Part shown: piece by piece, positions 1 to 64,000 of the stretch
Layout of the letters: the number at the start of each line of letters is the position of its first letter
Numbering within the stretch: position 1 is the first letter of the stretch
Assembly (NCBI GenBank): GCA_031285625.1
Contig: JAITVV010000067.1
Span: 39,497 to 103,496, forward strand
Source of the DNA: Prevotella sp.
GTDB taxonomy: Bacteria; Bacteroidota; Bacteroidia; Bacteroidales; Dysgonomonadaceae
Reading direction: 5' to 3'
Length of the DNA stretch: 64,000 nucleotides
Notes under the pieces: generated by a model
What the model was told of the DNA's origin: nothing
The model's database searches: none
The model's input: only the letters and a program-made list of their open reading frames with translations
Program-made: the position numbers and the translations under genes

Positions 1-425
1 TCTTAACTTCGCTAATGAATAACAGAAGGCGGGAAATAGAACTATTCTTAAGAAAGCCATTTTTGCCTATTCAACAATCGAATATGAATAAGGCAGATGA
101 ACAGTTCTTGAATAAAATAATAGAAATAATAAACGAAAATATTACTGATTCTAATTTTAATGTAGAAAGTTTAGCGGATCTAATACATATGAGCCGTTCA
201 AGTCTTCACCGTAAGCTAAAGTCAACAATAGACACCACACCTACCGATTTCATAAGGCTGGTGCGTTTACAAGAAGCAGCAAAATTGATACAGGAAGGAA
301 AATACAGGATAAATGAAATCTGCTATTTGGTAGGAATTAATTCACCATCCTATTTTATTAAGTTATTCCAGAGCCAGTATGGAATGACACCTAAAGAATT
401 TGAAAAGCAACAGAAAGGAAAATAA
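1..425 (+). CDS. AraC-type DNA-binding C-terminus of a transcriptional regulator, probably a hybrid two-component system (5' truncated)
   Basis: The reading frame is open to the left edge (codons tta act tcg cta precede the first ATG at 15), so this is the 3' end of a longer gene. The last ~110 residues form a complete AraC double helix-turn-helix. The first helix-turn-helix lies around 'SLADLIHMSRSSLHRKLK', and the second ends in the family signature 'SYFIKLFQSQYGMTPKEF'. The preceding linker (NNRRREIELFLRKPF ... ADEQFLNKI) is typical of Bacteroidetes hybrid two-component regulators that control carbohydrate loci, where this domain follows histidine kinase and receiver domains. Those upstream domains are outside the window, so a plain AraC protein is not excluded. 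It runs convergently into galM, and the two stop codons abut at 425/426. Confidence 0.85.
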   Translation, partial: LTSLMNNRRREIELFLRKPFLPIQQSNMNKADEQFLNKIIEIINENITDSNFNVESLADLIHMSRSSLHRKLKSTIDTTPTDFIRLVRLQEAAKLIQEGKYRINEICYLVGINSPSYFIKLFQSQYGMTPKEFEKQQKGK

Positions 426-1421
426 CTATCGGAAAGAATAGGTAATTACATCCGTTTTCTCCTCTTTGGGCTCGAGTATATTTGATGCGAAATCAGTATG
501 ATTCATAGCATCAGGATAATATTGAGCTTCCAGGCATAGCCCTTGGAAAGGTAGAAATTGTCCGGTTAAGAAATCTCCGGTATAAAACAGGATGCCAGGC
601 ATAGTAGAATAAACATCCAATACTCTGCCAGAAGTAATATCTTTTACCGAACCAAGAACCTCCTTATTATCTTGTCTGATAAAATAAGCATTATATCCTT
701 CCAGATTATCTTTTTTCAGCAATGACATCTCATTTACTGTTCTATAATCACTAAAATCAAAAGCAGTGTTCTTTATATAGAGTATGCGCCCTGTAGGTAA
801 AAATTCATTATCAGTTTCCAGATACTTTTCAGCATTTACTTTCAGTTGATTATCAAGAATAGTATTTTTCGTACTGGAAAGATTAAAATAAGCATGATTT
901 GTGAAATTAACAGATGTTCTCTTATCTGATAAGGCTTTATATTCAATCTGTAAATCATTAGTATCGGAAAAAGAGTAGGTTACCCGGAGTTTCAAGTTTC
1001 CGGGGAACCCACCTTCTCCATCCGGACTTTCGGTGTAGAAAGTCACACTTTCATTGTTGATATAGTAGTTGAATATTTTCTTATTTAGTCCATTAAATCC
1101 TCCATGATTGGAGTTCTTACCGTCGTTTTTATCCAAATGATATACTATGCTATCCATTGAGAAACAGGCATTGGATATACGGTTAGAAACTCGTCCAATA
1201 GTAGCACCCAGATAAAAAGTATCTGAAAGATAGTCTTCTAATTTATTATATCGTAAAACAACATTAGAAAGCACTCCTTTCTTATCAGGAACAACAATAG
1301 ATACAACACTCGCACCTATATTTGTGACCTCAGCATATGCACCCGAAGAATTAGAAATGCGGAATAATGCAATCTCTTGTCCTCCGCGAAAAATGCTTTC
1401 CTGTTTTACTATATTTACCAT
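426..1421 (-). CDS. galM: Aldose 1-epimerase (galactose mutarotase)
   Basis: Interconverts alpha and beta anomers of galactose or glucose, feeding the Leloir pathway. The 331-residue protein has the family landmarks: 'NHGGFNGLN' near residue 103, 'NFTNHAYFNL' with the catalytic His near residue 173, and 'LCLEAQYYPDAMNH' with the catalytic Glu near residue 297. There is no signal peptide, so it should be cytosolic. That contrasts with the secreted glycosidases before it in the operon, and suggests it acts on free hexose after import. It follows the GH97 gene with no spacing (stop codon at 1422-1424, ATG at 1419-1421). Last gene of the alpha-galactoside operon. It is slightly shorter than many GalM proteins (about 340-380 aa), but no core motif looks missing. 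Confidence 0.93.
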   Translation of the reverse strand: MVNIVKQESIFRGGQEIALFRISNSSGAYAEVTNIGASVVSIVVPDKKGVLSNVVLRYNKLEDYLSDTFYLGATIGRVSNRISNACFSMDSIVYHLDKNDGKNSNHGGFNGLNKKIFNYYINNESVTFYTESPDGEGGFPGNLKLRVTYSFSDTNDLQIEYKALSDKRTSVNFTNHAYFNLSSTKNTILDNQLKVNAEKYLETDNEFLPTGRILYIKNTAFDFSDYRTVNEMSLLKKDNLEGYNAYFIRQDNKEVLGSVKDITSGRVLDVYSTMPGILFYTGDFLTGQFLPFQGLCLEAQYYPDAMNHTDFASNILEPKEEKTDVITYSFR

Positions 1422-3377
1422 TTATTGAAGGTATATTCTCATTGCAAGACCTCCGCCCTGAGCCAGAGGAATTGTCATCTTACTGTCAGAATTTATGGAT
1501 TGAGTTTCGAATGTATAATGAGTAGCCCACAGTCCGGCATCGTCTCCATCCTTGTAGATATCTACCTGATACTGTTTGTCTTTATCTAGGAATGAAAAAT
1601 CAACAGTGAGATTCCGTGCTGTCCAATCTGTCATACCGCCAATATACCAATTATCACCTTTTTGCTTTGCAGTAAGTACATATTCACCAACTTTGGCATC
1701 GAGTACCACTGTATTATCAAATGTTACAGGTACGTCTGATAAAAACTTCATTACCTTGGCGTCTTTCCGGTATTCAGATGGTGAATCACATAACATAGCC
1801 AGATATTGGTCATAAATAACAAACATAGCCAGTTCATGGCATCGTGTACCCTGTGCAAAAGGCAGCCCCGGGTCGAGTGGCTTGAACAACTGAGGCGAAC
1901 AATTACGCATTGCCCCCGGAGTATAGTCGAGCGTACCGCCCAGCATACGGGTAAACGGAAAAGTAACATGATGCTTCGGATTGGCTGTCAAGTCCCATTT
2001 AGAACATTCTGCACCCCGCACGGCTTCATAATTCACTATATTCGGGTACATACGTTGCATTCCTGTTGGCTTGCTACAGCCATGGAAATTAACCATCAAC
2101 TTATTCTCTGCTGCTTTACGTGCAATTGTTTCATACCAATCCATTGCCAGTTGATCATCCCTGTCAAAAAAATCGACCTTGATACCCACTGCTCCCCAGT
2201 CGTGCATCATTTTCAGATATTCATCAGCTTTATCTGTAAGAGCCATGGCTACACACCAGAGAAATACGCCTACATTCTTGGATTTACCATAATTGATTAT
2301 TTCTTTTATATCCACTTTAGGGTTCACCTGCGTCAAATCGAAGATATGTGACCAGCCTGCATCAATCATCAGGTATTCCATATTATTTTCGGCAGCAAAG
2401 TCTATATAGTGTTTGTATAGGGCTGTATTTCTGTTCGCCATGCCCGATGGAATATCGGCTCCCGGAAGCATAGCATCGTGCCACCATTCCCAGGCAGCTT
2501 TGCCGGGTTTAATCCATGATACATCCGTTAATACCTGAGGTGTTGCCAGTTTGTAAACCAGCTCATTTGTAAGAAGTTCTTTATCATCGTCTGTTGCAAT
2601 AATCACACGCCATGGAAATTCCCTGTCGCCATTCGTTTCGGCAATGTAATCCCTTGTGCGTTGTACAACAGATACAAATCCCCAACTACCGAGAGCCGTA
2701 CTATCGGGGTATTGCGCAAAATCACCTTTAAAGCCAGTTCCTTCTTTCTCAAGATACATACCGGGGTAATCCCTTACATCTGATTCTGCTACTACAACCT
2801 TTACATTATCCGGCATAGTAAACAGTACCGGAGTAATAGACCTTTTACCATCTGTAATTGCCGATGCACTACTATAATCCATATGCATTAATTCCCACGA
2901 TGTATAGTTGGATGTTTCCTGAAAGATAACAGCAGGGTCATTTGCAATATTTACATTCACTATTTCATTATTTACCATTATCTTTTCACCCAAATTAGTA
3001 ATAAGCCTGTATGCTACACCTTCATTGTAAGCTCTGATAATCAATGAATAGTCTCCTTCAAAATCTATCCTTGTTTCGTTAAAATTATCTGATAATGATT
3101 TGAATTTGCCATACAATGGTTCTATCATTTCATTTACCGACCGTGAGTGAATAGTTCTTATCTTAGGATTCACTCCCAGCATCTTACCCTCGACATTAAG
3201 CCCTATTACCGATGGTTTTATAATTTCTTTTTCTTTAAATAAAACCTTGTAGGATAGAGAATCTTTTGTTTCAATAACTACCCTCAACTTTGAACCGGGA
3301 GAAACAACTTCAATATTCTCTTTCCCACAAGATGTAAGAAAGAGAATACATACTAGTATGATGTTTAAATATTTCAT
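1422..3377 (-). CDS. GH97 retaining alpha-galactosidase, lipoprotein
   Basis: A 651-residue glycoside hydrolase family 97 enzyme with a lipoprotein signal (hydrophobic stretch ending TSC, Cys17). GH97 splits into inverting alpha-glucosidases (SusB type) and retaining alpha-galactosidases (BtGal97b type). Here the retaining signature is visible: Asp402 in 'GIKVDFF' as nucleophile and Glu457 in 'AVRGAE' as acid/base. They are 55 residues apart, the same spacing as Asp415/Glu470 as I recall them from BtGal97b. The SusB base positions are lost: 'NFHGC' replaces HE, and 'LWCVA' replaces HHE. Neighbours agree: a GH36 alpha-galactosidase upstream (4-bp overlap) and galM downstream. Likely periplasmic or surface removal of terminal alpha-galactose from raffinose-type or galactomannan-type sugars. 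Confidence 0.92.
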   Translation of the reverse strand: MKYLNIILVCILFLTSCGKENIEVVSPGSKLRVVIETKDSLSYKVLFKEKEIIKPSVIGLNVEGKMLGVNPKIRTIHSRSVNEMIEPLYGKFKSLSDNFNETRIDFEGDYSLIIRAYNEGVAYRLITNLGEKIMVNNEIVNVNIANDPAVIFQETSNYTSWELMHMDYSSASAITDGKRSITPVLFTMPDNVKVVVAESDVRDYPGMYLEKEGTGFKGDFAQYPDSTALGSWGFVSVVQRTRDYIAETNGDREFPWRVIIATDDDKELLTNELVYKLATPQVLTDVSWIKPGKAAWEWWHDAMLPGADIPSGMANRNTALYKHYIDFAAENNMEYLMIDAGWSHIFDLTQVNPKVDIKEIINYGKSKNVGVFLWCVAMALTDKADEYLKMMHDWGAVGIKVDFFDRDDQLAMDWYETIARKAAENKLMVNFHGCSKPTGMQRMYPNIVNYEAVRGAECSKWDLTANPKHHVTFPFTRMLGGTLDYTPGAMRNCSPQLFKPLDPGLPFAQGTRCHELAMFVIYDQYLAMLCDSPSEYRKDAKVMKFLSDVPVTFDNTVVLDAKVGEYVLTAKQKGDNWYIGGMTDWTARNLTVDFSFLDKDKQYQVDIYKDGDDAGLWATHYTFETQSINSDSKMTIPLAQGGGLAMRIYLQ

Positions 3378-5545
3378 CTTACACTATTAATTTGTAGAAC
3401 AACACTTTCGTACTCGTTATACATAGGGAATGTTAGCCCTACTGTCATAAGATAATCTCCGCTAAATTCCTTGCCTTCGTATGCTGAAGAGCGTGACCAG
3501 TCCGGCGAAACTTTATTGATTTCTTTTAATGTATATTTTTTATCCGGGTCGAGTCCCTGAAGGTATACTGTCTGTGTATTTGGTTTGATTTCCTTTCTTA
3601 CGAGGAAATTAAATACTATAGCTTCGTTCTTGTCTTCGGATGCGTACATGAAAACAGTCCGGTTATTCTTATAAGGAGACAGTATTCTGTAAAGGTCCCC
3701 ATGCAGAACCGTTCCTCTTATCTGCTTATACGTTTCTATCGCATTTCTGGAGAAAACCTTCTCGTCTTCCGTCATTTGCACCGGCTGTAAATCCATGCCC
3801 AGTTTGGCTGCCATAGCAATATCGAAACGATATTTTAGAGGAGTGCTGCGGCCTGAAATATGGTTTGGTGATACTGATACGTGGCTTGCCAGCCCAACAG
3901 TAGGGAAGAAATATTGCGCACCCCATTGTGTGAAAATCCGTTGTAGTGGGTCGTTATTATCACTAATCCAGTATTCATCGAAATTCTTCATAGATGCATA
4001 ATCGATACGTCCGCCACCACCAGAGCATAGCATAAATGTCACATCGGGATATTTCACCCTTATCTTATTCATTATTTCCAGCAAGGCATTGCTGTAATCT
4101 ATCCACAGATGCGATTGCCTGTCAGCAGGGAGATACGATGAGCCCGGATTATGTACAAACCTGTTACAATCCCATTTTACATAATCTATACCCGGATTTT
4201 GCTTCAAGATATTATCTACAGTGTTGTATACAAACTCCTGCACTTTAGGGTTGCTCAGGTCGAGTATCAACTGGTTGCGTTGTTCAGTACGTTCCCTGTG
4301 TGGCTGCGCGATTACCCAATCGGGATGCTTTTCATACAGTTCACTTTTTGGGTTTACCATTTCAGGCTCTATCCATATACCAAATTTCAGACCTCTCTTA
4401 TGCGATTCATTTATCAGATATGGAATACCATTCGGTAATTTTTTCTTATTTGTCTGCCAGTCTCCAAGTCCAGCATTATCACCATTGCGCGGATATTTAT
4501 TACCGAACCAGCCATCATCCAGAAGGAATAATTCAAAGCCCATCTTAGAAGCGTCATCAATAATCTGAGTCAACTTCGGTTCGTCAAAATCGAAATAAGT
4601 TGCTTCCCAGTTATTCAGCAGGATACTTCTGTCTTTATTTCCGTTTTTAATACCATACTTGCGCGCCCAGCGATGGAAATTGCGGGTAACTTCGCCACTG
4701 CCCTCACTGCTGTATGTGTACAGCAATGCAGGAGTCTTAAATGATTTGTCTTTGTCCAAAGTATATGCTGAGGCATAAGGATTTATTCCTGACAACACAC
4801 GTAGTTTCTGGTCATTATTCACCTCGAAGCAAAACTGAAAGCTTCCGGGCCATGCCAATGTACCTCCTATCACCTCGCCGTGATTTTCTTCGACAGGGTT
4901 ACCCAGCGATAAAAGGAAACACGGATGTGTATATTGGTTTGACCTTACACCTAGTTTGGAATCAATCATTTTTATTCCTGCTGTTAATTCCTGCTCAGCT
5001 ATATTCATTTCTTCTGACCAGTCTCCGTGAAACTGGCTTACATAATAATTCTTGGCATAGAAAAACAAATCAGATGATGCAAAGTTTTCAAGTCTTACAC
5101 TCTTATTTTCTGCATTGCGTATCTCTGTCCATTGCTCGATAATATTTTCTTTCTGATAAGCATTGTAATGCAAATCAACATACAGTCCATAATATGCATC
5201 TTTCAACGATACTACAGTATGAATAATATTATCGCTCGGCCTGTCAGATTTTGAGGATACATAAACCAGTTCGGTAGACGTATTTCCGTCTGCATGAGTT
5301 GCCCTCAATGCTGCTTCGAATACATGGTTGGTACCAAATGTAGAATATGCACTGTAATCTTTTAGCGGAACTTTTCCCAGTTCGTCCAAGTGTTTGATTT
5401 TCTTACCGAAATAAGTCTGTTCCAGCTTTTTCTTTTCATTTACTTTCAGCAACAGACATGTATTGTCCGTTGTTATTGTTATGTAATCATTTGCAAATAC
5501 CCCAATAGAAAACAGAAGGCATAATGTTGTAATCAGTTGTCTCAT
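3374..5545 (-). CDS. GH36 alpha-galactosidase, secreted
   Basis: Hydrolyses alpha-1,6-linked galactose (melibiose, raffinose, stachyose type) with retention. The 723-residue protein starts with a signal peptide ending around 'GVFAND'. The catalytic barrel carries 'LLDDGWF' (340-346), 'IWIEPEMVNP' (390-399), the nucleophile Asp459 in 'YVKWDCNR', and the acid/base Asp529 in 'YWISDNNDP'. Length and motif order fit bacterial GH36 well. The start overlaps the stop of the DUF5107-TPR gene by 4 bp, and its own stop overlaps the GH97 start by 4 bp, so translation is probably coupled along the operon. Having both GH36 and a retaining GH97 in one operon suggests coverage of different alpha-galactosides or different linkages. 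Confidence 0.95.
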   Translation of the reverse strand: MRQLITTLCLLFSIGVFANDYITITTDNTCLLLKVNEKKKLEQTYFGKKIKHLDELGKVPLKDYSAYSTFGTNHVFEAALRATHADGNTSTELVYVSSKSDRPSDNIIHTVVSLKDAYYGLYVDLHYNAYQKENIIEQWTEIRNAENKSVRLENFASSDLFFYAKNYYVSQFHGDWSEEMNIAEQELTAGIKMIDSKLGVRSNQYTHPCFLLSLGNPVEENHGEVIGGTLAWPGSFQFCFEVNNDQKLRVLSGINPYASAYTLDKDKSFKTPALLYTYSSEGSGEVTRNFHRWARKYGIKNGNKDRSILLNNWEATYFDFDEPKLTQIIDDASKMGFELFLLDDGWFGNKYPRNGDNAGLGDWQTNKKKLPNGIPYLINESHKRGLKFGIWIEPEMVNPKSELYEKHPDWVIAQPHRERTEQRNQLILDLSNPKVQEFVYNTVDNILKQNPGIDYVKWDCNRFVHNPGSSYLPADRQSHLWIDYSNALLEIMNKIRVKYPDVTFMLCSGGGGRIDYASMKNFDEYWISDNNDPLQRIFTQWGAQYFFPTVGLASHVSVSPNHISGRSTPLKYRFDIAMAAKLGMDLQPVQMTEDEKVFSRNAIETYKQIRGTVLHGDLYRILSPYKNNRTVFMYASEDKNEAIVFNFLVRKEIKPNTQTVYLQGLDPDKKYTLKEINKVSPDWSRSSAYEGKEFSGDYLMTVGLTFPMYNEYESVVLQINSVR

Positions 5546-8500
5546 TTTTCAATATTGTTTAATATAAGTTGACTATCCAAATGGTTTATATCCAGTTCTT
5601 TCACTTTTCCCAGATATTCTTTTGCTTTCTTTAGGTTGCCAAGTCCCAGATGACCGAGACCCATTACATAGTAACAGTGTATCTGGTTACGAACGCTCAA
5701 GTCATCTTCCCATATAGCCAGATCTGGCAAAGAAACTGCAAAATAATCAATACGGCAGTTATCAAACAAATGTTTTTCACCATGGTCTACCAGTTTATTG
5801 TAGCGGCTATGAGCTTTATCGGCATTTCCCAGAGCTGCCCAGGCTAATCCCTGATAATAAATCTTATCTGGTTGCTGGTCGTTGTAGAAAAATGCCTGTT
5901 GCGGCTCTGATGAACCAACAGTGGCTTTCTGCAAGAAGAACTGAGCTTTTTGCTCATCACCCAAGCTTCTGTATGCAATACCTTTGTAGTAATCTATATC
6001 ATTTTCTTCTGCATTTGCCAGTTTACCTTCTCCCAGATTGTGAGGATAAGTATCTGTCTCATGAAGAAGTTTCAATGCCTCCTCATATCGTTTATCTGCA
6101 ATAGCCTGTTTCGCCAGTTCTATCCTGCAAATTGTATATTGTTTGGTAATTTTGCCTTCGCCACCTTCCCATGGATGGAATTTACGGGCATTGATAAGCT
6201 CCATCGCTTCTTTATATCTCCCCAACTGGTTATAAAGGGTGATGCGTTCAATACAAAGGTCGTCACGCTGCTCTGTTAGTGCAGGATATTTTTCGAGTAA
6301 AGCTAATCTTTCACTATGTGAAACTCCTCTTTTTTTGTAAAGCTGGTCAAGTTCCATCAGCAGGCGTGAATCCGTAGAATCCAGTTCAAATGCTTTTTCC
6401 AGTAATACTCTTGCTTCCTGTTTTTTGTCATATTTATTGTAATATGCCAAAGCAAGATTACGCAATACAGTAGGGAATTTATCATTCAATTCTATAGATT
6501 TTTCCCAACATGCACGGGCTTCATCATACTGACGGGCAGCATACCAGAAGTTACCAAGATAGTAAGGCGCCAGAGAATCCAAAGGGTTAACTTCTGTCGC
6601 ATCTAGTAAAATATTTACTTCTTCTATACGATTTGGGAAGCACTTTTCAGGGGACATCTTAGATGCTTTTACATAATACTCTTTCGCTTTTGCAGTATTA
6701 CCCGACAGAGAAGCAAAATAGCCTAATGTATAATAAATCATTGGATAAACTTTATTCTCATCAGTAATGCAGAGTGAAAGCAGTTGACTTGCTTCTTCAT
6801 ACATTCCCGCTCCGGCAAAATCGAGCGCATATTCTATATAAGGGTGTGTTGCACCTCTCATCAATGCTTTCAGTTCTTCCAGTTCTTTCGGGTCATTGGT
6901 CAATAAGTATCTTTCATAGCGACAACCCATATTGAATTTATCAATTTTCAATGATTCTTCAATCAATGAGATAGCCTCCTCCTTTCTTCCAAGCTTCCTC
7001 AAAATAGATGCTTTGAGCTGACGTGCCTTATGATTATGCCAGTTTCTGATTAAGCTTCTGTCTACTCTGTCCAAGGCATCTTCAAACAAACCTCTTTCTG
7101 TATCGATACGTGCCAAGGCATAATAGCCAGAATCCTGCCATGCAGCATTCCATGTCGCCTTAAAGAATGCACTGTATGCTTCATCTTTTTTACCCTGCAT
7201 AGTCAGGCACCAGCCCAGATTATAATGAGGCTCACCATCATACGGATTAGGGCTGCGCTCAATCTGAGTTTCTATTGCCCTGCGTAAAAAAGATTCTGCT
7301 TTGGCGAATTGTCCTCTGCGCATCAGTAAAAGCCCCATTGCATTGTTGCAGCGGATATCACCCGGTTCACGGCTTAAGGCTTCCATATAATAATCAATAG
7401 GATTGTAGGTAGCATGGCGGTATTGTTCCAAATGAAGCCCTGTAAGATAAAGCTGTTCCATAGAAGCAATGTCCTTAGGGTCTTTTGCTGCTTTTGCAGG
7501 GTCAGGAGTTGGTTTTATTTCGGGTTTATCGGCCTGATAGGTCAATAGTTCTTTTCCATCTGATGTATATAGTTCAAATATCAGGTTCTCAGGAAGTATC
7601 TCACCTACTGTAACTTCTTTCAGGTAAGATTCTGCTGGAGAAGTATTTGTATAATCATCAAGGAATATCTTTCCATCTGTATTTTTTAGGATAACACGTA
7701 GATTCTTAAATTCAGAAGTTGTATACAGTATGACGTTAGCCTTGCCACCCTCTATTTCGATATTTACAATAGCGTCTTTATTGGCATTTTTTACATAACC
7801 TACTTCGGCATATGGCATGAAATACTGTACCCATGATTTTTCCTCATTGGGTTGCAGCCATGTAAAGTCGGGCTGATTGTCGGTATAAACCCCTGTCATC
7901 AGTTCTATGTACGGGCCATCTTCATCTGTCAGGTTCCTGTCCCATGCTATACCGAAATCGCCATTTCCCCATGTCCATTGTTTTTTACCGGGAGAAACAT
8001 TATGATTGGCAACATGCAGCAGTCCTCCCTTTGCGTCATCTTCATAGCCGCCTACAAAGTCGAATTTTGATTCGATAGCCATATAGGAAGTAGGTACAGG
8101 GATATTTTTATATTTAGAAATATCTACCCCTGCAGAATAATCCTGTTTGTAATATTCACCTGTGGCGATAGGAAAATTAGATACGGCACGCTTACCATGG
8201 TCAAATACAGCATGTACATCCGGCGGAAATACCGATTTGTATCCATCATTTACCACCACGGCAGGATTTGCCCACCACAGGAATGTTTGTGGGAACGCCG
8301 TACGGTTATACACTTTCACGTTAATCTCAATATACGCTTTACCCGGATAAAGAGTAAAACCCTGCATACCTTTGGTGCGGAACATACGTTCTACTTCATT
8401 GCACCATACTGTAACACTTCCATCCTTATTTTCTTCTATCAGGTAGTCTGTAGGCAGGAAGGTGCTTGGACGGTGATGTTGCGGCCAGTTGAACTCAATT

Positions 8501-8886
8501 CCCCCCGATATCCACGGACCGGTAAGACCAACCAATGCCGGCTTGATTACCTGATTATAATATACGAAGTGGCGTTGTTTTACTTTGTCATATGCCATTT
8601 GTATACGTCCCCCAAGTTCGGGCATTATCATCACTTTGATATACTCGTTCTCAATAAACAATGCCTTATATTGTTTATCTTTCTTCTCGTCAGAAACCTT
8701 TTCAACTACCGGATAGGGATATACGACTCCTGAACTTCCCTGATAGACACGTTTCTCTAAAAATATAGGATTCTTTTCTTCCTCTCCTATTTCATATGTA
8801 GGCAGCATGATGTTCTCTTCCCATGCACGCACTACATTCTTTTCATTCACAGTGGATTGAATCAGATAATTAGTTATCTTTTCCAT
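5542..8886 (-). CDS. DUF5107 plus tetratricopeptide-repeat protein
   Basis: A 1114-residue protein with no evident signal peptide. Residues ~40-350 match the DUF5107 family as I know it from Bacteroidetes, with landmarks such as 'ELGGRIQMAYDK', 'GGIEFNWPQHHRPS' and 'WTWGNGDFG'. This fold resembles mutarotase-like or carbohydrate-binding beta-sandwiches, but I know of no proven activity. Residues ~480-1100 are a long array of TPR units, for example 'GEPHYNLGWCLTMQGKKDEAYSAFF', typical of peptide or protein docking. It is the second gene of the alpha-galactoside operon, 39 bp after the MFS transporter and overlapping GH36 by 4 bp. DUF5107-TPR genes recur beside sugar transporters in this phylum, so a role in sugar handling or sensing is inferred. 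The substrate is unknown. Confidence 0.85.
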   Translation of the reverse strand: MEKITNYLIQSTVNEKNVVRAWEENIMLPTYEIGEEEKNPIFLEKRVYQGSSGVVYPYPVVEKVSDEKKDKQYKALFIENEYIKVMIMPELGGRIQMAYDKVKQRHFVYYNQVIKPALVGLTGPWISGGIEFNWPQHHRPSTFLPTDYLIEENKDGSVTVWCNEVERMFRTKGMQGFTLYPGKAYIEINVKVYNRTAFPQTFLWWANPAVVVNDGYKSVFPPDVHAVFDHGKRAVSNFPIATGEYYKQDYSAGVDISKYKNIPVPTSYMAIESKFDFVGGYEDDAKGGLLHVANHNVSPGKKQWTWGNGDFGIAWDRNLTDEDGPYIELMTGVYTDNQPDFTWLQPNEEKSWVQYFMPYAEVGYVKNANKDAIVNIEIEGGKANVILYTTSEFKNLRVILKNTDGKIFLDDYTNTSPAESYLKEVTVGEILPENLIFELYTSDGKELLTYQADKPEIKPTPDPAKAAKDPKDIASMEQLYLTGLHLEQYRHATYNPIDYYMEALSREPGDIRCNNAMGLLLMRRGQFAKAESFLRRAIETQIERSPNPYDGEPHYNLGWCLTMQGKKDEAYSAFFKATWNAAWQDSGYYALARIDTERGLFEDALDRVDRSLIRNWHNHKARQLKASILRKLGRKEEAISLIEESLKIDKFNMGCRYERYLLTNDPKELEELKALMRGATHPYIEYALDFAGAGMYEEASQLLSLCITDENKVYPMIYYTLGYFASLSGNTAKAKEYYVKASKMSPEKCFPNRIEEVNILLDATEVNPLDSLAPYYLGNFWYAARQYDEARACWEKSIELNDKFPTVLRNLALAYYNKYDKKQEARVLLEKAFELDSTDSRLLMELDQLYKKRGVSHSERLALLEKYPALTEQRDDLCIERITLYNQLGRYKEAMELINARKFHPWEGGEGKITKQYTICRIELAKQAIADKRYEEALKLLHETDTYPHNLGEGKLANAEENDIDYYKGIAYRSLGDEQKAQFFLQKATVGSSEPQQAFFYNDQQPDKIYYQGLAWAALGNADKAHSRYNKLVDHGEKHLFDNCRIDYFAVSLPDLAIWEDDLSVRNQIHCYYVMGLGHLGLGNLKKAKEYLGKVKELDINHLDSQLILNNIEK

Positions 8887-8925
8887 TATGCTTTTGCTTT
8901 TTGATTAAATGTTTAACAAAAAATA

Positions 8926-10302
8926 CTATTTAGTGAGCTCTTTTTCTATTTCTTCAAGAGATTTGCCTTTTGTTTCAGGAAGGTTTTTCTTCACGAAAAC
9001 AAATCCTAGCAGACAGATAATTCCATATAGCCAGAATGTGCCATATGCGCCTAATCCGTTATTTAACAGTGGGAATGTATACGTTAATACAAAACATGCT
9101 GTCCATAAAGAGAATGTGGATACTGCCATCGCCATTCCCCTGATGCGGGTTGGGAATATTTCAGAGATAACCACCCATGTGATAGGCGCTAATGTCATCG
9201 CATAGCATGCAATTGCCAGCATAACTAATACTAGTACAGCCATACCCGATATCTGGAAATAGTAGCATGCACCGAGAATTGCATAAATACATGCCAAGCC
9301 AATTGCGCCAAACAGAAGCAATGATCTGCGTCCCAGTTTGTCAACAGCATACATACCAACAATAGTAAATATTACATTTGTTACCCCTGTTATAACTATA
9401 TTGAACAGAATATCGGAAACACCATAACCTGCTGCAGAGAATATTTCCTGTGCATAATTAAATATTACATTTATTCCGCACCATTGCTGAAATGCTGCTA
9501 TTACTATTCCAATCAGTAATATTTTAGGCATCTTTCCTTTAAATAGGAGCCTGAAGTCTACTTTTTCTGTCACTTCGGATAATGAAGCACGTAAAGCAGC
9601 CACCTCTGACTGAGCATATTCTTTACCCCCTATTTTGGTGAGGATTTTTTCAGATTTATCAAATTTTAATTGTGTACCAAGCCATTTAGGGCTTTCAGGA
9701 ACAATAAATATCATTATAAAAAAGAATACAGCCGGAACACCGCCTGCCCAGAACATCCACCGCCAACCCATCTGGCCGTTCCAAGATTGCAAAATATCTT
9801 CGCCGGGAGCAATAGGGTCTGCAATCATCCAGTTAACCAGTTGTGCAGATAAAATACCGATAACCACTGTCAGCTGATTGAGAGAAACAAATTTACCTCT
9901 CACATTGGCTGGGGATACTTCGGCTATATACATTGGAGACAGATTTGAAGCAATACCTATGCCAATCCCTCCTAATACCCTATATACTATAAACCATGAT
10001 AATGTGTCGCTGATACCTGTGCCTATGGCGGCTACAATAAATACAAGGGACGCTATTATCATTAATGGTTTTCTTCCGTAACGATCTGATAAACTACCGG
10101 ATACCATTACACCTATCAGGCATCCCAGAATAGCGCTACCCATTACCCATCCTTGCATATAGGGTGAGTCTGTAATATCAAAAAAGACTTCGTAGAATGG
10201 TTTTGCCCCGCCAACAACTACCCAATCGTATCCGAACAGTAGTCCTCCCATAGCAGAGACAAATGTAATAAGCAACAAATAAGAGCTATTCCCTTGTTTC
10301 AT
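8926..10302 (-). CDS. Sugar porter family MFS transporter (sugar:H+ symporter)
   Basis: Inner-membrane importer of 458 residues with about 12 membrane segments. It carries the sugar porter signatures: 'GGLLFGYD' near the N-terminus, 'SGSLSDRYGRKP' between TM2 and TM3, 'PESPKWL' before the central loop, 'QQWCGINVIFNYA' in TM7, 'DKLGRRSLLL' between TM8 and TM9, and 'PETKGKSLEEIE' at the C-terminus. It is XylE/GalP-like. As first gene of the operon with two alpha-galactosidases and galM, its cargo is probably galactose, glucose or a small alpha-galactoside released in the periplasm. No SusC/SusD pair is present here, so this MFS protein is the only visible transporter of the locus. A -7 box lies 28 bp upstream of its start. 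Confidence 0.93.
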   Translation of the reverse strand: MKQGNSSYLLLITFVSAMGGLLFGYDWVVVGGAKPFYEVFFDITDSPYMQGWVMGSAILGCLIGVMVSGSLSDRYGRKPLMIIASLVFIVAAIGTGISDTLSWFIVYRVLGGIGIGIASNLSPMYIAEVSPANVRGKFVSLNQLTVVIGILSAQLVNWMIADPIAPGEDILQSWNGQMGWRWMFWAGGVPAVFFFIMIFIVPESPKWLGTQLKFDKSEKILTKIGGKEYAQSEVAALRASLSEVTEKVDFRLLFKGKMPKILLIGIVIAAFQQWCGINVIFNYAQEIFSAAGYGVSDILFNIVITGVTNVIFTIVGMYAVDKLGRRSLLLFGAIGLACIYAILGACYYFQISGMAVLVLVMLAIACYAMTLAPITWVVISEIFPTRIRGMAMAVSTFSLWTACFVLTYTFPLLNNGLGAYGTFWLYGIICLLGFVFVKKNLPETKGKSLEEIEKELTK

Positions 10303-10385
10303 CGTGATATTGATTTAATGTTAGTTTAACAAATGTAAAAGTACTATCTTTATATATACTAAAAATGTAAGTATTTTTCAAAAAC
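10303..10385. promoter_or_regulatory. Divergent promoter region between sugar MFS operon and AraC regulator
   Basis: 83 bp between divergent starts. A perfect Bacteroidetes -7 box (TACATTTG on the minus strand, 10330-10337) serves the MFS operon. For the plus-strand regulator a weaker TATCTTTA lies at about 10345-10352. I could not assign convincing -33 boxes. The AraC protein probably binds here to control both directions. Confidence 0.5.
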
Positions 10386-11345
10386 ATGGAAAATATTATT
10401 ATTTTAGCAGATCATTTCCTTAACTATCTAAATGTACCAACCATGGAAAATATTGAAATTGCTGATGGTTTCAAAGGTGAGAAAGCAATCGTTACGCCCT
10501 ATAACACAAGAGAATACCAAGAAACAAATGAGATAACGAGACAGTTATTTGTAACACACATTGGCTATTATCCAGATGCAAAATATCATTTTCGCCAAAG
10601 GGTATCTGGCGCAAATGAAAATATTCTCATTTATTGTGAAAAAGGGAAAGGTTGGGTAGAATATAAGGATGAAAAATATATACTATCAGAGAATCAGGCT
10701 TTTATCATCCCAGCAAATGAAGCTCATGTGTATGGCGCAGATATACGTAATCCATGGAGTATATACTGGCTTCATTTTAAAGGCCAGAATACCTATATGT
10801 TCAATTCCATTATTGGCAAATTATTGTCCATACAAGAATCAGATAACAGCAGATACAGTGACCGGATGGTTTTATTTGAGGATATGTATCAAAATCTCGA
10901 AATGGGATATAATCCTGAAAATCTGGAATATATCAGCTTTTGCCTGATGCATTTTTTAGCATCGCTCAAATATCTGACACAATTCAGGGAAATTAAGAAT
11001 GTAAAAGTAGATGATGTGATACAGCAATGTATACACTACATGAAAGATAACCTGGAAAATAAAATAACACTAAAAGATATAGCAGATGCTGTAGGCTATT
11101 CAAGTTCTCATCTGACCACTTTATTTTCCCAAAGGACCTCTTTTTCGCCGATAGTGTATTATAATCAGTTGAAGATACAAAGGGCTTGCTCATTCTTGCA
11201 ATTCTCAGACCTAAAAATTAAAGAGATCGCGTTCCGGCTGGGATATTACGACCCGTTTCACTTTTCCAACGCATTTATTAAGGAGATGGGAATCACGCCG
11301 AAAGAGTATCGTAAAAGATATAGGGAAGAATTACTGGAAAAATAG
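10386..11345 (+). CDS. AraC family regulator with cupin sensor domain
   Basis: A 319-residue regulator. The N-terminal ~190 residues form an AraC-type cupin arm, with landmarks 'HIGYYPDAKYHFRQR', 'IYCEKGKGWVEY', 'FIIPANEAHVYGAD' and 'NPWSIYWLHFKG', which normally binds a sugar. The C-terminal ~100 residues are two helix-turn-helix motifs, ending 'YDPFHFSNAFIKEMGITPKEYRKRY'. It is divergent from the alpha-galactoside operon, so it is the likely local activator, sensing galactose or an alpha-galactoside. The start is uncertain: ATG 10386 gives the full frame, but a second 'MENI' start at 10443 would lose 19 poorly conserved residues. Confidence 0.92.
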   Translation: MENIIILADHFLNYLNVPTMENIEIADGFKGEKAIVTPYNTREYQETNEITRQLFVTHIGYYPDAKYHFRQRVSGANENILIYCEKGKGWVEYKDEKYILSENQAFIIPANEAHVYGADIRNPWSIYWLHFKGQNTYMFNSIIGKLLSIQESDNSRYSDRMVLFEDMYQNLEMGYNPENLEYISFCLMHFLASLKYLTQFREIKNVKVDDVIQQCIHYMKDNLENKITLKDIADAVGYSSSHLTTLFSQRTSFSPIVYYNQLKIQRACSFLQFSDLKIKEIAFRLGYYDPFHFSNAFIKEMGITPKEYRKRYREELLEK

Positions 11346-11368
11346 ATTAGTCACTTTTACAAAAAACA

Positions 11369-11398
11369 AAAGCCATATAAGTTTCGTTATATGGCTTT
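11369..11398. terminator. Bidirectional rho-independent terminator
   Basis: A 12-bp perfect stem (11369-11380 with 11387-11398) and 6-nt loop GTTTCG. It is flanked by an A-rich run on the left and cgTTTTTT on the right, so it can stop both the plus-strand araC gene and the minus-strand PKS cluster that ends at 11412. Confidence 0.88.
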
Positions 11399-11411
11399 CG
11401 TTTTTTAGTTT

Positions 11412-12287
11412 TTAATATCTGCCGATACCCTCTTCTTTAGGGTATTTATAGAATCCTTCTCCCGAAAGATAGCCGAGTTTGCCCTTTTTCAGGAAATTCT
11501 CTTTTATGTATTGCGCAAATAATCTATCTTTCAGTTCTCCATTAACAGCGATATTATATATTGTATTGAGTCCCACAATATCATACATTTCGAATGGTCC
11601 GACAGGTGATCCGGTGGCAATACGCCATGTTTTATCTATAGTTTCCACATCACTGACTCCTTTCAGATAAAGTTCAGACGCCGCGCCCATAAAAGGCATC
11701 AGCAGTGAATTCAGTATATATCCACGTTGTTCTTTTTTTACTATAATGGGTACCATACCTATTGCCTCGGCAAATTCTACCACAGTATCGAAAGATTCAA
11801 CATCCGTCTTGGTGGATTTCATTATCTCGGCAATATTACAATGGAACAGTAGATTGGAGAAATGTAATGATAAGAATTTATGCGGGCGTCCTGTATACTC
11901 CATCAGATGACTTGGCAGCATGGTAGACGAATTTGTCGTGAAAATTGTTTTTTCAGGAGCAACCCTGCCCAGCTCGGTATATAGTTGCTGCTTTGTTGCC
12001 GGATCTTCGGGTACTGCTTCGATAGTTAGGTCAGCATTCCTTACAGCTTCCGAAAGATTGAAGGAATAAGATATATTATTGAAAGCATTTTCTATATCCT
12101 CTTCAGCTGCATTTGCTTCCCTCAGATATATTGTTTTCAGTAAATCCAGATGCTCGATAACTTTACTGTACATATCTGCACTTATATCGTATATAATTAC
12201 GTTGAAACCTTTATAGGCTATCTGAAAAGCGATTTGGGAACCCATATTACCACCGCCTAATACGGTTACATTGGAGATTTTTTCCAT
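11412..12287 (-). CDS. 3-hydroxyacyl-CoA dehydrogenase
   Basis: NAD-dependent enzyme interconverting 3-hydroxyacyl-CoA and 3-oxoacyl-CoA. The 291-residue length fits stand-alone 3-hydroxybutyryl-CoA dehydrogenases (PaaH/Hbd type). The Rossmann motif 'VLGGGNMGSQIAFQIA' is at residues ~8-23, an acidic Asp ends beta-2 ('IIYDIS'), the catalytic-His segment 'LSLHFSNLLFHCNIAEI' is near 140, and the C-terminal domain has 'GPFEMYDIVGLNT'. It is the last gene of the PKS cluster, 9 bp after the GT-C-like gene. Its position suggests it works on an acyl-CoA precursor or product of the synthase, though a general beta-oxidation role is possible. No thiolase or acyl-CoA dehydrogenase accompanies it. Confidence 0.9.
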   Translation of the reverse strand: MEKISNVTVLGGGNMGSQIAFQIAYKGFNVIIYDISADMYSKVIEHLDLLKTIYLREANAAEEDIENAFNNISYSFNLSEAVRNADLTIEAVPEDPATKQQLYTELGRVAPEKTIFTTNSSTMLPSHLMEYTGRPHKFLSLHFSNLLFHCNIAEIMKSTKTDVESFDTVVEFAEAIGMVPIIVKKEQRGYILNSLLMPFMGAASELYLKGVSDVETIDKTWRIATGSPVGPFEMYDIVGLNTIYNIAVNGELKDRLFAQYIKENFLKKGKLGYLSGEGFYKYPKEEGIGRY

Positions 12288-12296
12288 GGTGTATGT

Positions 12297-13904
12297 TTAT
12301 TTATTTAGTTTGTATAAGTGATGTATTTCTATACTTTTTTCGTCTATTGTATTTATAATGGTATCGGAAAGTATCAGTGTATAATTTTCTTTAAAAGCGG
12401 GAAGACTCAGAAAATAATCCTGATTACCTATTTTACGCCTTTTCTGTACTTTGGTACTTCCGTCAAAATTGAGTAAGGATTGAGGAATAAGAACAAACTT
12501 AACTTCCTTATTCTCTATATATTTTGTCTGTTCATCACGCATTTCCGGATATGACTCATAAGTAAGATTAGGAGAAACAAAATAGCGCACATTGGGTACA
12601 ATACGGCATGTGGTAAATAAACTGTTTCCGAGTCCAAAACCGATATTGAGTAATGTAGGGTTCTCTTCTTTCATAATTTCATCATGCAATTTCTGAGTGA
12701 GTAAACCTGGCTCCAGTTCAACTGCAGTACTAGCAATTCTATTATTCCCCAAATCACTTTGACTATAACCCAGATATACAATTGCAGTAGTTAATATTAT
12801 GAGATAGACAGGCGAAACCTGACCTTCCACTTTCACACATTTGGATATATATACGAATAGACTGAGAAGCCCTAAGCCGCTAAAAACAAGAAAAACAACA
12901 GGGTAATACATCTGAAAAACCGGGAACATGAATATAATAATATATAAGGATACCCCAGATAGCAACAATGCCCATTTACCCAAAGTATGTCCAATATGTT
13001 TTAGAGGGAACCAGAAAACTCCAATCAACGTCATAAAAAACAATGAGAATGGATCGAGAAACAGATATACGACACGGAGAAGTATCAGTTGAATAGTACT
13101 TGTGATGGATTGCAATTCGGCATATTTGCGATTTAGTTCTATATAGACGGAATATCCTTCCTGAAGAGCATCATTTACATACAAGTATATAAGGATAGGT
13201 ACTGCAATAACTAAAATTCCGCCAATATATGTAAGCGCATTTATTGCAAAATTCTTAAATTCCTTCTTTAGCAATAGATTCAAAAATATTGCAGCTAAAG
13301 GGAAAAACCAGAAAACGATTAAATTCAGTTTTATAAAAAGTACCATGGAACAAAAAAGACCATGTATAAACATTACAGATGGTTTATGGTAAGACGCATC
13401 CTTTTCTTTAAAATACCTGACAAAGTAAAAGAGGCTGATGCACTCGAAAACAAGGATAAATTCCTCTGCCGAACCTCCCGCTTTCATCATCTTAATAATA
13501 AAGACAGGAAATATAACAGCGACTATATATGCAAATACCCTATCGAGATATAGTTTAGACAGCTTGTATATAAAGTAAACCATGACAAACCAGGCAGTCC
13601 ATTGAATAAGGAACATTCCAAAGAATGAATTATTCGATATAAGATAACCAAAACCGTATATAAAAAAGATAAGTGGTCCTTTGTGATCAAATACCTCTGT
13701 ATAAAGGGCTTTCCCATTAAAAATGCCCTTTGCTACATTAAAATAAATATTCACATCGGCCCACTCATTTGAATAGTATAATGGGGACATATGCGAACAT
13801 ATAACTAATAGAAAAAAAAGATAAAAACCCAAGAGAGCAAGTATCTTCTTTTCGCTCAGCGTATTAAAAAATTCTTTATTCAACATATAAGTTTTTCTGA
13901 TCAA
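12297..13904 (-). CDS. Polytopic membrane protein, GT-C (family 39/ArnT-like) glycosyltransferase candidate
   Basis: A 535-residue protein with about ten hydrophobic segments followed by a ~130-residue soluble C-terminal part. Near the N-terminus it has 'WADVNIYFNVAKGIFNGK' and 'EVFDHKGPLIFFIYGFGY'. That is the DHKGP pattern of Bacteroidetes membrane glycosyltransferases of the ArnT/PMT_2 sort, in which an acidic first-loop residue is catalytic and the donor is a polyprenyl-phosphate sugar. It sits 9 bp after the second GT1 gene and 9 bp before the dehydrogenase, firmly inside the PKS operon. The inference is that it adds a sugar to the product on the periplasmic side. No assay or database match backs this, and a mere membrane anchor or flippase role is possible. 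Confidence 0.68.
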   Translation of the reverse strand: MIRKTYMLNKEFFNTLSEKKILALLGFYLFFLLVICSHMSPLYYSNEWADVNIYFNVAKGIFNGKALYTEVFDHKGPLIFFIYGFGYLISNNSFFGMFLIQWTAWFVMVYFIYKLSKLYLDRVFAYIVAVIFPVFIIKMMKAGGSAEEFILVFECISLFYFVRYFKEKDASYHKPSVMFIHGLFCSMVLFIKLNLIVFWFFPLAAIFLNLLLKKEFKNFAINALTYIGGILVIAVPILIYLYVNDALQEGYSVYIELNRKYAELQSITSTIQLILLRVVYLFLDPFSLFFMTLIGVFWFPLKHIGHTLGKWALLLSGVSLYIIIFMFPVFQMYYPVVFLVFSGLGLLSLFVYISKCVKVEGQVSPVYLIILTTAIVYLGYSQSDLGNNRIASTAVELEPGLLTQKLHDEIMKEENPTLLNIGFGLGNSLFTTCRIVPNVRYFVSPNLTYESYPEMRDEQTKYIENKEVKFVLIPQSLLNFDGSTKVQKRRKIGNQDYFLSLPAFKENYTLILSDTIINTIDEKSIEIHHLYKLNK

Positions 13905-13913
13905 ATTGTTTTC

Positions 13914-15098
13914 TTAAAGAGCAATCCCTTCCAGCAATTCGGCTGCTTTTCTATTACCTCCTGCTTCGATGAAAGATTGCTGTATTTCTCCGGCCGCCTT
14001 TTTATATGCGGGATTATATAATAATTCATCTACGGCATGCTCAATATCCTTCACGCGCATACGACTATATTTGATACGAATACCACATCCATAGTTTTGA
14101 ATTAATTGTGCTGTATGTGACTGGTCGAATGCCATTGGAATTATCAGCATGGGTATACCATTCATAAAGGTGTCACAAGTTGTATTTAATCCTCCATGTC
14201 CGATTACAACATCAATATGTTTTAATAGCTCGGATTGAGGTACATAACCTTGTACAATAAAGTTATCCGGCCATTCTTCCAAGATATTAGGGTCAGCGGC
14301 AGCAACGACTGTTACAGGTTTATCTTTCAAAGCCTCGATCATACGGCTGAAAAATTCTTTCCGACTGTGAACCAACACTGTACCTATTGATATATATATT
14401 TTAGGTCGATCACCCATTGATTTGAGCCTTTCCCAGTCAAAAGGCGTATTATCGGGCCTTCCTGTCAAAGCCCCTATGAATTTCATATATGGAGGAACAG
14501 AAGCATCATCGAAACCGCAAAACAATTGAGAAGTATAATACATATTCAATTGTTTAGACAATACAAATTCCTCATCCCCCTCAATACCAGCCAATCGTTG
14601 CAACTCTATAATAGATTTATGTACCCATTCTGTAACTTTAGGTGCACTTTGCGGATCATTTAGTGCATTAGGCGTAATTGGCGTTATGGTTGCAAAAGGA
14701 ATATTTTTTAACCGAGCCGCTAATCCTCCGACAAAAGTGATGCAGTCATTTACTATTACATCAGGTTTATACCTATCCACAATCTCATTAAACTCATCTA
14801 TCATCATTTTGGCAAAAGGAATATAAGTATCCTCCAAGCCTAACTTGAGAGCTTCCAGAGCCGGCATATTTGCACCTTTATTCTGTAATAAGATTATACG
14901 TTCTATCTCTTCCTTATTTTTACTTTCAGTCTCCTCCATATAAAAATACTTTGCCCCATCCGGAAATAATTCCATATTGAGCTGAGTCATACCTGCCCAG
15001 GCAACATCATGACCTCTTTCTAAAAGAGTGCGGCCTACGCTTAAGGTTGGATTTATATGCCCCCAGAATGGAGGAACTACAAATAAAAATTTTGCCAT
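13914..15098 (-). CDS. MGT-family GT1 glycosyltransferase (second copy)
   Basis: A 394-residue GT-B fold enzyme of the macrolide/antibiotic glycosyltransferase type, transferring a sugar from a nucleotide-sugar to a lipophilic acceptor. The N-terminal acceptor domain opens 'FVVPPFWGHINPTLSVG'. The C-terminal donor domain has 'IYISIGTV' and the donor motif 'GHGGLNTTCDTFMNGIPMLI' followed by 'DQSHTAQLI'. Soluble, no signal. It lies 29 bp after a paralogue of the same length and shares its domain plan, so the two probably act in series on one acceptor, presumably the product of the adjacent PKS. The sugar donor cannot be read from sequence. Confidence 0.92.
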   Translation of the reverse strand: MAKFLFVVPPFWGHINPTLSVGRTLLERGHDVAWAGMTQLNMELFPDGAKYFYMEETESKNKEEIERIILLQNKGANMPALEALKLGLEDTYIPFAKMMIDEFNEIVDRYKPDVIVNDCITFVGGLAARLKNIPFATITPITPNALNDPQSAPKVTEWVHKSIIELQRLAGIEGDEEFVLSKQLNMYYTSQLFCGFDDASVPPYMKFIGALTGRPDNTPFDWERLKSMGDRPKIYISIGTVLVHSRKEFFSRMIEALKDKPVTVVAAADPNILEEWPDNFIVQGYVPQSELLKHIDVVIGHGGLNTTCDTFMNGIPMLIIPMAFDQSHTAQLIQNYGCGIRIKYSRMRVKDIEHAVDELLYNPAYKKAAGEIQQSFIEAGGNRKAAELLEGIAL

Positions 15099-15127
15099 CG
15101 GATTATCTTTTAAGGTTATAAACCTAC

Positions 15128-16315
15128 TTATTTTACTAGTATGTTTTCCAATAATTCTACAGCTTTGGCAACACCTCCAGCCTCCTCAAAAGATTTCTGT
15201 ACGGTTTTTGCGTTTTCTGTATATTTACTGTCATTAAGGACTTCGTTTACAGCATCCTGTAAATGTTGAGCCTTAAATCTGTTAAAGTTTAATCTTATGC
15301 CTGAACCACTACTAACAACTGTGCCTGCAACATATGACTGGTCGTAAGCAATAGGTAAAACGACCAATGGTTTAGCAAATGATAATGTTTCACAGACTGT
15401 ATTATGTCCTCCATGACATACAACTGCATCCATATGAGGGATAAGTTTAAGTTGAGGAATACGTTTACAAACGATAAAATTATCTGGTATGTACTCAAAT
15501 AATTCAGGATCGGAAACAATTACTACACCTATCTTTTCATTCTCAAAGGCCTCTGTCACTTTTTTAAGGAATTGTTGCTTTACACTATGGTCAAAGGTTG
15601 TACCTATAGTAACAAGTATTCTGGAGCGATCATTCATTGATTGAAATGTTTTCCAATCAAAATCATCTGGAAAGTCTCCCCTGTTAATTACCGGCCCTAT
15701 AAATTTATAATGATCCGGTAATTCAGCCTCTCCAAATAGTTTTTTAGATGTATATACAATCGTAAGCAATGAAGAACAGTCTAAACGCTTATCATCATCA
15801 ACACCTACACTCTTTTGAAATTTTATAATCTGCTCTCCTTCCCATACATGAACCATAGGTAAAGTATCATTTACCTTGATAGCCGCAGGGGCTGTAACCG
15901 ATGTCACATAAGGGATTCCTTTCTGTATTGCAGCTACCGGTGCTGCAAAGATCTGATGATCGTTAATAATAATATCCGGTTTGTACGAATCTATAAGTTT
16001 CTTTATACCATCCAGCATTCCGGCATTCATCGGGACCAGTACCTCGTCATACAAAAATTTTAAACTATCGAGACCGTAAACAGTTTTTTTACCAAGTTCC
16101 AGCATTTCTGTCTTTATCCTCTCCTTATCTTCCTCGCTTATATCAGCTTCCAATAAGAGAAAAGTGCCTCCATCAGGTATTCTTTTCTCTAATTGGGGAT
16201 CAAAACTAATCCATGCAACTTCATGCCCTTTATTAAGCAATTCGGTTCCGAGGCCTAAGGTAGGATTAACATGCCCTGTAAGAGGTGGAACTATAAATAA
16301 AAATCTGCTTTTCAT
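15128..16315 (-). CDS. MGT-family GT1 glycosyltransferase (first copy)
   Basis: A 395-residue paralogue of the neighbouring GT1. The N-terminus is 'LFIVPPLTGHVNPTLGLG', and the donor-binding region is 'CHGGHNTVCETLSFAKPLVVLP' (split here by a few substitutions relative to its twin), then 'DQSYVAGTVV'. Its start overlaps the stop of the alpha/beta hydrolase by 4 bp, so it is translated from the same PKS mRNA. Macrolide-type GTs act on large hydrophobic aglycones, which fits a polyketide or long-chain lipid acceptor. The divergence between the two copies (different acceptor domains, similar donor motif) suggests different acceptor positions rather than simple redundancy. Confidence 0.92.
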   Translation of the reverse strand: MKSRFLFIVPPLTGHVNPTLGLGTELLNKGHEVAWISFDPQLEKRIPDGGTFLLLEADISEEDKERIKTEMLELGKKTVYGLDSLKFLYDEVLVPMNAGMLDGIKKLIDSYKPDIIINDHQIFAAPVAAIQKGIPYVTSVTAPAAIKVNDTLPMVHVWEGEQIIKFQKSVGVDDDKRLDCSSLLTIVYTSKKLFGEAELPDHYKFIGPVINRGDFPDDFDWKTFQSMNDRSRILVTIGTTFDHSVKQQFLKKVTEAFENEKIGVVIVSDPELFEYIPDNFIVCKRIPQLKLIPHMDAVVCHGGHNTVCETLSFAKPLVVLPIAYDQSYVAGTVVSSGSGIRLNFNRFKAQHLQDAVNEVLNDSKYTENAKTVQKSFEEAGGVAKAVELLENILVK

Positions 16316-17070
16316 CTCATAAATTCTAAAAGTTTGTCACTAACCCATTGTGGTTTCTGAACAGGTAGATTGTGATCACCTTGTCCTTTCAACAGATACG
16401 AATCCGGAATAATATTTTTCAGGAAATCTCCTGCAAACGAGCAATCTGACTCAGAGCCATATAATAACAGAGTAGGCACTTTGATAGGATTGTTGGACAT
16501 AATGTCAAACAAATCGTTGTCCATATCAAAATCCTCCTTTATGGAGGTATGATTGAACAAGTACTCATAAAGTTTCTTATTCTTTTCTATTTGTCTTTTA
16601 CTCGGCTGCAAAGATGTTGATTCGGCATAGTTATTCAGATATTGATCAAGAAATTCATTACCGTACTTTTGAAGTATCTCCGGAGCATCTCCTTCATCCG
16701 GCTTAGGAGACTCTATTACAGTAAGTTTCTCTATTCTTTTAGGATGAAGCATTGCAGTTTTCAGAGCAATGAGCCCACCATAACTATACCCTACTAAATG
16801 TACCTTCGTCAGATCCAGTTCATTCAGCAGAGCAACCAAGTCTTCTGACATAGCCTCAAGATTATAGCCATTATCAATTCGTTCACTCATGCCATGACTT
16901 TGCAGATCATACAAAACAACATGAAAATATTTGGCCAGTTCCGGAGCTATATTAAAGTAGAATACAGACATATTGGTAAACATACCATGAATCATCACAA
17001 TAGTCTGTGATGCTTCACGGTTCATTTCCAATACATGTATTTTCTTATTGTTTACCTGAATGATCGCCAT
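16312..17070 (-). CDS. Alpha/beta hydrolase, possible thioesterase of the PKS cluster
   Basis: A 252-residue alpha/beta hydrolase. Visible: the oxyanion 'IHGMFTN' (~28-34), nucleophile elbow 'GYSYGG' with Ser96, a late acidic residue in 'LLYGSESD', and catalytic His in 'GQGDHNLPV'. I start it at ATG 17070; the longer frame begins with TTG 17073. The start overlaps the ACP gene by 26 bp and its stop overlaps the first GT1 by 4 bp. Placement directly between carrier protein and glycosyltransferases suggests it releases the chain from the synthase or from the free ACP. An ester-forming acyltransferase role is also possible for this fold. Confidence 0.85.
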   Translation of the reverse strand: MAIIQVNNKKIHVLEMNREASQTIVMIHGMFTNMSVFYFNIAPELAKYFHVVLYDLQSHGMSERIDNGYNLEAMSEDLVALLNELDLTKVHLVGYSYGGLIALKTAMLHPKRIEKLTVIESPKPDEGDAPEILQKYGNEFLDQYLNNYAESTSLQPSKRQIEKNKKLYEYLFNHTSIKEDFDMDNDLFDIMSNNPIKVPTLLLYGSESDCSFAGDFLKNIIPDSYLLKGQGDHNLPVQKPQWVSDKLLEFMR

Positions 17071-17353
17071 CAACTATAAAGTTTACGATATCACCAATAT
17101 TTAATTTTACAATTTGGTCGAGATCCATGGCAGACAGCCATTTTGCGAAATCTATACCATCTCCATACTTTACTCTTACCTTTTCAGCAAAAGCGACCAG
17201 CTCAATACTGTCCATTTCCAGATCTTTTGTAAAGTTGCTGTCTTGTGTTATATCAAGCTCTTCAGCTATATCTGCACCAATTATATCTGAAATAAATTGT
17301 TTTAATACTTCAAATACCTGGTCTTTTTCGCCCTTTACCATTACTGTGTCCAT
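17045..17353 (-). CDS. Free acyl carrier protein
   Basis: 102 residues with the phosphopantetheine attachment motif 'DLEMDSIELVAF' (Ser49). The motif is unlike the 'LSIDSIKRM' motif of the three ACPs inside the big synthase, so this is not a detached copy of them. Helix III carries a longer insert than usual (FAKWLSAMDLDQIVKL). The start overlaps the end of the KS-AT-DH-PPTase gene by 13 bp. It may receive the finished chain for offloading, or supply a starter. The PPTase domain fused to the gene before it could activate it. Confidence 0.93.
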   Translation of the reverse strand: MDTVMVKGEKDQVFEVLKQFISDIIGADIAEELDITQDSNFTKDLEMDSIELVAFAEKVRVKYGDGIDFAKWLSAMDLDQIVKLNIGDIVNFIVDGDHSGKQ

Positions 17354-20300
17354 CCTATTATAAAGTTTTTATGTTTTAGTGTTTTCACTTCACAATCTTC
17401 TATGATCAAAGTCTCTCCTTCGATTCTCTTCACTTCATATCGCTTAGGGTTTCCTTGAAGTCCAAATCCTAACATTTTACCATATGATTCTTTAGCCACC
17501 CAAAAACGAGTACTCCATTCGGCAATATCTTTGTCCTTAAGCAAATCTAGTTCGTGAGGAGTAAATGATATATCCAGAAAGTCTTTAGTACGTTCCTCTA
17601 TTGTTTCAATATCAATACCTACTGGCTTGTCTGAAACTATACTTACGCTGGTAGATCCTTTATGTGCCAATGAAATTTCCATACCCTCTATTTCATCTAT
17701 ACCGTATACGTAAGGTTTACCATTGTCATCATATTTAATGAAATATTCGATAGGATATGTCACTTTATCTTTCTTATCCTGGACGTATGATCTTAAGCTA
17801 TCTTTCAAAGCTATTCTACTGGCAAGGTAGTCTTTACGCTTATTGAGCGGGATGGTAGCATATCTTTTCTTTTCAGGCTGATTCAGATATCTTTTTCTTA
17901 AGAATTCCAAGACAGCAGTCTTCTTATATTCACCCTCAAAGAAGAATACCCCGGGCACAATTTGTTCTGCCATCAGATTTCTTCCCGGATTCAGGGTAAT
18001 TGTCCATAATCTTTGATCAAATTCGAAACGCCTGTTCTGCCATCCTTTGGCAACACTCCATAGTTTTCCGTCCCGTTTCAAAATCATTTCACATGTTGTA
18101 AAGTCTTTATCTATAGTTTTGCTCAGACAGATACATTCAAACAGCCCTTCCTGATCATGCATATCCTGATAAAATGTAATATCCTGAACCTTTACAGGGA
18201 AAGTTACATTATTTATTTTCAAAATCAAATGTAAATAAAGCCCATATGTCTGTCCCATATTATCTAATAAAGAACCTTTACCTTCCTGTTTCCGTATATA
18301 GGCTCTTATACCTTTTTCGGTTACATGCGTAACTTTTTCTATACCTTGATATTCAACTCCGTGAAACATATAATTTTCATATATATCCTCGGGAGTAGGT
18401 AAATAGCTTATATTTTCACCCAAATCAATATAATTTTCGTAATATGGATCCGGAGTAGGCAGAGTATCTTTTAGAACAACCTCACCCGAGGCAAAATTCT
18501 TAATACCCAGAGAAATGAGTTCTTCAGATTTCCATACACCATTTATTTTCTGGATGAACGGGGTATGGACTTCCATCCATTGAAATACACTTATAGGGCC
18601 TATACTTACTATTTTTTTAGATAAATCCTGCTTATGTGCAGCTTCTGCCAATAGCTCGAAAGTCATAGTCATAGGAATTACCGGATTTAAATCCTCCGGA
18701 CAATCCCAGTACGATGGTTGTTTCACTAATGAGTGTCCCATCAGTGTAGGGTATGTCTCTAATGAAACATATAGATCTTCAACAAAAGATGTCCCTGTTT
18801 TAGCCTGAGTTTTTACAACTACAGGTTCTACTTTCTCAATTACAGGCTGTATTGTATTTATCACCTGAGGCTGAGGCTGAGGTTGTGGTGCAGTTACAGG
18901 TAATGATTTTACCACAGGTACATTTCCATTCGATTCTCCCCTTTCTTTAAATAATCTGGCCAGCTCCATTTGCATCTGGGCCATTTCTTTCATGTTTTCA
19001 TTCAAGGCAGCCATTACCGGATGCGATGTATCTACTGCCAATGAACCGAAATCAACATTAGAAGTAGCTTTCGCACGTTCTTTTACATGTTGGCTTAGAA
19101 TAGGGAATTCTGTCTGAACATCCATAAACATCTGCAACCTCATCCCTTTGCCGGATTTCTTTTTATTCGCCTTTTCTACATTAAGAAAAGACATGTCCAC
19201 ATCGCGGCCTTCGATATAAAGCAGAGCCATTACACGCCTTAATTGTTCCAATGTAGTTCTTTGACTACTAGTTTCAGATATAGCACTGTATGGCTTATTA
19301 GTAAATATATCGTCTACAAATCCGACAAGACTTCCCCCTCCTACTTGAATAAATACACGTGCGTTCTCTTCCTCATAAAGCTTTTCAACTAACTCCCGGA
19401 ATCTTACACCTTCAAGAAGATGCTTCACAGATAGGGCCTTAATATCCTGAGCTTCGGTTGGATAAGGCTCCAATGTATTGGTAGACCACATAGTTACTTC
19501 AGGGTCATTAAACTCAAGATGCTGAAATGAGTCTTCCAAAAGATCAAGCCTGTGTTTTATGAAAGGAGTATGGAATCCCGATTGATACGGTAAAACCTGA
19601 AAGAAAATCTGCTCCTGTTTAAGCCCTTCTGACAACTTCTTTACAGCATCTTCCGTACCACAAAGTAATACCTGATTTGGACAGTTATCATTAGATAAGT
19701 AAAGATCGGGAATTGTATCCAGATACTTTTTCACTCTTTCTCTACCTATACTTACAGCGATGAAGAAAACCCCATCAATCTTGTACTGGCTTGCATCCAG
19801 ACAATTGATAAGTTTTCTGATCGACTTAGCGGATACCATACCTGATGCTTCCACCCCGAACCATTCTCCGAGGCTGTGTCCGGCATTCATATCTGATTTT
19901 AAGTTCAGCGCCTTCAGCGACATATCCATCGCCCTATTTATCCGATATAGCCTTAGTACATTATCTACCATTTCACTCTCACTCGATCTGTATTCCTCTT
20001 CAGGCAGATTAAGTTTGAAATGATTGAGCAAGCTATCTATTTCAGGATTTACAGACGGATCATATCCTGGGTATAAAAAGGCTATTTTCCCTCCGTTTTT
20101 GATAAGTGGTTTGTTAGTATACCAAATATCTTGACGACCTTTCCATACCAAATCTTTCTCTATAAATTTTATTGCTTTTTCTATCCTGTCTGGTGTCGGA
20201 TTAAAGACCACCAAGCGGTAATCTCCATCCTGATTTGCAGATGATGTTTCTCCATTACGAAGGCTTTTTATCAATGCCTCTTTAGTCGGTGCTGTTAAAG

Positions 20301-21735
20301 CAACCACTTTATCCGGGAATGGGCTTCTATCTGCAGTCAGAGATTGCTTCTCTCCATATGCCTCTAATATGACATGTGCATTAATACCGCCAAAACCAAA
20401 TGCATTCACACCCGCAATAAGAGGATATTTGTTTTCATCCCATTCCTGCAACTGTTGTACAGGTTTGAAACGTGTTTTTTCCATTCCTTTAAGGGGGCGT
20501 TCACAATGTAGTGTCGGCGGAATTTGTCTCGTATACAAAGCTAGAACTGCTTTTATCAAACCAAGAATACCAGCCGCAGGCATTGCATGACCAACATTGG
20601 ATTTTACAGAACCTAACAGAACTTCTTTATCACACTCTTCTTTTGGAAAAACCTCTGACAAAGTTTGTAATTCTGTTCTGTCTCCTACAACTGTTGCGGT
20701 TCCATGCGCTTCCAAGTAACCAATCTTAGCTTTGTCCATCCCAGAATCTGTCCAGGCTGTCTCTATAGCAAGTTTCTGACCTTTAACAGCAGGAGCCATA
20801 ACAGCTACACCCGATCCGTCACTACTTACCCCTATACCTCTGATTACGGCGTAGATACGGTCATTATCTGCAACAGCTTTATCCAGAGTTTTCAGGACAA
20901 CAAAACCTCCCCCTTCACCAATCAATAGTCCATCTGCATCTTCACTGAATGGTGTTATACTTTGCTTATGAGATAAAGCACCCAGTTGTGCAAAAATACT
21001 CCAGAACGGAGTATTGTGACCGGCATGTACACCTCCTGCAACAGCAATATCACATCTCCCGCTTTCCAATTCTTTTACACAATGTTCCAAAGCGATCAAA
21101 GAACTGGCACAGGCAGCATCAATTACATATGAAGGTCCCTGCATGTCCAGTTTGTTGGATATAAGGGAAGCAATCAAATTTGGTATAAGTCCAGGCATAG
21201 AGTCGGCCTGATAGCGGCCCCGGGATGCCTGATATTGTTCTTTAATTTTATCTATTTCTTCGTCAGATAGATCCGGTAATGCTTTCTTTACCACTTCGGC
21301 CATCTGATGACTTACATGAACTATATCCATAGCCCGCCATACAGCAGATCCCACATACGCCCCTTTACCAATTACCAAGGCACACTTTTTCAATGATATC
21401 TTCTTGTCAAATACCGATGCATCTTCCAATGCCTGATAAACACTTTTCAGTGTTAACATGTGGGACGTATCCATTCCTTGTACCGCAAGCGGCAGAATAG
21501 AAAACTCCATAGGATCAAATAATATATCCGGAATAAAACCTCCCCGCTTACAATAGAAACGATCTACAGCCGGCTTTCTTGTTTCATCAAAATATCGGGG
21601 ATCTAACCTATCGGCCGGGGCATCCTTAATACAGTCTACCCCATTGATAAGATTATTCCAATATTCAATGTAATTACTTGCTTCAGGAGCGAAGCAAGAC
21701 ATTCCTACAATTGCTATATCTTTTTTATTTTCCAC
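17341..21735 (-). CDS. PUFA-synthase-like PKS subunit: KS-AT-DH-PPTase
   Basis: A 1464-residue iterative type I PKS subunit. Ketosynthase ~5-460 keeps Cys209 ('DAACASS'), His344 ('EAHGTAT') and His383 ('NVGHAMP'), so it is a condensing KS, not a chain-length-factor. An acyltransferase-like domain ~550-845 has Ser621 ('AGHSLGEW') and 'GFHTPF', but the usual GQGSQ motif is replaced by 'YPGYDPS' and the conserved AT arginine region is unrecognisable. A Pro/Gln-rich linker spans ~940-980. A double-hotdog dehydratase spans ~990-1260, with His1001 ('MGHSLV') and Asp1158 ('LLDNMGQ'). The C-terminus ~1270-1464 is a Sfp/AcpS-fold phosphopantetheinyl transferase, with 'VGIDIE' (1372-1377) and 'WVAKESYGK'. 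It starts 7 bp after the larger subunit. A fused PPTase recalls enediyne PKSs, and a two-subunit layout recalls Pfa synthases. The product is unknown. Confidence 0.93.
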   Translation of the reverse strand: MENKKDIAIVGMSCFAPEASNYIEYWNNLINGVDCIKDAPADRLDPRYFDETRKPAVDRFYCKRGGFIPDILFDPMEFSILPLAVQGMDTSHMLTLKSVYQALEDASVFDKKISLKKCALVIGKGAYVGSAVWRAMDIVHVSHQMAEVVKKALPDLSDEEIDKIKEQYQASRGRYQADSMPGLIPNLIASLISNKLDMQGPSYVIDAACASSLIALEHCVKELESGRCDIAVAGGVHAGHNTPFWSIFAQLGALSHKQSITPFSEDADGLLIGEGGGFVVLKTLDKAVADNDRIYAVIRGIGVSSDGSGVAVMAPAVKGQKLAIETAWTDSGMDKAKIGYLEAHGTATVVGDRTELQTLSEVFPKEECDKEVLLGSVKSNVGHAMPAAGILGLIKAVLALYTRQIPPTLHCERPLKGMEKTRFKPVQQLQEWDENKYPLIAGVNAFGFGGINAHVILEAYGEKQSLTADRSPFPDKVVALTAPTKEALIKSLRNGETSSANQDGDYRLVVFNPTPDRIEKAIKFIEKDLVWKGRQDIWYTNKPLIKNGGKIAFLYPGYDPSVNPEIDSLLNHFKLNLPEEEYRSSESEMVDNVLRLYRINRAMDMSLKALNLKSDMNAGHSLGEWFGVEASGMVSAKSIRKLINCLDASQYKIDGVFFIAVSIGRERVKKYLDTIPDLYLSNDNCPNQVLLCGTEDAVKKLSEGLKQEQIFFQVLPYQSGFHTPFIKHRLDLLEDSFQHLEFNDPEVTMWSTNTLEPYPTEAQDIKALSVKHLLEGVRFRELVEKLYEEENARVFIQVGGGSLVGFVDDIFTNKPYSAISETSSQRTTLEQLRRVMALLYIEGRDVDMSFLNVEKANKKKSGKGMRLQMFMDVQTEFPILSQHVKERAKATSNVDFGSLAVDTSHPVMAALNENMKEMAQMQMELARLFKERGESNGNVPVVKSLPVTAPQPQPQPQVINTIQPVIEKVEPVVVKTQAKTGTSFVEDLYVSLETYPTLMGHSLVKQPSYWDCPEDLNPVIPMTMTFELLAEAAHKQDLSKKIVSIGPISVFQWMEVHTPFIQKINGVWKSEELISLGIKNFASGEVVLKDTLPTPDPYYENYIDLGENISYLPTPEDIYENYMFHGVEYQGIEKVTHVTEKGIRAYIRKQEGKGSLLDNMGQTYGLYLHLILKINNVTFPVKVQDITFYQDMHDQEGLFECICLSKTIDKDFTTCEMILKRDGKLWSVAKGWQNRRFEFDQRLWTITLNPGRNLMAEQIVPGVFFFEGEYKKTAVLEFLRKRYLNQPEKKRYATIPLNKRKDYLASRIALKDSLRSYVQDKKDKVTYPIEYFIKYDDNGKPYVYGIDEIEGMEISLAHKGSTSVSIVSDKPVGIDIETIEERTKDFLDISFTPHELDLLKDKDIAEWSTRFWVAKESYGKMLGFGLQGNPKRYEVKRIEGETLIIEDCEVKTLKHKNFIIGWTQ

Positions 21736-21742
21736 TTTCGAA

Positions 21743-24700
21743 TCAAATATTTAAAAAGCCTTTTACATCTTCTGCACCACCCATTACCAATACATGGTTC
21801 TCTTTACCATATTTGAGCTCATTTACAAAATACTCTGCTCCTTCTTTTAATGGGATCAGTGATACTCCACGTTTTTTAAATTCAGCCTCCAGCGTATCGC
21901 TAACCATACCAGTTCCTTTCCACGGTCCCCAGTTGATGGTCAATATTCTGGCATCCATCTTTTCATTTAAGGCTGATGCGATATGATCAAATACACTGTT
22001 AGCAGAAGCATAATCCGATTGTCCTTTGTTACCATAAGATGAGGCTACACTACTGAACATCACAAATAGTTTAAGATCGGGATGTAGTTCATCCAGTAAG
22101 ACATGCAACGGAGTTACTTTTGTAGAATATACTTGTTCGAAAGAATCGAATGTTTTATGTATAAACAACTTATCGTCCAACAAACCAGCTGCATGGAAGA
22201 TTCCGTCTATTCTGCCATAGGTTTCATATGTTTTCTTGATAAAGTCTCTTAATGCTTGTTCATTCTTTATATCTAAAGAAACATAAGTTACTTTTCCACC
22301 CGTCTTTTCTATTTTCGCAACATTCTCATTTATCTGATTAGCTTTGAATATCTTCTGAACTTTTTTCTCTATCTCACCAGGAGATCTCATATTCTCTTCA
22401 CTGATCAGGTATTTACGTATTTTATCTTTAGAATCCAGCGATTTATATTTATCGAATTCAGGAGTCGGTGCTTCAGATCGTCCAACCAGTATGTAATTAC
22501 ATGGATATTCTTTAGACAATTCACTTACCAACTCAGGAGTAATTCCCTGAGCACCACCAAATACAACAACTACAGAATCTTTGTCCAAGGCCAAATGAGA
22601 ACCTCCATTTGGAGTAAGTTCTACAGGTTTAGGATTTGTGAAATATCTTTTCTCATCCTTATATATTATTTCAATATAGGTAGCATCACGTGTGAGTAAC
22701 TCGTCCACTACAATTTGAGCTAAAGATGCTTTATCGAAGACAGAATGCGATACAACAGCACGGAAGTTTATAGCAGGAAATTCATGAGCAAGGCTCTTTA
22801 TCAAACCTGGGAAACCTTGTATCTCTTTCATTTTAGATATACCTTCTGTAGCCTTAATATTTCCAAGTATATCGCTGAATGTATATACCCACTTGATCTT
22901 GGCAAGATCTACATTCTTTATCATATTAAATACTTCCTTGATGCTGTATTTACGAGGGGATGCTGATGAGTTAAGGATCACCAACCCGTCATATTGAGTA
23001 AGGTCTTCATCTCCCTTAATAAGGTCAACAGTAGCTCCATTCAGTTCCATTACTGCCTTAACACTTTCAGCATATTCACCGCCATCATCTGTTAATGCAA
23101 AATGCTTACCATCGATTAGTATTTTTTCTGAATTCAGTATTTTTTCTTCCAGTTCGAAACTCATCCTTATTAAATCGTCTGCTATAGTCTTGCTTGTTGT
23201 AACTGCAGCTTGTTGAGGCTGAGATTGGGACGGTAATTGAGCAGGAGTTTCTTCACTCTTGCTACCATTCGCCAATTCTTCGATCCAGTCTATTAGTCCG
23301 TTAAGTGTTTTTACAGAAGCTAGTTTCTCAATTGTATCTTCTGCATCTTCAATGCTTCCGGATATATTCAATTTATCCCTCAATGATCCTATTATCTCCA
23401 TACGTTTAATAGAATCGATACTTAAATCGGCTTCAAGATCGAGATCTAATCCTAGCATATCGGTAGGATAACCTGTTTTCTCACTTACTGTTTCCAGAAG
23501 CAATGCTTTAATATCTTCCATGGATACTGCTGCAGGAGCAGTAGCTACTACTGGTTGAGTTGCTACTGGCATGCTTTGTGCACTTTGCATTACCGGAGTT
23601 GTACCCTGCTGTTGAACTGGGGCAGAAGCTTGTTCCTGACCGGCTTTAGCTAAGTCTTCGATCCATTCTATCAGTCCGTTAAGTGTTTTTACAGAAGCTA
23701 GTTTCTCAATTGTATCTTCTGCATCTTCCATACTTCCCGATATATTCAGTTTTTCCCTTAATGCACCGATAACCTCCATACGTTTAATAGAATCGATACT
23801 TAAATCAGCTTCAAGGTCTAGTTCTAGACCTAACATCTCGATAGGATAACCTGTTTTTTCGCTGACTGTTTCCAGTAATAATGTTTTTATATCTTCCATG
23901 GATACAGCTGCAGGAGCAGGAGTTGATGCAATCGGTGCTGCTACAGGCTGAACTGCAACCGGCATATTCACTTGCATTACCGAACCTGCGCTTTGCATTT
24001 GAGGCTGAGCCTGACTCATACTTGATTTTGCAAGATCCTCAATCCATTCGATCAGCCCGTTAAGTGTTTTTACGGAAGCCAGTTTTTCGATTGTATCTTC
24101 TGCATCTTCCATACTTCCCGATATATTCAATTTTTCCCTCAACGCACCGATAACCTCCATACGTTTGATAGAATCGATACTTAGATCGGCTTCAAGGTCA
24201 AGTTCAAGACCTAACATATCGATAGGATAACCTGTTTTTTCGCTTACTGTTTCCAGTAATAATGCTTTTATATCTTCAATAGACACGGCAGAAGTAGCTG
24301 AAGCAACTGGTTGAAGTGCAGCTACAGGCATAACCACAGGTTGCGGTTGTGACTGTTGTACCTGTGGAGCAGGAGCTACAGGCAATACTTGTTGCACTGG
24401 GATCGTTTGTATTGGTGCCGAAATATTATTAGCAGGAGTATGACCTAAGTAACCAAGCATTACATCACGCTGGCTCTGAAGCATCATTCTCATGCTATTC
24501 AGATACTCAAGTACTACTTGATCTGAGGAAGAAGATCCCGAAACAGAATTATTATTTGGATTATTGTACATTTCTTTTAAGTTCATTATAGGTTGCGTAA
24601 TAGGATATGCTCCTGTTGATGGCATTTTTCCATTGGCTGGTACAGCATTATGACCATTAACATGCCAAATAATAGGGCTCTTTTTGTATTGTTCAGGTTT

Positions 24701-27700
24701 ATCAATATCTATGATAGTTGCATTACGTTTATCAAAGAGTTTATCGATATCAACAAACTTTCCGGTTGACAGATACTTAGCAATGCTATGTAAGATGAAA
24801 CTTACTCCATTAAAACTCTTATTCTCTGTTTCAAAAGCAGATACTTTATCTCCTAAAATAGATTGCACAAGCCCTGTGAGGACTCTACCCGGTCCTACTT
24901 CCAGAAATACACGGGCACCATCATTATACATATTTTCAACCTGCTTCGTAAACAATACAGGTTTGATAAGATGTTCCGATAATCTATCTTTTATTTCCTG
25001 ACCTTTAGCCGGATAATACTCTGCAGTCGTATTTGACCAAACTGGAAGACTCAATTTCTTAAAGTCAACTGTTTTCAATACATCAGCATACAAATCTTTT
25101 GATTTATGTAAAAGAGGGCTATGGAAAGCACATGCTACATTCAATTCCTTATATGCAATATTTTTCTTGCTTAGCTTTTGCATAAAAGCATTCACACCCT
25201 CAGTAGATCCTGCAAGAACAATTTGCTTATGTGAATTAAAATTCACTGCCCATACTTCTGTTTCCCCTTCCAGTAAAGCATTTACTTCTGCTTCAGGAAG
25301 ACTCACAGCAATCATTTTACCCTTGTCTTCCTCAACTGCATCCAGTATAGACAAAGCTCTCTTACGACTCAACGAGACTAATTCTTCAGCATCAAAAGCT
25401 CCTGCAAAACACAATGCCGGCAATTCTCCATAGCTATGACCAGCGACCATATCCGGCACAATGCCTAATGATTTGAGGAATTCTGCAAAAGCAAAATCTA
25501 CTATACCAAGCAATGGCTGTGCATTTCGGGTATCAGTAATAACCTTCTGCTGCTCTTTACGCGTTTGTTCATCAAAAGTAGCGTAAGGGAATAATATCTT
25601 TTCGTATTCTTTATGCTTAGCCAGCAAACGGCGCATAGCAGGAAATGCAACAAACATATCGCGCGCCATATTCACTCTCTGACTACCCTGTCCGGAGAAC
25701 ATAAAGGCTACTTTACCATCTTTCGCATTTTTCGGATAAATACCATATTCTTCTTTTCCTGCAAGCGCTGTATCAATTTTTTTCAATAATTCACTACTAT
25801 CACTTGCTACTATAGAAAGTTGGATTTCCTTTTTGCTGTATACAGCCAAGCTATAGGCAATATCCTTAATACTGATCTTGTCGTTGTAGCCCAACACATC
25901 TTTTACTTTCTGCAACTGCTGCTTGGCTTCACTTAATGAATCTCCACGGAATACAAAAAGTTCTGATGGCCATAATGGTAAACTGCAACTAGGAACTTCA
26001 GAATTTTTATGGTTCTCCATCACTACGTGGAAATTGGTTCCACCGAATCCGAAAGCACTAACCCCTGCGATTCTTCTCTCGCTATCCCAGTATCCGGAAT
26101 GTGTATTGAATACAAACGGGCTGCTATCCTTATCATAATAAGGGTTCGGTTTATTCAAGTGCAATGTTGGCGGCTGAACTCTATAGTAGATAGATAGAGC
26201 TGTTTTGATAACCCCGGCAATACCGGCAGCACATTTTGCATGTCCTATCTGTGTTTTTACAGAACCTAACAACGACTGGCCTTTGATGGCTCCCGATTCA
26301 AGGAACATATCTGTCAAGGCACGAAGTTCTGTTCTGTCACCGACTACTGTTCCAGTACCGTGAGCTTCTATCATCTCTACCTGTGATGGCAAGATTCCCG
26401 CACTCTGATACGCTCTTTGTAACGCTTTGATCTGACCGTTTCTATTTGGAGCTGTCAACCCAAGACTTTTACCATCACTACTTCCACCAACGCCTTTTAT
26501 AACAGCATATATCTTATTTCCATCACGTTCAGCATCAGCTAATCTCTTCATAACAAGGACTCCTATCCCCTCACCTAATGCTATACCATCCGAGTCTGCA
26601 TCAAACGAAGCTGAATACCCTTTGCGAGATAATGCATGGGTACATGAAAACATCAGGAAGTCATTGATTCCATTATGCAAATCAGTACCTCCGAGAAGTA
26701 CCATATCTGAACGGTTAGAAGATAGCTCTTGGCAACCAAGATCTAGAGCCGCTAGAGAAGATGCACATGCTGCATCTACAGTATAGTTGCGTCCACCCAG
26801 ATTCAGGCGGTTAGCTATTCTACCGGATATTACATTAGATAATACTCCGGCAAATGAATCTTCATTAAGTCGGGGAAGAGAATTTTTTAACTCATCAGGT
26901 AATTCACCCAAAGCCTGTTTGGCATAACCTCTGAAACCATAGCTGGCTGCTAGTTCGGTTGAACCTTCGGCACCGAATATTACGGATGTATTTTCTAAAT
27001 CTACTTCACCAAGATTACCATATCCTGCATCTGTAAGTGCTTGCTTAGCTACCAAAAGACTCAATAACTGAGTTGGCTCTATAGATGCCAGGGATTGTGG
27101 AGTCATACCGAACTCCAGAGGATCAAAATCTATTGTAGGAATAAATCCTCCCCATTTAGACACAACCTTATCAGTATCAGTTGTATTAGGATCATAATAC
27201 AAATCTTTATTCCAACGGCTGTCCGGAACTTCACTTATACAATCTTTACCAAGAACGATATTTCTCCAATATTCCTCAATATTATGCGCATCAGGGAAAA
27301 TACCTGAAATACCCACAATTGCCACATCTAATGGTTCAGCTTGTGAAACAGGTAAAGAAATATCGGGAAGCTGTGTTAAAAGCTCATTGTTATCTATAGC
27401 TACATGTTTATGTAATTCATCCAGGGTCAACACCTTCTGATTGAGCGCAGCAACCTGCCCTATCATGTAAAGACCTTTTTCTTTTTGCTCCTCTTCACCT
27501 AACTTTACAAGATCGGTACCGATACGCTCAATACCTTTTGTAGCAATTCTGGAACGACCAAGATTTAGTTCTTCCAACCTCACCCAGACTTCTTTACTAT
27601 CAAGATTTTGCTCCTGCAACTTTTCCTTTTCTTTCTCAAAATGTTCTGTGAATGGAGATTTTAAAGATTGAGTTTCTTGTCCGGGAGCTGCTTGAAGGAT

Positions 27701-29272
27701 GACTGTACTGTTTTCTTCTATTGCCAATTTCTGGAATCCGGAAAGAATAGCTCTCGAGTCTACAGCTTCTTTGGTATAGAGGTATGAAGAACCCATCAGC
27801 ACTCCCACTTTAGCACCTTTAGCATCCAGTGTGGCAGACATAATAGAAATGAATGCAGAAGAGAAAGCGTCGTGAATTCCACCAGCAAAGAACACACTGA
27901 AGGAAGATAAATTATCTTCTTTCAGTAATCTGTATATCTGCCTTTCCCACAAAACAAAACTGGAAAGAGGACCTATATGTCCTCCACTTTCACGTCCTTC
28001 AAATATAAAGTTTTTCGCATTTTCTTTTAGGAACATATCCAATAATGCCTGTGAAGGCACATGGATAAACGCCTTGATTCCTGCCTTTTCGAAAGGTTTG
28101 GCCAATGAAGGACGACCTCCCGCTATAAGTACTACCGATGGCTTGTACTCCAATATATATTTTGTTTGCTCTTCCCGTTGTTTTGTCGGGATAAAACCAA
28201 GTAACCCCACGCCCCATGTTTTACCTTCAAGTAATCTACTGGATTCTGCTACCAGATTGCGGGCAGCATCACCAGTTGTCATACTCATTGCGATAAATGG
28301 CAGAGCTCCGGCATCTGCAACATTACAAGCAAATTCGGGCACATCACTCACTCTGGCCATTGGCCCTTGAGCTATCGGATACTTAGTGCCCAGATCTTTA
28401 GCTAGCTTGCTGTCAGATTTGATTGTTTGTAATTTTTTAGCTTGTTGTATGTGTCCATATACAGCTTCATGAAAACCTGTAACTAATGCTGACAGGTTTT
28501 TATATTTTTCCACCAGGTCAATAGATATTGCGATATCCTGCCCCATTGGTATGAAATTATTTTTAATTTCGAGACCGCCTAACAAAGGAAGAATATCAGA
28601 GTATTTAGCATTAGCAGGCAATTTAGGAGAGTCATTTCTCTGTAAAACTCTGAAATTATCGATAACAGTAGTTTCACTTCCGCTTAATTTACTAAAAAGA
28701 TTCTTTAGCTCTTTAGCCAAACCACATTCAGGGAATAAGGATATCTGACTATCCATAATAATGCCTTTAGCTCCCAATGCTAGGCATGCAGCTGAAGTAT
28801 GAATTCCTGTCCCTCCCTGCACATATACATTGATGTCTTTGCCAGAACACTTACTGATTATGCTTTGGAAAAGAACAAAAGAAGACTGATCTGCAACCCT
28901 TCCGGCACCTTCATTCCCCTTTACTACAACATTATTCAACCCCTGCCCAATAGCGGACTCAGCTTCATCTAATGAATGTACCTGACAGAACTTCTTAATT
29001 TTTTTCCCGGATGGTACGTCCATCCCAAAAGGAAAAATTACAACATCAACATTTAAGGGTAATTTCAGTTTTGTTGAAGTTTCGTTCACATAACATACCC
29101 CAAAAGGTTTTGTCGTAGATTTTGCTAGAATGTCTAAAGCTTCCTGAGCCTCAGATTCATTCCGTCCAAGATGCAATACAGGATATGCACCCGATTCGAT
29201 TGTTTTTAAAGCTAGTGTCGCGTTTGGTATCTCGAATGGAGATAGAATAAGTAGCTCTTTGTAATGTTGCAT
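21743..29272 (-). CDS. PUFA-synthase-like PKS subunit: ER(PfaD-like)-KS-AT-ACPx3-KR
   Basis: A 2509-residue megasynthase. Residues 1-~560 contain two nitronate-monooxygenase-like TIM-barrel halves, the second with 'AQGPMARVSD' and 'GRESGGHIGP' (427-435). This is the FMN enoyl-reductase type found as PfaD in polyunsaturated fatty acid synthases, here fused at the N-terminus. KS ~646-1090 has Cys836, His971 and His1011. AT ~1185-1500 has 'GQGSQ' and Ser1280 in 'GHSYGEL', the PfaA-type sequence. Three near-identical ACPs carry attachment Ser1701, Ser1828 and Ser1954, each in 'LSIDSIKRM'. KR ~2030-2509 has 'GGAQGI' (2239-2244) and Tyr2421 in 'GQSDYASAN'. No dehydratase is in this chain; that activity is in the next gene. 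It is preceded by a 155-bp leader with three spaced direct repeats. Confidence 0.93.
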   Translation of the reverse strand: MQHYKELLILSPFEIPNATLALKTIESGAYPVLHLGRNESEAQEALDILAKSTTKPFGVCYVNETSTKLKLPLNVDVVIFPFGMDVPSGKKIKKFCQVHSLDEAESAIGQGLNNVVVKGNEGAGRVADQSSFVLFQSIISKCSGKDINVYVQGGTGIHTSAACLALGAKGIIMDSQISLFPECGLAKELKNLFSKLSGSETTVIDNFRVLQRNDSPKLPANAKYSDILPLLGGLEIKNNFIPMGQDIAISIDLVEKYKNLSALVTGFHEAVYGHIQQAKKLQTIKSDSKLAKDLGTKYPIAQGPMARVSDVPEFACNVADAGALPFIAMSMTTGDAARNLVAESSRLLEGKTWGVGLLGFIPTKQREEQTKYILEYKPSVVLIAGGRPSLAKPFEKAGIKAFIHVPSQALLDMFLKENAKNFIFEGRESGGHIGPLSSFVLWERQIYRLLKEDNLSSFSVFFAGGIHDAFSSAFISIMSATLDAKGAKVGVLMGSSYLYTKEAVDSRAILSGFQKLAIEENSTVILQAAPGQETQSLKSPFTEHFEKEKEKLQEQNLDSKEVWVRLEELNLGRSRIATKGIERIGTDLVKLGEEEQKEKGLYMIGQVAALNQKVLTLDELHKHVAIDNNELLTQLPDISLPVSQAEPLDVAIVGISGIFPDAHNIEEYWRNIVLGKDCISEVPDSRWNKDLYYDPNTTDTDKVVSKWGGFIPTIDFDPLEFGMTPQSLASIEPTQLLSLLVAKQALTDAGYGNLGEVDLENTSVIFGAEGSTELAASYGFRGYAKQALGELPDELKNSLPRLNEDSFAGVLSNVISGRIANRLNLGGRNYTVDAACASSLAALDLGCQELSSNRSDMVLLGGTDLHNGINDFLMFSCTHALSRKGYSASFDADSDGIALGEGIGVLVMKRLADAERDGNKIYAVIKGVGGSSDGKSLGLTAPNRNGQIKALQRAYQSAGILPSQVEMIEAHGTGTVVGDRTELRALTDMFLESGAIKGQSLLGSVKTQIGHAKCAAGIAGVIKTALSIYYRVQPPTLHLNKPNPYYDKDSSPFVFNTHSGYWDSERRIAGVSAFGFGGTNFHVVMENHKNSEVPSCSLPLWPSELFVFRGDSLSEAKQQLQKVKDVLGYNDKISIKDIAYSLAVYSKKEIQLSIVASDSSELLKKIDTALAGKEEYGIYPKNAKDGKVAFMFSGQGSQRVNMARDMFVAFPAMRRLLAKHKEYEKILFPYATFDEQTRKEQQKVITDTRNAQPLLGIVDFAFAEFLKSLGIVPDMVAGHSYGELPALCFAGAFDAEELVSLSRKRALSILDAVEEDKGKMIAVSLPEAEVNALLEGETEVWAVNFNSHKQIVLAGSTEGVNAFMQKLSKKNIAYKELNVACAFHSPLLHKSKDLYADVLKTVDFKKLSLPVWSNTTAEYYPAKGQEIKDRLSEHLIKPVLFTKQVENMYNDGARVFLEVGPGRVLTGLVQSILGDKVSAFETENKSFNGVSFILHSIAKYLSTGKFVDIDKLFDKRNATIIDIDKPEQYKKSPIIWHVNGHNAVPANGKMPSTGAYPITQPIMNLKEMYNNPNNNSVSGSSSSDQVVLEYLNSMRMMLQSQRDVMLGYLGHTPANNISAPIQTIPVQQVLPVAPAPQVQQSQPQPVVMPVAALQPVASATSAVSIEDIKALLLETVSEKTGYPIDMLGLELDLEADLSIDSIKRMEVIGALREKLNISGSMEDAEDTIEKLASVKTLNGLIEWIEDLAKSSMSQAQPQMQSAGSVMQVNMPVAVQPVAAPIASTPAPAAVSMEDIKTLLLETVSEKTGYPIEMLGLELDLEADLSIDSIKRMEVIGALREKLNISGSMEDAEDTIEKLASVKTLNGLIEWIEDLAKAGQEQASAPVQQQGTTPVMQSAQSMPVATQPVVATAPAAVSMEDIKALLLETVSEKTGYPTDMLGLDLDLEADLSIDSIKRMEIIGSLRDKLNISGSIEDAEDTIEKLASVKTLNGLIDWIEELANGSKSEETPAQLPSQSQPQQAAVTTSKTIADDLIRMSFELEEKILNSEKILIDGKHFALTDDGGEYAESVKAVMELNGATVDLIKGDEDLTQYDGLVILNSSASPRKYSIKEVFNMIKNVDLAKIKWVYTFSDILGNIKATEGISKMKEIQGFPGLIKSLAHEFPAINFRAVVSHSVFDKASLAQIVVDELLTRDATYIEIIYKDEKRYFTNPKPVELTPNGGSHLALDKDSVVVVFGGAQGITPELVSELSKEYPCNYILVGRSEAPTPEFDKYKSLDSKDKIRKYLISEENMRSPGEIEKKVQKIFKANQINENVAKIEKTGGKVTYVSLDIKNEQALRDFIKKTYETYGRIDGIFHAAGLLDDKLFIHKTFDSFEQVYSTKVTPLHVLLDELHPDLKLFVMFSSVASSYGNKGQSDYASANSVFDHIASALNEKMDARILTINWGPWKGTGMVSDTLEAEFKKRGVSLIPLKEGAEYFVNELKYGKENHVLVMGGAEDVKGFLNI
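23270..24286 (-). repeat. Three tandem ACP-coding repeats
   Basis: Three ~258-bp units at 24029-24286, 23648-23905 and 23270-23527, with start-to-start spacings of 381 and 378 bp. Each encodes an 86-residue ACP nearly identical to the others, joined by Pro/Gln/Ala/Val-rich linkers. Tandem identical ACPs are a hallmark of PUFA synthases, where copy number scales output. The DNA identity makes the array prone to copy-number change by recombination and to assembly collapse. Confidence 0.92.
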
Positions 29273-29427
29273 TTTTAATACTGTATAATATTATTGTTGT
29301 TTATGTTGTCTTATCCTCGGATAATAAAATCCAGGACCTATTTGTTGTCTTAGTGTTATCTATTTTTATCTATTACGTGTGTTCGTTGTCTTATGTCTAT
29401 TGATTTCCTTATATCAAAAATTGTCAA
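29273..29427 (-). promoter_or_regulatory. Leader region of the PKS operon with three GTTGTCTTA direct repeats
   Basis: A 155-bp gap between the MATE gene and the large PKS gene. GTTGTCTTA occurs at 29305-29313, 29344-29352 and 29385-29393, that is 39 and 41 bp apart. No TAnnTTTG box was found on the minus strand here. Either the operon is read through from the MATE gene or an atypical promoter or regulator is used. The repeats are candidate regulator sites. Confidence 0.45.
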
Positions 29428-30795
29428 TTATGTTAGTGTTACTGCATATGTATTTTTGTTAAATTTGCGTATTTGCCATATATATAATACAACGGCTAAT
29501 ACCGTTGACAAGAAATCAGATAAAGGTATTGAGGCCCAGACTCCATCCAGTTCGAAAAAATACGACAGGATAAATAGAGATGGAACTAAAATAAGAAATT
29601 GCCGTGTCAAGCTTAGAAATACTGATTTGACAGGCATTCCAATAGATTGAAAAAAGTTTGATATCACCATTTGAATCCCGCTTAAAGGGAGCATAATAGT
29701 CAAAATCTTTAATGCCCGCGCAGCCTCTCTTGCTAATGCCTCAGAAGGGTTAAAAGGGCGAACTATTATATTCGAGAAAAATATTCCGCAAACCAAACCC
29801 ACAATCCCGATGCCAATTCCTGCCTTGATGGCCTGATTTACTGTAGAAGCAACCCTGTCGAACCTCTTGGCTCCAAAATTGTATCCCACTATCGGTTGCA
29901 TACCTTGTGTCAATCCTACTATTATAAGTATTATAACCAATGTCAACCTGCTTGCAATAGTATAAGCTTCTATAGCAATACTATCTCCATATATTCTAAG
30001 ACGATTATTAATAAAAAAAACTACAACTGAGGCGGCAAGTTGCATAATAAATGGAGAAAATCCAATGCTTACAATAGCCCAAATAATCTTTTTATCAGGA
30101 CTTATTTTATTCTTATAAAATCTCAATGTACTATTTTGATCCAGAAAATGATACATTATTGGGATCAGGGTAACAAGTGTGGATATCGATGTAGCAACTG
30201 CAGCTCCTTTCATTCCCCATTTGAGAACAAAGATAAATACCGGTGCTAATAGAATATTCGTAATAACGCCCAGAAGCATTGTATACATTGCTTTTTTAGG
30301 ATATCCTGAGGCACGCATAATACTACTTAATGTGTAACTCAAGTTCAAGAAAAGGTTACATGGCAAATAATAGAGGAGAAACTCATGGGCAAAGTGATAA
30401 GTTTCATTGGTTGCTCCGATAGCTAACAATATGGATTCCAGAAAGAGATAAACAAAAAGGATTGACACCCCTGTTAATAAAACGACTAAAAAGAAAGCGT
30501 TTCCTAAAACCCTCTCGGCCTCATCCTTTAGCCCCATCCCCATATAGATGGAAATACGGCTGGCAGCACCTGTACCAACAAACAACCCCAAGGCTGTAAA
30601 AAGCGTCATAACAGGAAGAACAATTCCAAGCCCACCAATGGCATGATCGCCCAAACCGGGGCCATGCCCTATATATATACTATCTATTGTATTATAAATA
30701 GCAACAACCAGGGAGCCTACAATCGCCGGAATAGAATATTCCCAGAGGAGTTTTGTAGTTTGTTCAGTTTCTAATCTATTTAGTCTAGATTCCAT
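29428..30795 (-). CDS. MATE family multidrug/lipid exporter
   Basis: A 455-residue inner-membrane protein with about 12 membrane segments. It has the MATE features 'PAIVGSLVVAIYNTIDSIYIG' in TM1 (split by an intact charged-free helix), 'GLGIVLPVMTL' in TM2, a repeat of the same pattern in the second half ('SPFIMQLAASVVVFFINNRL'), and 'QGMQPIVGYNFGAKRF'. MATE proteins export organic cations or amphipaths by Na+ or H+ antiport; some flip lipids. It is the first gene on the minus strand before the PKS subunits, 155 bp upstream. It may export the product or be an independent resistance gene facing the MarR regulator. A -7 box TACATTTG lies at 30952-30959, giving a leader of about 150 nt. Confidence 0.9.
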   Translation of the reverse strand: MESRLNRLETEQTTKLLWEYSIPAIVGSLVVAIYNTIDSIYIGHGPGLGDHAIGGLGIVLPVMTLFTALGLFVGTGAASRISIYMGMGLKDEAERVLGNAFFLVVLLTGVSILFVYLFLESILLAIGATNETYHFAHEFLLYYLPCNLFLNLSYTLSSIMRASGYPKKAMYTMLLGVITNILLAPVFIFVLKWGMKGAAVATSISTLVTLIPIMYHFLDQNSTLRFYKNKISPDKKIIWAIVSIGFSPFIMQLAASVVVFFINNRLRIYGDSIAIEAYTIASRLTLVIILIIVGLTQGMQPIVGYNFGAKRFDRVASTVNQAIKAGIGIGIVGLVCGIFFSNIIVRPFNPSEALAREAARALKILTIMLPLSGIQMVISNFFQSIGMPVKSVFLSLTRQFLILVPSLFILSYFFELDGVWASIPLSDFLSTVLAVVLYIWQIRKFNKNTYAVTLT

Positions 30796-31108
30796 AAATT
30801 AATCTAGCTACAAATAAAGAAATCCGCCATCAATCTATAAAAATATTTATAGTTGATCAAGCAAGACTTCGGCATACTGTAACTTTTGTAAAATAAGGCA
30901 CTTACATCAAAAATAAGCAAAGCTTGTCATCAATATCTTGTTTCCTAGGTGCAAATGTAAACAAAATATATCTTATATAAAAAAATATATATTCAAATTC
31001 TTGGCTATTGAAGCGATTTACTAATAGCCAGCACATTATTTTTCACAAAGCTTGAACAAACTATTGACTAATCAATAATTATTTATACTTTTGTAAAAAT
31101 AATTATAT
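30796..31108. promoter_or_regulatory. Divergent MATE / MarR intergenic region
   Basis: 313 bp, very AT-rich. The minus strand has a perfect -7 box TACATTTG (30952-30959) for the MATE gene, but no clear -33 box. A perfect TTGATCAA palindrome lies in its leader at 30853-30860. The plus-strand marR promoter occupies the right end and is listed separately. I see no gene in this stretch. Confidence 0.5.
31064..31093 (+). promoter_or_regulatory. marR promoter overlapping an operator-like palindrome
   Basis: -7 box TACTTTTG (31086-31093) fits TAnnTTTG exactly. A TTG at 31064-31066 is 19 bp upstream and serves as -33. The imperfect palindrome TTGACTAATCAA (31064-31075, 10 of 12 bases symmetric) overlaps that -33 element, as expected for autorepression by MarR. 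A second identical copy precedes the next gene. Confidence 0.65.
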
Positions 31109-31534
31109 ATGAATAAATTGTATTCGTTGGGATTTCTACTAAACAGAGCCTCATTTTCTTTAGCTAAAGCCTTAAATTCCGAATTCAAAAGACATAATAT
31201 AGATCTACCCCATTCTCAATTTATAGTCTTAAGATGTCTCTACTACAAAGATGCATTAAGCCAGCACGATCTGGCAACTCTTTTATGTAAAGATGCAGCT
31301 GCTATAAAACGGACAATTGATAATCTGGAAACAAAAGGACTCGTTACTAGAAAACAAGTCTCACAAAGACAGAATTCTGTACTGATAACAGAAAAAGGCA
31401 AATTACTAATTCCTTATGCTATTGAACATGGCGAATCTATAATAAAAAAAGTACTGGGACCCGCTACAAATATGGAGACAGAAGCATTGTATAAACTTCT
31501 GGATAAAATATACAACAATGCCGAAAAAATATAA
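31109..31534 (+). CDS. MarR family transcriptional regulator
   Basis: A 141-residue winged-helix regulator. The DNA-binding part reads 'LSQHDLATLLCKDAAAIKRTIDNLETKGLVTRKQ', then the wing 'RQNSVLITEKGKLLIPYA', standard for MarR. MarR proteins are usually ligand-relieved repressors of an adjacent transport or modification gene and of themselves. The same TTGACTAATCAA site stands before this gene and before the following membrane protein gene, pointing to both as targets. It is divergent from the MATE exporter, so control of that gene, and through it perhaps the PKS cluster, is plausible but no matching site is present on that side. Confidence 0.93.
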   Translation: MNKLYSLGFLLNRASFSLAKALNSEFKRHNIDLPHSQFIVLRCLYYKDALSQHDLATLLCKDAAAIKRTIDNLETKGLVTRKQVSQRQNSVLITEKGKLLIPYAIEHGESIIKKVLGPATNMETEALYKLLDKIYNNAEKI

Positions 31535-31554
31535 TATTTTTTTTGCACAAGCAA

Positions 31555-31566
31555 TTGACTAATCAA
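31555..31566. promoter_or_regulatory. Second TTGACTAATCAA operator-like site
   Basis: Identical 12-bp copy of the site at 31064-31075, within a shared 15-bp ATTGACTAATCAATA. It lies in the 43-bp gap between marR and the membrane protein gene, 11 bp before that ATG. Probably a second MarR binding site. Confidence 0.6.
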
Positions 31567-31577
31567 TAAATACTATA

Positions 31578-32075
31578 ATGAAAAAATTTGGAGCAACAGG
31601 AATGAAAATTTTGAAAACATTGCATCTGATATTTGTAATGTTATGGACGGTAGGTGTGATTGCCATGGCAATCTTATTGCTGATGAAAGCTCAATCGGGA
31701 GATGAATTGTTTATGAAATACAAAGCCGTTCGTTTCATTGATGACCTGATCGTAATTCCTACTGCTACTATCACCGTATTAATAGGAATATTATATGGAA
31801 TAAAAAGTAATTGGGGATTTTTTAAACATAAATGGATCACTGTAAAATGGATCGTTAGTATAATCGTAATTGTTGTAGGCACTTTCTATCTTAGCCCTAT
31901 GTTGGATGCTAACCTTGAATTGAGTGATACTCAACGTAATTTAGCCATGAGTAATGCGGAAATGATTAGCCGCGAGAATCAGATATTCTATTGCGGTTGC
32001 ATTTCATCTATAACACTTATACTACTGGTGATTATATCTGTATTCAAACCATGGAAAGCAAAAAAGAAAGTTTAA
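31578..32075 (+). CDS. Small four-helix integral membrane protein (DUF2269-like)
   Basis: 165 residues with four hydrophobic segments, around 12-32, 53-72, 85-105 and 135-155. Features include 'LKTLHLIFVMLWTVGVIAM' at the N-terminus and 'WGFFKHKWITVKWIVS' in the middle. The layout resembles the DUF2269 group of predicted membrane proteins, but I name that family only tentatively. The function is unknown. It follows marR by 43 bp and carries the same operator-like motif just upstream, so it is probably the direct target of that regulator. A His-rich first helix and the Cys pair 'FYCGC' could bind a metal or heme. That is speculation. Confidence 0.75.
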   Translation: MKKFGATGMKILKTLHLIFVMLWTVGVIAMAILLLMKAQSGDELFMKYKAVRFIDDLIVIPTATITVLIGILYGIKSNWGFFKHKWITVKWIVSIIVIVVGTFYLSPMLDANLELSDTQRNLAMSNAEMISRENQIFYCGCISSITLILLVIISVFKPWKAKKKV

Positions 32076-32089
32076 TCTCTATTTAGCAA

Positions 32090-32689
32090 TTACAGGTTTC
32101 TTACATGCCGCATTAGCTCCTCTTTAATTATAGTGATTCTCAGATTAATGATTTTATCAGCCTCCTGAAATTCCTCATTATCATCCAACCTTTTATGGCG
32201 ACGGACAAATTCATCGAGGCTACTTGAATCAGAATAACCATCAAAAATAATATCCTTTGCATCTTTTGCTTTCCTTATGGTATTGGCTGTATCTATCAGA
32301 GATGGGATAAGCAACATTATGTCAATAACAGTATTCAAATAGTTGAAATCCAACGAACGTCCAAAATCATCCGTTTCGATGATCCTTAGCCACTGATAAA
32401 TAAGACTGACTCTCTCTTTTGTTACACCATTAATAGGTTTGTAATTTCTATCATAAATAGCTTCTCTTATAGCAGAGACTGTTCTGTTGAAATCATACTT
32501 TTCAATCTCATAGTACTCATTAGCCATTTTTTCATCACAACCGGTGATATCCTGTATTTCATTTAATGACTTGGCTTTGAACAGGTAAATACATTTCTCT
32601 ACATCACCTTTATTCTCCATCAGGAGTTGCTTGGCTTCACCTATTGGAATTGGTAATACTTTTCTTAATTCCTTTATCTTGTCTATCAT
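32090..32689 (-). CDS. Hypothetical protein with two UBA-like motifs
   Basis: 199 residues when started at ATG 32689 ('MIDKIKELR'). A longer frame reaches 32752, but a -7 box (TATCTTTG, minus strand, 32704-32711) lies inside that extension, so the shorter start is chosen. Residues ~2-38 (IKELRKVLPIPIGEAKQLLMEN...GDVEKCIYLF) look like the EF-Ts N-terminal UBA-type three-helix fold. A second similar stretch follows ('ITGCDEKMANEYYEIEKYDFNRTVSAI'). The rest is charged and helical, with no recognised domain. Soluble. Its stop lies 14 bp from the end of the convergent membrane protein gene. A protein-protein interaction role is the most one can infer. Confidence 0.72.
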   Translation of the reverse strand: MIDKIKELRKVLPIPIGEAKQLLMENKGDVEKCIYLFKAKSLNEIQDITGCDEKMANEYYEIEKYDFNRTVSAIREAIYDRNYKPINGVTKERVSLIYQWLRIIETDDFGRSLDFNYLNTVIDIMLLIPSLIDTANTIRKAKDAKDIIFDGYSDSSSLDEFVRRHKRLDDNEEFQEADKIINLRITIIKEELMRHVRNL

Positions 32690-32757
32690 TGTTCTTTTTT
32701 CAACAAAGATAATGAAACAATAAATTATTATCTTTACATACACTAAAAACAACCTGT

Positions 32758-33513
32758 ATGAATTCTCAATTTGACATACTCTCGGCTATTTATAATGATA
32801 CAAAGGATAGTAAATATGACTTTGCAGTATTACCCTGGGGCGCAACCGAACCTCACAACTATCATTTACCATACATGACTGACTGTTATTTAGCTCACGA
32901 TATTTCTGTAGACTCAGTTATCAAAGCATACGATCAGGCAGGAGTTAAAGGTATGGTTTTACCAGTTATTCCTTTAGGTTCTCAAAATCCAGGACAACGC
33001 GAACAACCGTTTTGTCTGCATACACGTTACGAAACACAAAAAGCTATACTAACAGATATTGTAGCATCCCTCAGTTATCAGGGTATATCTAAACTTATAA
33101 TTGTAAACGGGCATGGAGGAAATAATTTTATAAATATGATCAGAGATCTGGCCGTTGATTATCCGGATTTCCTAGTCGTCATAAGTAATCTATTTGCTAT
33201 TATTCCTCAAGCAGACTACTTTGAAGAAAAAGATGATCATGCAGGTGAGATGGAGACTTCAGTTATGATGCACTATCACCCTGAACTGGTAAAGTTATCA
33301 TTAGCCGGAGATGGAATATATACACCATTCAAGGCAGAGACTCTCCGCACTGGCATAGGATGGACCCCTCGAAACTGGATGAAAGTATCTCAGGATACGG
33401 GAGTAGGAAACCCAAAAAAATCATCTGCAGAAAAGGGCAAAGCTTATGCAGAAGCTCTTACTCAAAAAATAGCAAAACTATTTATTGAGTTGGTAAAAGA
33501 GGATATATACTAA
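32758..33513 (+). CDS. Creatininase family protein (metal-dependent amidohydrolase)
   Basis: 251 residues, matching the creatininase/creatinine amidohydrolase family in length. The metal-binding set is visible: Glu in 'PWGATEPHNYHLPY' with its following His, Asp in 'TDCYLAHD', His in 'VNGHGGN', and Glu in 'HAGEMETS'. Family members cleave cyclic amides or C-N bonds in creatinine, cofactor biosynthesis (MftE) and FAPy deformylation, so the substrate cannot be assigned. It is divergent from the UBA-like gene and overlaps the convergent lipoprotein gene by 4 bp at its end. Nothing adjacent suggests a mycofactocin locus. Confidence 0.9.
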   Translation: MNSQFDILSAIYNDTKDSKYDFAVLPWGATEPHNYHLPYMTDCYLAHDISVDSVIKAYDQAGVKGMVLPVIPLGSQNPGQREQPFCLHTRYETQKAILTDIVASLSYQGISKLIIVNGHGGNNFINMIRDLAVDYPDFLVVISNLFAIIPQADYFEEKDDHAGEMETSVMMHYHPELVKLSLAGDGIYTPFKAETLRTGIGWTPRNWMKVSQDTGVGNPKKSSAEKGKAYAEALTQKIAKLFIELVKEDIY

Positions 33514-34115
33514 TATTTTATATTCAGAAAATCATTATAAGTACTGAGTGTCTCGTATTTCCCAACACCGGAAATATCCAATATCTTAGCAGACTCTATA
33601 AGCTCCCACTCATTACTGATTAGCTTATATATTTGCATCTCGTACGGAATACTCACGCTATATTCGGGTTTTACAGATGTTGCATCTTTTTGAAGACAAT
33701 AATAAGGAACATAGCGGCCAATAATACAGAAGTCCTGGATCTTCATTTCCTCACGTATTATCTGATTTATTTTCTTCAAAGATTCTTCACTATAATACTC
33801 TGTCCCATCCGGCTCTGTAGAGAGTTGTATACTATTCTTTTTATCAAAATCCTGATACTTATCACGAATGTCTCTCGTTTTAGGAATATACAGTATTGAG
33901 TATTGCCCCTCATTTTCTTTTACATATGTAGAAAAAGGGATATCCATCAATGGATTCACAGACAATTCACGATGTATATCGAAACCCGCTATTACTTCTT
34001 CTTGCGCCAGCATCTTAAGTTCCTTGATATTCACATCCGGACTTTTCTTATTTTCCTTATTGCATGAAAACATCAGAAGGGCAAGCAAGATGAATAAATT
34101 AATTTTTATAGCCAT
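33510..34115 (-). CDS. Hypothetical lipoprotein
   Basis: 201 residues. The start is placed at ATG 34115; one codon further up is a TTG. A clear lipoprotein signal, 'FILLALLMFSC', is followed by 'NKENKK'. The mature part is mixed alpha/beta with no motif I recognise. It contains several Tyr/Glu-rich stretches such as 'TEYYSEESLKKINQII'. The 4-bp tail overlap with creatininase is convergent, so no operon link is implied. A -7 box (TAAATTTG, minus strand, 34156-34163) lies 41 bp upstream. Confidence 0.75.
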   Translation of the reverse strand: MAIKINLFILLALLMFSCNKENKKSPDVNIKELKMLAQEEVIAGFDIHRELSVNPLMDIPFSTYVKENEGQYSILYIPKTRDIRDKYQDFDKKNSIQLSTEPDGTEYYSEESLKKINQIIREEMKIQDFCIIGRYVPYYCLQKDATSVKPEYSVSIPYEMQIYKLISNEWELIESAKILDISGVGKYETLSTYNDFLNIKY

Positions 34116-34205
34116 CAAATCTATATTTAGTTAAATCTTATTTCAACAGGAAAGACAAATTTAATATATTTACAGTTATAACTGCAAAATCTAACAAATA
34201 ATGCC

Positions 34206-35810
34206 ATGAACAAATTTAAAGCAATAAGTTTTGTTATCATTCCCAGTGCACTTTTTAACTATAGTTGTGGAAAGAGAGAAAGTCAAAACACGACACAGAC
34301 CCGTCCTAACATTATTTATATAATGACAGATGATCACTCATATCAGACAATAAGTGCTTATGGGCATCCTTTATCTAAACTTGCCCCAACACCAAATCTG
34401 GACCGTCTGGCTAATGAAGGAATGCTTTTTCAACAAGCATTTGTAGAGAATTCGCTATCCACACCCAGCCGGGCCTGCCTTATGACAGGGTTATATAGTC
34501 ATCAAAATGGTCAACGACAATTAGGGACGGGAATTGATTCTACCAAAACATTCTTTTCGGAGCTTTTACAAGAAGCAGGATACCAGACAGCAGTGGTAGG
34601 TAAATGGCATATGCAGTGTGAACCTAAAGGTTTTGATTACTATAAAATATTATGGGACCAGGGAGAATATTACAATCCTGAATTTAGAAGCAAAGATACA
34701 AATGGTAAATATATAAAAGAAGAAGGGTATGCGTCTACATTGATAACAGATCACTCAATAGACTTTCTTGAACATAGAGATAAAGATAAACCTTTTTGCC
34801 TATTGGTTCATCATAAAGCGCCACACCGCAACTGGATGCCTGAGCCACAATATCTGGATCTGTATGAAGATATTGAGTTCCCGGTTCCTGCTACTTTCAA
34901 AGACAATTATTCTACCCGCTGCTCGCCTGCTCATACACAGGATATGACTATAGACAAAACAATGACACTTATATATGATCTAAAAGTTCAGGAATTAAAG
35001 GATACACCTCCATATGATAAAGAATGGAATATAGAAAGCCTACAGTATTCTTTTGACAGAATGACCCCTGAGCAACTGGACTCATGGAATAAATCATACC
35101 ATCCTAAGAATCAAAAGTTCATAGATCAAAAGCTGAAAGGAGACGATCTCCTGAACTGGAAATTCCAACGATATCTCAAAGATTACCTACGTTGTATAAA
35201 GAGTATCGACGATCAGGTAGGAAGGATAATATCTTATCTTGAAGAGCAAGGCTTGATGGATAATACCATCATAATTTATACTTCCGATCAGGGCTTCTAC
35301 ATGGGGGAGCATGGTTGGTTCGACAAACGGTTTATGTATGAAGAATCTTTCCGCACCCCTTTACTTATACGTTATCCAAAAGCAATAAAAGCCGGAACAA
35401 AGACAGATGCTCTCGTACAGAATATAGACTATGCACCGACTATCCTTTCACTGGCAGGCGTAGAAAAGCCTAAAGAAATGAGCGGCACATCGCTAGAAGC
35501 ACTATTTGGAGGAAATAAACCTGCCGACTGGAGGACTAGTCTCTATTATCATTATTACGATTATCCGGCTATACATAGTGTACGCCGACACGACGGTGTA
35601 CGTACCGATCGCTATAAGCTCATTCACTTTTATGGGAAAGGCGAAATGGCAAATGATGAAGATATTGATTGTAATGAATTGTACGACTTACAAACTGACC
35701 CTAATGAACTGAACAACCTATATGGGAAAGCTGGGTATGAAAAAATAACTGCTGAACTGCAAACCGCATTAGATAAATACAGGATAGATCTCAAAGTAGA
35801 TGAATATTAG
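34206..35810 (+). CDS. Sulfatase (S1 family, Ser-type), probable lipoprotein
   Basis: A 534-residue arylsulfatase-fold enzyme. The N-terminus is hydrophobic and ends 'LFNYSCGKRE', compatible with a lipoprotein. Metal ligands start at 'MTDDH' (Asp42-Asp43). The formylglycine motif is 'STPSRACLMTG' with Ser85, so activation needs an anaerobic radical-SAM sulfatase-maturating enzyme, not the aerobic FGE. A late metal site is 'YTSDQGFYMGEHGW'. Family S1 enzymes desulfate glycans, in gut bacteria often glycosaminoglycans, fucans or mucin. There is no neighbouring lyase or glycosidase to point to the glycan. Single gene, with a 488-bp noncoding stretch after it. Confidence 0.93.
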   Translation: MNKFKAISFVIIPSALFNYSCGKRESQNTTQTRPNIIYIMTDDHSYQTISAYGHPLSKLAPTPNLDRLANEGMLFQQAFVENSLSTPSRACLMTGLYSHQNGQRQLGTGIDSTKTFFSELLQEAGYQTAVVGKWHMQCEPKGFDYYKILWDQGEYYNPEFRSKDTNGKYIKEEGYASTLITDHSIDFLEHRDKDKPFCLLVHHKAPHRNWMPEPQYLDLYEDIEFPVPATFKDNYSTRCSPAHTQDMTIDKTMTLIYDLKVQELKDTPPYDKEWNIESLQYSFDRMTPEQLDSWNKSYHPKNQKFIDQKLKGDDLLNWKFQRYLKDYLRCIKSIDDQVGRIISYLEEQGLMDNTIIIYTSDQGFYMGEHGWFDKRFMYEESFRTPLLIRYPKAIKAGTKTDALVQNIDYAPTILSLAGVEKPKEMSGTSLEALFGGNKPADWRTSLYYHYYDYPAIHSVRRHDGVRTDRYKLIHFYGKGEMANDEDIDCNELYDLQTDPNELNNLYGKAGYEKITAELQTALDKYRIDLKVDEY

Positions 35811-35819
35811 TGGTTATAA

Positions 35820-35901
35820 AAAGAAAAAGGTTGTCATCACGACAACCAATCTTCATTGTTAACCTTAAATCTAATACCATGAAAAACACAGTACAAAGAT
35901 A
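35820..35901 (-). ncRNA. Candidate ~70-nt small RNA with own promoter and terminator
   Basis: Read on the minus strand: -33-like GTTG (35921-35924), 19 bp, perfect -7 box TATCTTTG (35894-35901), then the 62-bp repeat unit. That unit ends in the hairpin GGTTGTC-GTGAT-GACAACC (35829-35847), followed by TTTTTCTTTTT. The expected transcript runs from about 35887 to about 35820. Unproven; the alternative is a plain terminator for read-through from the helicase gene. Confidence 0.4.
35829..35890. repeat. Hairpin repeat, copy 1
   Basis: 62-bp unit identical to 36100-36161 except for one base (c/t just before the ATG). It contains the 7-bp inverted repeat GGTTGTC/GACAACC and a conserved TTAACCTTAAATCTAATAC tract. 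The left flank in both copies is an A-rich run, which on the minus strand is a U-tract after the hairpin. Confidence 0.85.
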
Positions 35902-36099
35902 TAATATATTTTATGTTATACAACATATTTACCTGATAAAATTATGTTACTTAGCACAATTTAACTATTCTATAATCATAAATAACTGATTATCAATATT
36001 CATAAATATACCTTATTACACATAGTCTTTGCCTATGATTTTAAAAGCTACTATTAGCAAAATTCCAGATAACTGAAGAGCATTAAATAAAAAAGAAAA

Positions 36100-36161
36100 G
36101 GTTGTCATCACGACAACCAATCTTCATTGTTAACCTTAAATCTAATACTATGAAAAACACA
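36100..36161. repeat. Hairpin repeat, copy 2
   Basis: Second copy, 271 bp from the first. The hairpin is at 36100-36118, and followed on the minus strand by CTTTTCTTTTTT, so it should terminate transcripts of the helicase gene ending at 36300. It lacks the promoter box found beside copy 1. Confidence 0.85.
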
Positions 36162-36299
36162 TAATATTAACGTGGCTTCAGTGAAAATAGTTCACTAAAG
36201 GAATGTTAAAAAAGGCAAAACTACCTGATGATTAGTTAATTATAATTTCACATAGCTCAGATCTGTTTCCTACACTGAGTTTGGCTATATCCCAGTTGG

Positions 36300-39200
36300 C
36301 TATATCTCTATTACTTTCCCTAAAGTAATGTAACAAACATATCCTTTCACATCGGTATATCCCATCTTACGAATCTGATCGGCATAATACTTTACCTGAC
36401 GAATATACTTTCTGTCTTCTTTCTCTCCGAATTTATAGTCAATCACAATAACCGCTCCATCTTTTATCATCACACGGTCAGGACGGATAAAGTTGCCTTT
36501 AGGCTGTAATATCTGGATTTCATTTAATACTTTATACTGTCCTGAATACCATGGTGCGACAACAGGGTCAGATAAGTAATTATAAAGCAATACTTTCAGT
36601 TCATTCTTCTGATCTGTAGTTATATCTCCTGAGATATGGTACGCTTCGATAGCGTTATCAATGTCCTCTACCCTCTCTATACGGCTTACCACTTCGTGCA
36701 TCAGTGTACCGTAATCCCTTTGCCCCGTATCAGTAAAATAGTACTTATTCTTTAGTAATAACTTTACCCGTTCGTCATATGGTATGCTCGACAGACTATC
36801 TACACTTATCTCTTGTACAGATGATTTCTTCTCTTGCTTAACCGGTCGGTATCCCTGCCCTACTTCAAAGACAGCACCGTCAAAATATTGATGCAGATTA
36901 AGATGCGACTTCTCATTATCATCTTGATGAGCTGATAAATGAATTGTACTCCAAAGCAATGACGATATATTATTTATTTCTTCCTTTTTTGGCTTAGGAG
37001 CAAAAGCGATCAATTCATTTTTAGCGCGTGTGAATGCGACATACAGTATATTTATATTGTCAATAAAAGCATGTAGTTTTTCATCAAAATATTCATAAGC
37101 AAAGATTGTATTTACCAACTTTTGAGAATATCTGACAGGCACCAGATGCATCTTATTGAATGGTTCTATTTTAGGATGGCACCAAAGAATCGTTGTATGC
37201 TTATGATCTATTTCCCAGTTGCAGAAAGGGATTAACACAACGTTAAAGCCCAATCCTTTAGATTTGTGAATAGTCATGATCTTGATTGCATCCTGCCCAT
37301 CAGGAGTAAAGATCGTTTTGGTTACCCCTGTCTCATCCCACCACTTCAAAAAAGCATCGAGATCGGATGAATTACGAATAGTAAAATCAAGCACCATATC
37401 AAGAAATGACTGAATATACACCTGCTCGTTTTCCTCCATAGAATTATGGAAGAGGTCGAATATTTCTTCTGTCATTTCATACAGGGGAAGCTCACTTATC
37501 CGTTTCAGGCTATTAGCAATATCTTCCGGAAGGTCTTCCTTTGCAGAAAAATATTTTAGTAAGGCTTCTTCTGCACTGATCTGGTTATTATATTTAAAAT
37601 ATTCATACACAGCCAATGCCTTCAAAGATATATCCAGCGGATTATGAAGATATTTTAATATGGCAATAACCAGCTTAATACTTTTAGAGTTACTTACAAA
37701 TAAAGCCTCATCCGAAATTATATCATAGCGGTATTGAGTACCTGTATATTGACTCTTATATTCCAATAAGCAGTTAGCGACCTCAGCCCCCTCTTTTTTT
37801 GTCCGCACCAGGATTGTAATGTCTTTCAGTCCGTAGCCTTTATCCTGCAATACTTCTATCTGCTTGGGAAGCTGTTCCAGTACATAGTCTTTCCAGACAT
37901 ATTCCTCTGTATCTACAAATTCAACTTTCACATATCCCTCATTACCCTTATGGCTTTCAGGGATATCCTGCCCTGCTTCATCATAGGCTTTTATTATACG
38001 GGATGTAAATGGCTTTAATCGTGAATTATCAATATCTTCCAACGAACTATTATAAGTATCCTGGAGCAAGCTGGTACCGGATGAAAAGATTGTGTTATTA
38101 AAAGCAATTACATTTTGTGAACTTCGCCAGTTGGTATCTAATGTTTCATGAATAACACCTTCTTTCCTAAAGTCTATATCCAGTTGTTCATCAAGCAGTT
38201 TCCAGTCGGAGTTACGCCAACGGTATATGCTCTGTTTCACATCGCCAACAATAAAATTCCGGTTACCACTACTCAGGCTATCTTTAACTAATGGGAGAAA
38301 ATTCTGCCATTGCATATTCGATGTATCCTGAAATTCATCTATCATATAGTTATTAACCCGCTGGCCTACTTTCTCATAGATAAAAGGTGAATCATTGCCA
38401 TCGATAATGCGATTAAGCAACTCCGTTGTATCCGAGATCAGCATAATATTGTTTTCAGCGCAATATTCCCGTATCTTTTTATCCACATCGCCCAGTATCC
38501 CCAGCCTGAAAAAATAACGGTTTATTTCATAAGCAGTCTGATACATCAGGGAATTATCAAAATGATTGATAATCCCGAAAACAAACATATTCAGATCATT
38601 ATAAGCATCTTCAATCTTATATTTTACCGAAGCCGGAGTTTTGGAGCTATACCAATTTGTAATATCATTTGCCAATGAACGGAAAGCAGCTGTAGGCTCA
38701 TCATTACCGCCATTCGCCCATCTTACAAAACTAAAAAAAGGCGAGTACGAAACACCCTTAAAATCGTCAGGCTTCAACTCGTAGCTTGTCATTATGTTTA
38801 AAGCTTTTTCAGCCATCTGCTGCAACACACTCTCAAAATTCCGGATAATAGGAAAGAGCATATTTTTATAATTAGCCATCAGCTCTTTGTCTGCTATATC
38901 AGCCTGAACAAGATCACTATAAGCTTTAAAATTTTCCTTAAAGATTTCTTGCGATAGGGATTTTATATCATTGCGGATATTCCAGGTCTCTCCATTTTCT
39001 ACTTTCTCTTCAGAGAAACGGATCAGCCAGTCCAGCAGGAGCTTATTGTCGTTGCGCTCCAGATCATACAACATGGAATCTACTGCCTCACCCAGCACCT
39101 TGTTCGTATCCAGCTCTACATTATATCCTCCACCTAAACCGATTTCGCGGGTAAAGGCACGCATTGTTTGCTGAAAGAATTTATCGATGGTACTTACCGA

Positions 39201-39533
39201 AAATGAAGAATAGTCGTGTAAGATACGCGTTAGTATATCACGGGCTTCTTTTCTTACCTGCTCTTCATTGTAGTTCTTTTCATCAGAGAGCATTTTTATG
39301 TAATCCGATCTGTTTCCTACTGCAAGATTAGCCAGTTCATCTATAATCCTGCCTTTCATCTCATCCGTTGCCTTATTGGTAAAGGTCACAGCTAAGATAT
39401 GCTTATAAGCATACGGAGAAGAGAACAACAGGCGCAGATATTCCTCAGTCAGGCGGTGTGTTTTACCGGAGCCTGCTGATGCCTTATATACAAATAAATT
39501 TACTTTATCTTCAAATAGTCCGTGATTTGGCAT
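36300..39533 (-). CDS. UvrD/AddA-like helicase-nuclease
   Basis: A 1077-residue protein from ATG 39533 ('MPNHGLFEDKVNLFVYKASAGSGKT'). A longer frame to 39623 has an unlikely N-terminus lying entirely in the upstream SUI1 gene. SF1 helicase motifs: Walker A 'ASAGSGKT', 'TFTNKATDEMK', Walker B 'DEFQDTS', 'GDVKQSIYRWR', 'LDTNWRSS', and motif V 'MTIHKSKGLGF'. The C-terminal ~200 residues form a PD-(D/E)XK nuclease: 'YGTLMHEVVS', then 'IVIDYKFGE' and 'YIRQVKYYADQ'. This is the AddA/RecB-type architecture for double-strand break repair. Its AddB-like partner is not in the window. The start overlaps the SUI1 gene by 23 bp, so the two are probably translationally coupled. Confidence 0.93.
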   Translation of the reverse strand: MPNHGLFEDKVNLFVYKASAGSGKTHRLTEEYLRLLFSSPYAYKHILAVTFTNKATDEMKGRIIDELANLAVGNRSDYIKMLSDEKNYNEEQVRKEARDILTRILHDYSSFSVSTIDKFFQQTMRAFTREIGLGGGYNVELDTNKVLGEAVDSMLYDLERNDNKLLLDWLIRFSEEKVENGETWNIRNDIKSLSQEIFKENFKAYSDLVQADIADKELMANYKNMLFPIIRNFESVLQQMAEKALNIMTSYELKPDDFKGVSYSPFFSFVRWANGGNDEPTAAFRSLANDITNWYSSKTPASVKYKIEDAYNDLNMFVFGIINHFDNSLMYQTAYEINRYFFRLGILGDVDKKIREYCAENNIMLISDTTELLNRIIDGNDSPFIYEKVGQRVNNYMIDEFQDTSNMQWQNFLPLVKDSLSSGNRNFIVGDVKQSIYRWRNSDWKLLDEQLDIDFRKEGVIHETLDTNWRSSQNVIAFNNTIFSSGTSLLQDTYNSSLEDIDNSRLKPFTSRIIKAYDEAGQDIPESHKGNEGYVKVEFVDTEEYVWKDYVLEQLPKQIEVLQDKGYGLKDITILVRTKKEGAEVANCLLEYKSQYTGTQYRYDIISDEALFVSNSKSIKLVIAILKYLHNPLDISLKALAVYEYFKYNNQISAEEALLKYFSAKEDLPEDIANSLKRISELPLYEMTEEIFDLFHNSMEENEQVYIQSFLDMVLDFTIRNSSDLDAFLKWWDETGVTKTIFTPDGQDAIKIMTIHKSKGLGFNVVLIPFCNWEIDHKHTTILWCHPKIEPFNKMHLVPVRYSQKLVNTIFAYEYFDEKLHAFIDNINILYVAFTRAKNELIAFAPKPKKEEINNISSLLWSTIHLSAHQDDNEKSHLNLHQYFDGAVFEVGQGYRPVKQEKKSSVQEISVDSLSSIPYDERVKLLLKNKYYFTDTGQRDYGTLMHEVVSRIERVEDIDNAIEAYHISGDITTDQKNELKVLLYNYLSDPVVAPWYSGQYKVLNEIQILQPKGNFIRPDRVMIKDGAVIVIDYKFGEKEDRKYIRQVKYYADQIRKMGYTDVKGYVCYITLGKVIEI

Positions 39534-39849
39534 AACCCTCTTTTTGGAGTAATTCCAATATTTTTTTTCTGAAATCGCCTTGTATAATGATCTCCCCATC
39601 TTTAGCCGAACCACCGACACCACATTTTACCTTCAGGAACTTACCTAAAGCTTCCAAGTCTTCACCCGAACCGATAAAACCTGTAATAAGTGTTACAGCT
39701 TTACCTTTCCTGTTACGTTTATCCAACGAAATACGCAATTGCTGTTTCTCCTTGGGCAAAGTATCTTGTTCCTCTTCGTTTTCAGTCTCATATTTAAAAT
39801 CCGGATTTGTGGAATATACCACATTCAGACGATCTTTCCAGTCACTCAT
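39511..39849 (-). CDS. SUI1/eIF1 family translation factor (YciH-like)
   Basis: 112 residues. The C-terminal ~80 residues are a SUI1 domain: 'LRISLDKRNRKGKAVTLITGF' (split by normal substitutions), 'LKVKCGVGGSAKDGEIIIQGDFRKKILELLQKEGY'. The 'GVGGSAKDGEIIIQGD' stretch is diagnostic. YciH-type proteins bind the 30S subunit and discriminate against poor initiation complexes. The first ~35 residues are acidic and probably disordered. It overlaps the helicase start by 23 bp. A -7 box TACTTTTG (minus strand, 39873-39880) with ATTG 21 bp further up gives a short leader. Confidence 0.93.
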   Translation of the reverse strand: MSDWKDRLNVVYSTNPDFKYETENEEEQDTLPKEKQQLRISLDKRNRKGKAVTLITGFIGSGEDLEALGKFLKVKCGVGGSAKDGEIIIQGDFRKKILELLQKEGYAKSRTI

Positions 39850-39872
39850 AATTATAAGATTATTTATTTATA

Positions 39873-39905
39873 CAAAAGTACGGATTATTTAAAAGCCAGC
39901 TCAAT
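39873..39905 (-). promoter_or_regulatory. Promoter of the SUI1-helicase operon
   Basis: Minus strand: ATTG (39902-39905) as -33, 21 bp spacer, TACTTTTG (39873-39880) as -7. The box is 24 bp upstream of the SUI1 ATG. Confidence 0.5.
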
Positions 39906-39974
39906 CTTTTTCATATCTACTTATTACTTTTCAGTCTTATTTTAATAAAACACTTATTTTCTGACTTTTATCGA

Positions 39975-40192
39975 AAAAAGGTGACAAAAGTAACACATTT
40001 TCAACTGTTTTATGCTGTTACCTTTTTCCATACAATAACGCAACTATTCTCCTTTGTCATCCTGAGGGACGAAGGATCTCTTTTATCTTTTCTATAAACA
40101 GATGAATCGTGACGCTTCCTATCGTCAACATGACAAAAGCTAAAAGGTAACAAAAGTGACAGTATTTTATCATTTTTGATTGTTACTTTTTT
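39975..40192. repeat. Composite palindromic intergenic element
   Basis: Two imperfect hairpins with AAAAAGGTgACA / TGTTACCTTTTT-type arms (39975-40027 and 40142-40192) flank a degenerate palindrome. That palindrome has a left arm with GTCATCCTGAGGGACGAAGG (40057-40076) and a right arm ending at about CGTCAACATGACAAAAG (40123-40139). The left arm is of the 'TCATCCTGAG...GAAGGATCT' type scattered in many Bacteroidetes genomes. A half copy of the right arm ('CTCCGTTCAACATGACAG') recurs at about 40282-40299. Looks like remnants of a non-coding palindromic repeat family. I see no gene in 39850-40328. Confidence 0.55.
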
Positions 40193-40328
40193 ATTTTAAC
40201 AGAATAACTATCCATAGTATAAGATAAAAAAACAGAATAAAATTTTGGTAATATCGACTCTAAAGGAACGAGATGTTTGACTCCGTTCAACATGACAGAG
40301 AGAGTAAAAAACACTATTAAATCAATAA

Positions 40329-41507
40329 TCAGATTTTCAGCTTCACTCCAACTTTACCTAACAATGCTGTAATACCAATTGTTACGAATGCAAAAACGAC
40401 GCATTTAACCAATCCTACAGGAGAGGCTGTTATTGCTTCCGGTAGTGTAAATGAAGTCAATATAAAAATAGAATATAATAAATATGGTATCAGGTAACAT
40501 GTCAGAGTCGCTGTTCCTGCCGGTTTTATTATATCAAACCATGATGCTTTTCTCTTCATATCGGCTATCCAGTACATAAACACATAAAACAGGATAGATA
40601 TACTGGTACATATGAATAACCAAGTAGGGGTGGCCTGAATTTTAGATATAATCCAGAAGTAATGCGAAACGAATGCAGCTATAAAGAATACGATACCCGC
40701 ACTTGTAGCTATCATCATTTTTTTATTTATACTCAGGTCAGATTTCGATTGGTTAAATAATAAAGAGATTAGCATTCCACACATCGTAAATGCATGGAAA
40801 CACCCATTACCGGGTATGATTCCATCAAAGCTACCCAGCCAGTGGTTTGAGCCTGCAACGCATAATAATATAAACAGTACAAGAGCAATAAAAAGATAGA
40901 TCCGCCTCTTATTTAAATATAGATAGATTATTGCACACAAAAGGTATGTCCATCCGATAAGTCCCAGAATACCCCACCAGCGAGGTTGGAAAATATCTCC
41001 TTTAGGATCTCTATATATGAAGGCTAGTACAACCAGAATTATTACTCCGATAACCTTTAGAATAGAATAGAAATTCTGTTTCTTCTTATCTTCTGTCTTA
41101 GGATAAAGATTCCATATAAGGAAAAAGCCCAGAAGCATAATAATGGTAAAAAGCGGCTTACCAATAGTTGCTTCCCCGTACTCTGTGTTTACTGTAAACA
41201 TTCCCATAGCCAACAGAGCCACAGACCGTATTAATATATGTTTCAATATAGTGATGTTTGAATCTCCTTTTCTTTTCCTTATCTCAATAGCCAAAGGAAT
41301 AGACATTCCCAAGATGAAAAGAAAGGAAGGAAAAACAATATCCGAAAAGCCAAGCATATCTTCATCCGCAGCGGCATGTTCGAGCCAATGCGGCACACCT
41401 GTAATTGACCACAAATCGTTAACGAAGATCATAAAAAACATGGTAAGGGCCCTATATATGTCAATAGATGCTATACGGGCAGGTTTTGTCACAGTAGCAG
41501 AAGTCAT
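40329..41507 (-). CDS. DUF5009 membrane protein, heparan-alpha-glucosaminide N-acetyltransferase-like
   Basis: A 392-residue inner-membrane protein with ~10-11 membrane segments. The N-terminus 'RIASIDIYRALTMFFMIFVNDLW' and 'HAAADEDMLGFSDIVFPSFLFILGMSI' are characteristic of the NagX/YeiB-like group (HGSNAT family, DUF5009), which is proposed to transfer acetyl groups to amino sugars across the membrane. A conserved His and Asp are in that first segment. It is monocistronic or nearly so: its -7 box (TATCTTTG, minus strand, 41541-41548) lies between it and the terminator of the GH92 gene. Adjacent to an alpha-mannosidase, so glycan uptake or modification is likely. Confidence 0.85.
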   Translation of the reverse strand: MTSATVTKPARIASIDIYRALTMFFMIFVNDLWSITGVPHWLEHAAADEDMLGFSDIVFPSFLFILGMSIPLAIEIRKRKGDSNITILKHILIRSVALLAMGMFTVNTEYGEATIGKPLFTIIMLLGFFLIWNLYPKTEDKKKQNFYSILKVIGVIILVVLAFIYRDPKGDIFQPRWWGILGLIGWTYLLCAIIYLYLNKRRIYLFIALVLFILLCVAGSNHWLGSFDGIIPGNGCFHAFTMCGMLISLLFNQSKSDLSINKKMMIATSAGIVFFIAAFVSHYFWIISKIQATPTWLFICTSISILFYVFMYWIADMKRKASWFDIIKPAGTATLTCYLIPYLLYSIFILTSFTLPEAITASPVGLVKCVVFAFVTIGITALLGKVGVKLKI

Positions 41508-41540
41508 AAATAGTATTTGATATTGGTGTCACAATTACAA

Positions 41541-41548
41541 CAAAGATA
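41541..41548 (-). promoter_or_regulatory. -7 box of the DUF5009 gene
   Basis: TATCTTTG on the minus strand, 34 bp before the ATG and just downstream of the GH92 terminator, so the gene has its own promoter. No clear -33. Confidence 0.45.
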
Positions 41549-41570
41549 TGAAAATCATTCTGGATTAAAA

Positions 41571-41604
41571 AAGAAAAGCGAAAGTGCTACAAAACACTTT
41601 CGCT
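41571..41604 (-). terminator. Terminator of the GH92 gene
   Basis: Minus strand: perfect 10-bp stem AGCGAAAGTG/CACTTTCGCT (41577-41586 with 41595-41604), 8-nt loop, followed by TTTTCTTTTTT. Starts 20 bp after the GH92 stop codon. Confidence 0.92.
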
Positions 41605-41624
41605 CTCCATATATCTATTGCAAA

Positions 41625-43919
41625 TTACTTTGCCGATGCATGTATTACATCTACATTTGTACCCCAGGTTTCAGATGGTTTGTCACCCATAACAAATTCC
41701 AATGTACCACCATTGATTATATCACTGAAATTGATATAATATTTGTCATAGTCTTTTCCATTCAGCGTAACACTCTGGATGTATTTGTTTGCTGCACTAT
41801 TATTCTTAGCTGTTATTTTCAGCGTTTTGCCATCTTTTACTTTAATAGTAGCTTCATCTACAATCGGGCTACCAAAGATATATTTTCCTCCGGCAGGTTC
41901 TACCTGATAGAATCCTAAAGCCGATAAAATATACCATGCTGACATCTGGCCAACGTCTTCGTTTCCGGAAAGTCCTTTTGGTTGATCAAAGTATAATTCA
42001 GACATTACCTGACGTACCTTATCCGCTGTTTTCCATGGCTGACCTACATAAGGATACATATAAATAACATGATGGCTAGGCTCATTGCCATGAGCATACT
42101 GACCGATAAGACCACTGATATCAGGAGATGCATGTTCGCCTAAAGAACCTTCTACGATAAACAATGAATCCAGTTTCTGTACAAATTTTTCATCACTTCC
42201 AAACAAGTCGACAAGACCTTGTATATCATGAGGAACCAGCCATGTATACTGCCATGCATTACCTTCAGTATAATCATTGTCACGGTGAACAGACTCGAAC
42301 GGATTGAATGGAGTACGCCATTTTCCATCAGAAGAAAGGCCTCTCATGAAACCTGTCGATTTATCAAAATAGTGAGCATATGATTTGCTGCGTTTCAAGA
42401 AATATTCATAGTCTTCGGTTTTACCCATCTTCTGAGCCACCTGAGCTATGCTCCAGTCTGCAATGGCATATTCCATACATTTTGCAAGACTTTCAGATTC
42501 GGTATCCTTATCGTAAGGAATATAGCCATATTCTTTCAGGTACTTCAGTCCTCTTTCATCCAGCATGGCTGAATTTTTCATTGCTTCGAAAGCCAGTTCC
42601 TTATCAAATCCGTCATAACCTTTCAATATAGCATCAGCAACGACAGGTATACCGGGATTTCCTACCATACAGTCAGTCTCACAACCTACCAGATGCCATA
42701 CCGGCAATTTACCTTGTTGCTGGTATATTGTAAGCATTGTATTTACCATATCACTCATTTTTTCAGGGTGAATGATAGTCATCAGCGGATGTGCGGCTCT
42801 GTAAGTATCCCACAAAGAGAATGTAGTATAATTTTTGAAAGAACCTTTTTCGTGCATCTTGCCATCAGCTCCGCGATAATCACCGTTTACATCAGAGAAA
42901 TCGGAAGGTGCTATCATTGTATGATATAATGCTGTATAGAATGTTCTTTTTACCTTATCATCGTTAACACTTATCTGAATCTTATTCAGCTCTTCATTCC
43001 AGGCTTTATCTGCATCCGCTATTGTTTGTTGGAAATTCCATCCAGGAAGCTCAGCTTGCATATTCAGTTTAGCATTTTCTATACTTACCGGAGATAATGC
43101 AACTTTTACATACAATTCTTCCTTAGCTGTAGTCTCTCCAAATACTGCCTGTCCTATTACTCCCTCAGCTTTCAGTTCGGTTCCTTCCTTCACATCGTTT
43201 CCTTCAGATACAATAAATTGTTTCATTGGCTTAGAGAACACAGCTGTGAAATACACTTTCTGATCGTTAGCCCATCCTTTCGAATAACGATAACCTGATA
43301 TAGTAGAATCAGTTTCCTGAATTAGATATGTTTCAACAGGCTTATCCCAGTTGATTCTGCTTTTCAGGTCGATAACAACTTTAGCATCTTTCGACTCCGG
43401 AAATATATATTTATGAAATCCGACACGGCTTGTAGCTGTCAGCTCCACATCAATATCATAACGATCCAGATGCACCGCGTAATATCCGGCTTTAGTAGTC
43501 TCTTTTTCGTGACTGAACAATGAATACATTCCCGAGTTAGGGTCAGCAATCTCACCTCTCCCCAATGTAGGGTTTCCTGTAACAGGCATAAGAGCTATAT
43601 CGCAAAGATCGCCAATTCCTGTTCCGCTAAGATGCATGTGTGTGAATCCCCAGATAGTGGAATCGGAAATATGATATCCTGAAACCCAGTCCCAACCTTC
43701 AGTGATATTGGTAGGCCCCAGCTGTACCATTCCAAAAGGAACATTTGCTCCTACAAATACATGCCCATGGTCGCCGGTACCTATATAAGGATCGACATAC
43801 TGCGTGAGATTAGCCAGGTTTCCTTCCTGTTGCTTCGCACCATCACATGAGCTTAAAAAACCGCACAAAACCAAACCTGCAAAGGCCGTTTTTGTAATAC
43901 TGCTAAAATTAAACTTCAT
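41625..43919 (-). CDS. GH92 alpha-mannosidase, lipoprotein
   Basis: A 764-residue exo-acting, calcium-dependent, inverting alpha-mannosidase of family GH92. Lipoprotein signal 'GLVLCGFLSSC'. The family's N-terminal signature is plain: 'YVDPYIGTGDHGHVFVGANVPFGMVQLGP', then 'WDWVSGYHISDSTIWGFTHMHLSGTG'. The catalytic domain includes 'GNPGIPVVADAILKGYDGFD', 'WQYTWLVPHD' and 'LSGNEDVGQMSAWYILSALGFY'. GH92 enzymes trim alpha-1,2/1,3/1,6 mannose from N-glycans or yeast mannan. The gene is alone on its strand with a strong terminator. No SusC/D accompanies it, so it probably serves a glycan whose main locus lies elsewhere. Confidence 0.95.
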   Translation of the reverse strand: MKFNFSSITKTAFAGLVLCGFLSSCDGAKQQEGNLANLTQYVDPYIGTGDHGHVFVGANVPFGMVQLGPTNITEGWDWVSGYHISDSTIWGFTHMHLSGTGIGDLCDIALMPVTGNPTLGRGEIADPNSGMYSLFSHEKETTKAGYYAVHLDRYDIDVELTATSRVGFHKYIFPESKDAKVVIDLKSRINWDKPVETYLIQETDSTISGYRYSKGWANDQKVYFTAVFSKPMKQFIVSEGNDVKEGTELKAEGVIGQAVFGETTAKEELYVKVALSPVSIENAKLNMQAELPGWNFQQTIADADKAWNEELNKIQISVNDDKVKRTFYTALYHTMIAPSDFSDVNGDYRGADGKMHEKGSFKNYTTFSLWDTYRAAHPLMTIIHPEKMSDMVNTMLTIYQQQGKLPVWHLVGCETDCMVGNPGIPVVADAILKGYDGFDKELAFEAMKNSAMLDERGLKYLKEYGYIPYDKDTESESLAKCMEYAIADWSIAQVAQKMGKTEDYEYFLKRSKSYAHYFDKSTGFMRGLSSDGKWRTPFNPFESVHRDNDYTEGNAWQYTWLVPHDIQGLVDLFGSDEKFVQKLDSLFIVEGSLGEHASPDISGLIGQYAHGNEPSHHVIYMYPYVGQPWKTADKVRQVMSELYFDQPKGLSGNEDVGQMSAWYILSALGFYQVEPAGGKYIFGSPIVDEATIKVKDGKTLKITAKNNSAANKYIQSVTLNGKDYDKYYINFSDIINGGTLEFVMGDKPSETWGTNVDVIHASAK

Positions 43920-44294
43920 TGTATTGTATATTTGATTAATTAGATTTTTTGGACAGGTGTATATTGATAAAAAAATTCAAAAAGGGTAAATTATTTAAAG
44001 GCAATTAGTAATAATATTTAAATATTTATCTGTAAAGCGATTGTGTGAAACTTTACAAATGAAAGCAGTAACCCATATTTCAGGCTGCAAAGTTATTTAT
44101 TTTAATTGAATTTCATTCTTCAAAGCTATTAATTACTTCATTTTTTCTTTTTTTTCACAAATAGAGATTCAGTTAAGTCCATCAGAACAAATCAGATAGT
44201 TTGCGATAAACTATAGCATTAGTAAATTAATTTTATCTTTGTGAAGCCTTTATCCACAAAGGATAAACAGAAACCAGCAGAGGGTCTGTCGAAT
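43920..44294. promoter_or_regulatory. Divergent GH92 / TonB-receptor promoter region
   Basis: 375 bp, AT-rich. The minus strand has -7 box TAACTTTG (44088-44095) for GH92, with a TTTG 25 bp upstream. The plus strand has a perfect TATCTTTG (44234-44241) for the TonB receptor; transcription would start near 44248, after the GTG at 44241. No gene is seen. Confidence 0.55.
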
Positions 44295-46613
44295 ATGAAA
44301 TACCTTTTTATCTTAATCCTGCTACTTGTTAGTACAATTGCTTTCTCCCAAAAGCGATATACATTTAATGGCAAGGTCTGTAGTGAAGATAATAAGGAGT
44401 TTCTTACCGGGGTTTCTGTTAGTATCAGTGAGCTCCCTCACGAAGGAAGTTTTAGTGATAAAGACGGAAAATTTTCGTTAAGTCTCCCCCAAGGAGAATA
44501 CTCCTTCACATTTAAATTACTGGGATACAACCCTAAACAGATAGAGATAAAACTGGATAAAGATATATTTCAGAAGATAGAACTAAACAGGGAGATAGTC
44601 TCATTAAATGAAATTGAGATATCGGCTGAAAGAACAGACGGGAATGTAAAAAACGTTCAATCCGGAGTTGAAAAACTAAAAATTGAGACTATAAATAAGA
44701 TTCCTGTACTACTGGGTGAAAAAGATATTCTGAAAACGATACAATTACTCCCCGGTGTGCAGACAGCCGGGGAAGGTAATATCGGCTTTTATGTAAGAGG
44801 GGGTAGCAACGATCAGAATCTTATTCTTCTGGATAATGCAGTGGTTTATAATCCATCACATTTATTCGGTTTTTTCTCCACATTCAATTCTGATGTCGTA
44901 GATAACATGACTATCTATAAAGGCTCGATGCCTGCCCAGTATGGCGGACGCCTTTCGTCCACACTAGATGTGAGTATGCGCGATGGCAATCTTAAGGATT
45001 ACCATATGACCGGAGGAATAGGGCTAATTTCTTCCAGATTAACATTTGAAGGGCCAATACAAAAAGAAAGGTCATCATTTATCGTATCAGCCAGACGGAC
45101 TTACGCCGATGCACTGGCCCATGCTATAGGAGTCGAACAAATAAAAGATTCCAAGTTGTACTTTTATGATTTGAATGTAAAACTCAGTTATGTATTATCC
45201 AATAAAGATAAACTTACTTTTACAGCTTATTATGGAAAAGACAAACTAGGACTTAACCAGGTAGCTATGATGGATTGGGGAAATACGATAGCCAGCTTAA
45301 AGTGGAATCATATTTTCGATTCTAAAAGGGCATCTGCAACAACCCTCTCATATACAGATTATACGTATAATGTAAGTGTAGACCTGACCACAGGGCTTAA
45401 TGTTGCATCACATATCCGGGATTTCAACCTTAATCAGGAATTCAGCCTTTATCCGAATGATAAGAATGCAATAAAGCTCGGATTTAACTCAATCTATCAT
45501 CAGGTAGTCCCAGGAGAGCTTTCAAGCAAGGATCCCTCCAAACTTAATGTTTCTCCATACACACACCGCTATTCGTGGGAGAATACGCTTTATGCATCGA
45601 ACAGTATGAAAGTAAGTGATAAACTTGAACTAAGTTATGGACTGCGACTTTCTTCATTTAGTGTAATGGGAGGAGGAGACTATTATAACTTTGACAAAGA
45701 TGATCAATCTATAACGGATACAATTCCGACAAAGAACGGCCAGTTCTTCAAAACATATTGGAATATTGAACCACGCCTGTCGGTGGCCTATCAGTTAACA
45801 GATGCATCCTCACTTAAAGCTGCGTATTCCCGTACTGCCCAGCATTTGCATCTTCTGACTACATCTAATTTGTCGAGCCCTATCGACAGATGGATATCAA
45901 ATACAAATTATATAAAACCCGAAATAGCCAACCAGATATCACTGGGTTATTTTCGCAACTTCGCTGATGATATGTTTGAATTCAGCGCTGAAGTATATTA
46001 CAAAGATCTAAAAAACCAAATAGATTATAAAGATGGAGCCGATGTTGCTGCACGGGAGATTATCGAAACAGAGCTACTCTTTGGTAAGGGACGGGCTTAC
46101 GGGCTGGAACTGTTCCTGAAGAAGAAGTTTGGCCGATTCAATGGCTGGCTGGGATACACACTGTCGCGAACCGAAAGAAAGATAGATAAAATTAATGATG
46201 GCAAGTGGTATGTTGCTAACCAGGATCGCACACATGATATTTCAGCTGTAGGTATCTATGAGCTTAGCAAGAAGTGGACGCTATCTGCCACATGGGTGTT
46301 TGCAACGGGTAATCCTACAACATTCCCTTCACAAAAATATATAGTAGACGGACATGCTATCTATTATTATGAGGGGCGAAATAATAGTCGTGCACCATCA
46401 TATCACCGGCTTGACCTAGGAGCCGTTTGTCTCTTAAAACAGACGAAGCGCTTTTCTTCCGAATTGTCTTTCGGGCTCTACAATACCTATGCCCGAAAAA
46501 ACCCTTACATGTTCGGATTCAGGCAAAATGAGACAGAGCGAGCAAGGTCGGAATCATATATGATCTACCTTTTTAGCGTTGTTCCTTCTATTTCGTGGAA
46601 CTTTAAATTTTGA
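44295..46613 (+). CDS. TonB-dependent outer-membrane receptor with carboxypeptidase-D-like N-domain
   Basis: 772 residues from ATG 44295 ('MKYLFILILLLVSTIAFSQ', a clean signal peptide). A longer frame begins at GTG 44241, but that codon is the last base of the -7 box, so it cannot be translated from this promoter. The mature N-terminus is a CarboxypepD_reg-like beta-sandwich (~20-100, 'LTGVSVSISE...GYNPKQIEIKL'), then a plug ('GGSNDQNLILLDNAVVYNPSHLFGFFSTFN') and a barrel ending 'SISWNFKF'. It is the FecA-type receptor that pairs with DUF4249 lipoproteins, not a SusC. The substrate is unknown. The downstream lipoprotein starts 2 bp after its stop. Confidence 0.92.
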   Translation: MKYLFILILLLVSTIAFSQKRYTFNGKVCSEDNKEFLTGVSVSISELPHEGSFSDKDGKFSLSLPQGEYSFTFKLLGYNPKQIEIKLDKDIFQKIELNREIVSLNEIEISAERTDGNVKNVQSGVEKLKIETINKIPVLLGEKDILKTIQLLPGVQTAGEGNIGFYVRGGSNDQNLILLDNAVVYNPSHLFGFFSTFNSDVVDNMTIYKGSMPAQYGGRLSSTLDVSMRDGNLKDYHMTGGIGLISSRLTFEGPIQKERSSFIVSARRTYADALAHAIGVEQIKDSKLYFYDLNVKLSYVLSNKDKLTFTAYYGKDKLGLNQVAMMDWGNTIASLKWNHIFDSKRASATTLSYTDYTYNVSVDLTTGLNVASHIRDFNLNQEFSLYPNDKNAIKLGFNSIYHQVVPGELSSKDPSKLNVSPYTHRYSWENTLYASNSMKVSDKLELSYGLRLSSFSVMGGGDYYNFDKDDQSITDTIPTKNGQFFKTYWNIEPRLSVAYQLTDASSLKAAYSRTAQHLHLLTTSNLSSPIDRWISNTNYIKPEIANQISLGYFRNFADDMFEFSAEVYYKDLKNQIDYKDGADVAAREIIETELLFGKGRAYGLELFLKKKFGRFNGWLGYTLSRTERKIDKINDGKWYVANQDRTHDISAVGIYELSKKWTLSATWVFATGNPTTFPSQKYIVDGHAIYYYEGRNNSRAPSYHRLDLGAVCLLKQTKRFSSELSFGLYNTYARKNPYMFGFRQNETERARSESYMIYLFSVVPSISWNFKF

Positions 46614-46615
46614 TT

Positions 46616-47416
46616 ATGGGTAAATATATTGCATTAATTCTCCTACTTGTATCTTTCGCAGCCTGTGAAAAGGTTATAGACATTGATCTTCCTACCTCCG
46701 ATCAAAAGGATGTGGTCGATGCAGCAATTATGGAGAATTCTTCATGCATTATATTCTTGACAAAGTCACAAGAGTTTTATGAGGATTTTTCTTATCCCCG
46801 AATATCCGGTGCAAAGATTGAGCTATCTGACGATCAGGGGAATAGCGAAATATTAAAAGAGAGCGGTAAAGAAGAAGGAATATATAGTTCAATGATGACA
46901 GGTGAAGTAGGGCGCACATACAAATTAAAGATTACGACAGGGAACAATATCTATGAAGCGTCTGCCACAATACCCAGAACTGTTCCAATAGACAGTATAT
47001 ACATTTATGATATTAAGATAGGGAAAGATCGTATCTATTCTCCGTGTATTGTTTTTCATGATCCTATCGAAACGGAAAATTACTACTACACGACATTGGC
47101 TGTAAATGGTAAAACAATGAAGTCAATATATCTGGATGATGATGAATTCCGCAATGGATTAAAGGTTGAGAATATATTATTTTTTGATAAAGAGGACAAT
47201 AATGACGAGAAACTTAAAGTAGGTGATCATTTAAGAATAGAAATGCAATCTCTGGATAAAGGGATGTACACGTTCTACAAATCATTGAGAAGTATAGCTG
47301 CCAGCGGATCAACCAACCCCATAACAAACATTACTGGTGGCGCACTGGGTTGCTTCAAAGCATATAATCCCAGTTATATAGAAATGGTAATAAGCAAAGA
47401 TGATATAACTGAATAA
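46616..47416 (+). CDS. DUF4249 lipoprotein
   Basis: 266 residues from ATG 46616; the longer frame begins with a TTG inside the receptor's stop region. Signal 'ALILLLVSFAAC' with lipid-modified Cys. The mature protein opens 'EKVIDIDLPTSDQKDVVDAAI', and has 'GEVGRTYKLKITTGNNIYEASATIPRTVPIDSI', characteristic of DUF4249, an outer-membrane-associated partner of TonB receptors in Bacteroidetes. By position (2 bp after the receptor) it is likely the surface lid or ligand-binding partner. The ligand is not known for the family. Confidence 0.88.
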   Translation: MGKYIALILLLVSFAACEKVIDIDLPTSDQKDVVDAAIMENSSCIIFLTKSQEFYEDFSYPRISGAKIELSDDQGNSEILKESGKEEGIYSSMMTGEVGRTYKLKITTGNNIYEASATIPRTVPIDSIYIYDIKIGKDRIYSPCIVFHDPIETENYYYTTLAVNGKTMKSIYLDDDEFRNGLKVENILFFDKEDNNDEKLKVGDHLRIEMQSLDKGMYTFYKSLRSIAASGSTNPITNITGGALGCFKAYNPSYIEMVISKDDITE

Positions 47417-47448
47417 ATCAGTATATTTGTGTTTTTAATAATTACAGT

Positions 47449-47679
47449 ATGTTTAAATTCCTCGGACTATTATTAATAATCGGACTCTTAGGATTCCTTA
47501 TATTAGGTGTATTCTTGGGTAGAGTCATTCGTTTTTTTGGTCCGTCATCAGATAGGGCAAAAGCTAATCGCCGTCAATCTAATAACCGATCAACGACCAA
47601 TACGAATACACCGCAGAAAAAATTCTCTAAGAATGAAGGTGAATATATTGGTTATGAAGAAATAAAAGATGATGAATAA
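47449..47679 (+). CDS. DUF4834 family small membrane protein
   Basis: 76 residues: one N-terminal membrane helix (LGLLLIIGLLGFLILGVFLG), then a basic segment (RVIRFFG), a Ser/Asn/Thr-rich disordered stretch, and the conserved acidic end 'GEYIGYEEIKDDE'. This matches the short DUF4834 family of Bacteroidetes. Function unknown. 32 bp after the DUF4249 gene, in the same direction. Confidence 0.8.
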   Translation: MFKFLGLLLIIGLLGFLILGVFLGRVIRFFGPSSDRAKANRRQSNNRSTTNTNTPQKKFSKNEGEYIGYEEIKDDE

Positions 47680-47740
47680 GATTATATAGCTTTACAAACG
47701 GCTAAGTCTTTCCCAGTCAAACACTATAAAAACAAACTTT

Positions 47741-49203
47741 ATGGATATCACAAGTAGCTTCAAGGATATTGAATTCCGTAATTTTATTATTCAAACTTAT
47801 TGTGATGGGAAAGCTATAAAAAAAGTGATGTAGAGCATATAACCGAGATGGTTATACCACAACAAAGTTATTTTACATCTGAAAACAATAAGGGTGAATT
47901 AGTCACAAGTATGACATCCGGCTTCCCGATCCATAGCTTAGAAGGTATTGAACATTTTACAGCACTCGAAATACTTATATGTTCGCATAACAAAACAATC
48001 GAAAAATGGGATTTGAGTAATAACAAGAACCTAAAGAGATTCCATTGTTCCAATAATAATTTTACAGAGTTATATCTTAATGAAGCTAGTATTGAAGAGT
48101 TAGACTGTTCACATAACCCCTTGACAGGATTGCCTCTTCATAAATTTCCTGACTTAAAAATACTGAACTGCGGGGCTTGCAAAATATCAGAAATATCATT
48201 AGGGAATAATTTGCTATTAGAAATATTGATCTGTAGATACAATCCACTTGAAAGTATAGATATCAGCAATAATCCGAATCTTAAAGTTTTAGATTGTAAT
48301 AGTACAAAACTATTACAATATTTACATACAGATAAAAATACAAATTTAGAAGAGCTAGATTGTGGTTTCAATGCATTATCCAATTTAGATACCAGGTCAT
48401 TAACAAACCTGAAAAAGCTTGTTTGTTACCATAATAAACTAACAGAATTGAACTTATCTGAAAATAAACAGCTGGAATATCTTAGCTGTATGACCAACCT
48501 GTTAACCCATTTAGACATAAGTTGCAATGCAAAGCTCATCAATCTGGATTGTTCTTCTAATCAGCTGAAAGGCCTTGATATAAGTAAGAATATCAATTTA
48601 AAGACATTGGATTGTAACAACAATCAATTAACCAAGATCGATCTGACAAAGAATACAGAACTAACCATACTGAAAGTATTTAATAATGAACTAACCGAAA
48701 TAGATATATCTCAGAATAAAATGATGGAACGATTTATCTGTTCCGACAATAAACTAACCATAGTTCCAGATATATCTGAAAATAAACTGATCAGTTATTT
48801 TAGTTATACAGGAAATCCCATAATAGAGCCCGATCATACAATAAAAGGTGTTGGAACTTTTGTATACGACAATAGTTCGATAGAATACGGGCTGGAGTCA
48901 GATGGCTTTCATATAACAGTGAATGTATCTAATCTGGCAGGAATAAAAAGATTATCAGCTACAATAAAAAAAGTTATTGCTAACCTGAATAATTTTAAAA
49001 CACAAATAATAGAATTCCTTAAAAAGAATTATCCTGAAGAAGACTCTTCCGATTTAGTCTTTCAACTTATTGTATTCGAACCAAATAAAACCTTTAAACT
49101 AGCTTATGATGCAGGAGATTCTCCGGCAGGAAGGCTATATTTATATTTTGAATTTGATAAAAATATGAACCTTAAAGAAGAAATAATTTACGAGACTTAT
49201 TAA
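47741..49203 (+). pseudogene. Leucine-rich repeat protein gene split by a -1 shift at an A7 tract
   Basis: The LRR reading frame is open from 47848 (451 residues), but its family-typical N-terminus is in another frame. From ATG 47741 a 30-residue frame (SSFKDIEFRNFIIQTYCDG...) ends at a TAG just after AAAAAAA at 47818-47824. Slipping one base back there reads on as 'SDVEHITEMVIPQQ' into the LRR frame, giving a continuous ~487-residue protein. About 16 LRRs follow with consensus 'L..LDCS.N.LT.LDLS.N..L', and a C-terminal ~100-residue domain without a known match. There is no signal peptide. It may be a true pseudogene, a phase-variable gene, a programmed frameshift or an assembly error. LRR proteins of this kind mediate protein binding. 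Confidence 0.75.
47818..47824 (+). other. A7 slippery tract in the LRR gene
   Basis: Zero-frame codons are ata aaa aaa gtg atg TAG. The tract fits a -1 slippery heptamer A AAA AAA; re-reading gives aaa aaa agt gat gta gag. One extra A would restore the frame without slippage. Confidence 0.7.
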
Positions 49204-50159
49204 TCAATTATTTTTTCCGAGTCCTCAAAATTTATTTTTTCATCTATAATATATTCCGGCCTGCTTTTTACTTCATCAAACAAGACTCCAATGTATTGTC
49301 CCAATACACCAATAGTTAATAACTGAACTCCACCAAAGAAGATAATAAGAATAACAGTAGAAGACCAACCTGTAATTACGTCAGTAAAGTCAAAAAGATA
49401 TCCCAGCCAGACCCAAAGGGCATATATGATCCCGATAAAAAAGGCAACGGACCCCAGACTAATTGAAAGTATCAAAGGTTTTTTCGAAAAATAGAGTAAT
49501 GCCTTCTTTGCAAAAGCAAACATTTTCTTGAATGGATACTTTGTTTCTCCGGCAAAGCGTGCATCCCTATTATAATAAAATGGCACTTGTTTAAATCCGA
49601 TCCAACTGATTAAGCCCCTTATATATTTCCCTTTTTCCTTTAACCCATTAAAGGCATCGATAGCCTTTCTGTCTACAAGCCTGAAATCTCCGGTATCTTG
49701 AGGAAATTCGACTTCTGAGAGATTATTCATCGTTTTATAAAAAAGCTTTGCAGTCAATTTCTTGAAGGCAGTTTCACCATCACGTTTTTTCCTTACACAA
49801 AATACAACACTGGCTTCCTCTCTACGATGAGTTTCTACCAACTCAGGAATAAGCTCCGGAGGGTCTTGCAGATCAGCATCAATAATAACGGCTAAATCAC
49901 TTTTGCAATTATTCATTCCAGCTGTGACGGCCGGCTGGTGACCAAAATTTCTGGAAAAATGAATAACCTGTACCTTTTCGTCCTGAGAGGCTATATGGTT
50001 TAGAATATATTTTGTATTGTCTTTACTGCCATCATTGATGAAAATTATATATCCATCTGTATCTTTCAGGGAAAGCAGGGCTTGCTTTGTCCTCTTATAA
50101 AATTCTTGTATAACGGCCTCTTCGTTATAACAAGGAACAATAACAGAAAGTGTTTGCAT
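49200..50159 (-). CDS. GT2 polyprenyl-phosphate glycosyltransferase (GtrB/DPM1-like)
   Basis: A 319-residue inner-membrane-attached family 2 glycosyltransferase. The catalytic domain (1-~230) has 'SVIVPCYNEEAV', 'FINDGSKDNT', 'NFGHQPAVTAGM', the DXD-type 'IDADLQDPPELIP', and 'GKYIRGLISWIGFKQ'. Two C-terminal membrane helices (~235-255, ~270-295, 'VQLLTIGVLGQYIGVLFDEVKSRP') follow. This layout belongs to enzymes that load glucose, mannose or another sugar onto undecaprenyl phosphate for later transfer. It overlaps the convergent LRR gene by 4 bp. Its own promoter lies upstream. Near WecE, so an envelope sugar function is plausible. Confidence 0.93.
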   Translation of the reverse strand: MQTLSVIVPCYNEEAVIQEFYKRTKQALLSLKDTDGYIIFINDGSKDNTKYILNHIASQDEKVQVIHFSRNFGHQPAVTAGMNNCKSDLAVIIDADLQDPPELIPELVETHRREEASVVFCVRKKRDGETAFKKLTAKLFYKTMNNLSEVEFPQDTGDFRLVDRKAIDAFNGLKEKGKYIRGLISWIGFKQVPFYYNRDARFAGETKYPFKKMFAFAKKALLYFSKKPLILSISLGSVAFFIGIIYALWVWLGYLFDFTDVITGWSSTVILIIFFGGVQLLTIGVLGQYIGVLFDEVKSRPEYIIDEKINFEDSEKIID

Positions 50160-50242
50160 ATCATTAGTTTTCTAATAGACAATACTTTGTCAATATATTA
50201 AACAGGTTATTTCAAAGAAGTCCGTTTAGTATTTCTAAATAT

Positions 50243-50274
50243 CAAAGATAAGATAATTTTCAGTAACACTCAAG
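50243..50274 (-). promoter_or_regulatory. Promoter of the GT2 gene
   Basis: Minus strand: CTTG (50271-50274), 20 bp spacer, perfect -7 box TATCTTTG (50243-50250). Leader of about 80 nt. Confidence 0.5.
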
Positions 50275-50363
50275 CGATTAGAAATCCTGGTTAACAAATC
50301 ACTGATAAAGTTTTTTATACTTCTCATCATTATCTGTGACTCTATAAATAAGAAACCTAGATT

Positions 50364-51512
50364 CTATGTATCTTTTTCACAAAAAAAAGTTTCAATTGAC
50401 TTTAGGATATATTTAAGATCACTCTGCGACAATTCATAAAACAATGGTAGCCGTAGTAAACAATCTGTAAATTTATCACTATTTTCCAATTCCCGTCCAT
50501 CATGTTTACCTTTGTAAAAATCGCTACTGTGAAGGCTTAAATAATGAAAAACAGCCGATATACCTCTACTTCTCAGATAGTCGATCAATAGGATTCGCTC
50601 CTCAAGCGAATTTAGAATCAAGCAAAATGTATGCGCATTATTAGTAACATATTGCGGAATCTCTGGGAAACGGAAATATCCTTTATCAACTAATGGCTTT
50701 AAAGCATCAAAATATGCATTCCAAATTTGTTTCCTCTTCAATTGGATTTCATCTAAATGTTCAATTTGGGCCCATAGAAATGCTGCAATAATTTCTGAAG
50801 GTAGAAAAGAACTACCCGTGTCAACCCAACCATATTTATTTACTTCGCCCCGAAAGAATTCAGCACGATTAGTACCCTTCTCCCAAATAATTTCTGAACG
50901 ACGAACAAAACGTTCGTCATTAACAACCAACATTCCACCCTCTCCTGAAATAATATTCTTTGTTTCATGAAAGGAGAAAGCGGCCAAATGTCCAATACCA
51001 CCTAATGCCATTTTCTTACCAGAAGAGAAGTAGTAAGAATCTATTGCTTGCGCCGCATCTTCGATAACAAGCAAATTATATTTAGCAGCTAACGACATTA
51101 TCTTTTCCATATCACAAGCCATACCTGCATAGTGTACAGGCACAATGGCTTTTGTTTGTGGAGTAATCAATGCTTCTATTGTTTCCGCATCTATATTGGG
51201 ATGATTGGTTTGACTATCGGCGAAAACGATCTTTGCTCCTTGCCTTACAAATGCCAATGCAGTTGAAACAAAGGTATAACTAGGAATAATGACTTCGTCC
51301 CCCGGTTCAATATCTGCTAATATAGCACACATCTCCAATGCATCAGTGCATGATGTCGTTAGTAAACATTTTTTAAAATTGTATTTTTCTTCAAAAAACT
51401 GTTGGCATTTTTTTGTAAATTCTCCATTCCCTGAAATTTTTCCGGAATGTATGGCTTGCTCAATATATTGAGTCTCTTTACCCGTAAGATAGGGTTTATT
51501 AAATAGTATCAT
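50364..51512 (-). CDS. wecE: dTDP-4-amino-4,6-dideoxygalactose transaminase
   Basis: A 382-residue PLP aminotransferase of the DegT/DnrJ family. It is strikingly close to E. coli WecE (RffA) along its length: 'SGKISGNGEFTKKCQQ', 'EPGDEVIIPSYTFVSTA', 'VPVHYAGMACDM', 'FSFHETKN' with PLP-binding Lys185, 'EKGTNRAEFFRGEV', 'YGWVDTGSS' and 'LRLPLFYELS'. It converts dTDP-4-keto-6-deoxyglucose to dTDP-Fuc4N, a precursor of envelope glycans (ECA in enterics). Neighbouring genes for the rest of such a pathway are absent, apart from the GtrB-like GT2 204 bp downstream. Confidence 0.95.
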   Translation of the reverse strand: MILFNKPYLTGKETQYIEQAIHSGKISGNGEFTKKCQQFFEEKYNFKKCLLTTSCTDALEMCAILADIEPGDEVIIPSYTFVSTALAFVRQGAKIVFADSQTNHPNIDAETIEALITPQTKAIVPVHYAGMACDMEKIMSLAAKYNLLVIEDAAQAIDSYYFSSGKKMALGGIGHLAAFSFHETKNIISGEGGMLVVNDERFVRRSEIIWEKGTNRAEFFRGEVNKYGWVDTGSSFLPSEIIAAFLWAQIEHLDEIQLKRKQIWNAYFDALKPLVDKGYFRFPEIPQYVTNNAHTFCLILNSLEERILLIDYLRSRGISAVFHYLSLHSSDFYKGKHDGRELENSDKFTDCLLRLPLFYELSQSDLKYILKSIETFFCEKDT

Positions 51513-51543
51513 TTATCTGTTATTACTATACTTTGTTTCTACT

Positions 51544-52890
51544 TCATACTAACAGATATGCAGAATCTGGTGTATAAGTATTATCAGGTGAATAGATAAT
51601 CCAATCAGTTAATACCTCTAAAGGATATATACCCAGATCTCCCTCGTGCAAATTAGATATCCAATATGGCTGGTTCAATAATTTTCCTTTAATCTGATTA
51701 TTTTCTATAGATAACACATCATACCACAAATGTTCTTTTTCACTACCTGACTCAGGGTCATCAACAGTCAACCCCAGTTTAACAAGGAATGTCCAACCCG
51801 GTTTTTCGTCTTCTTTTGGTCCGAATAAATTCTTTAAGAAAGATTTTTTCTCAGGCTTCTTATATTCTCTTGTAAATATTCTCTCAAATGAAGAAAAACG
51901 CTCTTTAGCCAATGCGCTCATCCTGTTTGTTTCCTCATTCGTAATATAATAGATAGGATTTTCGGCAAGAGTAGAGGCATAGATTTCCGGGGAAATCATA
52001 TTTCCATCTTCTACTGCAAAAAGAATACCTGAAGGTTCGGCATGTACATTATCTGCCTCATCGCGATCAGCTGCACCTCCCAAAATATTTTTTGGAAGAT
52101 CTTTTAATGCTTCTTCCCACCTTAGCCAGCAAAGATTGATCCCCATCCCGTCATATCCAATAGTGAATCTTTCCTTTTCTTTAGCCGGATCTGACAAGAA
52201 TTTCTTCACCGTCATATTTATCAGTGTATTCATTTGCTCTGCACCCTGGCTAAAGTTAAGCATCTCCAGTTCGACCGAACCACAACGATGCAACCCATGT
52301 GTATGGAACCAATAGCGACGATTACCATTTTCACCATCTTCATCGTATACACAATGCAAAGTGTACAAATAGTCAGGAGAAGGCGGTACAGCAGAATCGG
52401 CTGCCATACTTAGCCACTTCGCCGAAAGGAGCCTATAGGACATAAAATCAATAACCAGACTTGCATCCGGAACGATTGCATTCAATACCTTCAGCTGCAA
52501 ATGGAACGAACTAAGCGGATCGAGCTCAAAATACATCGATGTTTCCAAAAAATATTCTTGTTCGGTCGCTTTCTGTATCGAAGCCTCATCTATGGAATTG
52601 GCAAAGCCATAGTCATTGAGATTTATATTTTTTGTTTCACAAACATATAAATCTATATTGAAAGTAGCTTCTTGATATTCGATTTCAGCATTGAAACTCA
52701 TAACAGAAAATTCTATATCTACTTCCGCTTTATTGAATGATACTAATTTAAAATCTTTATTAAGAGCTAGTGATTTTTCTATTTGTGCAGCTTCGAATTT
52801 AAAATTCTTATTTCCGGGATAAATTCCCATTGAAGAGGCCAGCCCAGTTTCACCTTCAGCCAACAAGTCATATTTTTCCTGATTATCCAT
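51544..52890 (-). CDS. DUF4026 protein with DUF2314-like C-terminus
   Basis: A 448-residue soluble protein with no signal. N-terminal ~300 residues resemble DUF4026 as I remember it: 'HTHGLHRCGSVELEMLNF', 'IGYDGMGINLCWLRWEEAL', 'EPSGILFAVED'. The C-terminal ~90 residues, 'EHLWYDVLSIENNQIKGKLLNQPYW', 'LHEGDLGIYPLEVLTDWIIY', fit DUF2314. Both are of unknown function; such proteins occur near polymorphic toxin immunity sets, but none is seen here. It lies 31 bp before wecE in the same direction, so co-transcription is likely even though a functional link is not evident. A -7 box TAAGTTTG is at 53012-53019. Confidence 0.75.
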   Translation of the reverse strand: MDNQEKYDLLAEGETGLASSMGIYPGNKNFKFEAAQIEKSLALNKDFKLVSFNKAEVDIEFSVMSFNAEIEYQEATFNIDLYVCETKNINLNDYGFANSIDEASIQKATEQEYFLETSMYFELDPLSSFHLQLKVLNAIVPDASLVIDFMSYRLLSAKWLSMAADSAVPPSPDYLYTLHCVYDEDGENGNRRYWFHTHGLHRCGSVELEMLNFSQGAEQMNTLINMTVKKFLSDPAKEKERFTIGYDGMGINLCWLRWEEALKDLPKNILGGAADRDEADNVHAEPSGILFAVEDGNMISPEIYASTLAENPIYYITNEETNRMSALAKERFSSFERIFTREYKKPEKKSFLKNLFGPKEDEKPGWTFLVKLGLTVDDPESGSEKEHLWYDVLSIENNQIKGKLLNQPYWISNLHEGDLGIYPLEVLTDWIIYSPDNTYTPDSAYLLV

Positions 52891-53084
52891 AGTTGAAAAT
52901 AATGATGTGTAAGTTTTTCGATTAATTATTAGTTGTTCTTAGCGACCCTGTACAATAATAAGATAGTCATGCATTTACTCGCTATTTGAAAGCATTCTTT
53001 TTTTATATACACAAACTTAGTGAAAATATCAGTAGATATAACTAATCGAATAACGTTTTTGTATTAATTCTGCCAGAATCTTTT

Positions 53085-53118
53085 ACATAAAAAAAGACTG
53101 CCCTATAGACAGCCTTTT
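53085..53118 (-). terminator. Terminator of the Sus-like operon
   Basis: Minus strand: 11-bp stem AAAAGGCTGTC/GGCAGTCTTTT (two G-U pairs as RNA), 5-nt loop, then a T-run. Starts ~18 bp after the GH97 stop. Confidence 0.85.
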
Positions 53119-53135
53119 CCAAGTTAACCCTAAAA

Positions 53136-55133
53136 TTATTGTTTGAGGATCATTATAGCTGTTCCTCCACTCGTGGCCAGTTCTAATTTTAGAACTGTAT
53201 CGGATGTCACATCCAATTCTTCTATTTCTACCCGATAAGGATTTGTCTTATAGTCAGCATCCTTACCATCTTTGAATATCTTAGCTTTATATTTTGCTCC
53301 GTTATCAAGGAATGTGAGAGGTAATGACAAATTGCGTTTTTCTGCATTTGTTATACTGCCTATAAACCAGTTTTCACTATCCCTGTCTTTACGTGCAATG
53401 GTTACATATTCTCCTATCTTAGCATCCGGCACTACAGTCTTCGCCCAGTTAGCAGGGCAAGAAGTTATAAATTCAAACTCAGGCCTGTTTTCGTAGTTTT
53501 CAATCATATCCGATGCCATCTGTAACGGACTGTATATGACTACCGAAAGAGCCAGTTGCTTAGCTATAGTAGTCTGTACCCGTGTATTAGGAAATACAGG
53601 ATTGGAGAAGTTGAATGTACCCGGTGTAAAGTCCATAGGTCCGGCCAGTCCGCGAGTAAACGGAATAATCGTTGTATGTTCGGGAGGATTGCCACCATCC
53701 TGAGACCATGCATCATATTCCTGTCCACGTAACCCTTCCTGTGTCATCAGATTAGGCCATGTACGCTGTAGCCCTGTAGGCATCACCGGTTCATGATTAT
53801 CTATCATTATATGATATTTAGCCGCAGTTTCTATCACCTTACGGTAGTGGCGAACTGCATATTGACTGCTATGCATTTCTTTTCCATCCAATAATGGGCT
53901 CACATAACCTGTTTTCACAGCATTTACTCCATACCTCTGATATAGAGAAAAAGCACTATCCAACTGGTTTTCGTAATTAACTGTAGAGCCTCCGGTTTCG
54001 TGATGACCTACCAACCTTACGTTTTTCATTGCTGCATACTTTGTAATCTTTTCCAGATCAAAATCAGAATATGCTTTTGTAAAACTGAATTTATCACCTT
54101 CCTTTGTCCAGTCATTCTGCCAGCCATCATTCCATCCCTCAACCAATACACCAGAGAACCCGTGTTTTGCTGCGAAATCAATATATCTAATTGTATTTTC
54201 GGTAGTTGCTCCATGCTTAGGCCCCTGGTACCATGTATATTTTTCCATATGCATCCCCCACCAGATACCAATATAACGTCCCGGTTTGATCCAGGAAGTG
54301 TCCTCAATCTCACAAGGCTCATTCAGGTTGAGCATCAGACGGGAAAGAATTAGATCACCCGGCTTATTTGCAATAATAATTGTTCTCCATGGGGTGACTC
54401 CCGGAGCTTTCATAAATACCTTCTCTCCAGTAGACCATGGACTCAGATAAGTTTTTAGCACAGAAGTGTTATTCTCCGGCATAAGGTTCATAGCTGCGTA
54501 ATCAGTCAGATTAGCTTCGTGAATAGTCAGATATAAACCATCTTTAGTTTCCATTGTTAAAGGTGTACATACCGTATCCAGTTCATTTGCAGGAGCAGCT
54601 TTATATAAGCCCTCATAGTACTCAGTATCATATGGTATAGACCATGCTTTATGATTATCAGCTAAAGCAAATTCAGTCAATTCATCCATTATGATAAAAT
54701 CTTTCAGGTTTTCCTGTTCAGGAAATTCATACCGAAACCCTACACCATCATCGAAGACCCGAAATACAACTGATAATTTACGTTTTAATCCGGCAGATTC
54801 TTCCATATCCACCTTCAACTGGTTATATTTATTATCCACTGTTGTTTCCTCTCCCCATGACTGAGTCCATGTATCGCTGAAAGAAGATTCCTCAATATTT
54901 GTAATCTTAAAGTTCTTATTAAGTTCTGAGTCCTTTAGCACAAAGCCCAAAAGAGATTTATTTAATATTACCTTGTCATTTTTGTCTACAGAGTAATATA
55001 ATTTTCCTTCTTCTATTCCCACATGCACACGAATACTTCCATCCGGAGATGAAACTAATGGTTGTTTATTATCCGAAGAGCATGCTGTGAAGCAGATAAG
55101 TGCTAAAAAGAGTAGTTTTAGTAGCTGTTTCAT
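53136..55133 (-). CDS. GH97 inverting alpha-glucosidase, SusB-like lipoprotein
   Basis: A 665-residue GH97 enzyme with lipoprotein signal 'ALICFTAC'. Unlike the GH97 at 1422-3377, it keeps all three catalytic glutamates of SusB. Glu379 ('GHHETGG') and Glu448 ('DNHEPVMP') serve as the general-base pair, and Glu472 ('LRGQEYD') as the acid. They are spaced 69 and 24 residues apart, exactly as Glu439/508/532 in SusB as I recall. The retaining nucleophile position is Gly409 ('VKTGYV'). So it should invert and cleave alpha-glucosidic bonds (maltose, maltooligosaccharide, or related). Last gene of the SusC-SusD-GH97 operon, with a strong terminator. Calcium-binding residues were not traced. Confidence 0.93.
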   Translation of the reverse strand: MKQLLKLLFLALICFTACSSDNKQPLVSSPDGSIRVHVGIEEGKLYYSVDKNDKVILNKSLLGFVLKDSELNKNFKITNIEESSFSDTWTQSWGEETTVDNKYNQLKVDMEESAGLKRKLSVVFRVFDDGVGFRYEFPEQENLKDFIIMDELTEFALADNHKAWSIPYDTEYYEGLYKAAPANELDTVCTPLTMETKDGLYLTIHEANLTDYAAMNLMPENNTSVLKTYLSPWSTGEKVFMKAPGVTPWRTIIIANKPGDLILSRLMLNLNEPCEIEDTSWIKPGRYIGIWWGMHMEKYTWYQGPKHGATTENTIRYIDFAAKHGFSGVLVEGWNDGWQNDWTKEGDKFSFTKAYSDFDLEKITKYAAMKNVRLVGHHETGGSTVNYENQLDSAFSLYQRYGVNAVKTGYVSPLLDGKEMHSSQYAVRHYRKVIETAAKYHIMIDNHEPVMPTGLQRTWPNLMTQEGLRGQEYDAWSQDGGNPPEHTTIIPFTRGLAGPMDFTPGTFNFSNPVFPNTRVQTTIAKQLALSVVIYSPLQMASDMIENYENRPEFEFITSCPANWAKTVVPDAKIGEYVTIARKDRDSENWFIGSITNAEKRNLSLPLTFLDNGAKYKAKIFKDGKDADYKTNPYRVEIEELDVTSDTVLKLELATSGGTAIMILKQ

Positions 55134-55155
55134 AAATTATATTTTTTGCATAAAA

Positions 55156-55190
55156 GAGTACGGACATAGATAAATCCATGATCCGCACTC
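55156..55190 (-). terminator. Intra-operon hairpin between SusD-like and GH97 genes
   Basis: Minus strand: 9-bp stem GAGTGCGGA/TCCGTACTC (one G-U pair) with a 17-nt loop, followed by TTTTATG. It could attenuate the GH97 mRNA relative to SusC/D or protect the upstream message from 3' decay. Confidence 0.6.
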
Positions 55191-55201
55191 AACCTTAAAA
55201 T

Positions 55202-56722
55202 CTAATAACCCGGATTTTGTTTTAGGTTTTTATTCAATTGTAATTGTGATACCGGAATTGGACATAAACCTCTTGTCTTATCTGATGCTTCTTTTTGCCA
55301 CCAAGGCTCGAAGAATGTACCAAAACGGATATTTACCGTACGGCGTATTCCTTCAAACACAAATTCGTGTCTCCATTCTTTATCCAACGATTCTAATGTA
55401 AGATCGGAAAGATCTGTCAGACCTGCCCTGTTTCTCAACTCATTAACTAGAGGCAGAGCACTTGATTTCGAACCCATACGGAAAAGGGCTTCAGCCTTAG
55501 ACATCACTATTTCTGCATAGCGAATCAAAACAAGATCATGGTCGCGTTCCCATTGGTCATCTGCTTTAACTTCATACTTATGAAGACGAGCTCCTTCATT
55601 CTGAGGTGACTCCATTATAGTTGTTATTTCTTCAGTATAATCTAAAGGCATACCGTTCGCCATCTTGATTACTTCCCCTGTAGCCAAACTGATTTGAGGG
55701 CCAATAAGTAATGAATTGCGACGTATATCATTTGCATCGAAAGAAGAATACAGACCCGGTTGTGCACAGATACCATTACCACACCATGGGTAGCTGCCAT
55801 CTTTAGAGAAAGCATATTTTTGCTCATAGTGGTATGTCATCGATGCCAGATAATTACCTACAGTTCCGGCTTTGTGATCGTAAGGTACAGAGAAGATTAT
55901 TTCATTCGAAATTTCATTGTTTGTCTTGAAACTTTCAAAATAGTTATCCTCGATTATATATCCTGTTACTTTGTCGCAAGCATTGACACAATCCTGCCAG
56001 CGTGGAGTTCCTGTATATACTTCTGCATTCAGATACAAGCGAGCCAATATACTATATGCAACACCTTGTGTAAATTTGCTGTAAGTTTTGGTAGCAGGCA
56101 ACAAATCTACAATAGCTTTCAACTCATCTTCTACAAACTTGAAAACTTCTTCACGTGGTGTATTAGCCGGATATTCCGCATCTTTTTTAAATTCAGTTAC
56201 CAATGGTACATTTCCAAACTGATCAAGTAACAGATAGTAGTAATAAGCACGAAGCCCCCTAAGCTCAGCATTTGTTTTATCTTTCGCCTCTTTGGTCATA
56301 AGAGATTGCTCAACCTGATATATAGCTGCATTTATGGTAGCAATACCTTGGTAGCAATATTTCCAGTTAGCAGAGAATAAGACATTATTGGCAGTCCAGG
56401 TATGTTGTTGAAGCTCGCGATACCTGCCCCCGTCACCCCAGTCTCCTCCCACACGTGTGGGAATAGTTGCTTCATCGGATACACACTCGTTGACAAAGAA
56501 TATGAACTCACCTGTTGGATAACAGTTTGTTCCACCCTTGTCAGAATCACTAAAACCTCTTAATGTAGTATAAGCCCCTGAAATTACAGCTTGCATCTCT
56601 TTTTCAGATTTGCCTGTACCATCCATCGGGTTCCTATCATATACCGTTTCATCTAGATTGGTACAGGAAGAAACTGTTAATATAGCAGTTAATGCTAAGA
56701 GTGATAATATTTTATTTTTCAT
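55202..56722 (-). CDS. SusD/RagB-like outer-membrane nutrient-binding lipoprotein
   Basis: A 506-residue SusD homologue. Lipoprotein signal 'LTAILTVSSC' with Cys20, then 'TNLDETVYDRNP'. The RagB/SusD N-region includes 'AVISGAYTTLRGF' and the TPR-like helix 'LRGLRAYYYYLLLDQFGNVPLV' (residues split by normal variants). The C-terminus has 'AEIVMSKAEALFRMG...LVNELRNRAGL' and 'EWRHEFVFEGIRR', the standard end. It acts as the lid on the SusC channel and captures oligosaccharides. The gene is 20 bp after the SusC-like gene. With a SusB-type enzyme behind it, alpha-glucans are the probable ligand. Confidence 0.95.
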   Translation of the reverse strand: MKNKILSLLALTAILTVSSCTNLDETVYDRNPMDGTGKSEKEMQAVISGAYTTLRGFSDSDKGGTNCYPTGEFIFFVNECVSDEATIPTRVGGDWGDGGRYRELQQHTWTANNVLFSANWKYCYQGIATINAAIYQVEQSLMTKEAKDKTNAELRGLRAYYYYLLLDQFGNVPLVTEFKKDAEYPANTPREEVFKFVEDELKAIVDLLPATKTYSKFTQGVAYSILARLYLNAEVYTGTPRWQDCVNACDKVTGYIIEDNYFESFKTNNEISNEIIFSVPYDHKAGTVGNYLASMTYHYEQKYAFSKDGSYPWCGNGICAQPGLYSSFDANDIRRNSLLIGPQISLATGEVIKMANGMPLDYTEEITTIMESPQNEGARLHKYEVKADDQWERDHDLVLIRYAEIVMSKAEALFRMGSKSSALPLVNELRNRAGLTDLSDLTLESLDKEWRHEFVFEGIRRTVNIRFGTFFEPWWQKEASDKTRGLCPIPVSQLQLNKNLKQNPGY

Positions 56723-56742
56723 AATTTTTCAGTTTTCAATGA

Positions 56743-59706
56743 TTAGAATGAAAGATTTACACCAAATGAGAATGTAGTTGGACGCGGATAAGAATCGAAA
56801 CGATCGATACCTGGAGAAGCCGTAACATCGCCGCTGCTGCTCATTCGAAGATCTGTTCTCACCTCAGGATCTATACCCGAATATCCTGTAATTACAAATA
56901 AGTTTTCTCCGGTCACATAAAATCTGATCTTATCAAATCCTACTTTCTTCATATCCATAGGCAATGTATATCCTAATGTAACTGATTGCAGGCGGAAGAA
57001 TGAACCATTTTCTACCCAATAGCTAGAAAACTTAGGATCCTGTGCACTGGATATACCTGATGTAGATAAGTCTTTTAGTATATTTTGGCTTTGAACGCGG
57101 GCAATATTTGAAAGCCCCATTGCTGTTCCGTTCAATACCTTTTGTCCAAACATACCATAGCCAGAGATATTCATATCAAAATGACGATATGTAAAGTTCA
57201 TTGCTATACCCAAATTCACCTTAGGCTGTGCACTTCCTAAATACTCATCTACCGGATTACCATCGGCATCTCTATTGTCGAATATATATTTACCATCGGC
57301 ATCTATACCACTACACTTTGGTCCATAAAATGCTCCTAATGGATAACCTTCCATTATGCGTTGGCTATAAACCCCTGAGAAACCTTGTAAACCATGTAAA
57401 GAACCAATTGCAAAACCATCAGAACTAAATGAACTGTTAGATAGTTTAGTTATTTCCTGGTCATTATAAGAGAATGTCAGATTTGTATCCCATGAGAAAT
57501 CTTTTGTTTTTATAATATTGCTACCCAATGTAAGCTCAATACCCTTGTTAGAAAGAGTTCCTACATTCGCAAGCATCGTATTTCTCAGATAAGGGGGCTG
57601 AGCTACAAGATATGTCCATAATAGATCTTTTGTTTTTTTACTATATAGTTCTATCGAACCGCTTACTCTGTTGAATAATGAGAAATCGATACCCACATTG
57701 AACTGCTGGGTAGATTCCCATTTTAAGTCAGGATTAGAGTTCTGTGCAGGCACATAAGAGTTTATCCACTGACCTGTAGACGGATCCATATAAGAAGTCG
57801 TAGAAAGTAATGGAAGCGATTTATATTCACCTATATCACCTTGATTACCAGTAACACCATAACCAACGCGAAGTTTCAGATTATCAAGCCATGATGAAGT
57901 GCCTTCCATAAATGCTTCTTCCGATACTCTCCATGCCACAGATACAGAAGGAAACAAACCCCATTTATTATTATCTCCGAAACGGGAAGAACCATCATTA
58001 CGCAGTGTTGCTGTCATCATATATTTATTCTTCAAGCTGTAATTCACACGTCCGAAGAATGAAACCAGATTTGCTTTAGATCTGTAAGAAGATACATCTC
58101 CCTGTCTGATATCAGACCCTGCAGCCATATTGTTATAAGAGAACTCATCTGTATCATATCCACGACGAACCGAACCAAATCCTTCTGCCACATATTCAAG
58201 ATATGAATAACCAGCCATAAGGTTCAACCTGTTATCTTTATTGATTTCTTTATCATATGTCAGATATGTCTCTAACTGCATATTGCGTGTCTCATCCATA
58301 TTCCTTTGTGCGCGTCCCTTTTCAGTCTCACCGTCTAGTTTTGCGTAAGTTGGTACATAAAGGCGAGTCTGTAATGAATTATATTCATAAGAACCATTTG
58401 CCGAAGCCTTCAACCCATCAATTATAGATAGCTCTACTTTTCCATATCCTAAAAAGCGAGTACGTGAATTTGAGGCATTTCTGTTAGTTGCAATTTCAAG
58501 AGGATTTTCAGTATTGGTTCCGGCAATCTGGGTAAAGTTGCCGTTCTCATCGTATACAGGAGTTGTTGGATTCTGATTAGCAATACGTTCAAACACACGG
58601 CTATCGTATGGTTGCCAGTTATCACGGCTACCAGACACACCCGCTTCAAGTTTCAGACGTCTGTTCAAACCATACTGGTGAGCAGATACGCTACCAGCCA
58701 GCCTGTTCATACGGCTTTCTTTCATTACTCCCTGGCTATTCAGGTAAGTAATGGAAGCACTATAACCGCTTTCCTTGCTTACATTGCTGAAATAGATATT
58801 ATGTGAATGGGTAAATGCCGTACGTTCCAATTCTTTTTGCCAATCTGTGTCTGCACCATAGTCTACAGGATTGCTGATATTATTATCTTTTACATATGAT
58901 CTCCATTCACTTGCAGAAAGAAAATCAAGATGTTTTGGTGCATATCCTACTGCGGCATAACCATTATATTGGATACTGCGTGACTCCCTGTCACTTGAAC
59001 GGCTTGTAGTAATAATGATAACACCATTGGCACCACGAGAACCATATATAGCTGACGATGAAGCATCTTTCAGCACATCGATAGATAAAATTTCTGATGG
59101 CTGCACTGTATTGATATCAACTCCAGGTATACCATCAACCACGATTAATGGAGAGTTGCTGGCTGCCAAAGATGTTCCTCCTCTCAAACGGATAGAAGCT
59201 CCTGCTGAAGGATCTCCTGAACTCTGCACAACAGACAATCCGGATATTTTACCTTGCAATACTTGTTCTGCGGAAGTAATAACCCCTTTCTTCAAATCAT
59301 CCTGTCCTACTGAGGCTATAGAGCCGGTAAGATCTGATTTACGCATAGTTCCATAACCGACACCGACAATTACAGTTTCCTGTAAAGCTATAGCATTCTC
59401 GGTAAGAACTATCTTCATACCTGCTCCTGCTGTAGCCGTAATCGGATTAAATCCTATATACGAAAACTCAAGAGTACTTCCTGACGGGCAGTTTAATTCA
59501 AAATTACCATCCAGATCGGTCAAGGTACCTATTGTGGAATTTCCTTCTACCTTGACAGTAACTCCGGTTAAAGGATCATTATTCTCATCTGTAACAACTC
59601 CTGTCGCTGTAACATTCTGCGCAGATAATTGCATACTCATTCCTGTAAAAAACAATGCAAAAAAGAATAAGCGCATCAAATATTTATGTAATTCGTTCAA
59701 TTTCAT
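56743..59706 (-). CDS. SusC/RagA-like TonB-dependent transporter
   Basis: A 987-residue outer-membrane oligosaccharide transporter. Signal peptide through 'MSMQLSAQN'. Carboxypeptidase-D-like domain 'GVVTDENNDPLTGVTVKVEG...GFNPITATAG' (~33-105). The SusC plug signatures follow: 'GYGTMRKSDLTGSIASV', 'LRGGTSLAASNSPLIVVDGIPG', 'IDVLKDASSSAIYGSRGANGVI'. The barrel is ~230-987, ending in the beta-signal 'SFGVNLSF'. It pairs with the following SusD-like gene. A leader of about 230 nt upstream contains a 46-codon frame with its own start. First gene of the operon; a SusR-like regulator lies upstream on the same strand. Confidence 0.95.
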   Translation of the reverse strand: MKLNELHKYLMRLFFFALFFTGMSMQLSAQNVTATGVVTDENNDPLTGVTVKVEGNSTIGTLTDLDGNFELNCPSGSTLEFSYIGFNPITATAGAGMKIVLTENAIALQETVIVGVGYGTMRKSDLTGSIASVGQDDLKKGVITSAEQVLQGKISGLSVVQSSGDPSAGASIRLRGGTSLAASNSPLIVVDGIPGVDINTVQPSEILSIDVLKDASSSAIYGSRGANGVIIITTSRSSDRESRSIQYNGYAAVGYAPKHLDFLSASEWRSYVKDNNISNPVDYGADTDWQKELERTAFTHSHNIYFSNVSKESGYSASITYLNSQGVMKESRMNRLAGSVSAHQYGLNRRLKLEAGVSGSRDNWQPYDSRVFERIANQNPTTPVYDENGNFTQIAGTNTENPLEIATNRNASNSRTRFLGYGKVELSIIDGLKASANGSYEYNSLQTRLYVPTYAKLDGETEKGRAQRNMDETRNMQLETYLTYDKEINKDNRLNLMAGYSYLEYVAEGFGSVRRGYDTDEFSYNNMAAGSDIRQGDVSSYRSKANLVSFFGRVNYSLKNKYMMTATLRNDGSSRFGDNNKWGLFPSVSVAWRVSEEAFMEGTSSWLDNLKLRVGYGVTGNQGDIGEYKSLPLLSTTSYMDPSTGQWINSYVPAQNSNPDLKWESTQQFNVGIDFSLFNRVSGSIELYSKKTKDLLWTYLVAQPPYLRNTMLANVGTLSNKGIELTLGSNIIKTKDFSWDTNLTFSYNDQEITKLSNSSFSSDGFAIGSLHGLQGFSGVYSQRIMEGYPLGAFYGPKCSGIDADGKYIFDNRDADGNPVDEYLGSAQPKVNLGIAMNFTYRHFDMNISGYGMFGQKVLNGTAMGLSNIARVQSQNILKDLSTSGISSAQDPKFSSYWVENGSFFRLQSVTLGYTLPMDMKKVGFDKIRFYVTGENLFVITGYSGIDPEVRTDLRMSSSGDVTASPGIDRFDSYPRPTTFSFGVNLSF

Positions 59707-59722
59707 AGGTTTCTCATTTTAA

Positions 59723-59863
59723 TTATAGATTTAAGACTTTGTTAATAGAACATTTATCTGTCAATTTATGACTCAAGCCGGGGAGACTTACATCACTGGT
59801 ATCACTACGAGCTACAAACAACAACATGATAGCCTGAATAAAATGCGTTGATAAGACTTTCAT
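59723..59863 (-). CDS. Possible 46-residue leader peptide upstream of the SusC-like gene
   Basis: ATG 59863 to TAA 59723, on the same strand as and 16 bp before the SusC-like start. It begins 'MKVLSTHFIQAIMLLFVARS', with a hydrophobic stretch, followed by a polar tail. It lies wholly inside the leader between the -7 box and SusC. It could be a translated leader that couples to or attenuates SusC, or the frame may be incidental to a structured RNA; on the minus strand, AAGUC/GGCUU can form a small stem near 59780. No ribosome-binding site evidence. Confidence 0.35.
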   Translation of the reverse strand: MKVLSTHFIQAIMLLFVARSDTSDVSLPGLSHKLTDKCSINKVLNL

Positions 59864-60086
59864 TGGTACAAATTTTGGTTAATTAATATGAAGTATTAGA
59901 AAATATACAAATGACAAAATATGATTTTCCATATGTATTGATGCAAATGTAGTTTTGGTAAATAACAAGAAGAAATTCCCTATGAAATATATAAGCTTTT
60001 TTTTACTCAACAATCACATTAAACATTAATTACTAAACATTTACACATTTACCTTTTCATAAAAAATATAACCTAAATATAAAAGA

Positions 60087-60112
60087 AAAAAGAGCCTGAT
60101 CAGGCTCTTTTT
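60087..60112. terminator. Bidirectional terminator after the SusR-like gene
   Basis: Perfect palindrome centred at 60099/60100: AAAAAGAGCC TGATCA GGCTCTTTTT with an A-run on one side and T-run on the other. It ends the SusR-like mRNA 26 bp after the stop. Confidence 0.9.
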
Positions 60113-60137
60113 ATTATAAATATGTTAAAAACAAGTG

Positions 60138-61760
60138 TTATTGTGGAGTTGTCCGCACTGTTTTTATCTCCATTATTTTCTGTTCAAATTGTTCATTCGG
60201 TATAATCGATTTATTCTTAACCTTTGTCTTATACGTGTTAATAGTATTTACTGAATAATCCAGAAATCTGGCAATCCTCTCACTTTCATGAATTCCAAGA
60301 CGTATAAGTGCAAATATCCTCAATTCAGGAGTCAACCCTTTATTAAGATCAAAGCTAATGACATCTTCAGGTTTAAACAGTCGGTTATACTCCTCTATAA
60401 AATCCGGAAATAGCCTCAAGAATGTCTGATCGAAGGAGGAATACATATTTTCCCGTTCTTTCTTCAAATCCGACTCTTTCAGGTAAGAGTGTATATCATC
60501 GAATTGACGAGCCTTCACTTTTCGGTTAATAGTCTTATATAAACTCTCCAGTCTATCAATGTATTCAGATTTTCCATATAATGACTGAACGACGTATTCG
60601 TCCTTTATCTCATTAGCTTCTATTAATTTCGAATTTGTAGATTGCAGGCTCTTATTCTGTGATTGAATTGTTCGCTTGGCTCTCCTCAGTTTCTTTACCT
60701 GCTTATAGATAATAATAGTAGAAACCAAAACCAGTATAAACATCAGCGAAACCACAGCAGCAAAAATTATAAGATTATTACGCTGATTTTCTACCATTTG
60801 CAAGTGCTCACGCTCTATAATAGGTAAAATCGCACTAATCTGTATCTTACGGTGGCGTGCATTATAGAAATTTGCATCTTCCATAGCAATACGCACATAA
60901 CGGTTTGCCCGTGTCACATCTCCTGCTTCATACAACAGATTGGCCAGATTTTGTAGAGCCACAGCCTCTTTGGTAGCGGACTTTATATCGTATATTGCAG
61001 CCTGTATCAGATAATACATCCCTTTTTGTCCATCACCCATCGAACCATACATAAACCCCATGCTCGAAGTTGCAATCGCAGCAGTATGATCATCTATATT
61101 TGGCGAATGTAGTAATGTCTGAAAGGCCTCGATTGCTGCAGGAAAATTTCTTTGCTGCATCCGCTTCAGTCCAACAGTATTCCACATTTTGGGAGATTCA
61201 ATAGGTAAATATGTTATGGCTGAATCGCAATATTGTATCCCAACTCTGATATATTCGCTACTAAAAGGTTCTCCATTATTATAATCGGCCATATCATAAT
61301 ATAGCCTTGCCAGTTGGGCATAATATTCTTTCTTTATCGCTTCGGATGCATTTTTCACGTCTATTGAATTCATTATATCAGAAGCTTCCTTGAACAAACC
61401 CGAGGAAAGGTAACAAAATGCAATCAGACCTTTGGCCGCCATAACCTTCTCCGGGTCGGATATTAATGTTGCCACATGCAGGCATCTATGTGCATATACA
61501 TATGCAGAATCATATTTATATGATTTGTATTCGTCAAACAAAGTACTATAGGTTTCTAATTTCTCCCGGTCATCAGATTGTGACAATAGGCTTTGTTTTA
61601 ATATTGCTATTTTCTTCTCTTTGAGCTGTACATAATGATCTTTCTGCTCTATATATTTATCCAATTCTTTCAAAGACTGACCTATATTTTCAAAATCTGC
61701 TGAAAACATATAACCAAAATAGAAATAAGAGAAGAAAAATATAATCAGAAGTCTTTTCAT
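60138..61760 (-). CDS. SusR-like membrane-spanning transcriptional regulator (TPR, DUF6377)
   Basis: 540 residues, the length of SusR as I recall it. Signal or TM helix at 1-20; periplasmic TPR-like helices ~60-300 ('AKGLIAFCYLSSGLFKEASDIM', 'AAIEAFQTLLHSP'); a TM segment at ~326-349 ('NNLIIFAAVVSLMFILVLVS'); a coiled coil ~355-395; and a cytoplasmic LuxR-like helix-turn-helix at the end ('LTPELRIFALIRLGIHESERI', 'FLDYSVNTINTYKTKVKNK'). In B. thetaiotaomicron SusR senses maltose and switches on sus genes. Here it lies 431 bp before a SusC-SusD-GH97 operon on the same strand, so it is its likely activator. It is 40 bp downstream of the exonuclease gene with no clear own promoter. Confidence 0.9.
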   Translation of the reverse strand: MKRLLIIFFFSYFYFGYMFSADFENIGQSLKELDKYIEQKDHYVQLKEKKIAILKQSLLSQSDDREKLETYSTLFDEYKSYKYDSAYVYAHRCLHVATLISDPEKVMAAKGLIAFCYLSSGLFKEASDIMNSIDVKNASEAIKKEYYAQLARLYYDMADYNNGEPFSSEYIRVGIQYCDSAITYLPIESPKMWNTVGLKRMQQRNFPAAIEAFQTLLHSPNIDDHTAAIATSSMGFMYGSMGDGQKGMYYLIQAAIYDIKSATKEAVALQNLANLLYEAGDVTRANRYVRIAMEDANFYNARHRKIQISAILPIIEREHLQMVENQRNNLIIFAAVVSLMFILVLVSTIIIYKQVKKLRRAKRTIQSQNKSLQSTNSKLIEANEIKDEYVVQSLYGKSEYIDRLESLYKTINRKVKARQFDDIHSYLKESDLKKERENMYSSFDQTFLRLFPDFIEEYNRLFKPEDVISFDLNKGLTPELRIFALIRLGIHESERIARFLDYSVNTINTYKTKVKNKSIIPNEQFEQKIMEIKTVRTTPQ

Positions 61761-61800
61761 GTAATTAAGGAAGTAAGATTTATGGCTAACAATACAGAAT

Positions 61801-62571
61801 TTATTTCATCATTTCCCTCAGTTTGATTTTCGTTAAGGCCTGTTTAGTATTTAATGGGAAATCAGCATCCATCATCCATGCATAGAAGCTAGGTTCTTTC
61901 TTCAAAACTTCGGCTACCGGTTTACCTTTATGCTTGCCAAAATTAAATATCTCTATGCCGTTTTCGTCTTTTATAATACGCCCGGCAAGATCTACATTAT
62001 TATTAAAGAAAGAGAATTCGGAAGCAAGTTTCTCAATATCATTCTCCAGATCAGGATATTTATCCAACTGAGCTTTTAGAACTTCATATGTTGCCAACGT
62101 GTCTGCTTCGGCAGAATGGGCATTGTCTAAATTCTTATCACAATAAAACTTATACGCAGCTTCCAAAGTGCGTTGTTCCTTCTTATGGAAAATAATCTGA
62201 ACATCTATCATTTTTCTTTTAGTGAAATCAATATCCACATCTGCACGTAGAAACTCTTCCACTAACAGAGGAATATCAAAGCGGCTGGAATTAAATCCTG
62301 CCAGATCACAACCTTCCATCTGATCAGCCAGGGATTTGGCTATCTGCTTAAATGTTGGACAGTCCTTTACATCTTCATCCGATATACCATGTATAGCTGT
62401 AGATGTAGCCGGAATTGGCATTTCGGGATTGAGACGCCTTGTTTTTATCTCCTGTTTTCCATTTGGAAACACTTTCAGGTAAGAGATTTCAACAATTCTG
62501 TCCTTTACTGTATCAGTTCCTGTTGTTTCAAGATCAAAAAATATAAGCGGATTTTTCAGATTGAGTTCCAT
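61801..62571 (-). CDS. DEDDh 3'-5' exonuclease (DnaQ-like) with C-terminal add-on
   Basis: 256 residues. The exonuclease domain ~1-170 shows ExoI 'IFFDLETTGTDTVKDRIVEIS', ExoII 'LAGFNSSRFDIPLLVEEF', and ExoIIIe 'NAHSAEADTLATYEV' with the catalytic His. This is the proofreading (PolC/DnaQ epsilon) family. The C-terminal ~70 residues, 'FNFGKHKGKPVAEVLKKEPSFYAWMMDADF', are a DUF3820-like small domain often fused to such exonucleases. The gene follows dnaN, but a strong terminator stands between, so it is not simply cotranscribed. Confidence 0.93.
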   Translation of the reverse strand: MELNLKNPLIFFDLETTGTDTVKDRIVEISYLKVFPNGKQEIKTRRLNPEMPIPATSTAIHGISDEDVKDCPTFKQIAKSLADQMEGCDLAGFNSSRFDIPLLVEEFLRADVDIDFTKRKMIDVQIIFHKKEQRTLEAAYKFYCDKNLDNAHSAEADTLATYEVLKAQLDKYPDLENDIEKLASEFSFFNNNVDLAGRIIKDENGIEIFNFGKHKGKPVAEVLKKEPSFYAWMMDADFPLNTKQALTKIKLREMMK

Positions 62572-62585
62572 AATCTTTTACGAAA

Positions 62586-62626
62586 AAACTTTATCATTCC
62601 ATCATTTAGGCAGAATGATAAAGTTT
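62586..62626 (-). terminator. Terminator of dnaN
   Basis: Minus strand: perfect 14-bp stem (62586-62599 with 62613-62626), loop 13 nt, followed by TTTTTTCG. Sits 31 bp after the dnaN stop. Confidence 0.92.
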
Positions 62627-62656
62627 GTTTATATGATTTTATATAATAATTATCTT

Positions 62657-63781
62657 TTAATCGTTAAGCATCATTGGCATGAGCAACATCAGCAAATCTT
62701 CATTTTCTTCATTCTCTGTAGGAATAATAAGTCCTGCACGAGAGGGATCCGATAGTTCTAAAGAAATATCCGAAGAAGGAATGTTATTCAATATTTCAAT
62801 AAGGAAATTCGATTTAAACCCTATATTCATAGGTGTTCCTGAATATTCACATGGAATAGTTTCTTCTGCAGCTGTAGAGAAATCGATATCCTGAGCTGAA
62901 ACAACTATATCCTTATCTGATAACTGAAGCCTGATTAAATTACTTGCCTGATTAGAGAAAACAGAAACACGTTTCAATGCATTCAGGAAAGATAGGCGAT
63001 CCAGAATCACTTTATTAGGATTGTTTTGAGGTATTACCGAATTATAATTTGGATAACGACCTTCTATAAAACGGCAAGTCATTGTATAGCTCGACATCTT
63101 AACATAAGCATTATTTTCATCAAATCTGATCTCTACCGTTTCAGATTCTTTAGGCAAAATAGAACGTAAAAGGTTAGCCGGCTTCTTTGGAAGAATAAAT
63201 GAGGCTCTCTCATCTCCTTTTGCCGATAATGTTTTACAACGAACAAGCTTATGTCCATCCGATGCTACAAAAGTAAGGTCTTCTGTTGTTATATCAAAGT
63301 ATACCCCATTCATAACCGGACGAAGTTCATCATCTGCACTGGCAAAGAATGTACGATTAATACCTGAAAATAATACCTGAGGAGCTATATTCAAAGTAAC
63401 GGCTGTTTCCTTCAATTCCTTAGGCTGAGGATAATCTTCCCCACTTTGGCCAATAAAATTATATTTACCATTATGAAAAAAGATAAATGTTTCCAGATTA
63501 TCACTGTTAATTTCAAATGTAAGAGGCTGCTCAGGCAATTCCTTCAGAGGGTCTAACAGATTCTTTGCATTAACGGCAAACTTGCCATTACCTTCCGCTT
63601 CATTTACTTCGATAGAAGTAACCAAGCGGGTTTCTGAATCTGCAGCTGTAAGCGAAAGTGTAGAACCATTCAGTTCCAAGAGGAAACAGTCAAGTATAGG
63701 TAATGTGTTTTTTGAATTTATAACCTTGCTTATTGCTTGCAAATGGCTTAACAATGCAGTACTGGAAACAACAAATCTCAT
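62657..63781 (-). CDS. dnaN: DNA polymerase III subunit beta (sliding clamp)
   Basis: A 374-residue beta clamp. It has the N-terminal domain start 'MRFVVSSTALLSHLQAISKVINSKNTLPILDCFLLEL', 'LTAADSETRLVTSIEV', the middle-domain 'GVYFDITTEDLTFVASDGHKLV', 'GRYPNYNSVIP' with 'FIEGRYP', and the C-terminal 'LMPMMLND', typical of Bacteroidetes clamps. It encircles DNA and tethers the replicative polymerase. A -7 box TATATTTG is at 63827-63834 on the minus strand. Not next to dnaA or recF here; in this phylum dnaN is usually separate. Confidence 0.97.
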   Translation of the reverse strand: MRFVVSSTALLSHLQAISKVINSKNTLPILDCFLLELNGSTLSLTAADSETRLVTSIEVNEAEGNGKFAVNAKNLLDPLKELPEQPLTFEINSDNLETFIFFHNGKYNFIGQSGEDYPQPKELKETAVTLNIAPQVLFSGINRTFFASADDELRPVMNGVYFDITTEDLTFVASDGHKLVRCKTLSAKGDERASFILPKKPANLLRSILPKESETVEIRFDENNAYVKMSSYTMTCRFIEGRYPNYNSVIPQNNPNKVILDRLSFLNALKRVSVFSNQASNLIRLQLSDKDIVVSAQDIDFSTAAEETIPCEYSGTPMNIGFKSNFLIEILNNIPSSDISLELSDPSRAGLIIPTENEENEDLLMLLMPMMLND

Positions 63782-63826
63782 ATTTTCAGTGTATTTTAAA
63801 TTATTTTCCTTATGATATTAATAGAG

Positions 63827-63834
63827 CAAATATA
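63827..63834 (-). promoter_or_regulatory. -7 box of dnaN
   Basis: TATATTTG on the minus strand, 46 bp before the dnaN ATG. A matching -33 was not identified. Confidence 0.4.
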
Positions 63835-63961
63835 GGTATTTTTTTCATTACATAAGTATTTTTTTCCTGTGATATAGAATCAATATTAATTCTGCCTGTA
63901 TCTTTCTGATAATAATTTTAAAAGTCAATCTATTCTGTTTGTTTTTTTCTTAAAACAAACA

Positions 63962-63992
63962 AGTCCCTCTTAGTGTAATACTAAGAGGGACT
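63962..63992. terminator. Strong hairpin at the right edge
   Basis: Perfect 13-bp stem AGTCCCTCTTAGT/ACTAAGAGGGACT (63962-63974 with 63980-63992) and 5-nt loop. Minus-strand continuation TTGTTTGTTTT suits a terminator for a gene entering from the right. The plus side has only weak T-content. Confidence 0.75.
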
Positions 63993-64000
63993 CTTCTTTA

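Follow-up and report, generated by a model that had tools for sequence, protein, structure and literature searches.

Background

A 2011 survey recognised 20 types of secondary-lipid synthase, 14 of them without a known product (PMC3098273). Among the types with a characterised member, the phenolic-lipid synthase (Type P) of Azotobacter vinelandii (ArsABCD) and Beijerinckia indica (pBIND02) combines an ER-KS-AT-ACP-KR subunit, an ArsD-like DH-PPTase protein and a type III PKS. According to Shulse and Allen, the PPTase motif P0 occurs in Types A, B, C, D, F, I and L and P1b in Types A-D, P1a is present in all types that they examined, and P1b is replaced by P1b' (hShxH) in Types M-T. In PUFA synthases, as described in PMC12895367, PfaB carries a KS' domain without Cys-His-His and its AT moves palmitoyl to ACP; the PfaB of M. 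marina passes malonyl to ACP too, less well than PfaA-MAT, and some PfaB homologues are cited there as having hydrolase activity only. Clusters of the antiSMASH hglE-KS / T1PKS class are described as restricted, within the bacteria of the bee gut, to Apibacter (PMC10673953) and as lacking similarity to known clusters in Chryseobacterium herbae (PMC10459008).

General features of the gene cluster

The cluster belongs to a Dysgonomonas bacterium and lies within the 64,000-nucleotide stretch of DNA analysed here (the window). All nine open reading frames given in the preliminary description are intact on the minus strand (Table 1). Most of its domain and gene calls were confirmed by Pfam and NCBIfam matches, namely MATE, KS, AT, ACP, KR, NMO-type ER, PPTase, alpha/beta hydrolase and 3-hydroxyacyl-CoA dehydrogenase (3HCDH), while the GT-C-like protein has a sub-threshold PMT_2 match only and both GT1 proteins fall below the MGT cut-off. 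Eight of the nine genes are tightly packed as an operon, with gaps, in order from pksA to hcdh, of 7, -13, -29, -4, 29, 9 and 9 nt. A scan for the Bacteroidota promoter pattern gave loose matches only.

Table 1. Features of the gene set (positions 11412-30795 of the window) and of its downstream flank
Feature	Position	Strand	Evidence and remarks
MATE-family exporter (gene 1 of 9)	29428..30795	-	Pfam MatE 3.5e-47; 155 nt upstream of pksA
PksA, 2509 aa	21743..29272	-	ER-like barrel, ER, KS, AT, ACPx3, KR
PksB, 1464 aa	17341..21735	-	KS, AT, DH, PPTase
Free acyl carrier protein	17045..17353	-	Pfam PP-binding 1.3e-4
Alpha/beta hydrolase	16312..17073	-	Pfam; GYSYG nucleophile motif
GT1a, MGT-family glycosyltransferase	15128..16315	-	TIGR01426 1.4e-56, under its cut-off
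GT1b, MGT-family glycosyltransferase	13914..15098	-	TIGR01426 4.4e-58, under its cut-off
GT-C-like membrane glycosyltransferase	12297..13904	-	PMT_2 25.5 bits, sub-threshold (cut-off 26.1)
3-hydroxyacyl-CoA dehydrogenase (PRK08293), last gene	11412..12287	-	NCBIfam 379 bits against a cut-off of 312
Terminator-like hairpin separating araC from the last gene of the cluster	11369..11398	+	1 found vs 0.7 expected in shuffles, weak alone
AraC-family regulator, convergent with the cluster, putative role	10386..11345	+	Pfam; terminator-like hairpin next

The two synthase subunits

PksA consists of an ER-like barrel (residues 1-280), a FabK/PfaD-type ER (285-640), a KS (about 649-1087), an AT (about 1187-1477), three ACPs and a KR (2234-2452). 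The N-terminal barrel is an additional, diverged ER-like fold (hhalign 96.6%), and residues 1-645 have an AlphaFold mean pLDDT of 90.9. The ACP serine motifs (residues 1697, 1824 and 1950) are of the PUFA type, and a tandem repeat search over the ACPs gave nothing informative. The protein scores 1077 bits against the NCBIfam PfaA model (cut-off 1010), and its AT has the malonyl-binding Arg in all 33 aligned rows. Catalytic motifs were found in the window proteins for the ER (second barrel), KS, AT, KR, DH and PPTase. In a KS tree, the PksA and PksB domains form two separate clades of broadly matching order.

PksB has one KS stretch, an AT, a DH-like region and a PPTase. The catalytic residues of its KS are intact in the window, and the Cys-His-His set is complete in all 3/3 Dysgonomonas sets, in 10/10 sets of genus g219 and genome G666, and in L072, the glycosyltransferase-free second copy of a termite-type MAG; the domain may therefore still elongate in these bacteria. 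Among the Apibacter-type sets with glycosyltransferases, the KS is dead or missing in seven of seven. The malonyl-binding Arg of the PksB AT was present in none of 43 rows, five of them having a gap at the site, and Ser and His were mostly kept. No Pfam match to a DH was obtained with the window protein itself, where support consists of the His, Pro and Asp motifs and of the family profile: with E values up to 1 allowed, PS-DH matches 7 of the 16 members of the family (best 7.9e-7), and the profile of the family finds the PKS DH structures CurF (E 0.005) and CurK (E 0.01). In the PPTase, ISLAH fits P1b', which groups the cluster with Types M-T, and NGKP fits P1a; SRIALKD does not fit P0. We infer from these features that PksB would be a PfaB-like terminator fused to a DH and a PPTase, and that its KS-AT is probably not a second elongation module. 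The likeness to PfaB was judged from the published description of that protein; the KS' of PfaB is degenerate whereas the PksB KS in the window is not.

Comparison with known systems

Among characterised systems, the closest kin of the cluster is the phenolic-lipid synthase of Azotobacter and Beijerinckia, which was compared by tblastn to NC_010578 and NZ_AP022333 and by aligned active sites, Azotobacter being compared by description. The common ER-KS-AT-ACP-KR subunit of Beijerinckia has 37.5% identity over 72% of PksA, and the DH-PPTase protein covers 100% of a query taken from the PksB C-terminus at 22.7%, with DH and PPTase motifs in common; Methylosinus also has Type P-like kin of both. 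The systems differ in that the present cluster has KS-AT-DH-PPTase, a free ACP, a hydrolase and a GT1 pair, and Type P a type III PKS. In Beijerinckia, the type III PKS position is taken by two genes with a KAS III C-terminal-domain annotation, and the DH-PPTase is without KS-AT. A type III PKS (PF00195) was found neither in the set nor in genomes G000, G014, G017, G850, G827 and G957, which include the Dysgonomonas and Apibacter genomes tested; matches away from the set occur in G633 (two places) and G666 (one), and the family also gives matches in the E. coli and B. subtilis controls.

Type N (Chitinophaga pinensis, Chryseobacterium gleum) is possibly the same synthase, a connection made through nine g219 genomes in which the present synthase occurs. 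Genus g219, of the family of Apibacter, is by our inference Chryseobacterium, and the cluster may be the uncharacterised Type N. Thus, where the preliminary description could not match the cluster to a named system, the kinship of PksA and DH-PPTase with Type P, the P1b' motif of Types M-T and the possible identity with Type N give it several points of attachment. The hglE-KS / T1PKS clusters of Apibacter and C. herbae presumably correspond to this set as well.

Other described systems differ from the cluster in several respects. Canonical Pfa synthases (Types A, B) have a KS-CLF-DH2 subunit, in contrast to the single DH, fused ER and PPTase, and glycosyltransferases found here; with no KS-CLF-DH2 subunit and a PPTase lacking the PUFA motifs P0 and P1b, the cluster falls outside Pfa Types A-E. 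The heterocyst glycolipid synthase (Type F) has a KS-CLF-AT protein without DH/I, whereas PksB shows a single KS stretch and evidence of a DH. Enediyne PKSE are single-chain KS-AT-ACP-KR-DH-PPTase proteins, unlike the two chains, fused ER and two KS-AT pairs of this cluster. A plasmid of Streptomyces sp. NBC_01243 with PKS matches and a GT1 Pfam match has, by annotation, the same order of PKS, KS..DH-PPTase, ACP, alpha/beta hydrolase and glycosyltransferase; it differs in having one GT1 followed by a SAM methyltransferase, and no MATE, GT-C or 3HCDH is annotated next to it.

Accessory genes

The free ACP is found in many relatives of the set. The alpha/beta hydrolase would be a thioesterase-like release enzyme; one Chitinophagales set has it fused to GT1a, and in L075 a PF00975 thioesterase follows pksB at a locus with no ACP or hydrolase match. 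GT1a and GT1b are fused in 10/10 sets of g219 and G666. Within Dysgonomonas, GT1 and 3HCDH genes (the latter at E up to 1e-30) each occur in 3 of 25 genomes, exactly the PKS carriers. A GT1a search in 12 PKS-carrying genomes recovered the GT1 pair in nine, Olivibacter being assigned to the glycosyltransferase kind by this search, and none in three, all of the efflux kind. Glycosylation lies outside the core of the system, since GT1s are lacking from the Tannerellaceae sets. MGT-type GT1s can also inactivate macrolides.

The GT-C protein has a 48-52% match in 7/7 Apibacter-type glycosyltransferase sets and a paralogue (47-48%) elsewhere in the G000, G014 and D. mossii genomes. Genes of the condensation/PapA kind of acyltransferase lie behind the glycosyltransferases in relatives; where g219 has such PapA-like genes, Dysgonomonas has GT-C and 3HCDH, and Apibacter also GT-C. 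Among the sets examined, 3HCDH adjoins the cluster in Dysgonomonas only. The MATE gene is a second copy, besides one present in 22/25 genomes of the genus, and MATE genes also adjoin the PKS sets of Apibacter and Tannerellaceae. MacAB efflux genes lie next to the set in D. mossii and G014; as 10/10 Dysgonomonas genomes tested have them, they were rejected as part of the Dysgonomonas set.

Predicted product

The preliminary description, in which a PUFA-synthase-like iterative synthase carries a PPTase of its own and is accompanied by glycosylation and export, is supported by the domains, the glycosyltransferase fusions, the PapA-like acyltransferases and the co-occurrence pattern; these, together with the hydrolase-GT1a fusion, give good support to a glycolipid as the best reading of the predicted product. 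We give an even chance to the proposal that the product of the gene set is a glycosylated long-chain lipid, made and exported by the following route, whose reactions, order, chain, sugars and role are predicted from sequence. The C-terminal PPTase of PksB would activate the carrier domains, and PksA would load malonyl through its own AT and use its KS, KR and FMN-type ER for repeated rounds of elongation, the PksB DH acting in trans. The PksB KS-AT would serve as a PfaB-like terminal acyltransferase, not a second extender, handing the completed chain over to the free ACP, from which the hydrolase would release it. Two sugars could then be attached by GT1a and GT1b on the cytosolic side, with export of the lipid through the MATE pump and perhaps a third sugar from GT-C at the outer face; in Dysgonomonas, 3HCDH may set the oxidation level of a beta-hydroxyl.

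The alternative that survives best, and is still rather unlikely, is a two-stage synthase like Type P, in which PksA makes a saturated acyl chain and the PksB KS-AT, replacing the type III PKS, adds a few units that form a polar or cyclic head for the glycosyltransferases to decorate. The kinship of PksA and DH-PPTase with Beijerinckia and Methylosinus, the conserved KS triad in Dysgonomonas and g219/G666 and the lack of PF00195 matches in the genomes listed above are consistent with such a scheme, but the Apibacter-type sets with a dead or absent PksB KS have the same glycosyltransferases, and the PksB AT lacks the malonyl-loader Arg, for which loading in trans by the PksA AT could make up. 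An antibiotic or surfactant-like polyketide, in which glycosylation and MATE/MacAB-type export would protect the producer and release a bioactive compound against competitors in the gut, is unlikely. The GT1s resemble the macrolide family MGT and, weakly, OleI, a relative in Parabacteroides (L073 being the one covered by Pfam) has MacB, HlyD and outer-membrane efflux genes behind its PKS, and chitinimines, from another PUFA-synthase-like pathway, are reported to show surfactant properties (PMC13291983); against this, no self-resistance gene was recognised among the nine genes, the PapA-like acyltransferases and GT-C better fit an envelope or secreted glycolipid, and MacAB is common to the Dysgonomonas genomes tested. 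An ordinary PUFA or long-chain fatty acid synthase feeding phospholipids, with the glycosyltransferases as unrelated neighbours, is very improbable, since the PfaA score and PUFA-type ACP motifs that recommend it are opposed by the co-occurrence and fusions of the glycosyltransferases, the missing KS-CLF-DH2 subunit and the PPTase without P0 and P1b.

Distribution and relatives

Conservation of the nine-gene order across Bacteroidales, raised in the preliminary description, was not borne out, as all nine genes occur together only in three Dysgonomonas genomes among the sets examined (3/25 of the genus). The pksA-pksB pair, often with the free ACP and the hydrolase, is found in Bacteroidota, Bacillota and Actinomycetota and, more distantly, in Myxococcota-type MAGs; its carriers include unrelated bacteria of termite and bee guts and other Bacteroidota. 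From an order-wide search with the DH-PPTase query, 50 of 53 matched genomes were left out, their short reading frames matching the C-terminal PPTase part only. The open-licence PMC literature yielded no reported product of the cluster and no termite PUFA-like PKS.

The glycolipid reading can be carried further, tentatively, to an undescribed family of secreted multi-glycosylated lipids that horizontal transfer between three phyla would have spread among unrelated insect-gut bacteria. Their maker would be a megasynthase of two subunits, PksB uniting a terminator, a trans-acting DH and a self-activating PPTase, with the terminator KS decaying to a PfaB-like KS'. Such a lipid would be a candidate common to symbionts of several insect guts, and the natural series of PksB proteins (intact KS, dead KS, no KS) bears on the origin of the terminating KS'-AT in PUFA-type synthases. 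Isolates that carry the variant (D. mossii, Apibacter, Olivibacter domesticus) make its product accessible to deletion experiments and lipidomics. The G+C content of four Bacillota and Actinomycetota loci is 52-64%, compared with 29-45% for the measured Bacteroidota loci, a Chitinophagales MAG (53%) excepted, which makes it less likely that the copies in these two phyla stem from a recent error in binning, MAG taxonomy being taken as labelled.

Gene set and surroundings

All nine genes of the set were found as reading frames where the preliminary description had placed them (MATE exporter, pksA, pksB, acp, alpha/beta hydrolase, GT1a, GT1b, GT-C and the 3-hydroxyacyl-CoA dehydrogenase hcdh), and they carry the domains it had named. 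From pksA to hcdh the successive intergenic gaps are 7, -13, -29, -4, 29, 9 and 9 nt, and the MATE gene lies 155 nt upstream of pksA. The G+C content of the set is 38.3%, against 37.0% in the remainder of the window, so that nothing in the composition points to recent import. The neighboring MarR-family gene could possibly regulate export.

Coordinates of the gene set and of individual features
Feature	Sequence	Coordinates	Remark
DUF5107 + TPR protein	Window	5542-8886	Within a glycoside hydrolase gene run (GH97, GH36); adjoins a sugar transporter
Nine-gene set	Window	11412-30795	Minus strand
MarR-family regulator	Window	31109-31534	Divergent from the MATE gene
A. adventoris PksB, 969 aa	L065	8891-11800	KS domain absent altogether
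PF00975 thioesterase	L075	11850-12572	After pksB, at the place of ACP + alpha/beta hydrolase in other sets
Duplicated PksB-like protein (G027)	L076	5568-8588	PPTase decayed (VGIDIE and WVAKEAYGK motifs gone); intact copy alongside
Beijerinckia Type P PPTase protein	L092	5475-7364	DH motifs preceding the PPTase

Distribution and phylogeny

The window belongs to Dysgonomonas. Among 25 genomes of this genus, several of them incomplete, the PKS pair occurs in three, and the same three carry GT1b and GT1a (E up to 1e-10) and the 3-hydroxyacyl-CoA dehydrogenase (E up to 1e-30), with the nine-gene order common to all. The MATE of the set is an extra copy, another being present in 22 of the 25, and a GT-C paralogue (47-48%) lies elsewhere in the window genome, in G014 and in D. 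mossii. The MAG Dysgonomonas sp. UBA10850 (L067), whose membership in the 25 is not known, carries a core whose frames are split, and its contig ends within the hydrolase gene; its PksA branches apart from that of the window. True PksB matches were found in 3/393 genomes of the order and 4/395 of the phylum. The family of Apibacter gave matches in 16 of 148 genomes and two of 33 genera: g397 (seven genomes), which includes A. adventoris (G850) and A. muscae (G827) and is therefore Apibacter, and g219, nine genomes of 3.7-5.2 Mb that we infer to be Chryseobacterium. A scan of named genomes returned 29 loci, five of which (L086-L090), with 24-29% identity, come from MAGs of Bradymonadales, Myxococcota or proteobacteria.

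The sample codes Mp193, Nc150 and Emb289 (PMC7024585, in the text available) and Roe453 and Gx485 (PMC11707648, likewise) denote termite origin. A midpoint-rooted tree of PksA KS-AT (33 rows) unites 22 rows in one group with 100/100 support, composed of Dysgonomonas, Apibacter, Parabacteroides PH5-46, MAGs with termite-type codes (Bacteroidota, Clostridiales, Actinomycetes and Propionibacteriaceae) and three loci whose source is not known (L067, L068 and L091). We take other isolate codes of this style to indicate termites as well; our assignment of A. muscae to a fly, and of Parabacteroides PH5-46 to its host, is likewise an assumption. D. mossii is a human isolate, so the group is not confined to insects. 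The 52-64% G+C of the contigs from other phyla speaks against their being strays from Bacteroidota. Outside the group fall the rows of g219, the Flavobacterium-like genome G666, Olivibacter and Chitinophagales. A second tree, of KS domains alone (50 rows, 49 different), places the KSs of PksA and PksB in separate clades of broadly matching order; the PksA domains group with KSs from Type P and from plasmid PfaA-like proteins, and the PksB domains are separate from those of the PfaC-like proteins in Persicobacter and Azospirillum. Both trees include several long-branch rows.

Two kinds of set around a common core

The core consists of pksA and pksB, mostly with the ACP and hydrolase genes, for which the contigs L078 (Clostridiales) and L080 (Actinomycetes) gave no match. 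A thioesterase gene follows pksB in L075 (Table). In the glycosyltransferase kind, Dysgonomonas and Apibacter carry GT1a, GT1b and GT-C. GT1a and GT1b are fused, as a single protein of roughly 800 aa, in all ten sets of g219 and G666, and the fusion is followed in nine of them by two ORFs of 415-427 aa, the tenth contig stopping after the first. These ORFs belong to the condensation/acyltransferase superfamily (by Pfam, applied to the two in L105 and to the first in L135, with PapA_C below cut-off only). Olivibacter has a second operon, at a distance of 14-20 kb from the core, that encodes the hydrolase, GT1a and GT1b as well as two acyltransferases homologous to these. One Chitinophagales MAG has a hydrolase-GT1a fusion followed by GT1b and two condensation/acyltransferase-type genes (L158), and also a locus where hydrolase and GT1a are separate genes (L079). 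A Streptomyces plasmid is annotated with the same succession of genes: PKS, KS..DH-PPTase, ACP, hydrolase and glycosyltransferase, the last being GT1 by Pfam.

The efflux kind, in Tannerellaceae and Parabacteroides, has MacB-type permeases, HlyD and an outer-membrane efflux protein (Pfam on L073 only), and no GT1 matches were found in its sets; Azobacteroides-type sets were placed here by gene size and place. The GT1 pair is present in nine of 12 PKS carriers, Olivibacter being assigned to the glycosyltransferase kind by this same search, and the three without it (G957, G027 and G227) are of the efflux kind. This count, the GT fusions and the acyltransferase genes strengthen the proposal that the product is a glycolipid, which is now testable.

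Relation to known synthases

Shulse and Allen distinguished secondary-lipid synthase Types A-T (PMC3098273, in the part available). The Beijerinckia Type P synthase covers 72% of PksA at 37.5% identity, and its PPTase protein spans the whole DH-PPTase query (100%) at 22.7%. DH motifs are also seen in that protein (Table). Published work describes Azotobacter ArsD solely as a PPTase (PMC4824345, text available). The window PPTase carries the P1b' motif, without P0, and this motif is reported in the available text for Types M, N, O, P, R, S and T (PMC3098273); Type N and this set may represent one synthase. The hglE-KS/T1PKS clusters named in Apibacter (PMC10673953) and C. herbae (PMC10459008), in the portions available, probably correspond to this set. 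A 2026 survey of PUFA-synthase-like hybrids deals with PKS-NRPS hybrids; neither 'bacteroid' nor 'chryseobacterium' appears in its main text (PMC13291983). PF00195 had no match in the window genome (G000), G014, D. mossii DSM 22836 (G017), G850, G827 and G957; matches to it lie elsewhere in the G633 (g219) and G666 genomes (L145, L146 and L147).

PksB as a putative terminator

PksB of the window has a KS with intact Cys, His and His, an AT, a DH with its motifs present, and a PPTase. PS-DH matches the PksB family in seven of 16 members at E up to 1 (best 7.9e-7), and the family DH profile matches the DH structures CurF and CurK weakly (E 0.005 and 0.01). Among the rows aligned, the PksB AT keeps Ser and His, the Ser being gone in L078 and L081. 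The position assigned, after FabD, to the malonyl-binding Arg holds Arg in 33/33 PksA rows. At that position PksB has another residue in 38 of 43 rows and a gap in five, counting rows with an AT and outside Type P, with two loci entered twice (L064/L133, L072/L134) and some rows partial or poorly aligned (L081, L083 and a Rhodobacteraceae row).

None of the seven Apibacter-type glycosyltransferase sets (L064, L065, L066 and L129-L132) has an intact PksB triad: in five the first His is gone and Cys has become Glu, Thr or Tyr, in another only the first His is gone, and A. adventoris has no KS domain. All seven retain GT1a and GT1b. L079 has Phe and Asn at triad positions. The KS is intact in all three Dysgonomonas sets, in 10/10 of g219 and G666, and in L072. 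In PUFA synthases, PfaB lacks the triad in its KS', and its AT moves palmitoyl onto ACP; M. marina PfaB also passes malonyl to ACP, and homologues are cited with hydrolase activity only (PMC12895367, in the text available). On this precedent, the KS losses and the missing Arg, PksB would combine terminator, DH and PPTase. The system is a variant of a known synthase type, with a plausible, though unproved, terminator subunit.

A duplicated PksB-like protein was also seen in G027 (Table). The termite-type MAG Im510_bin53 (G902, in g397 with Apibacter) holds two different synthase copies, L064 with glycosyltransferases and a damaged PksB KS, and a second, L072, free of glycosyltransferases and with the KS intact.
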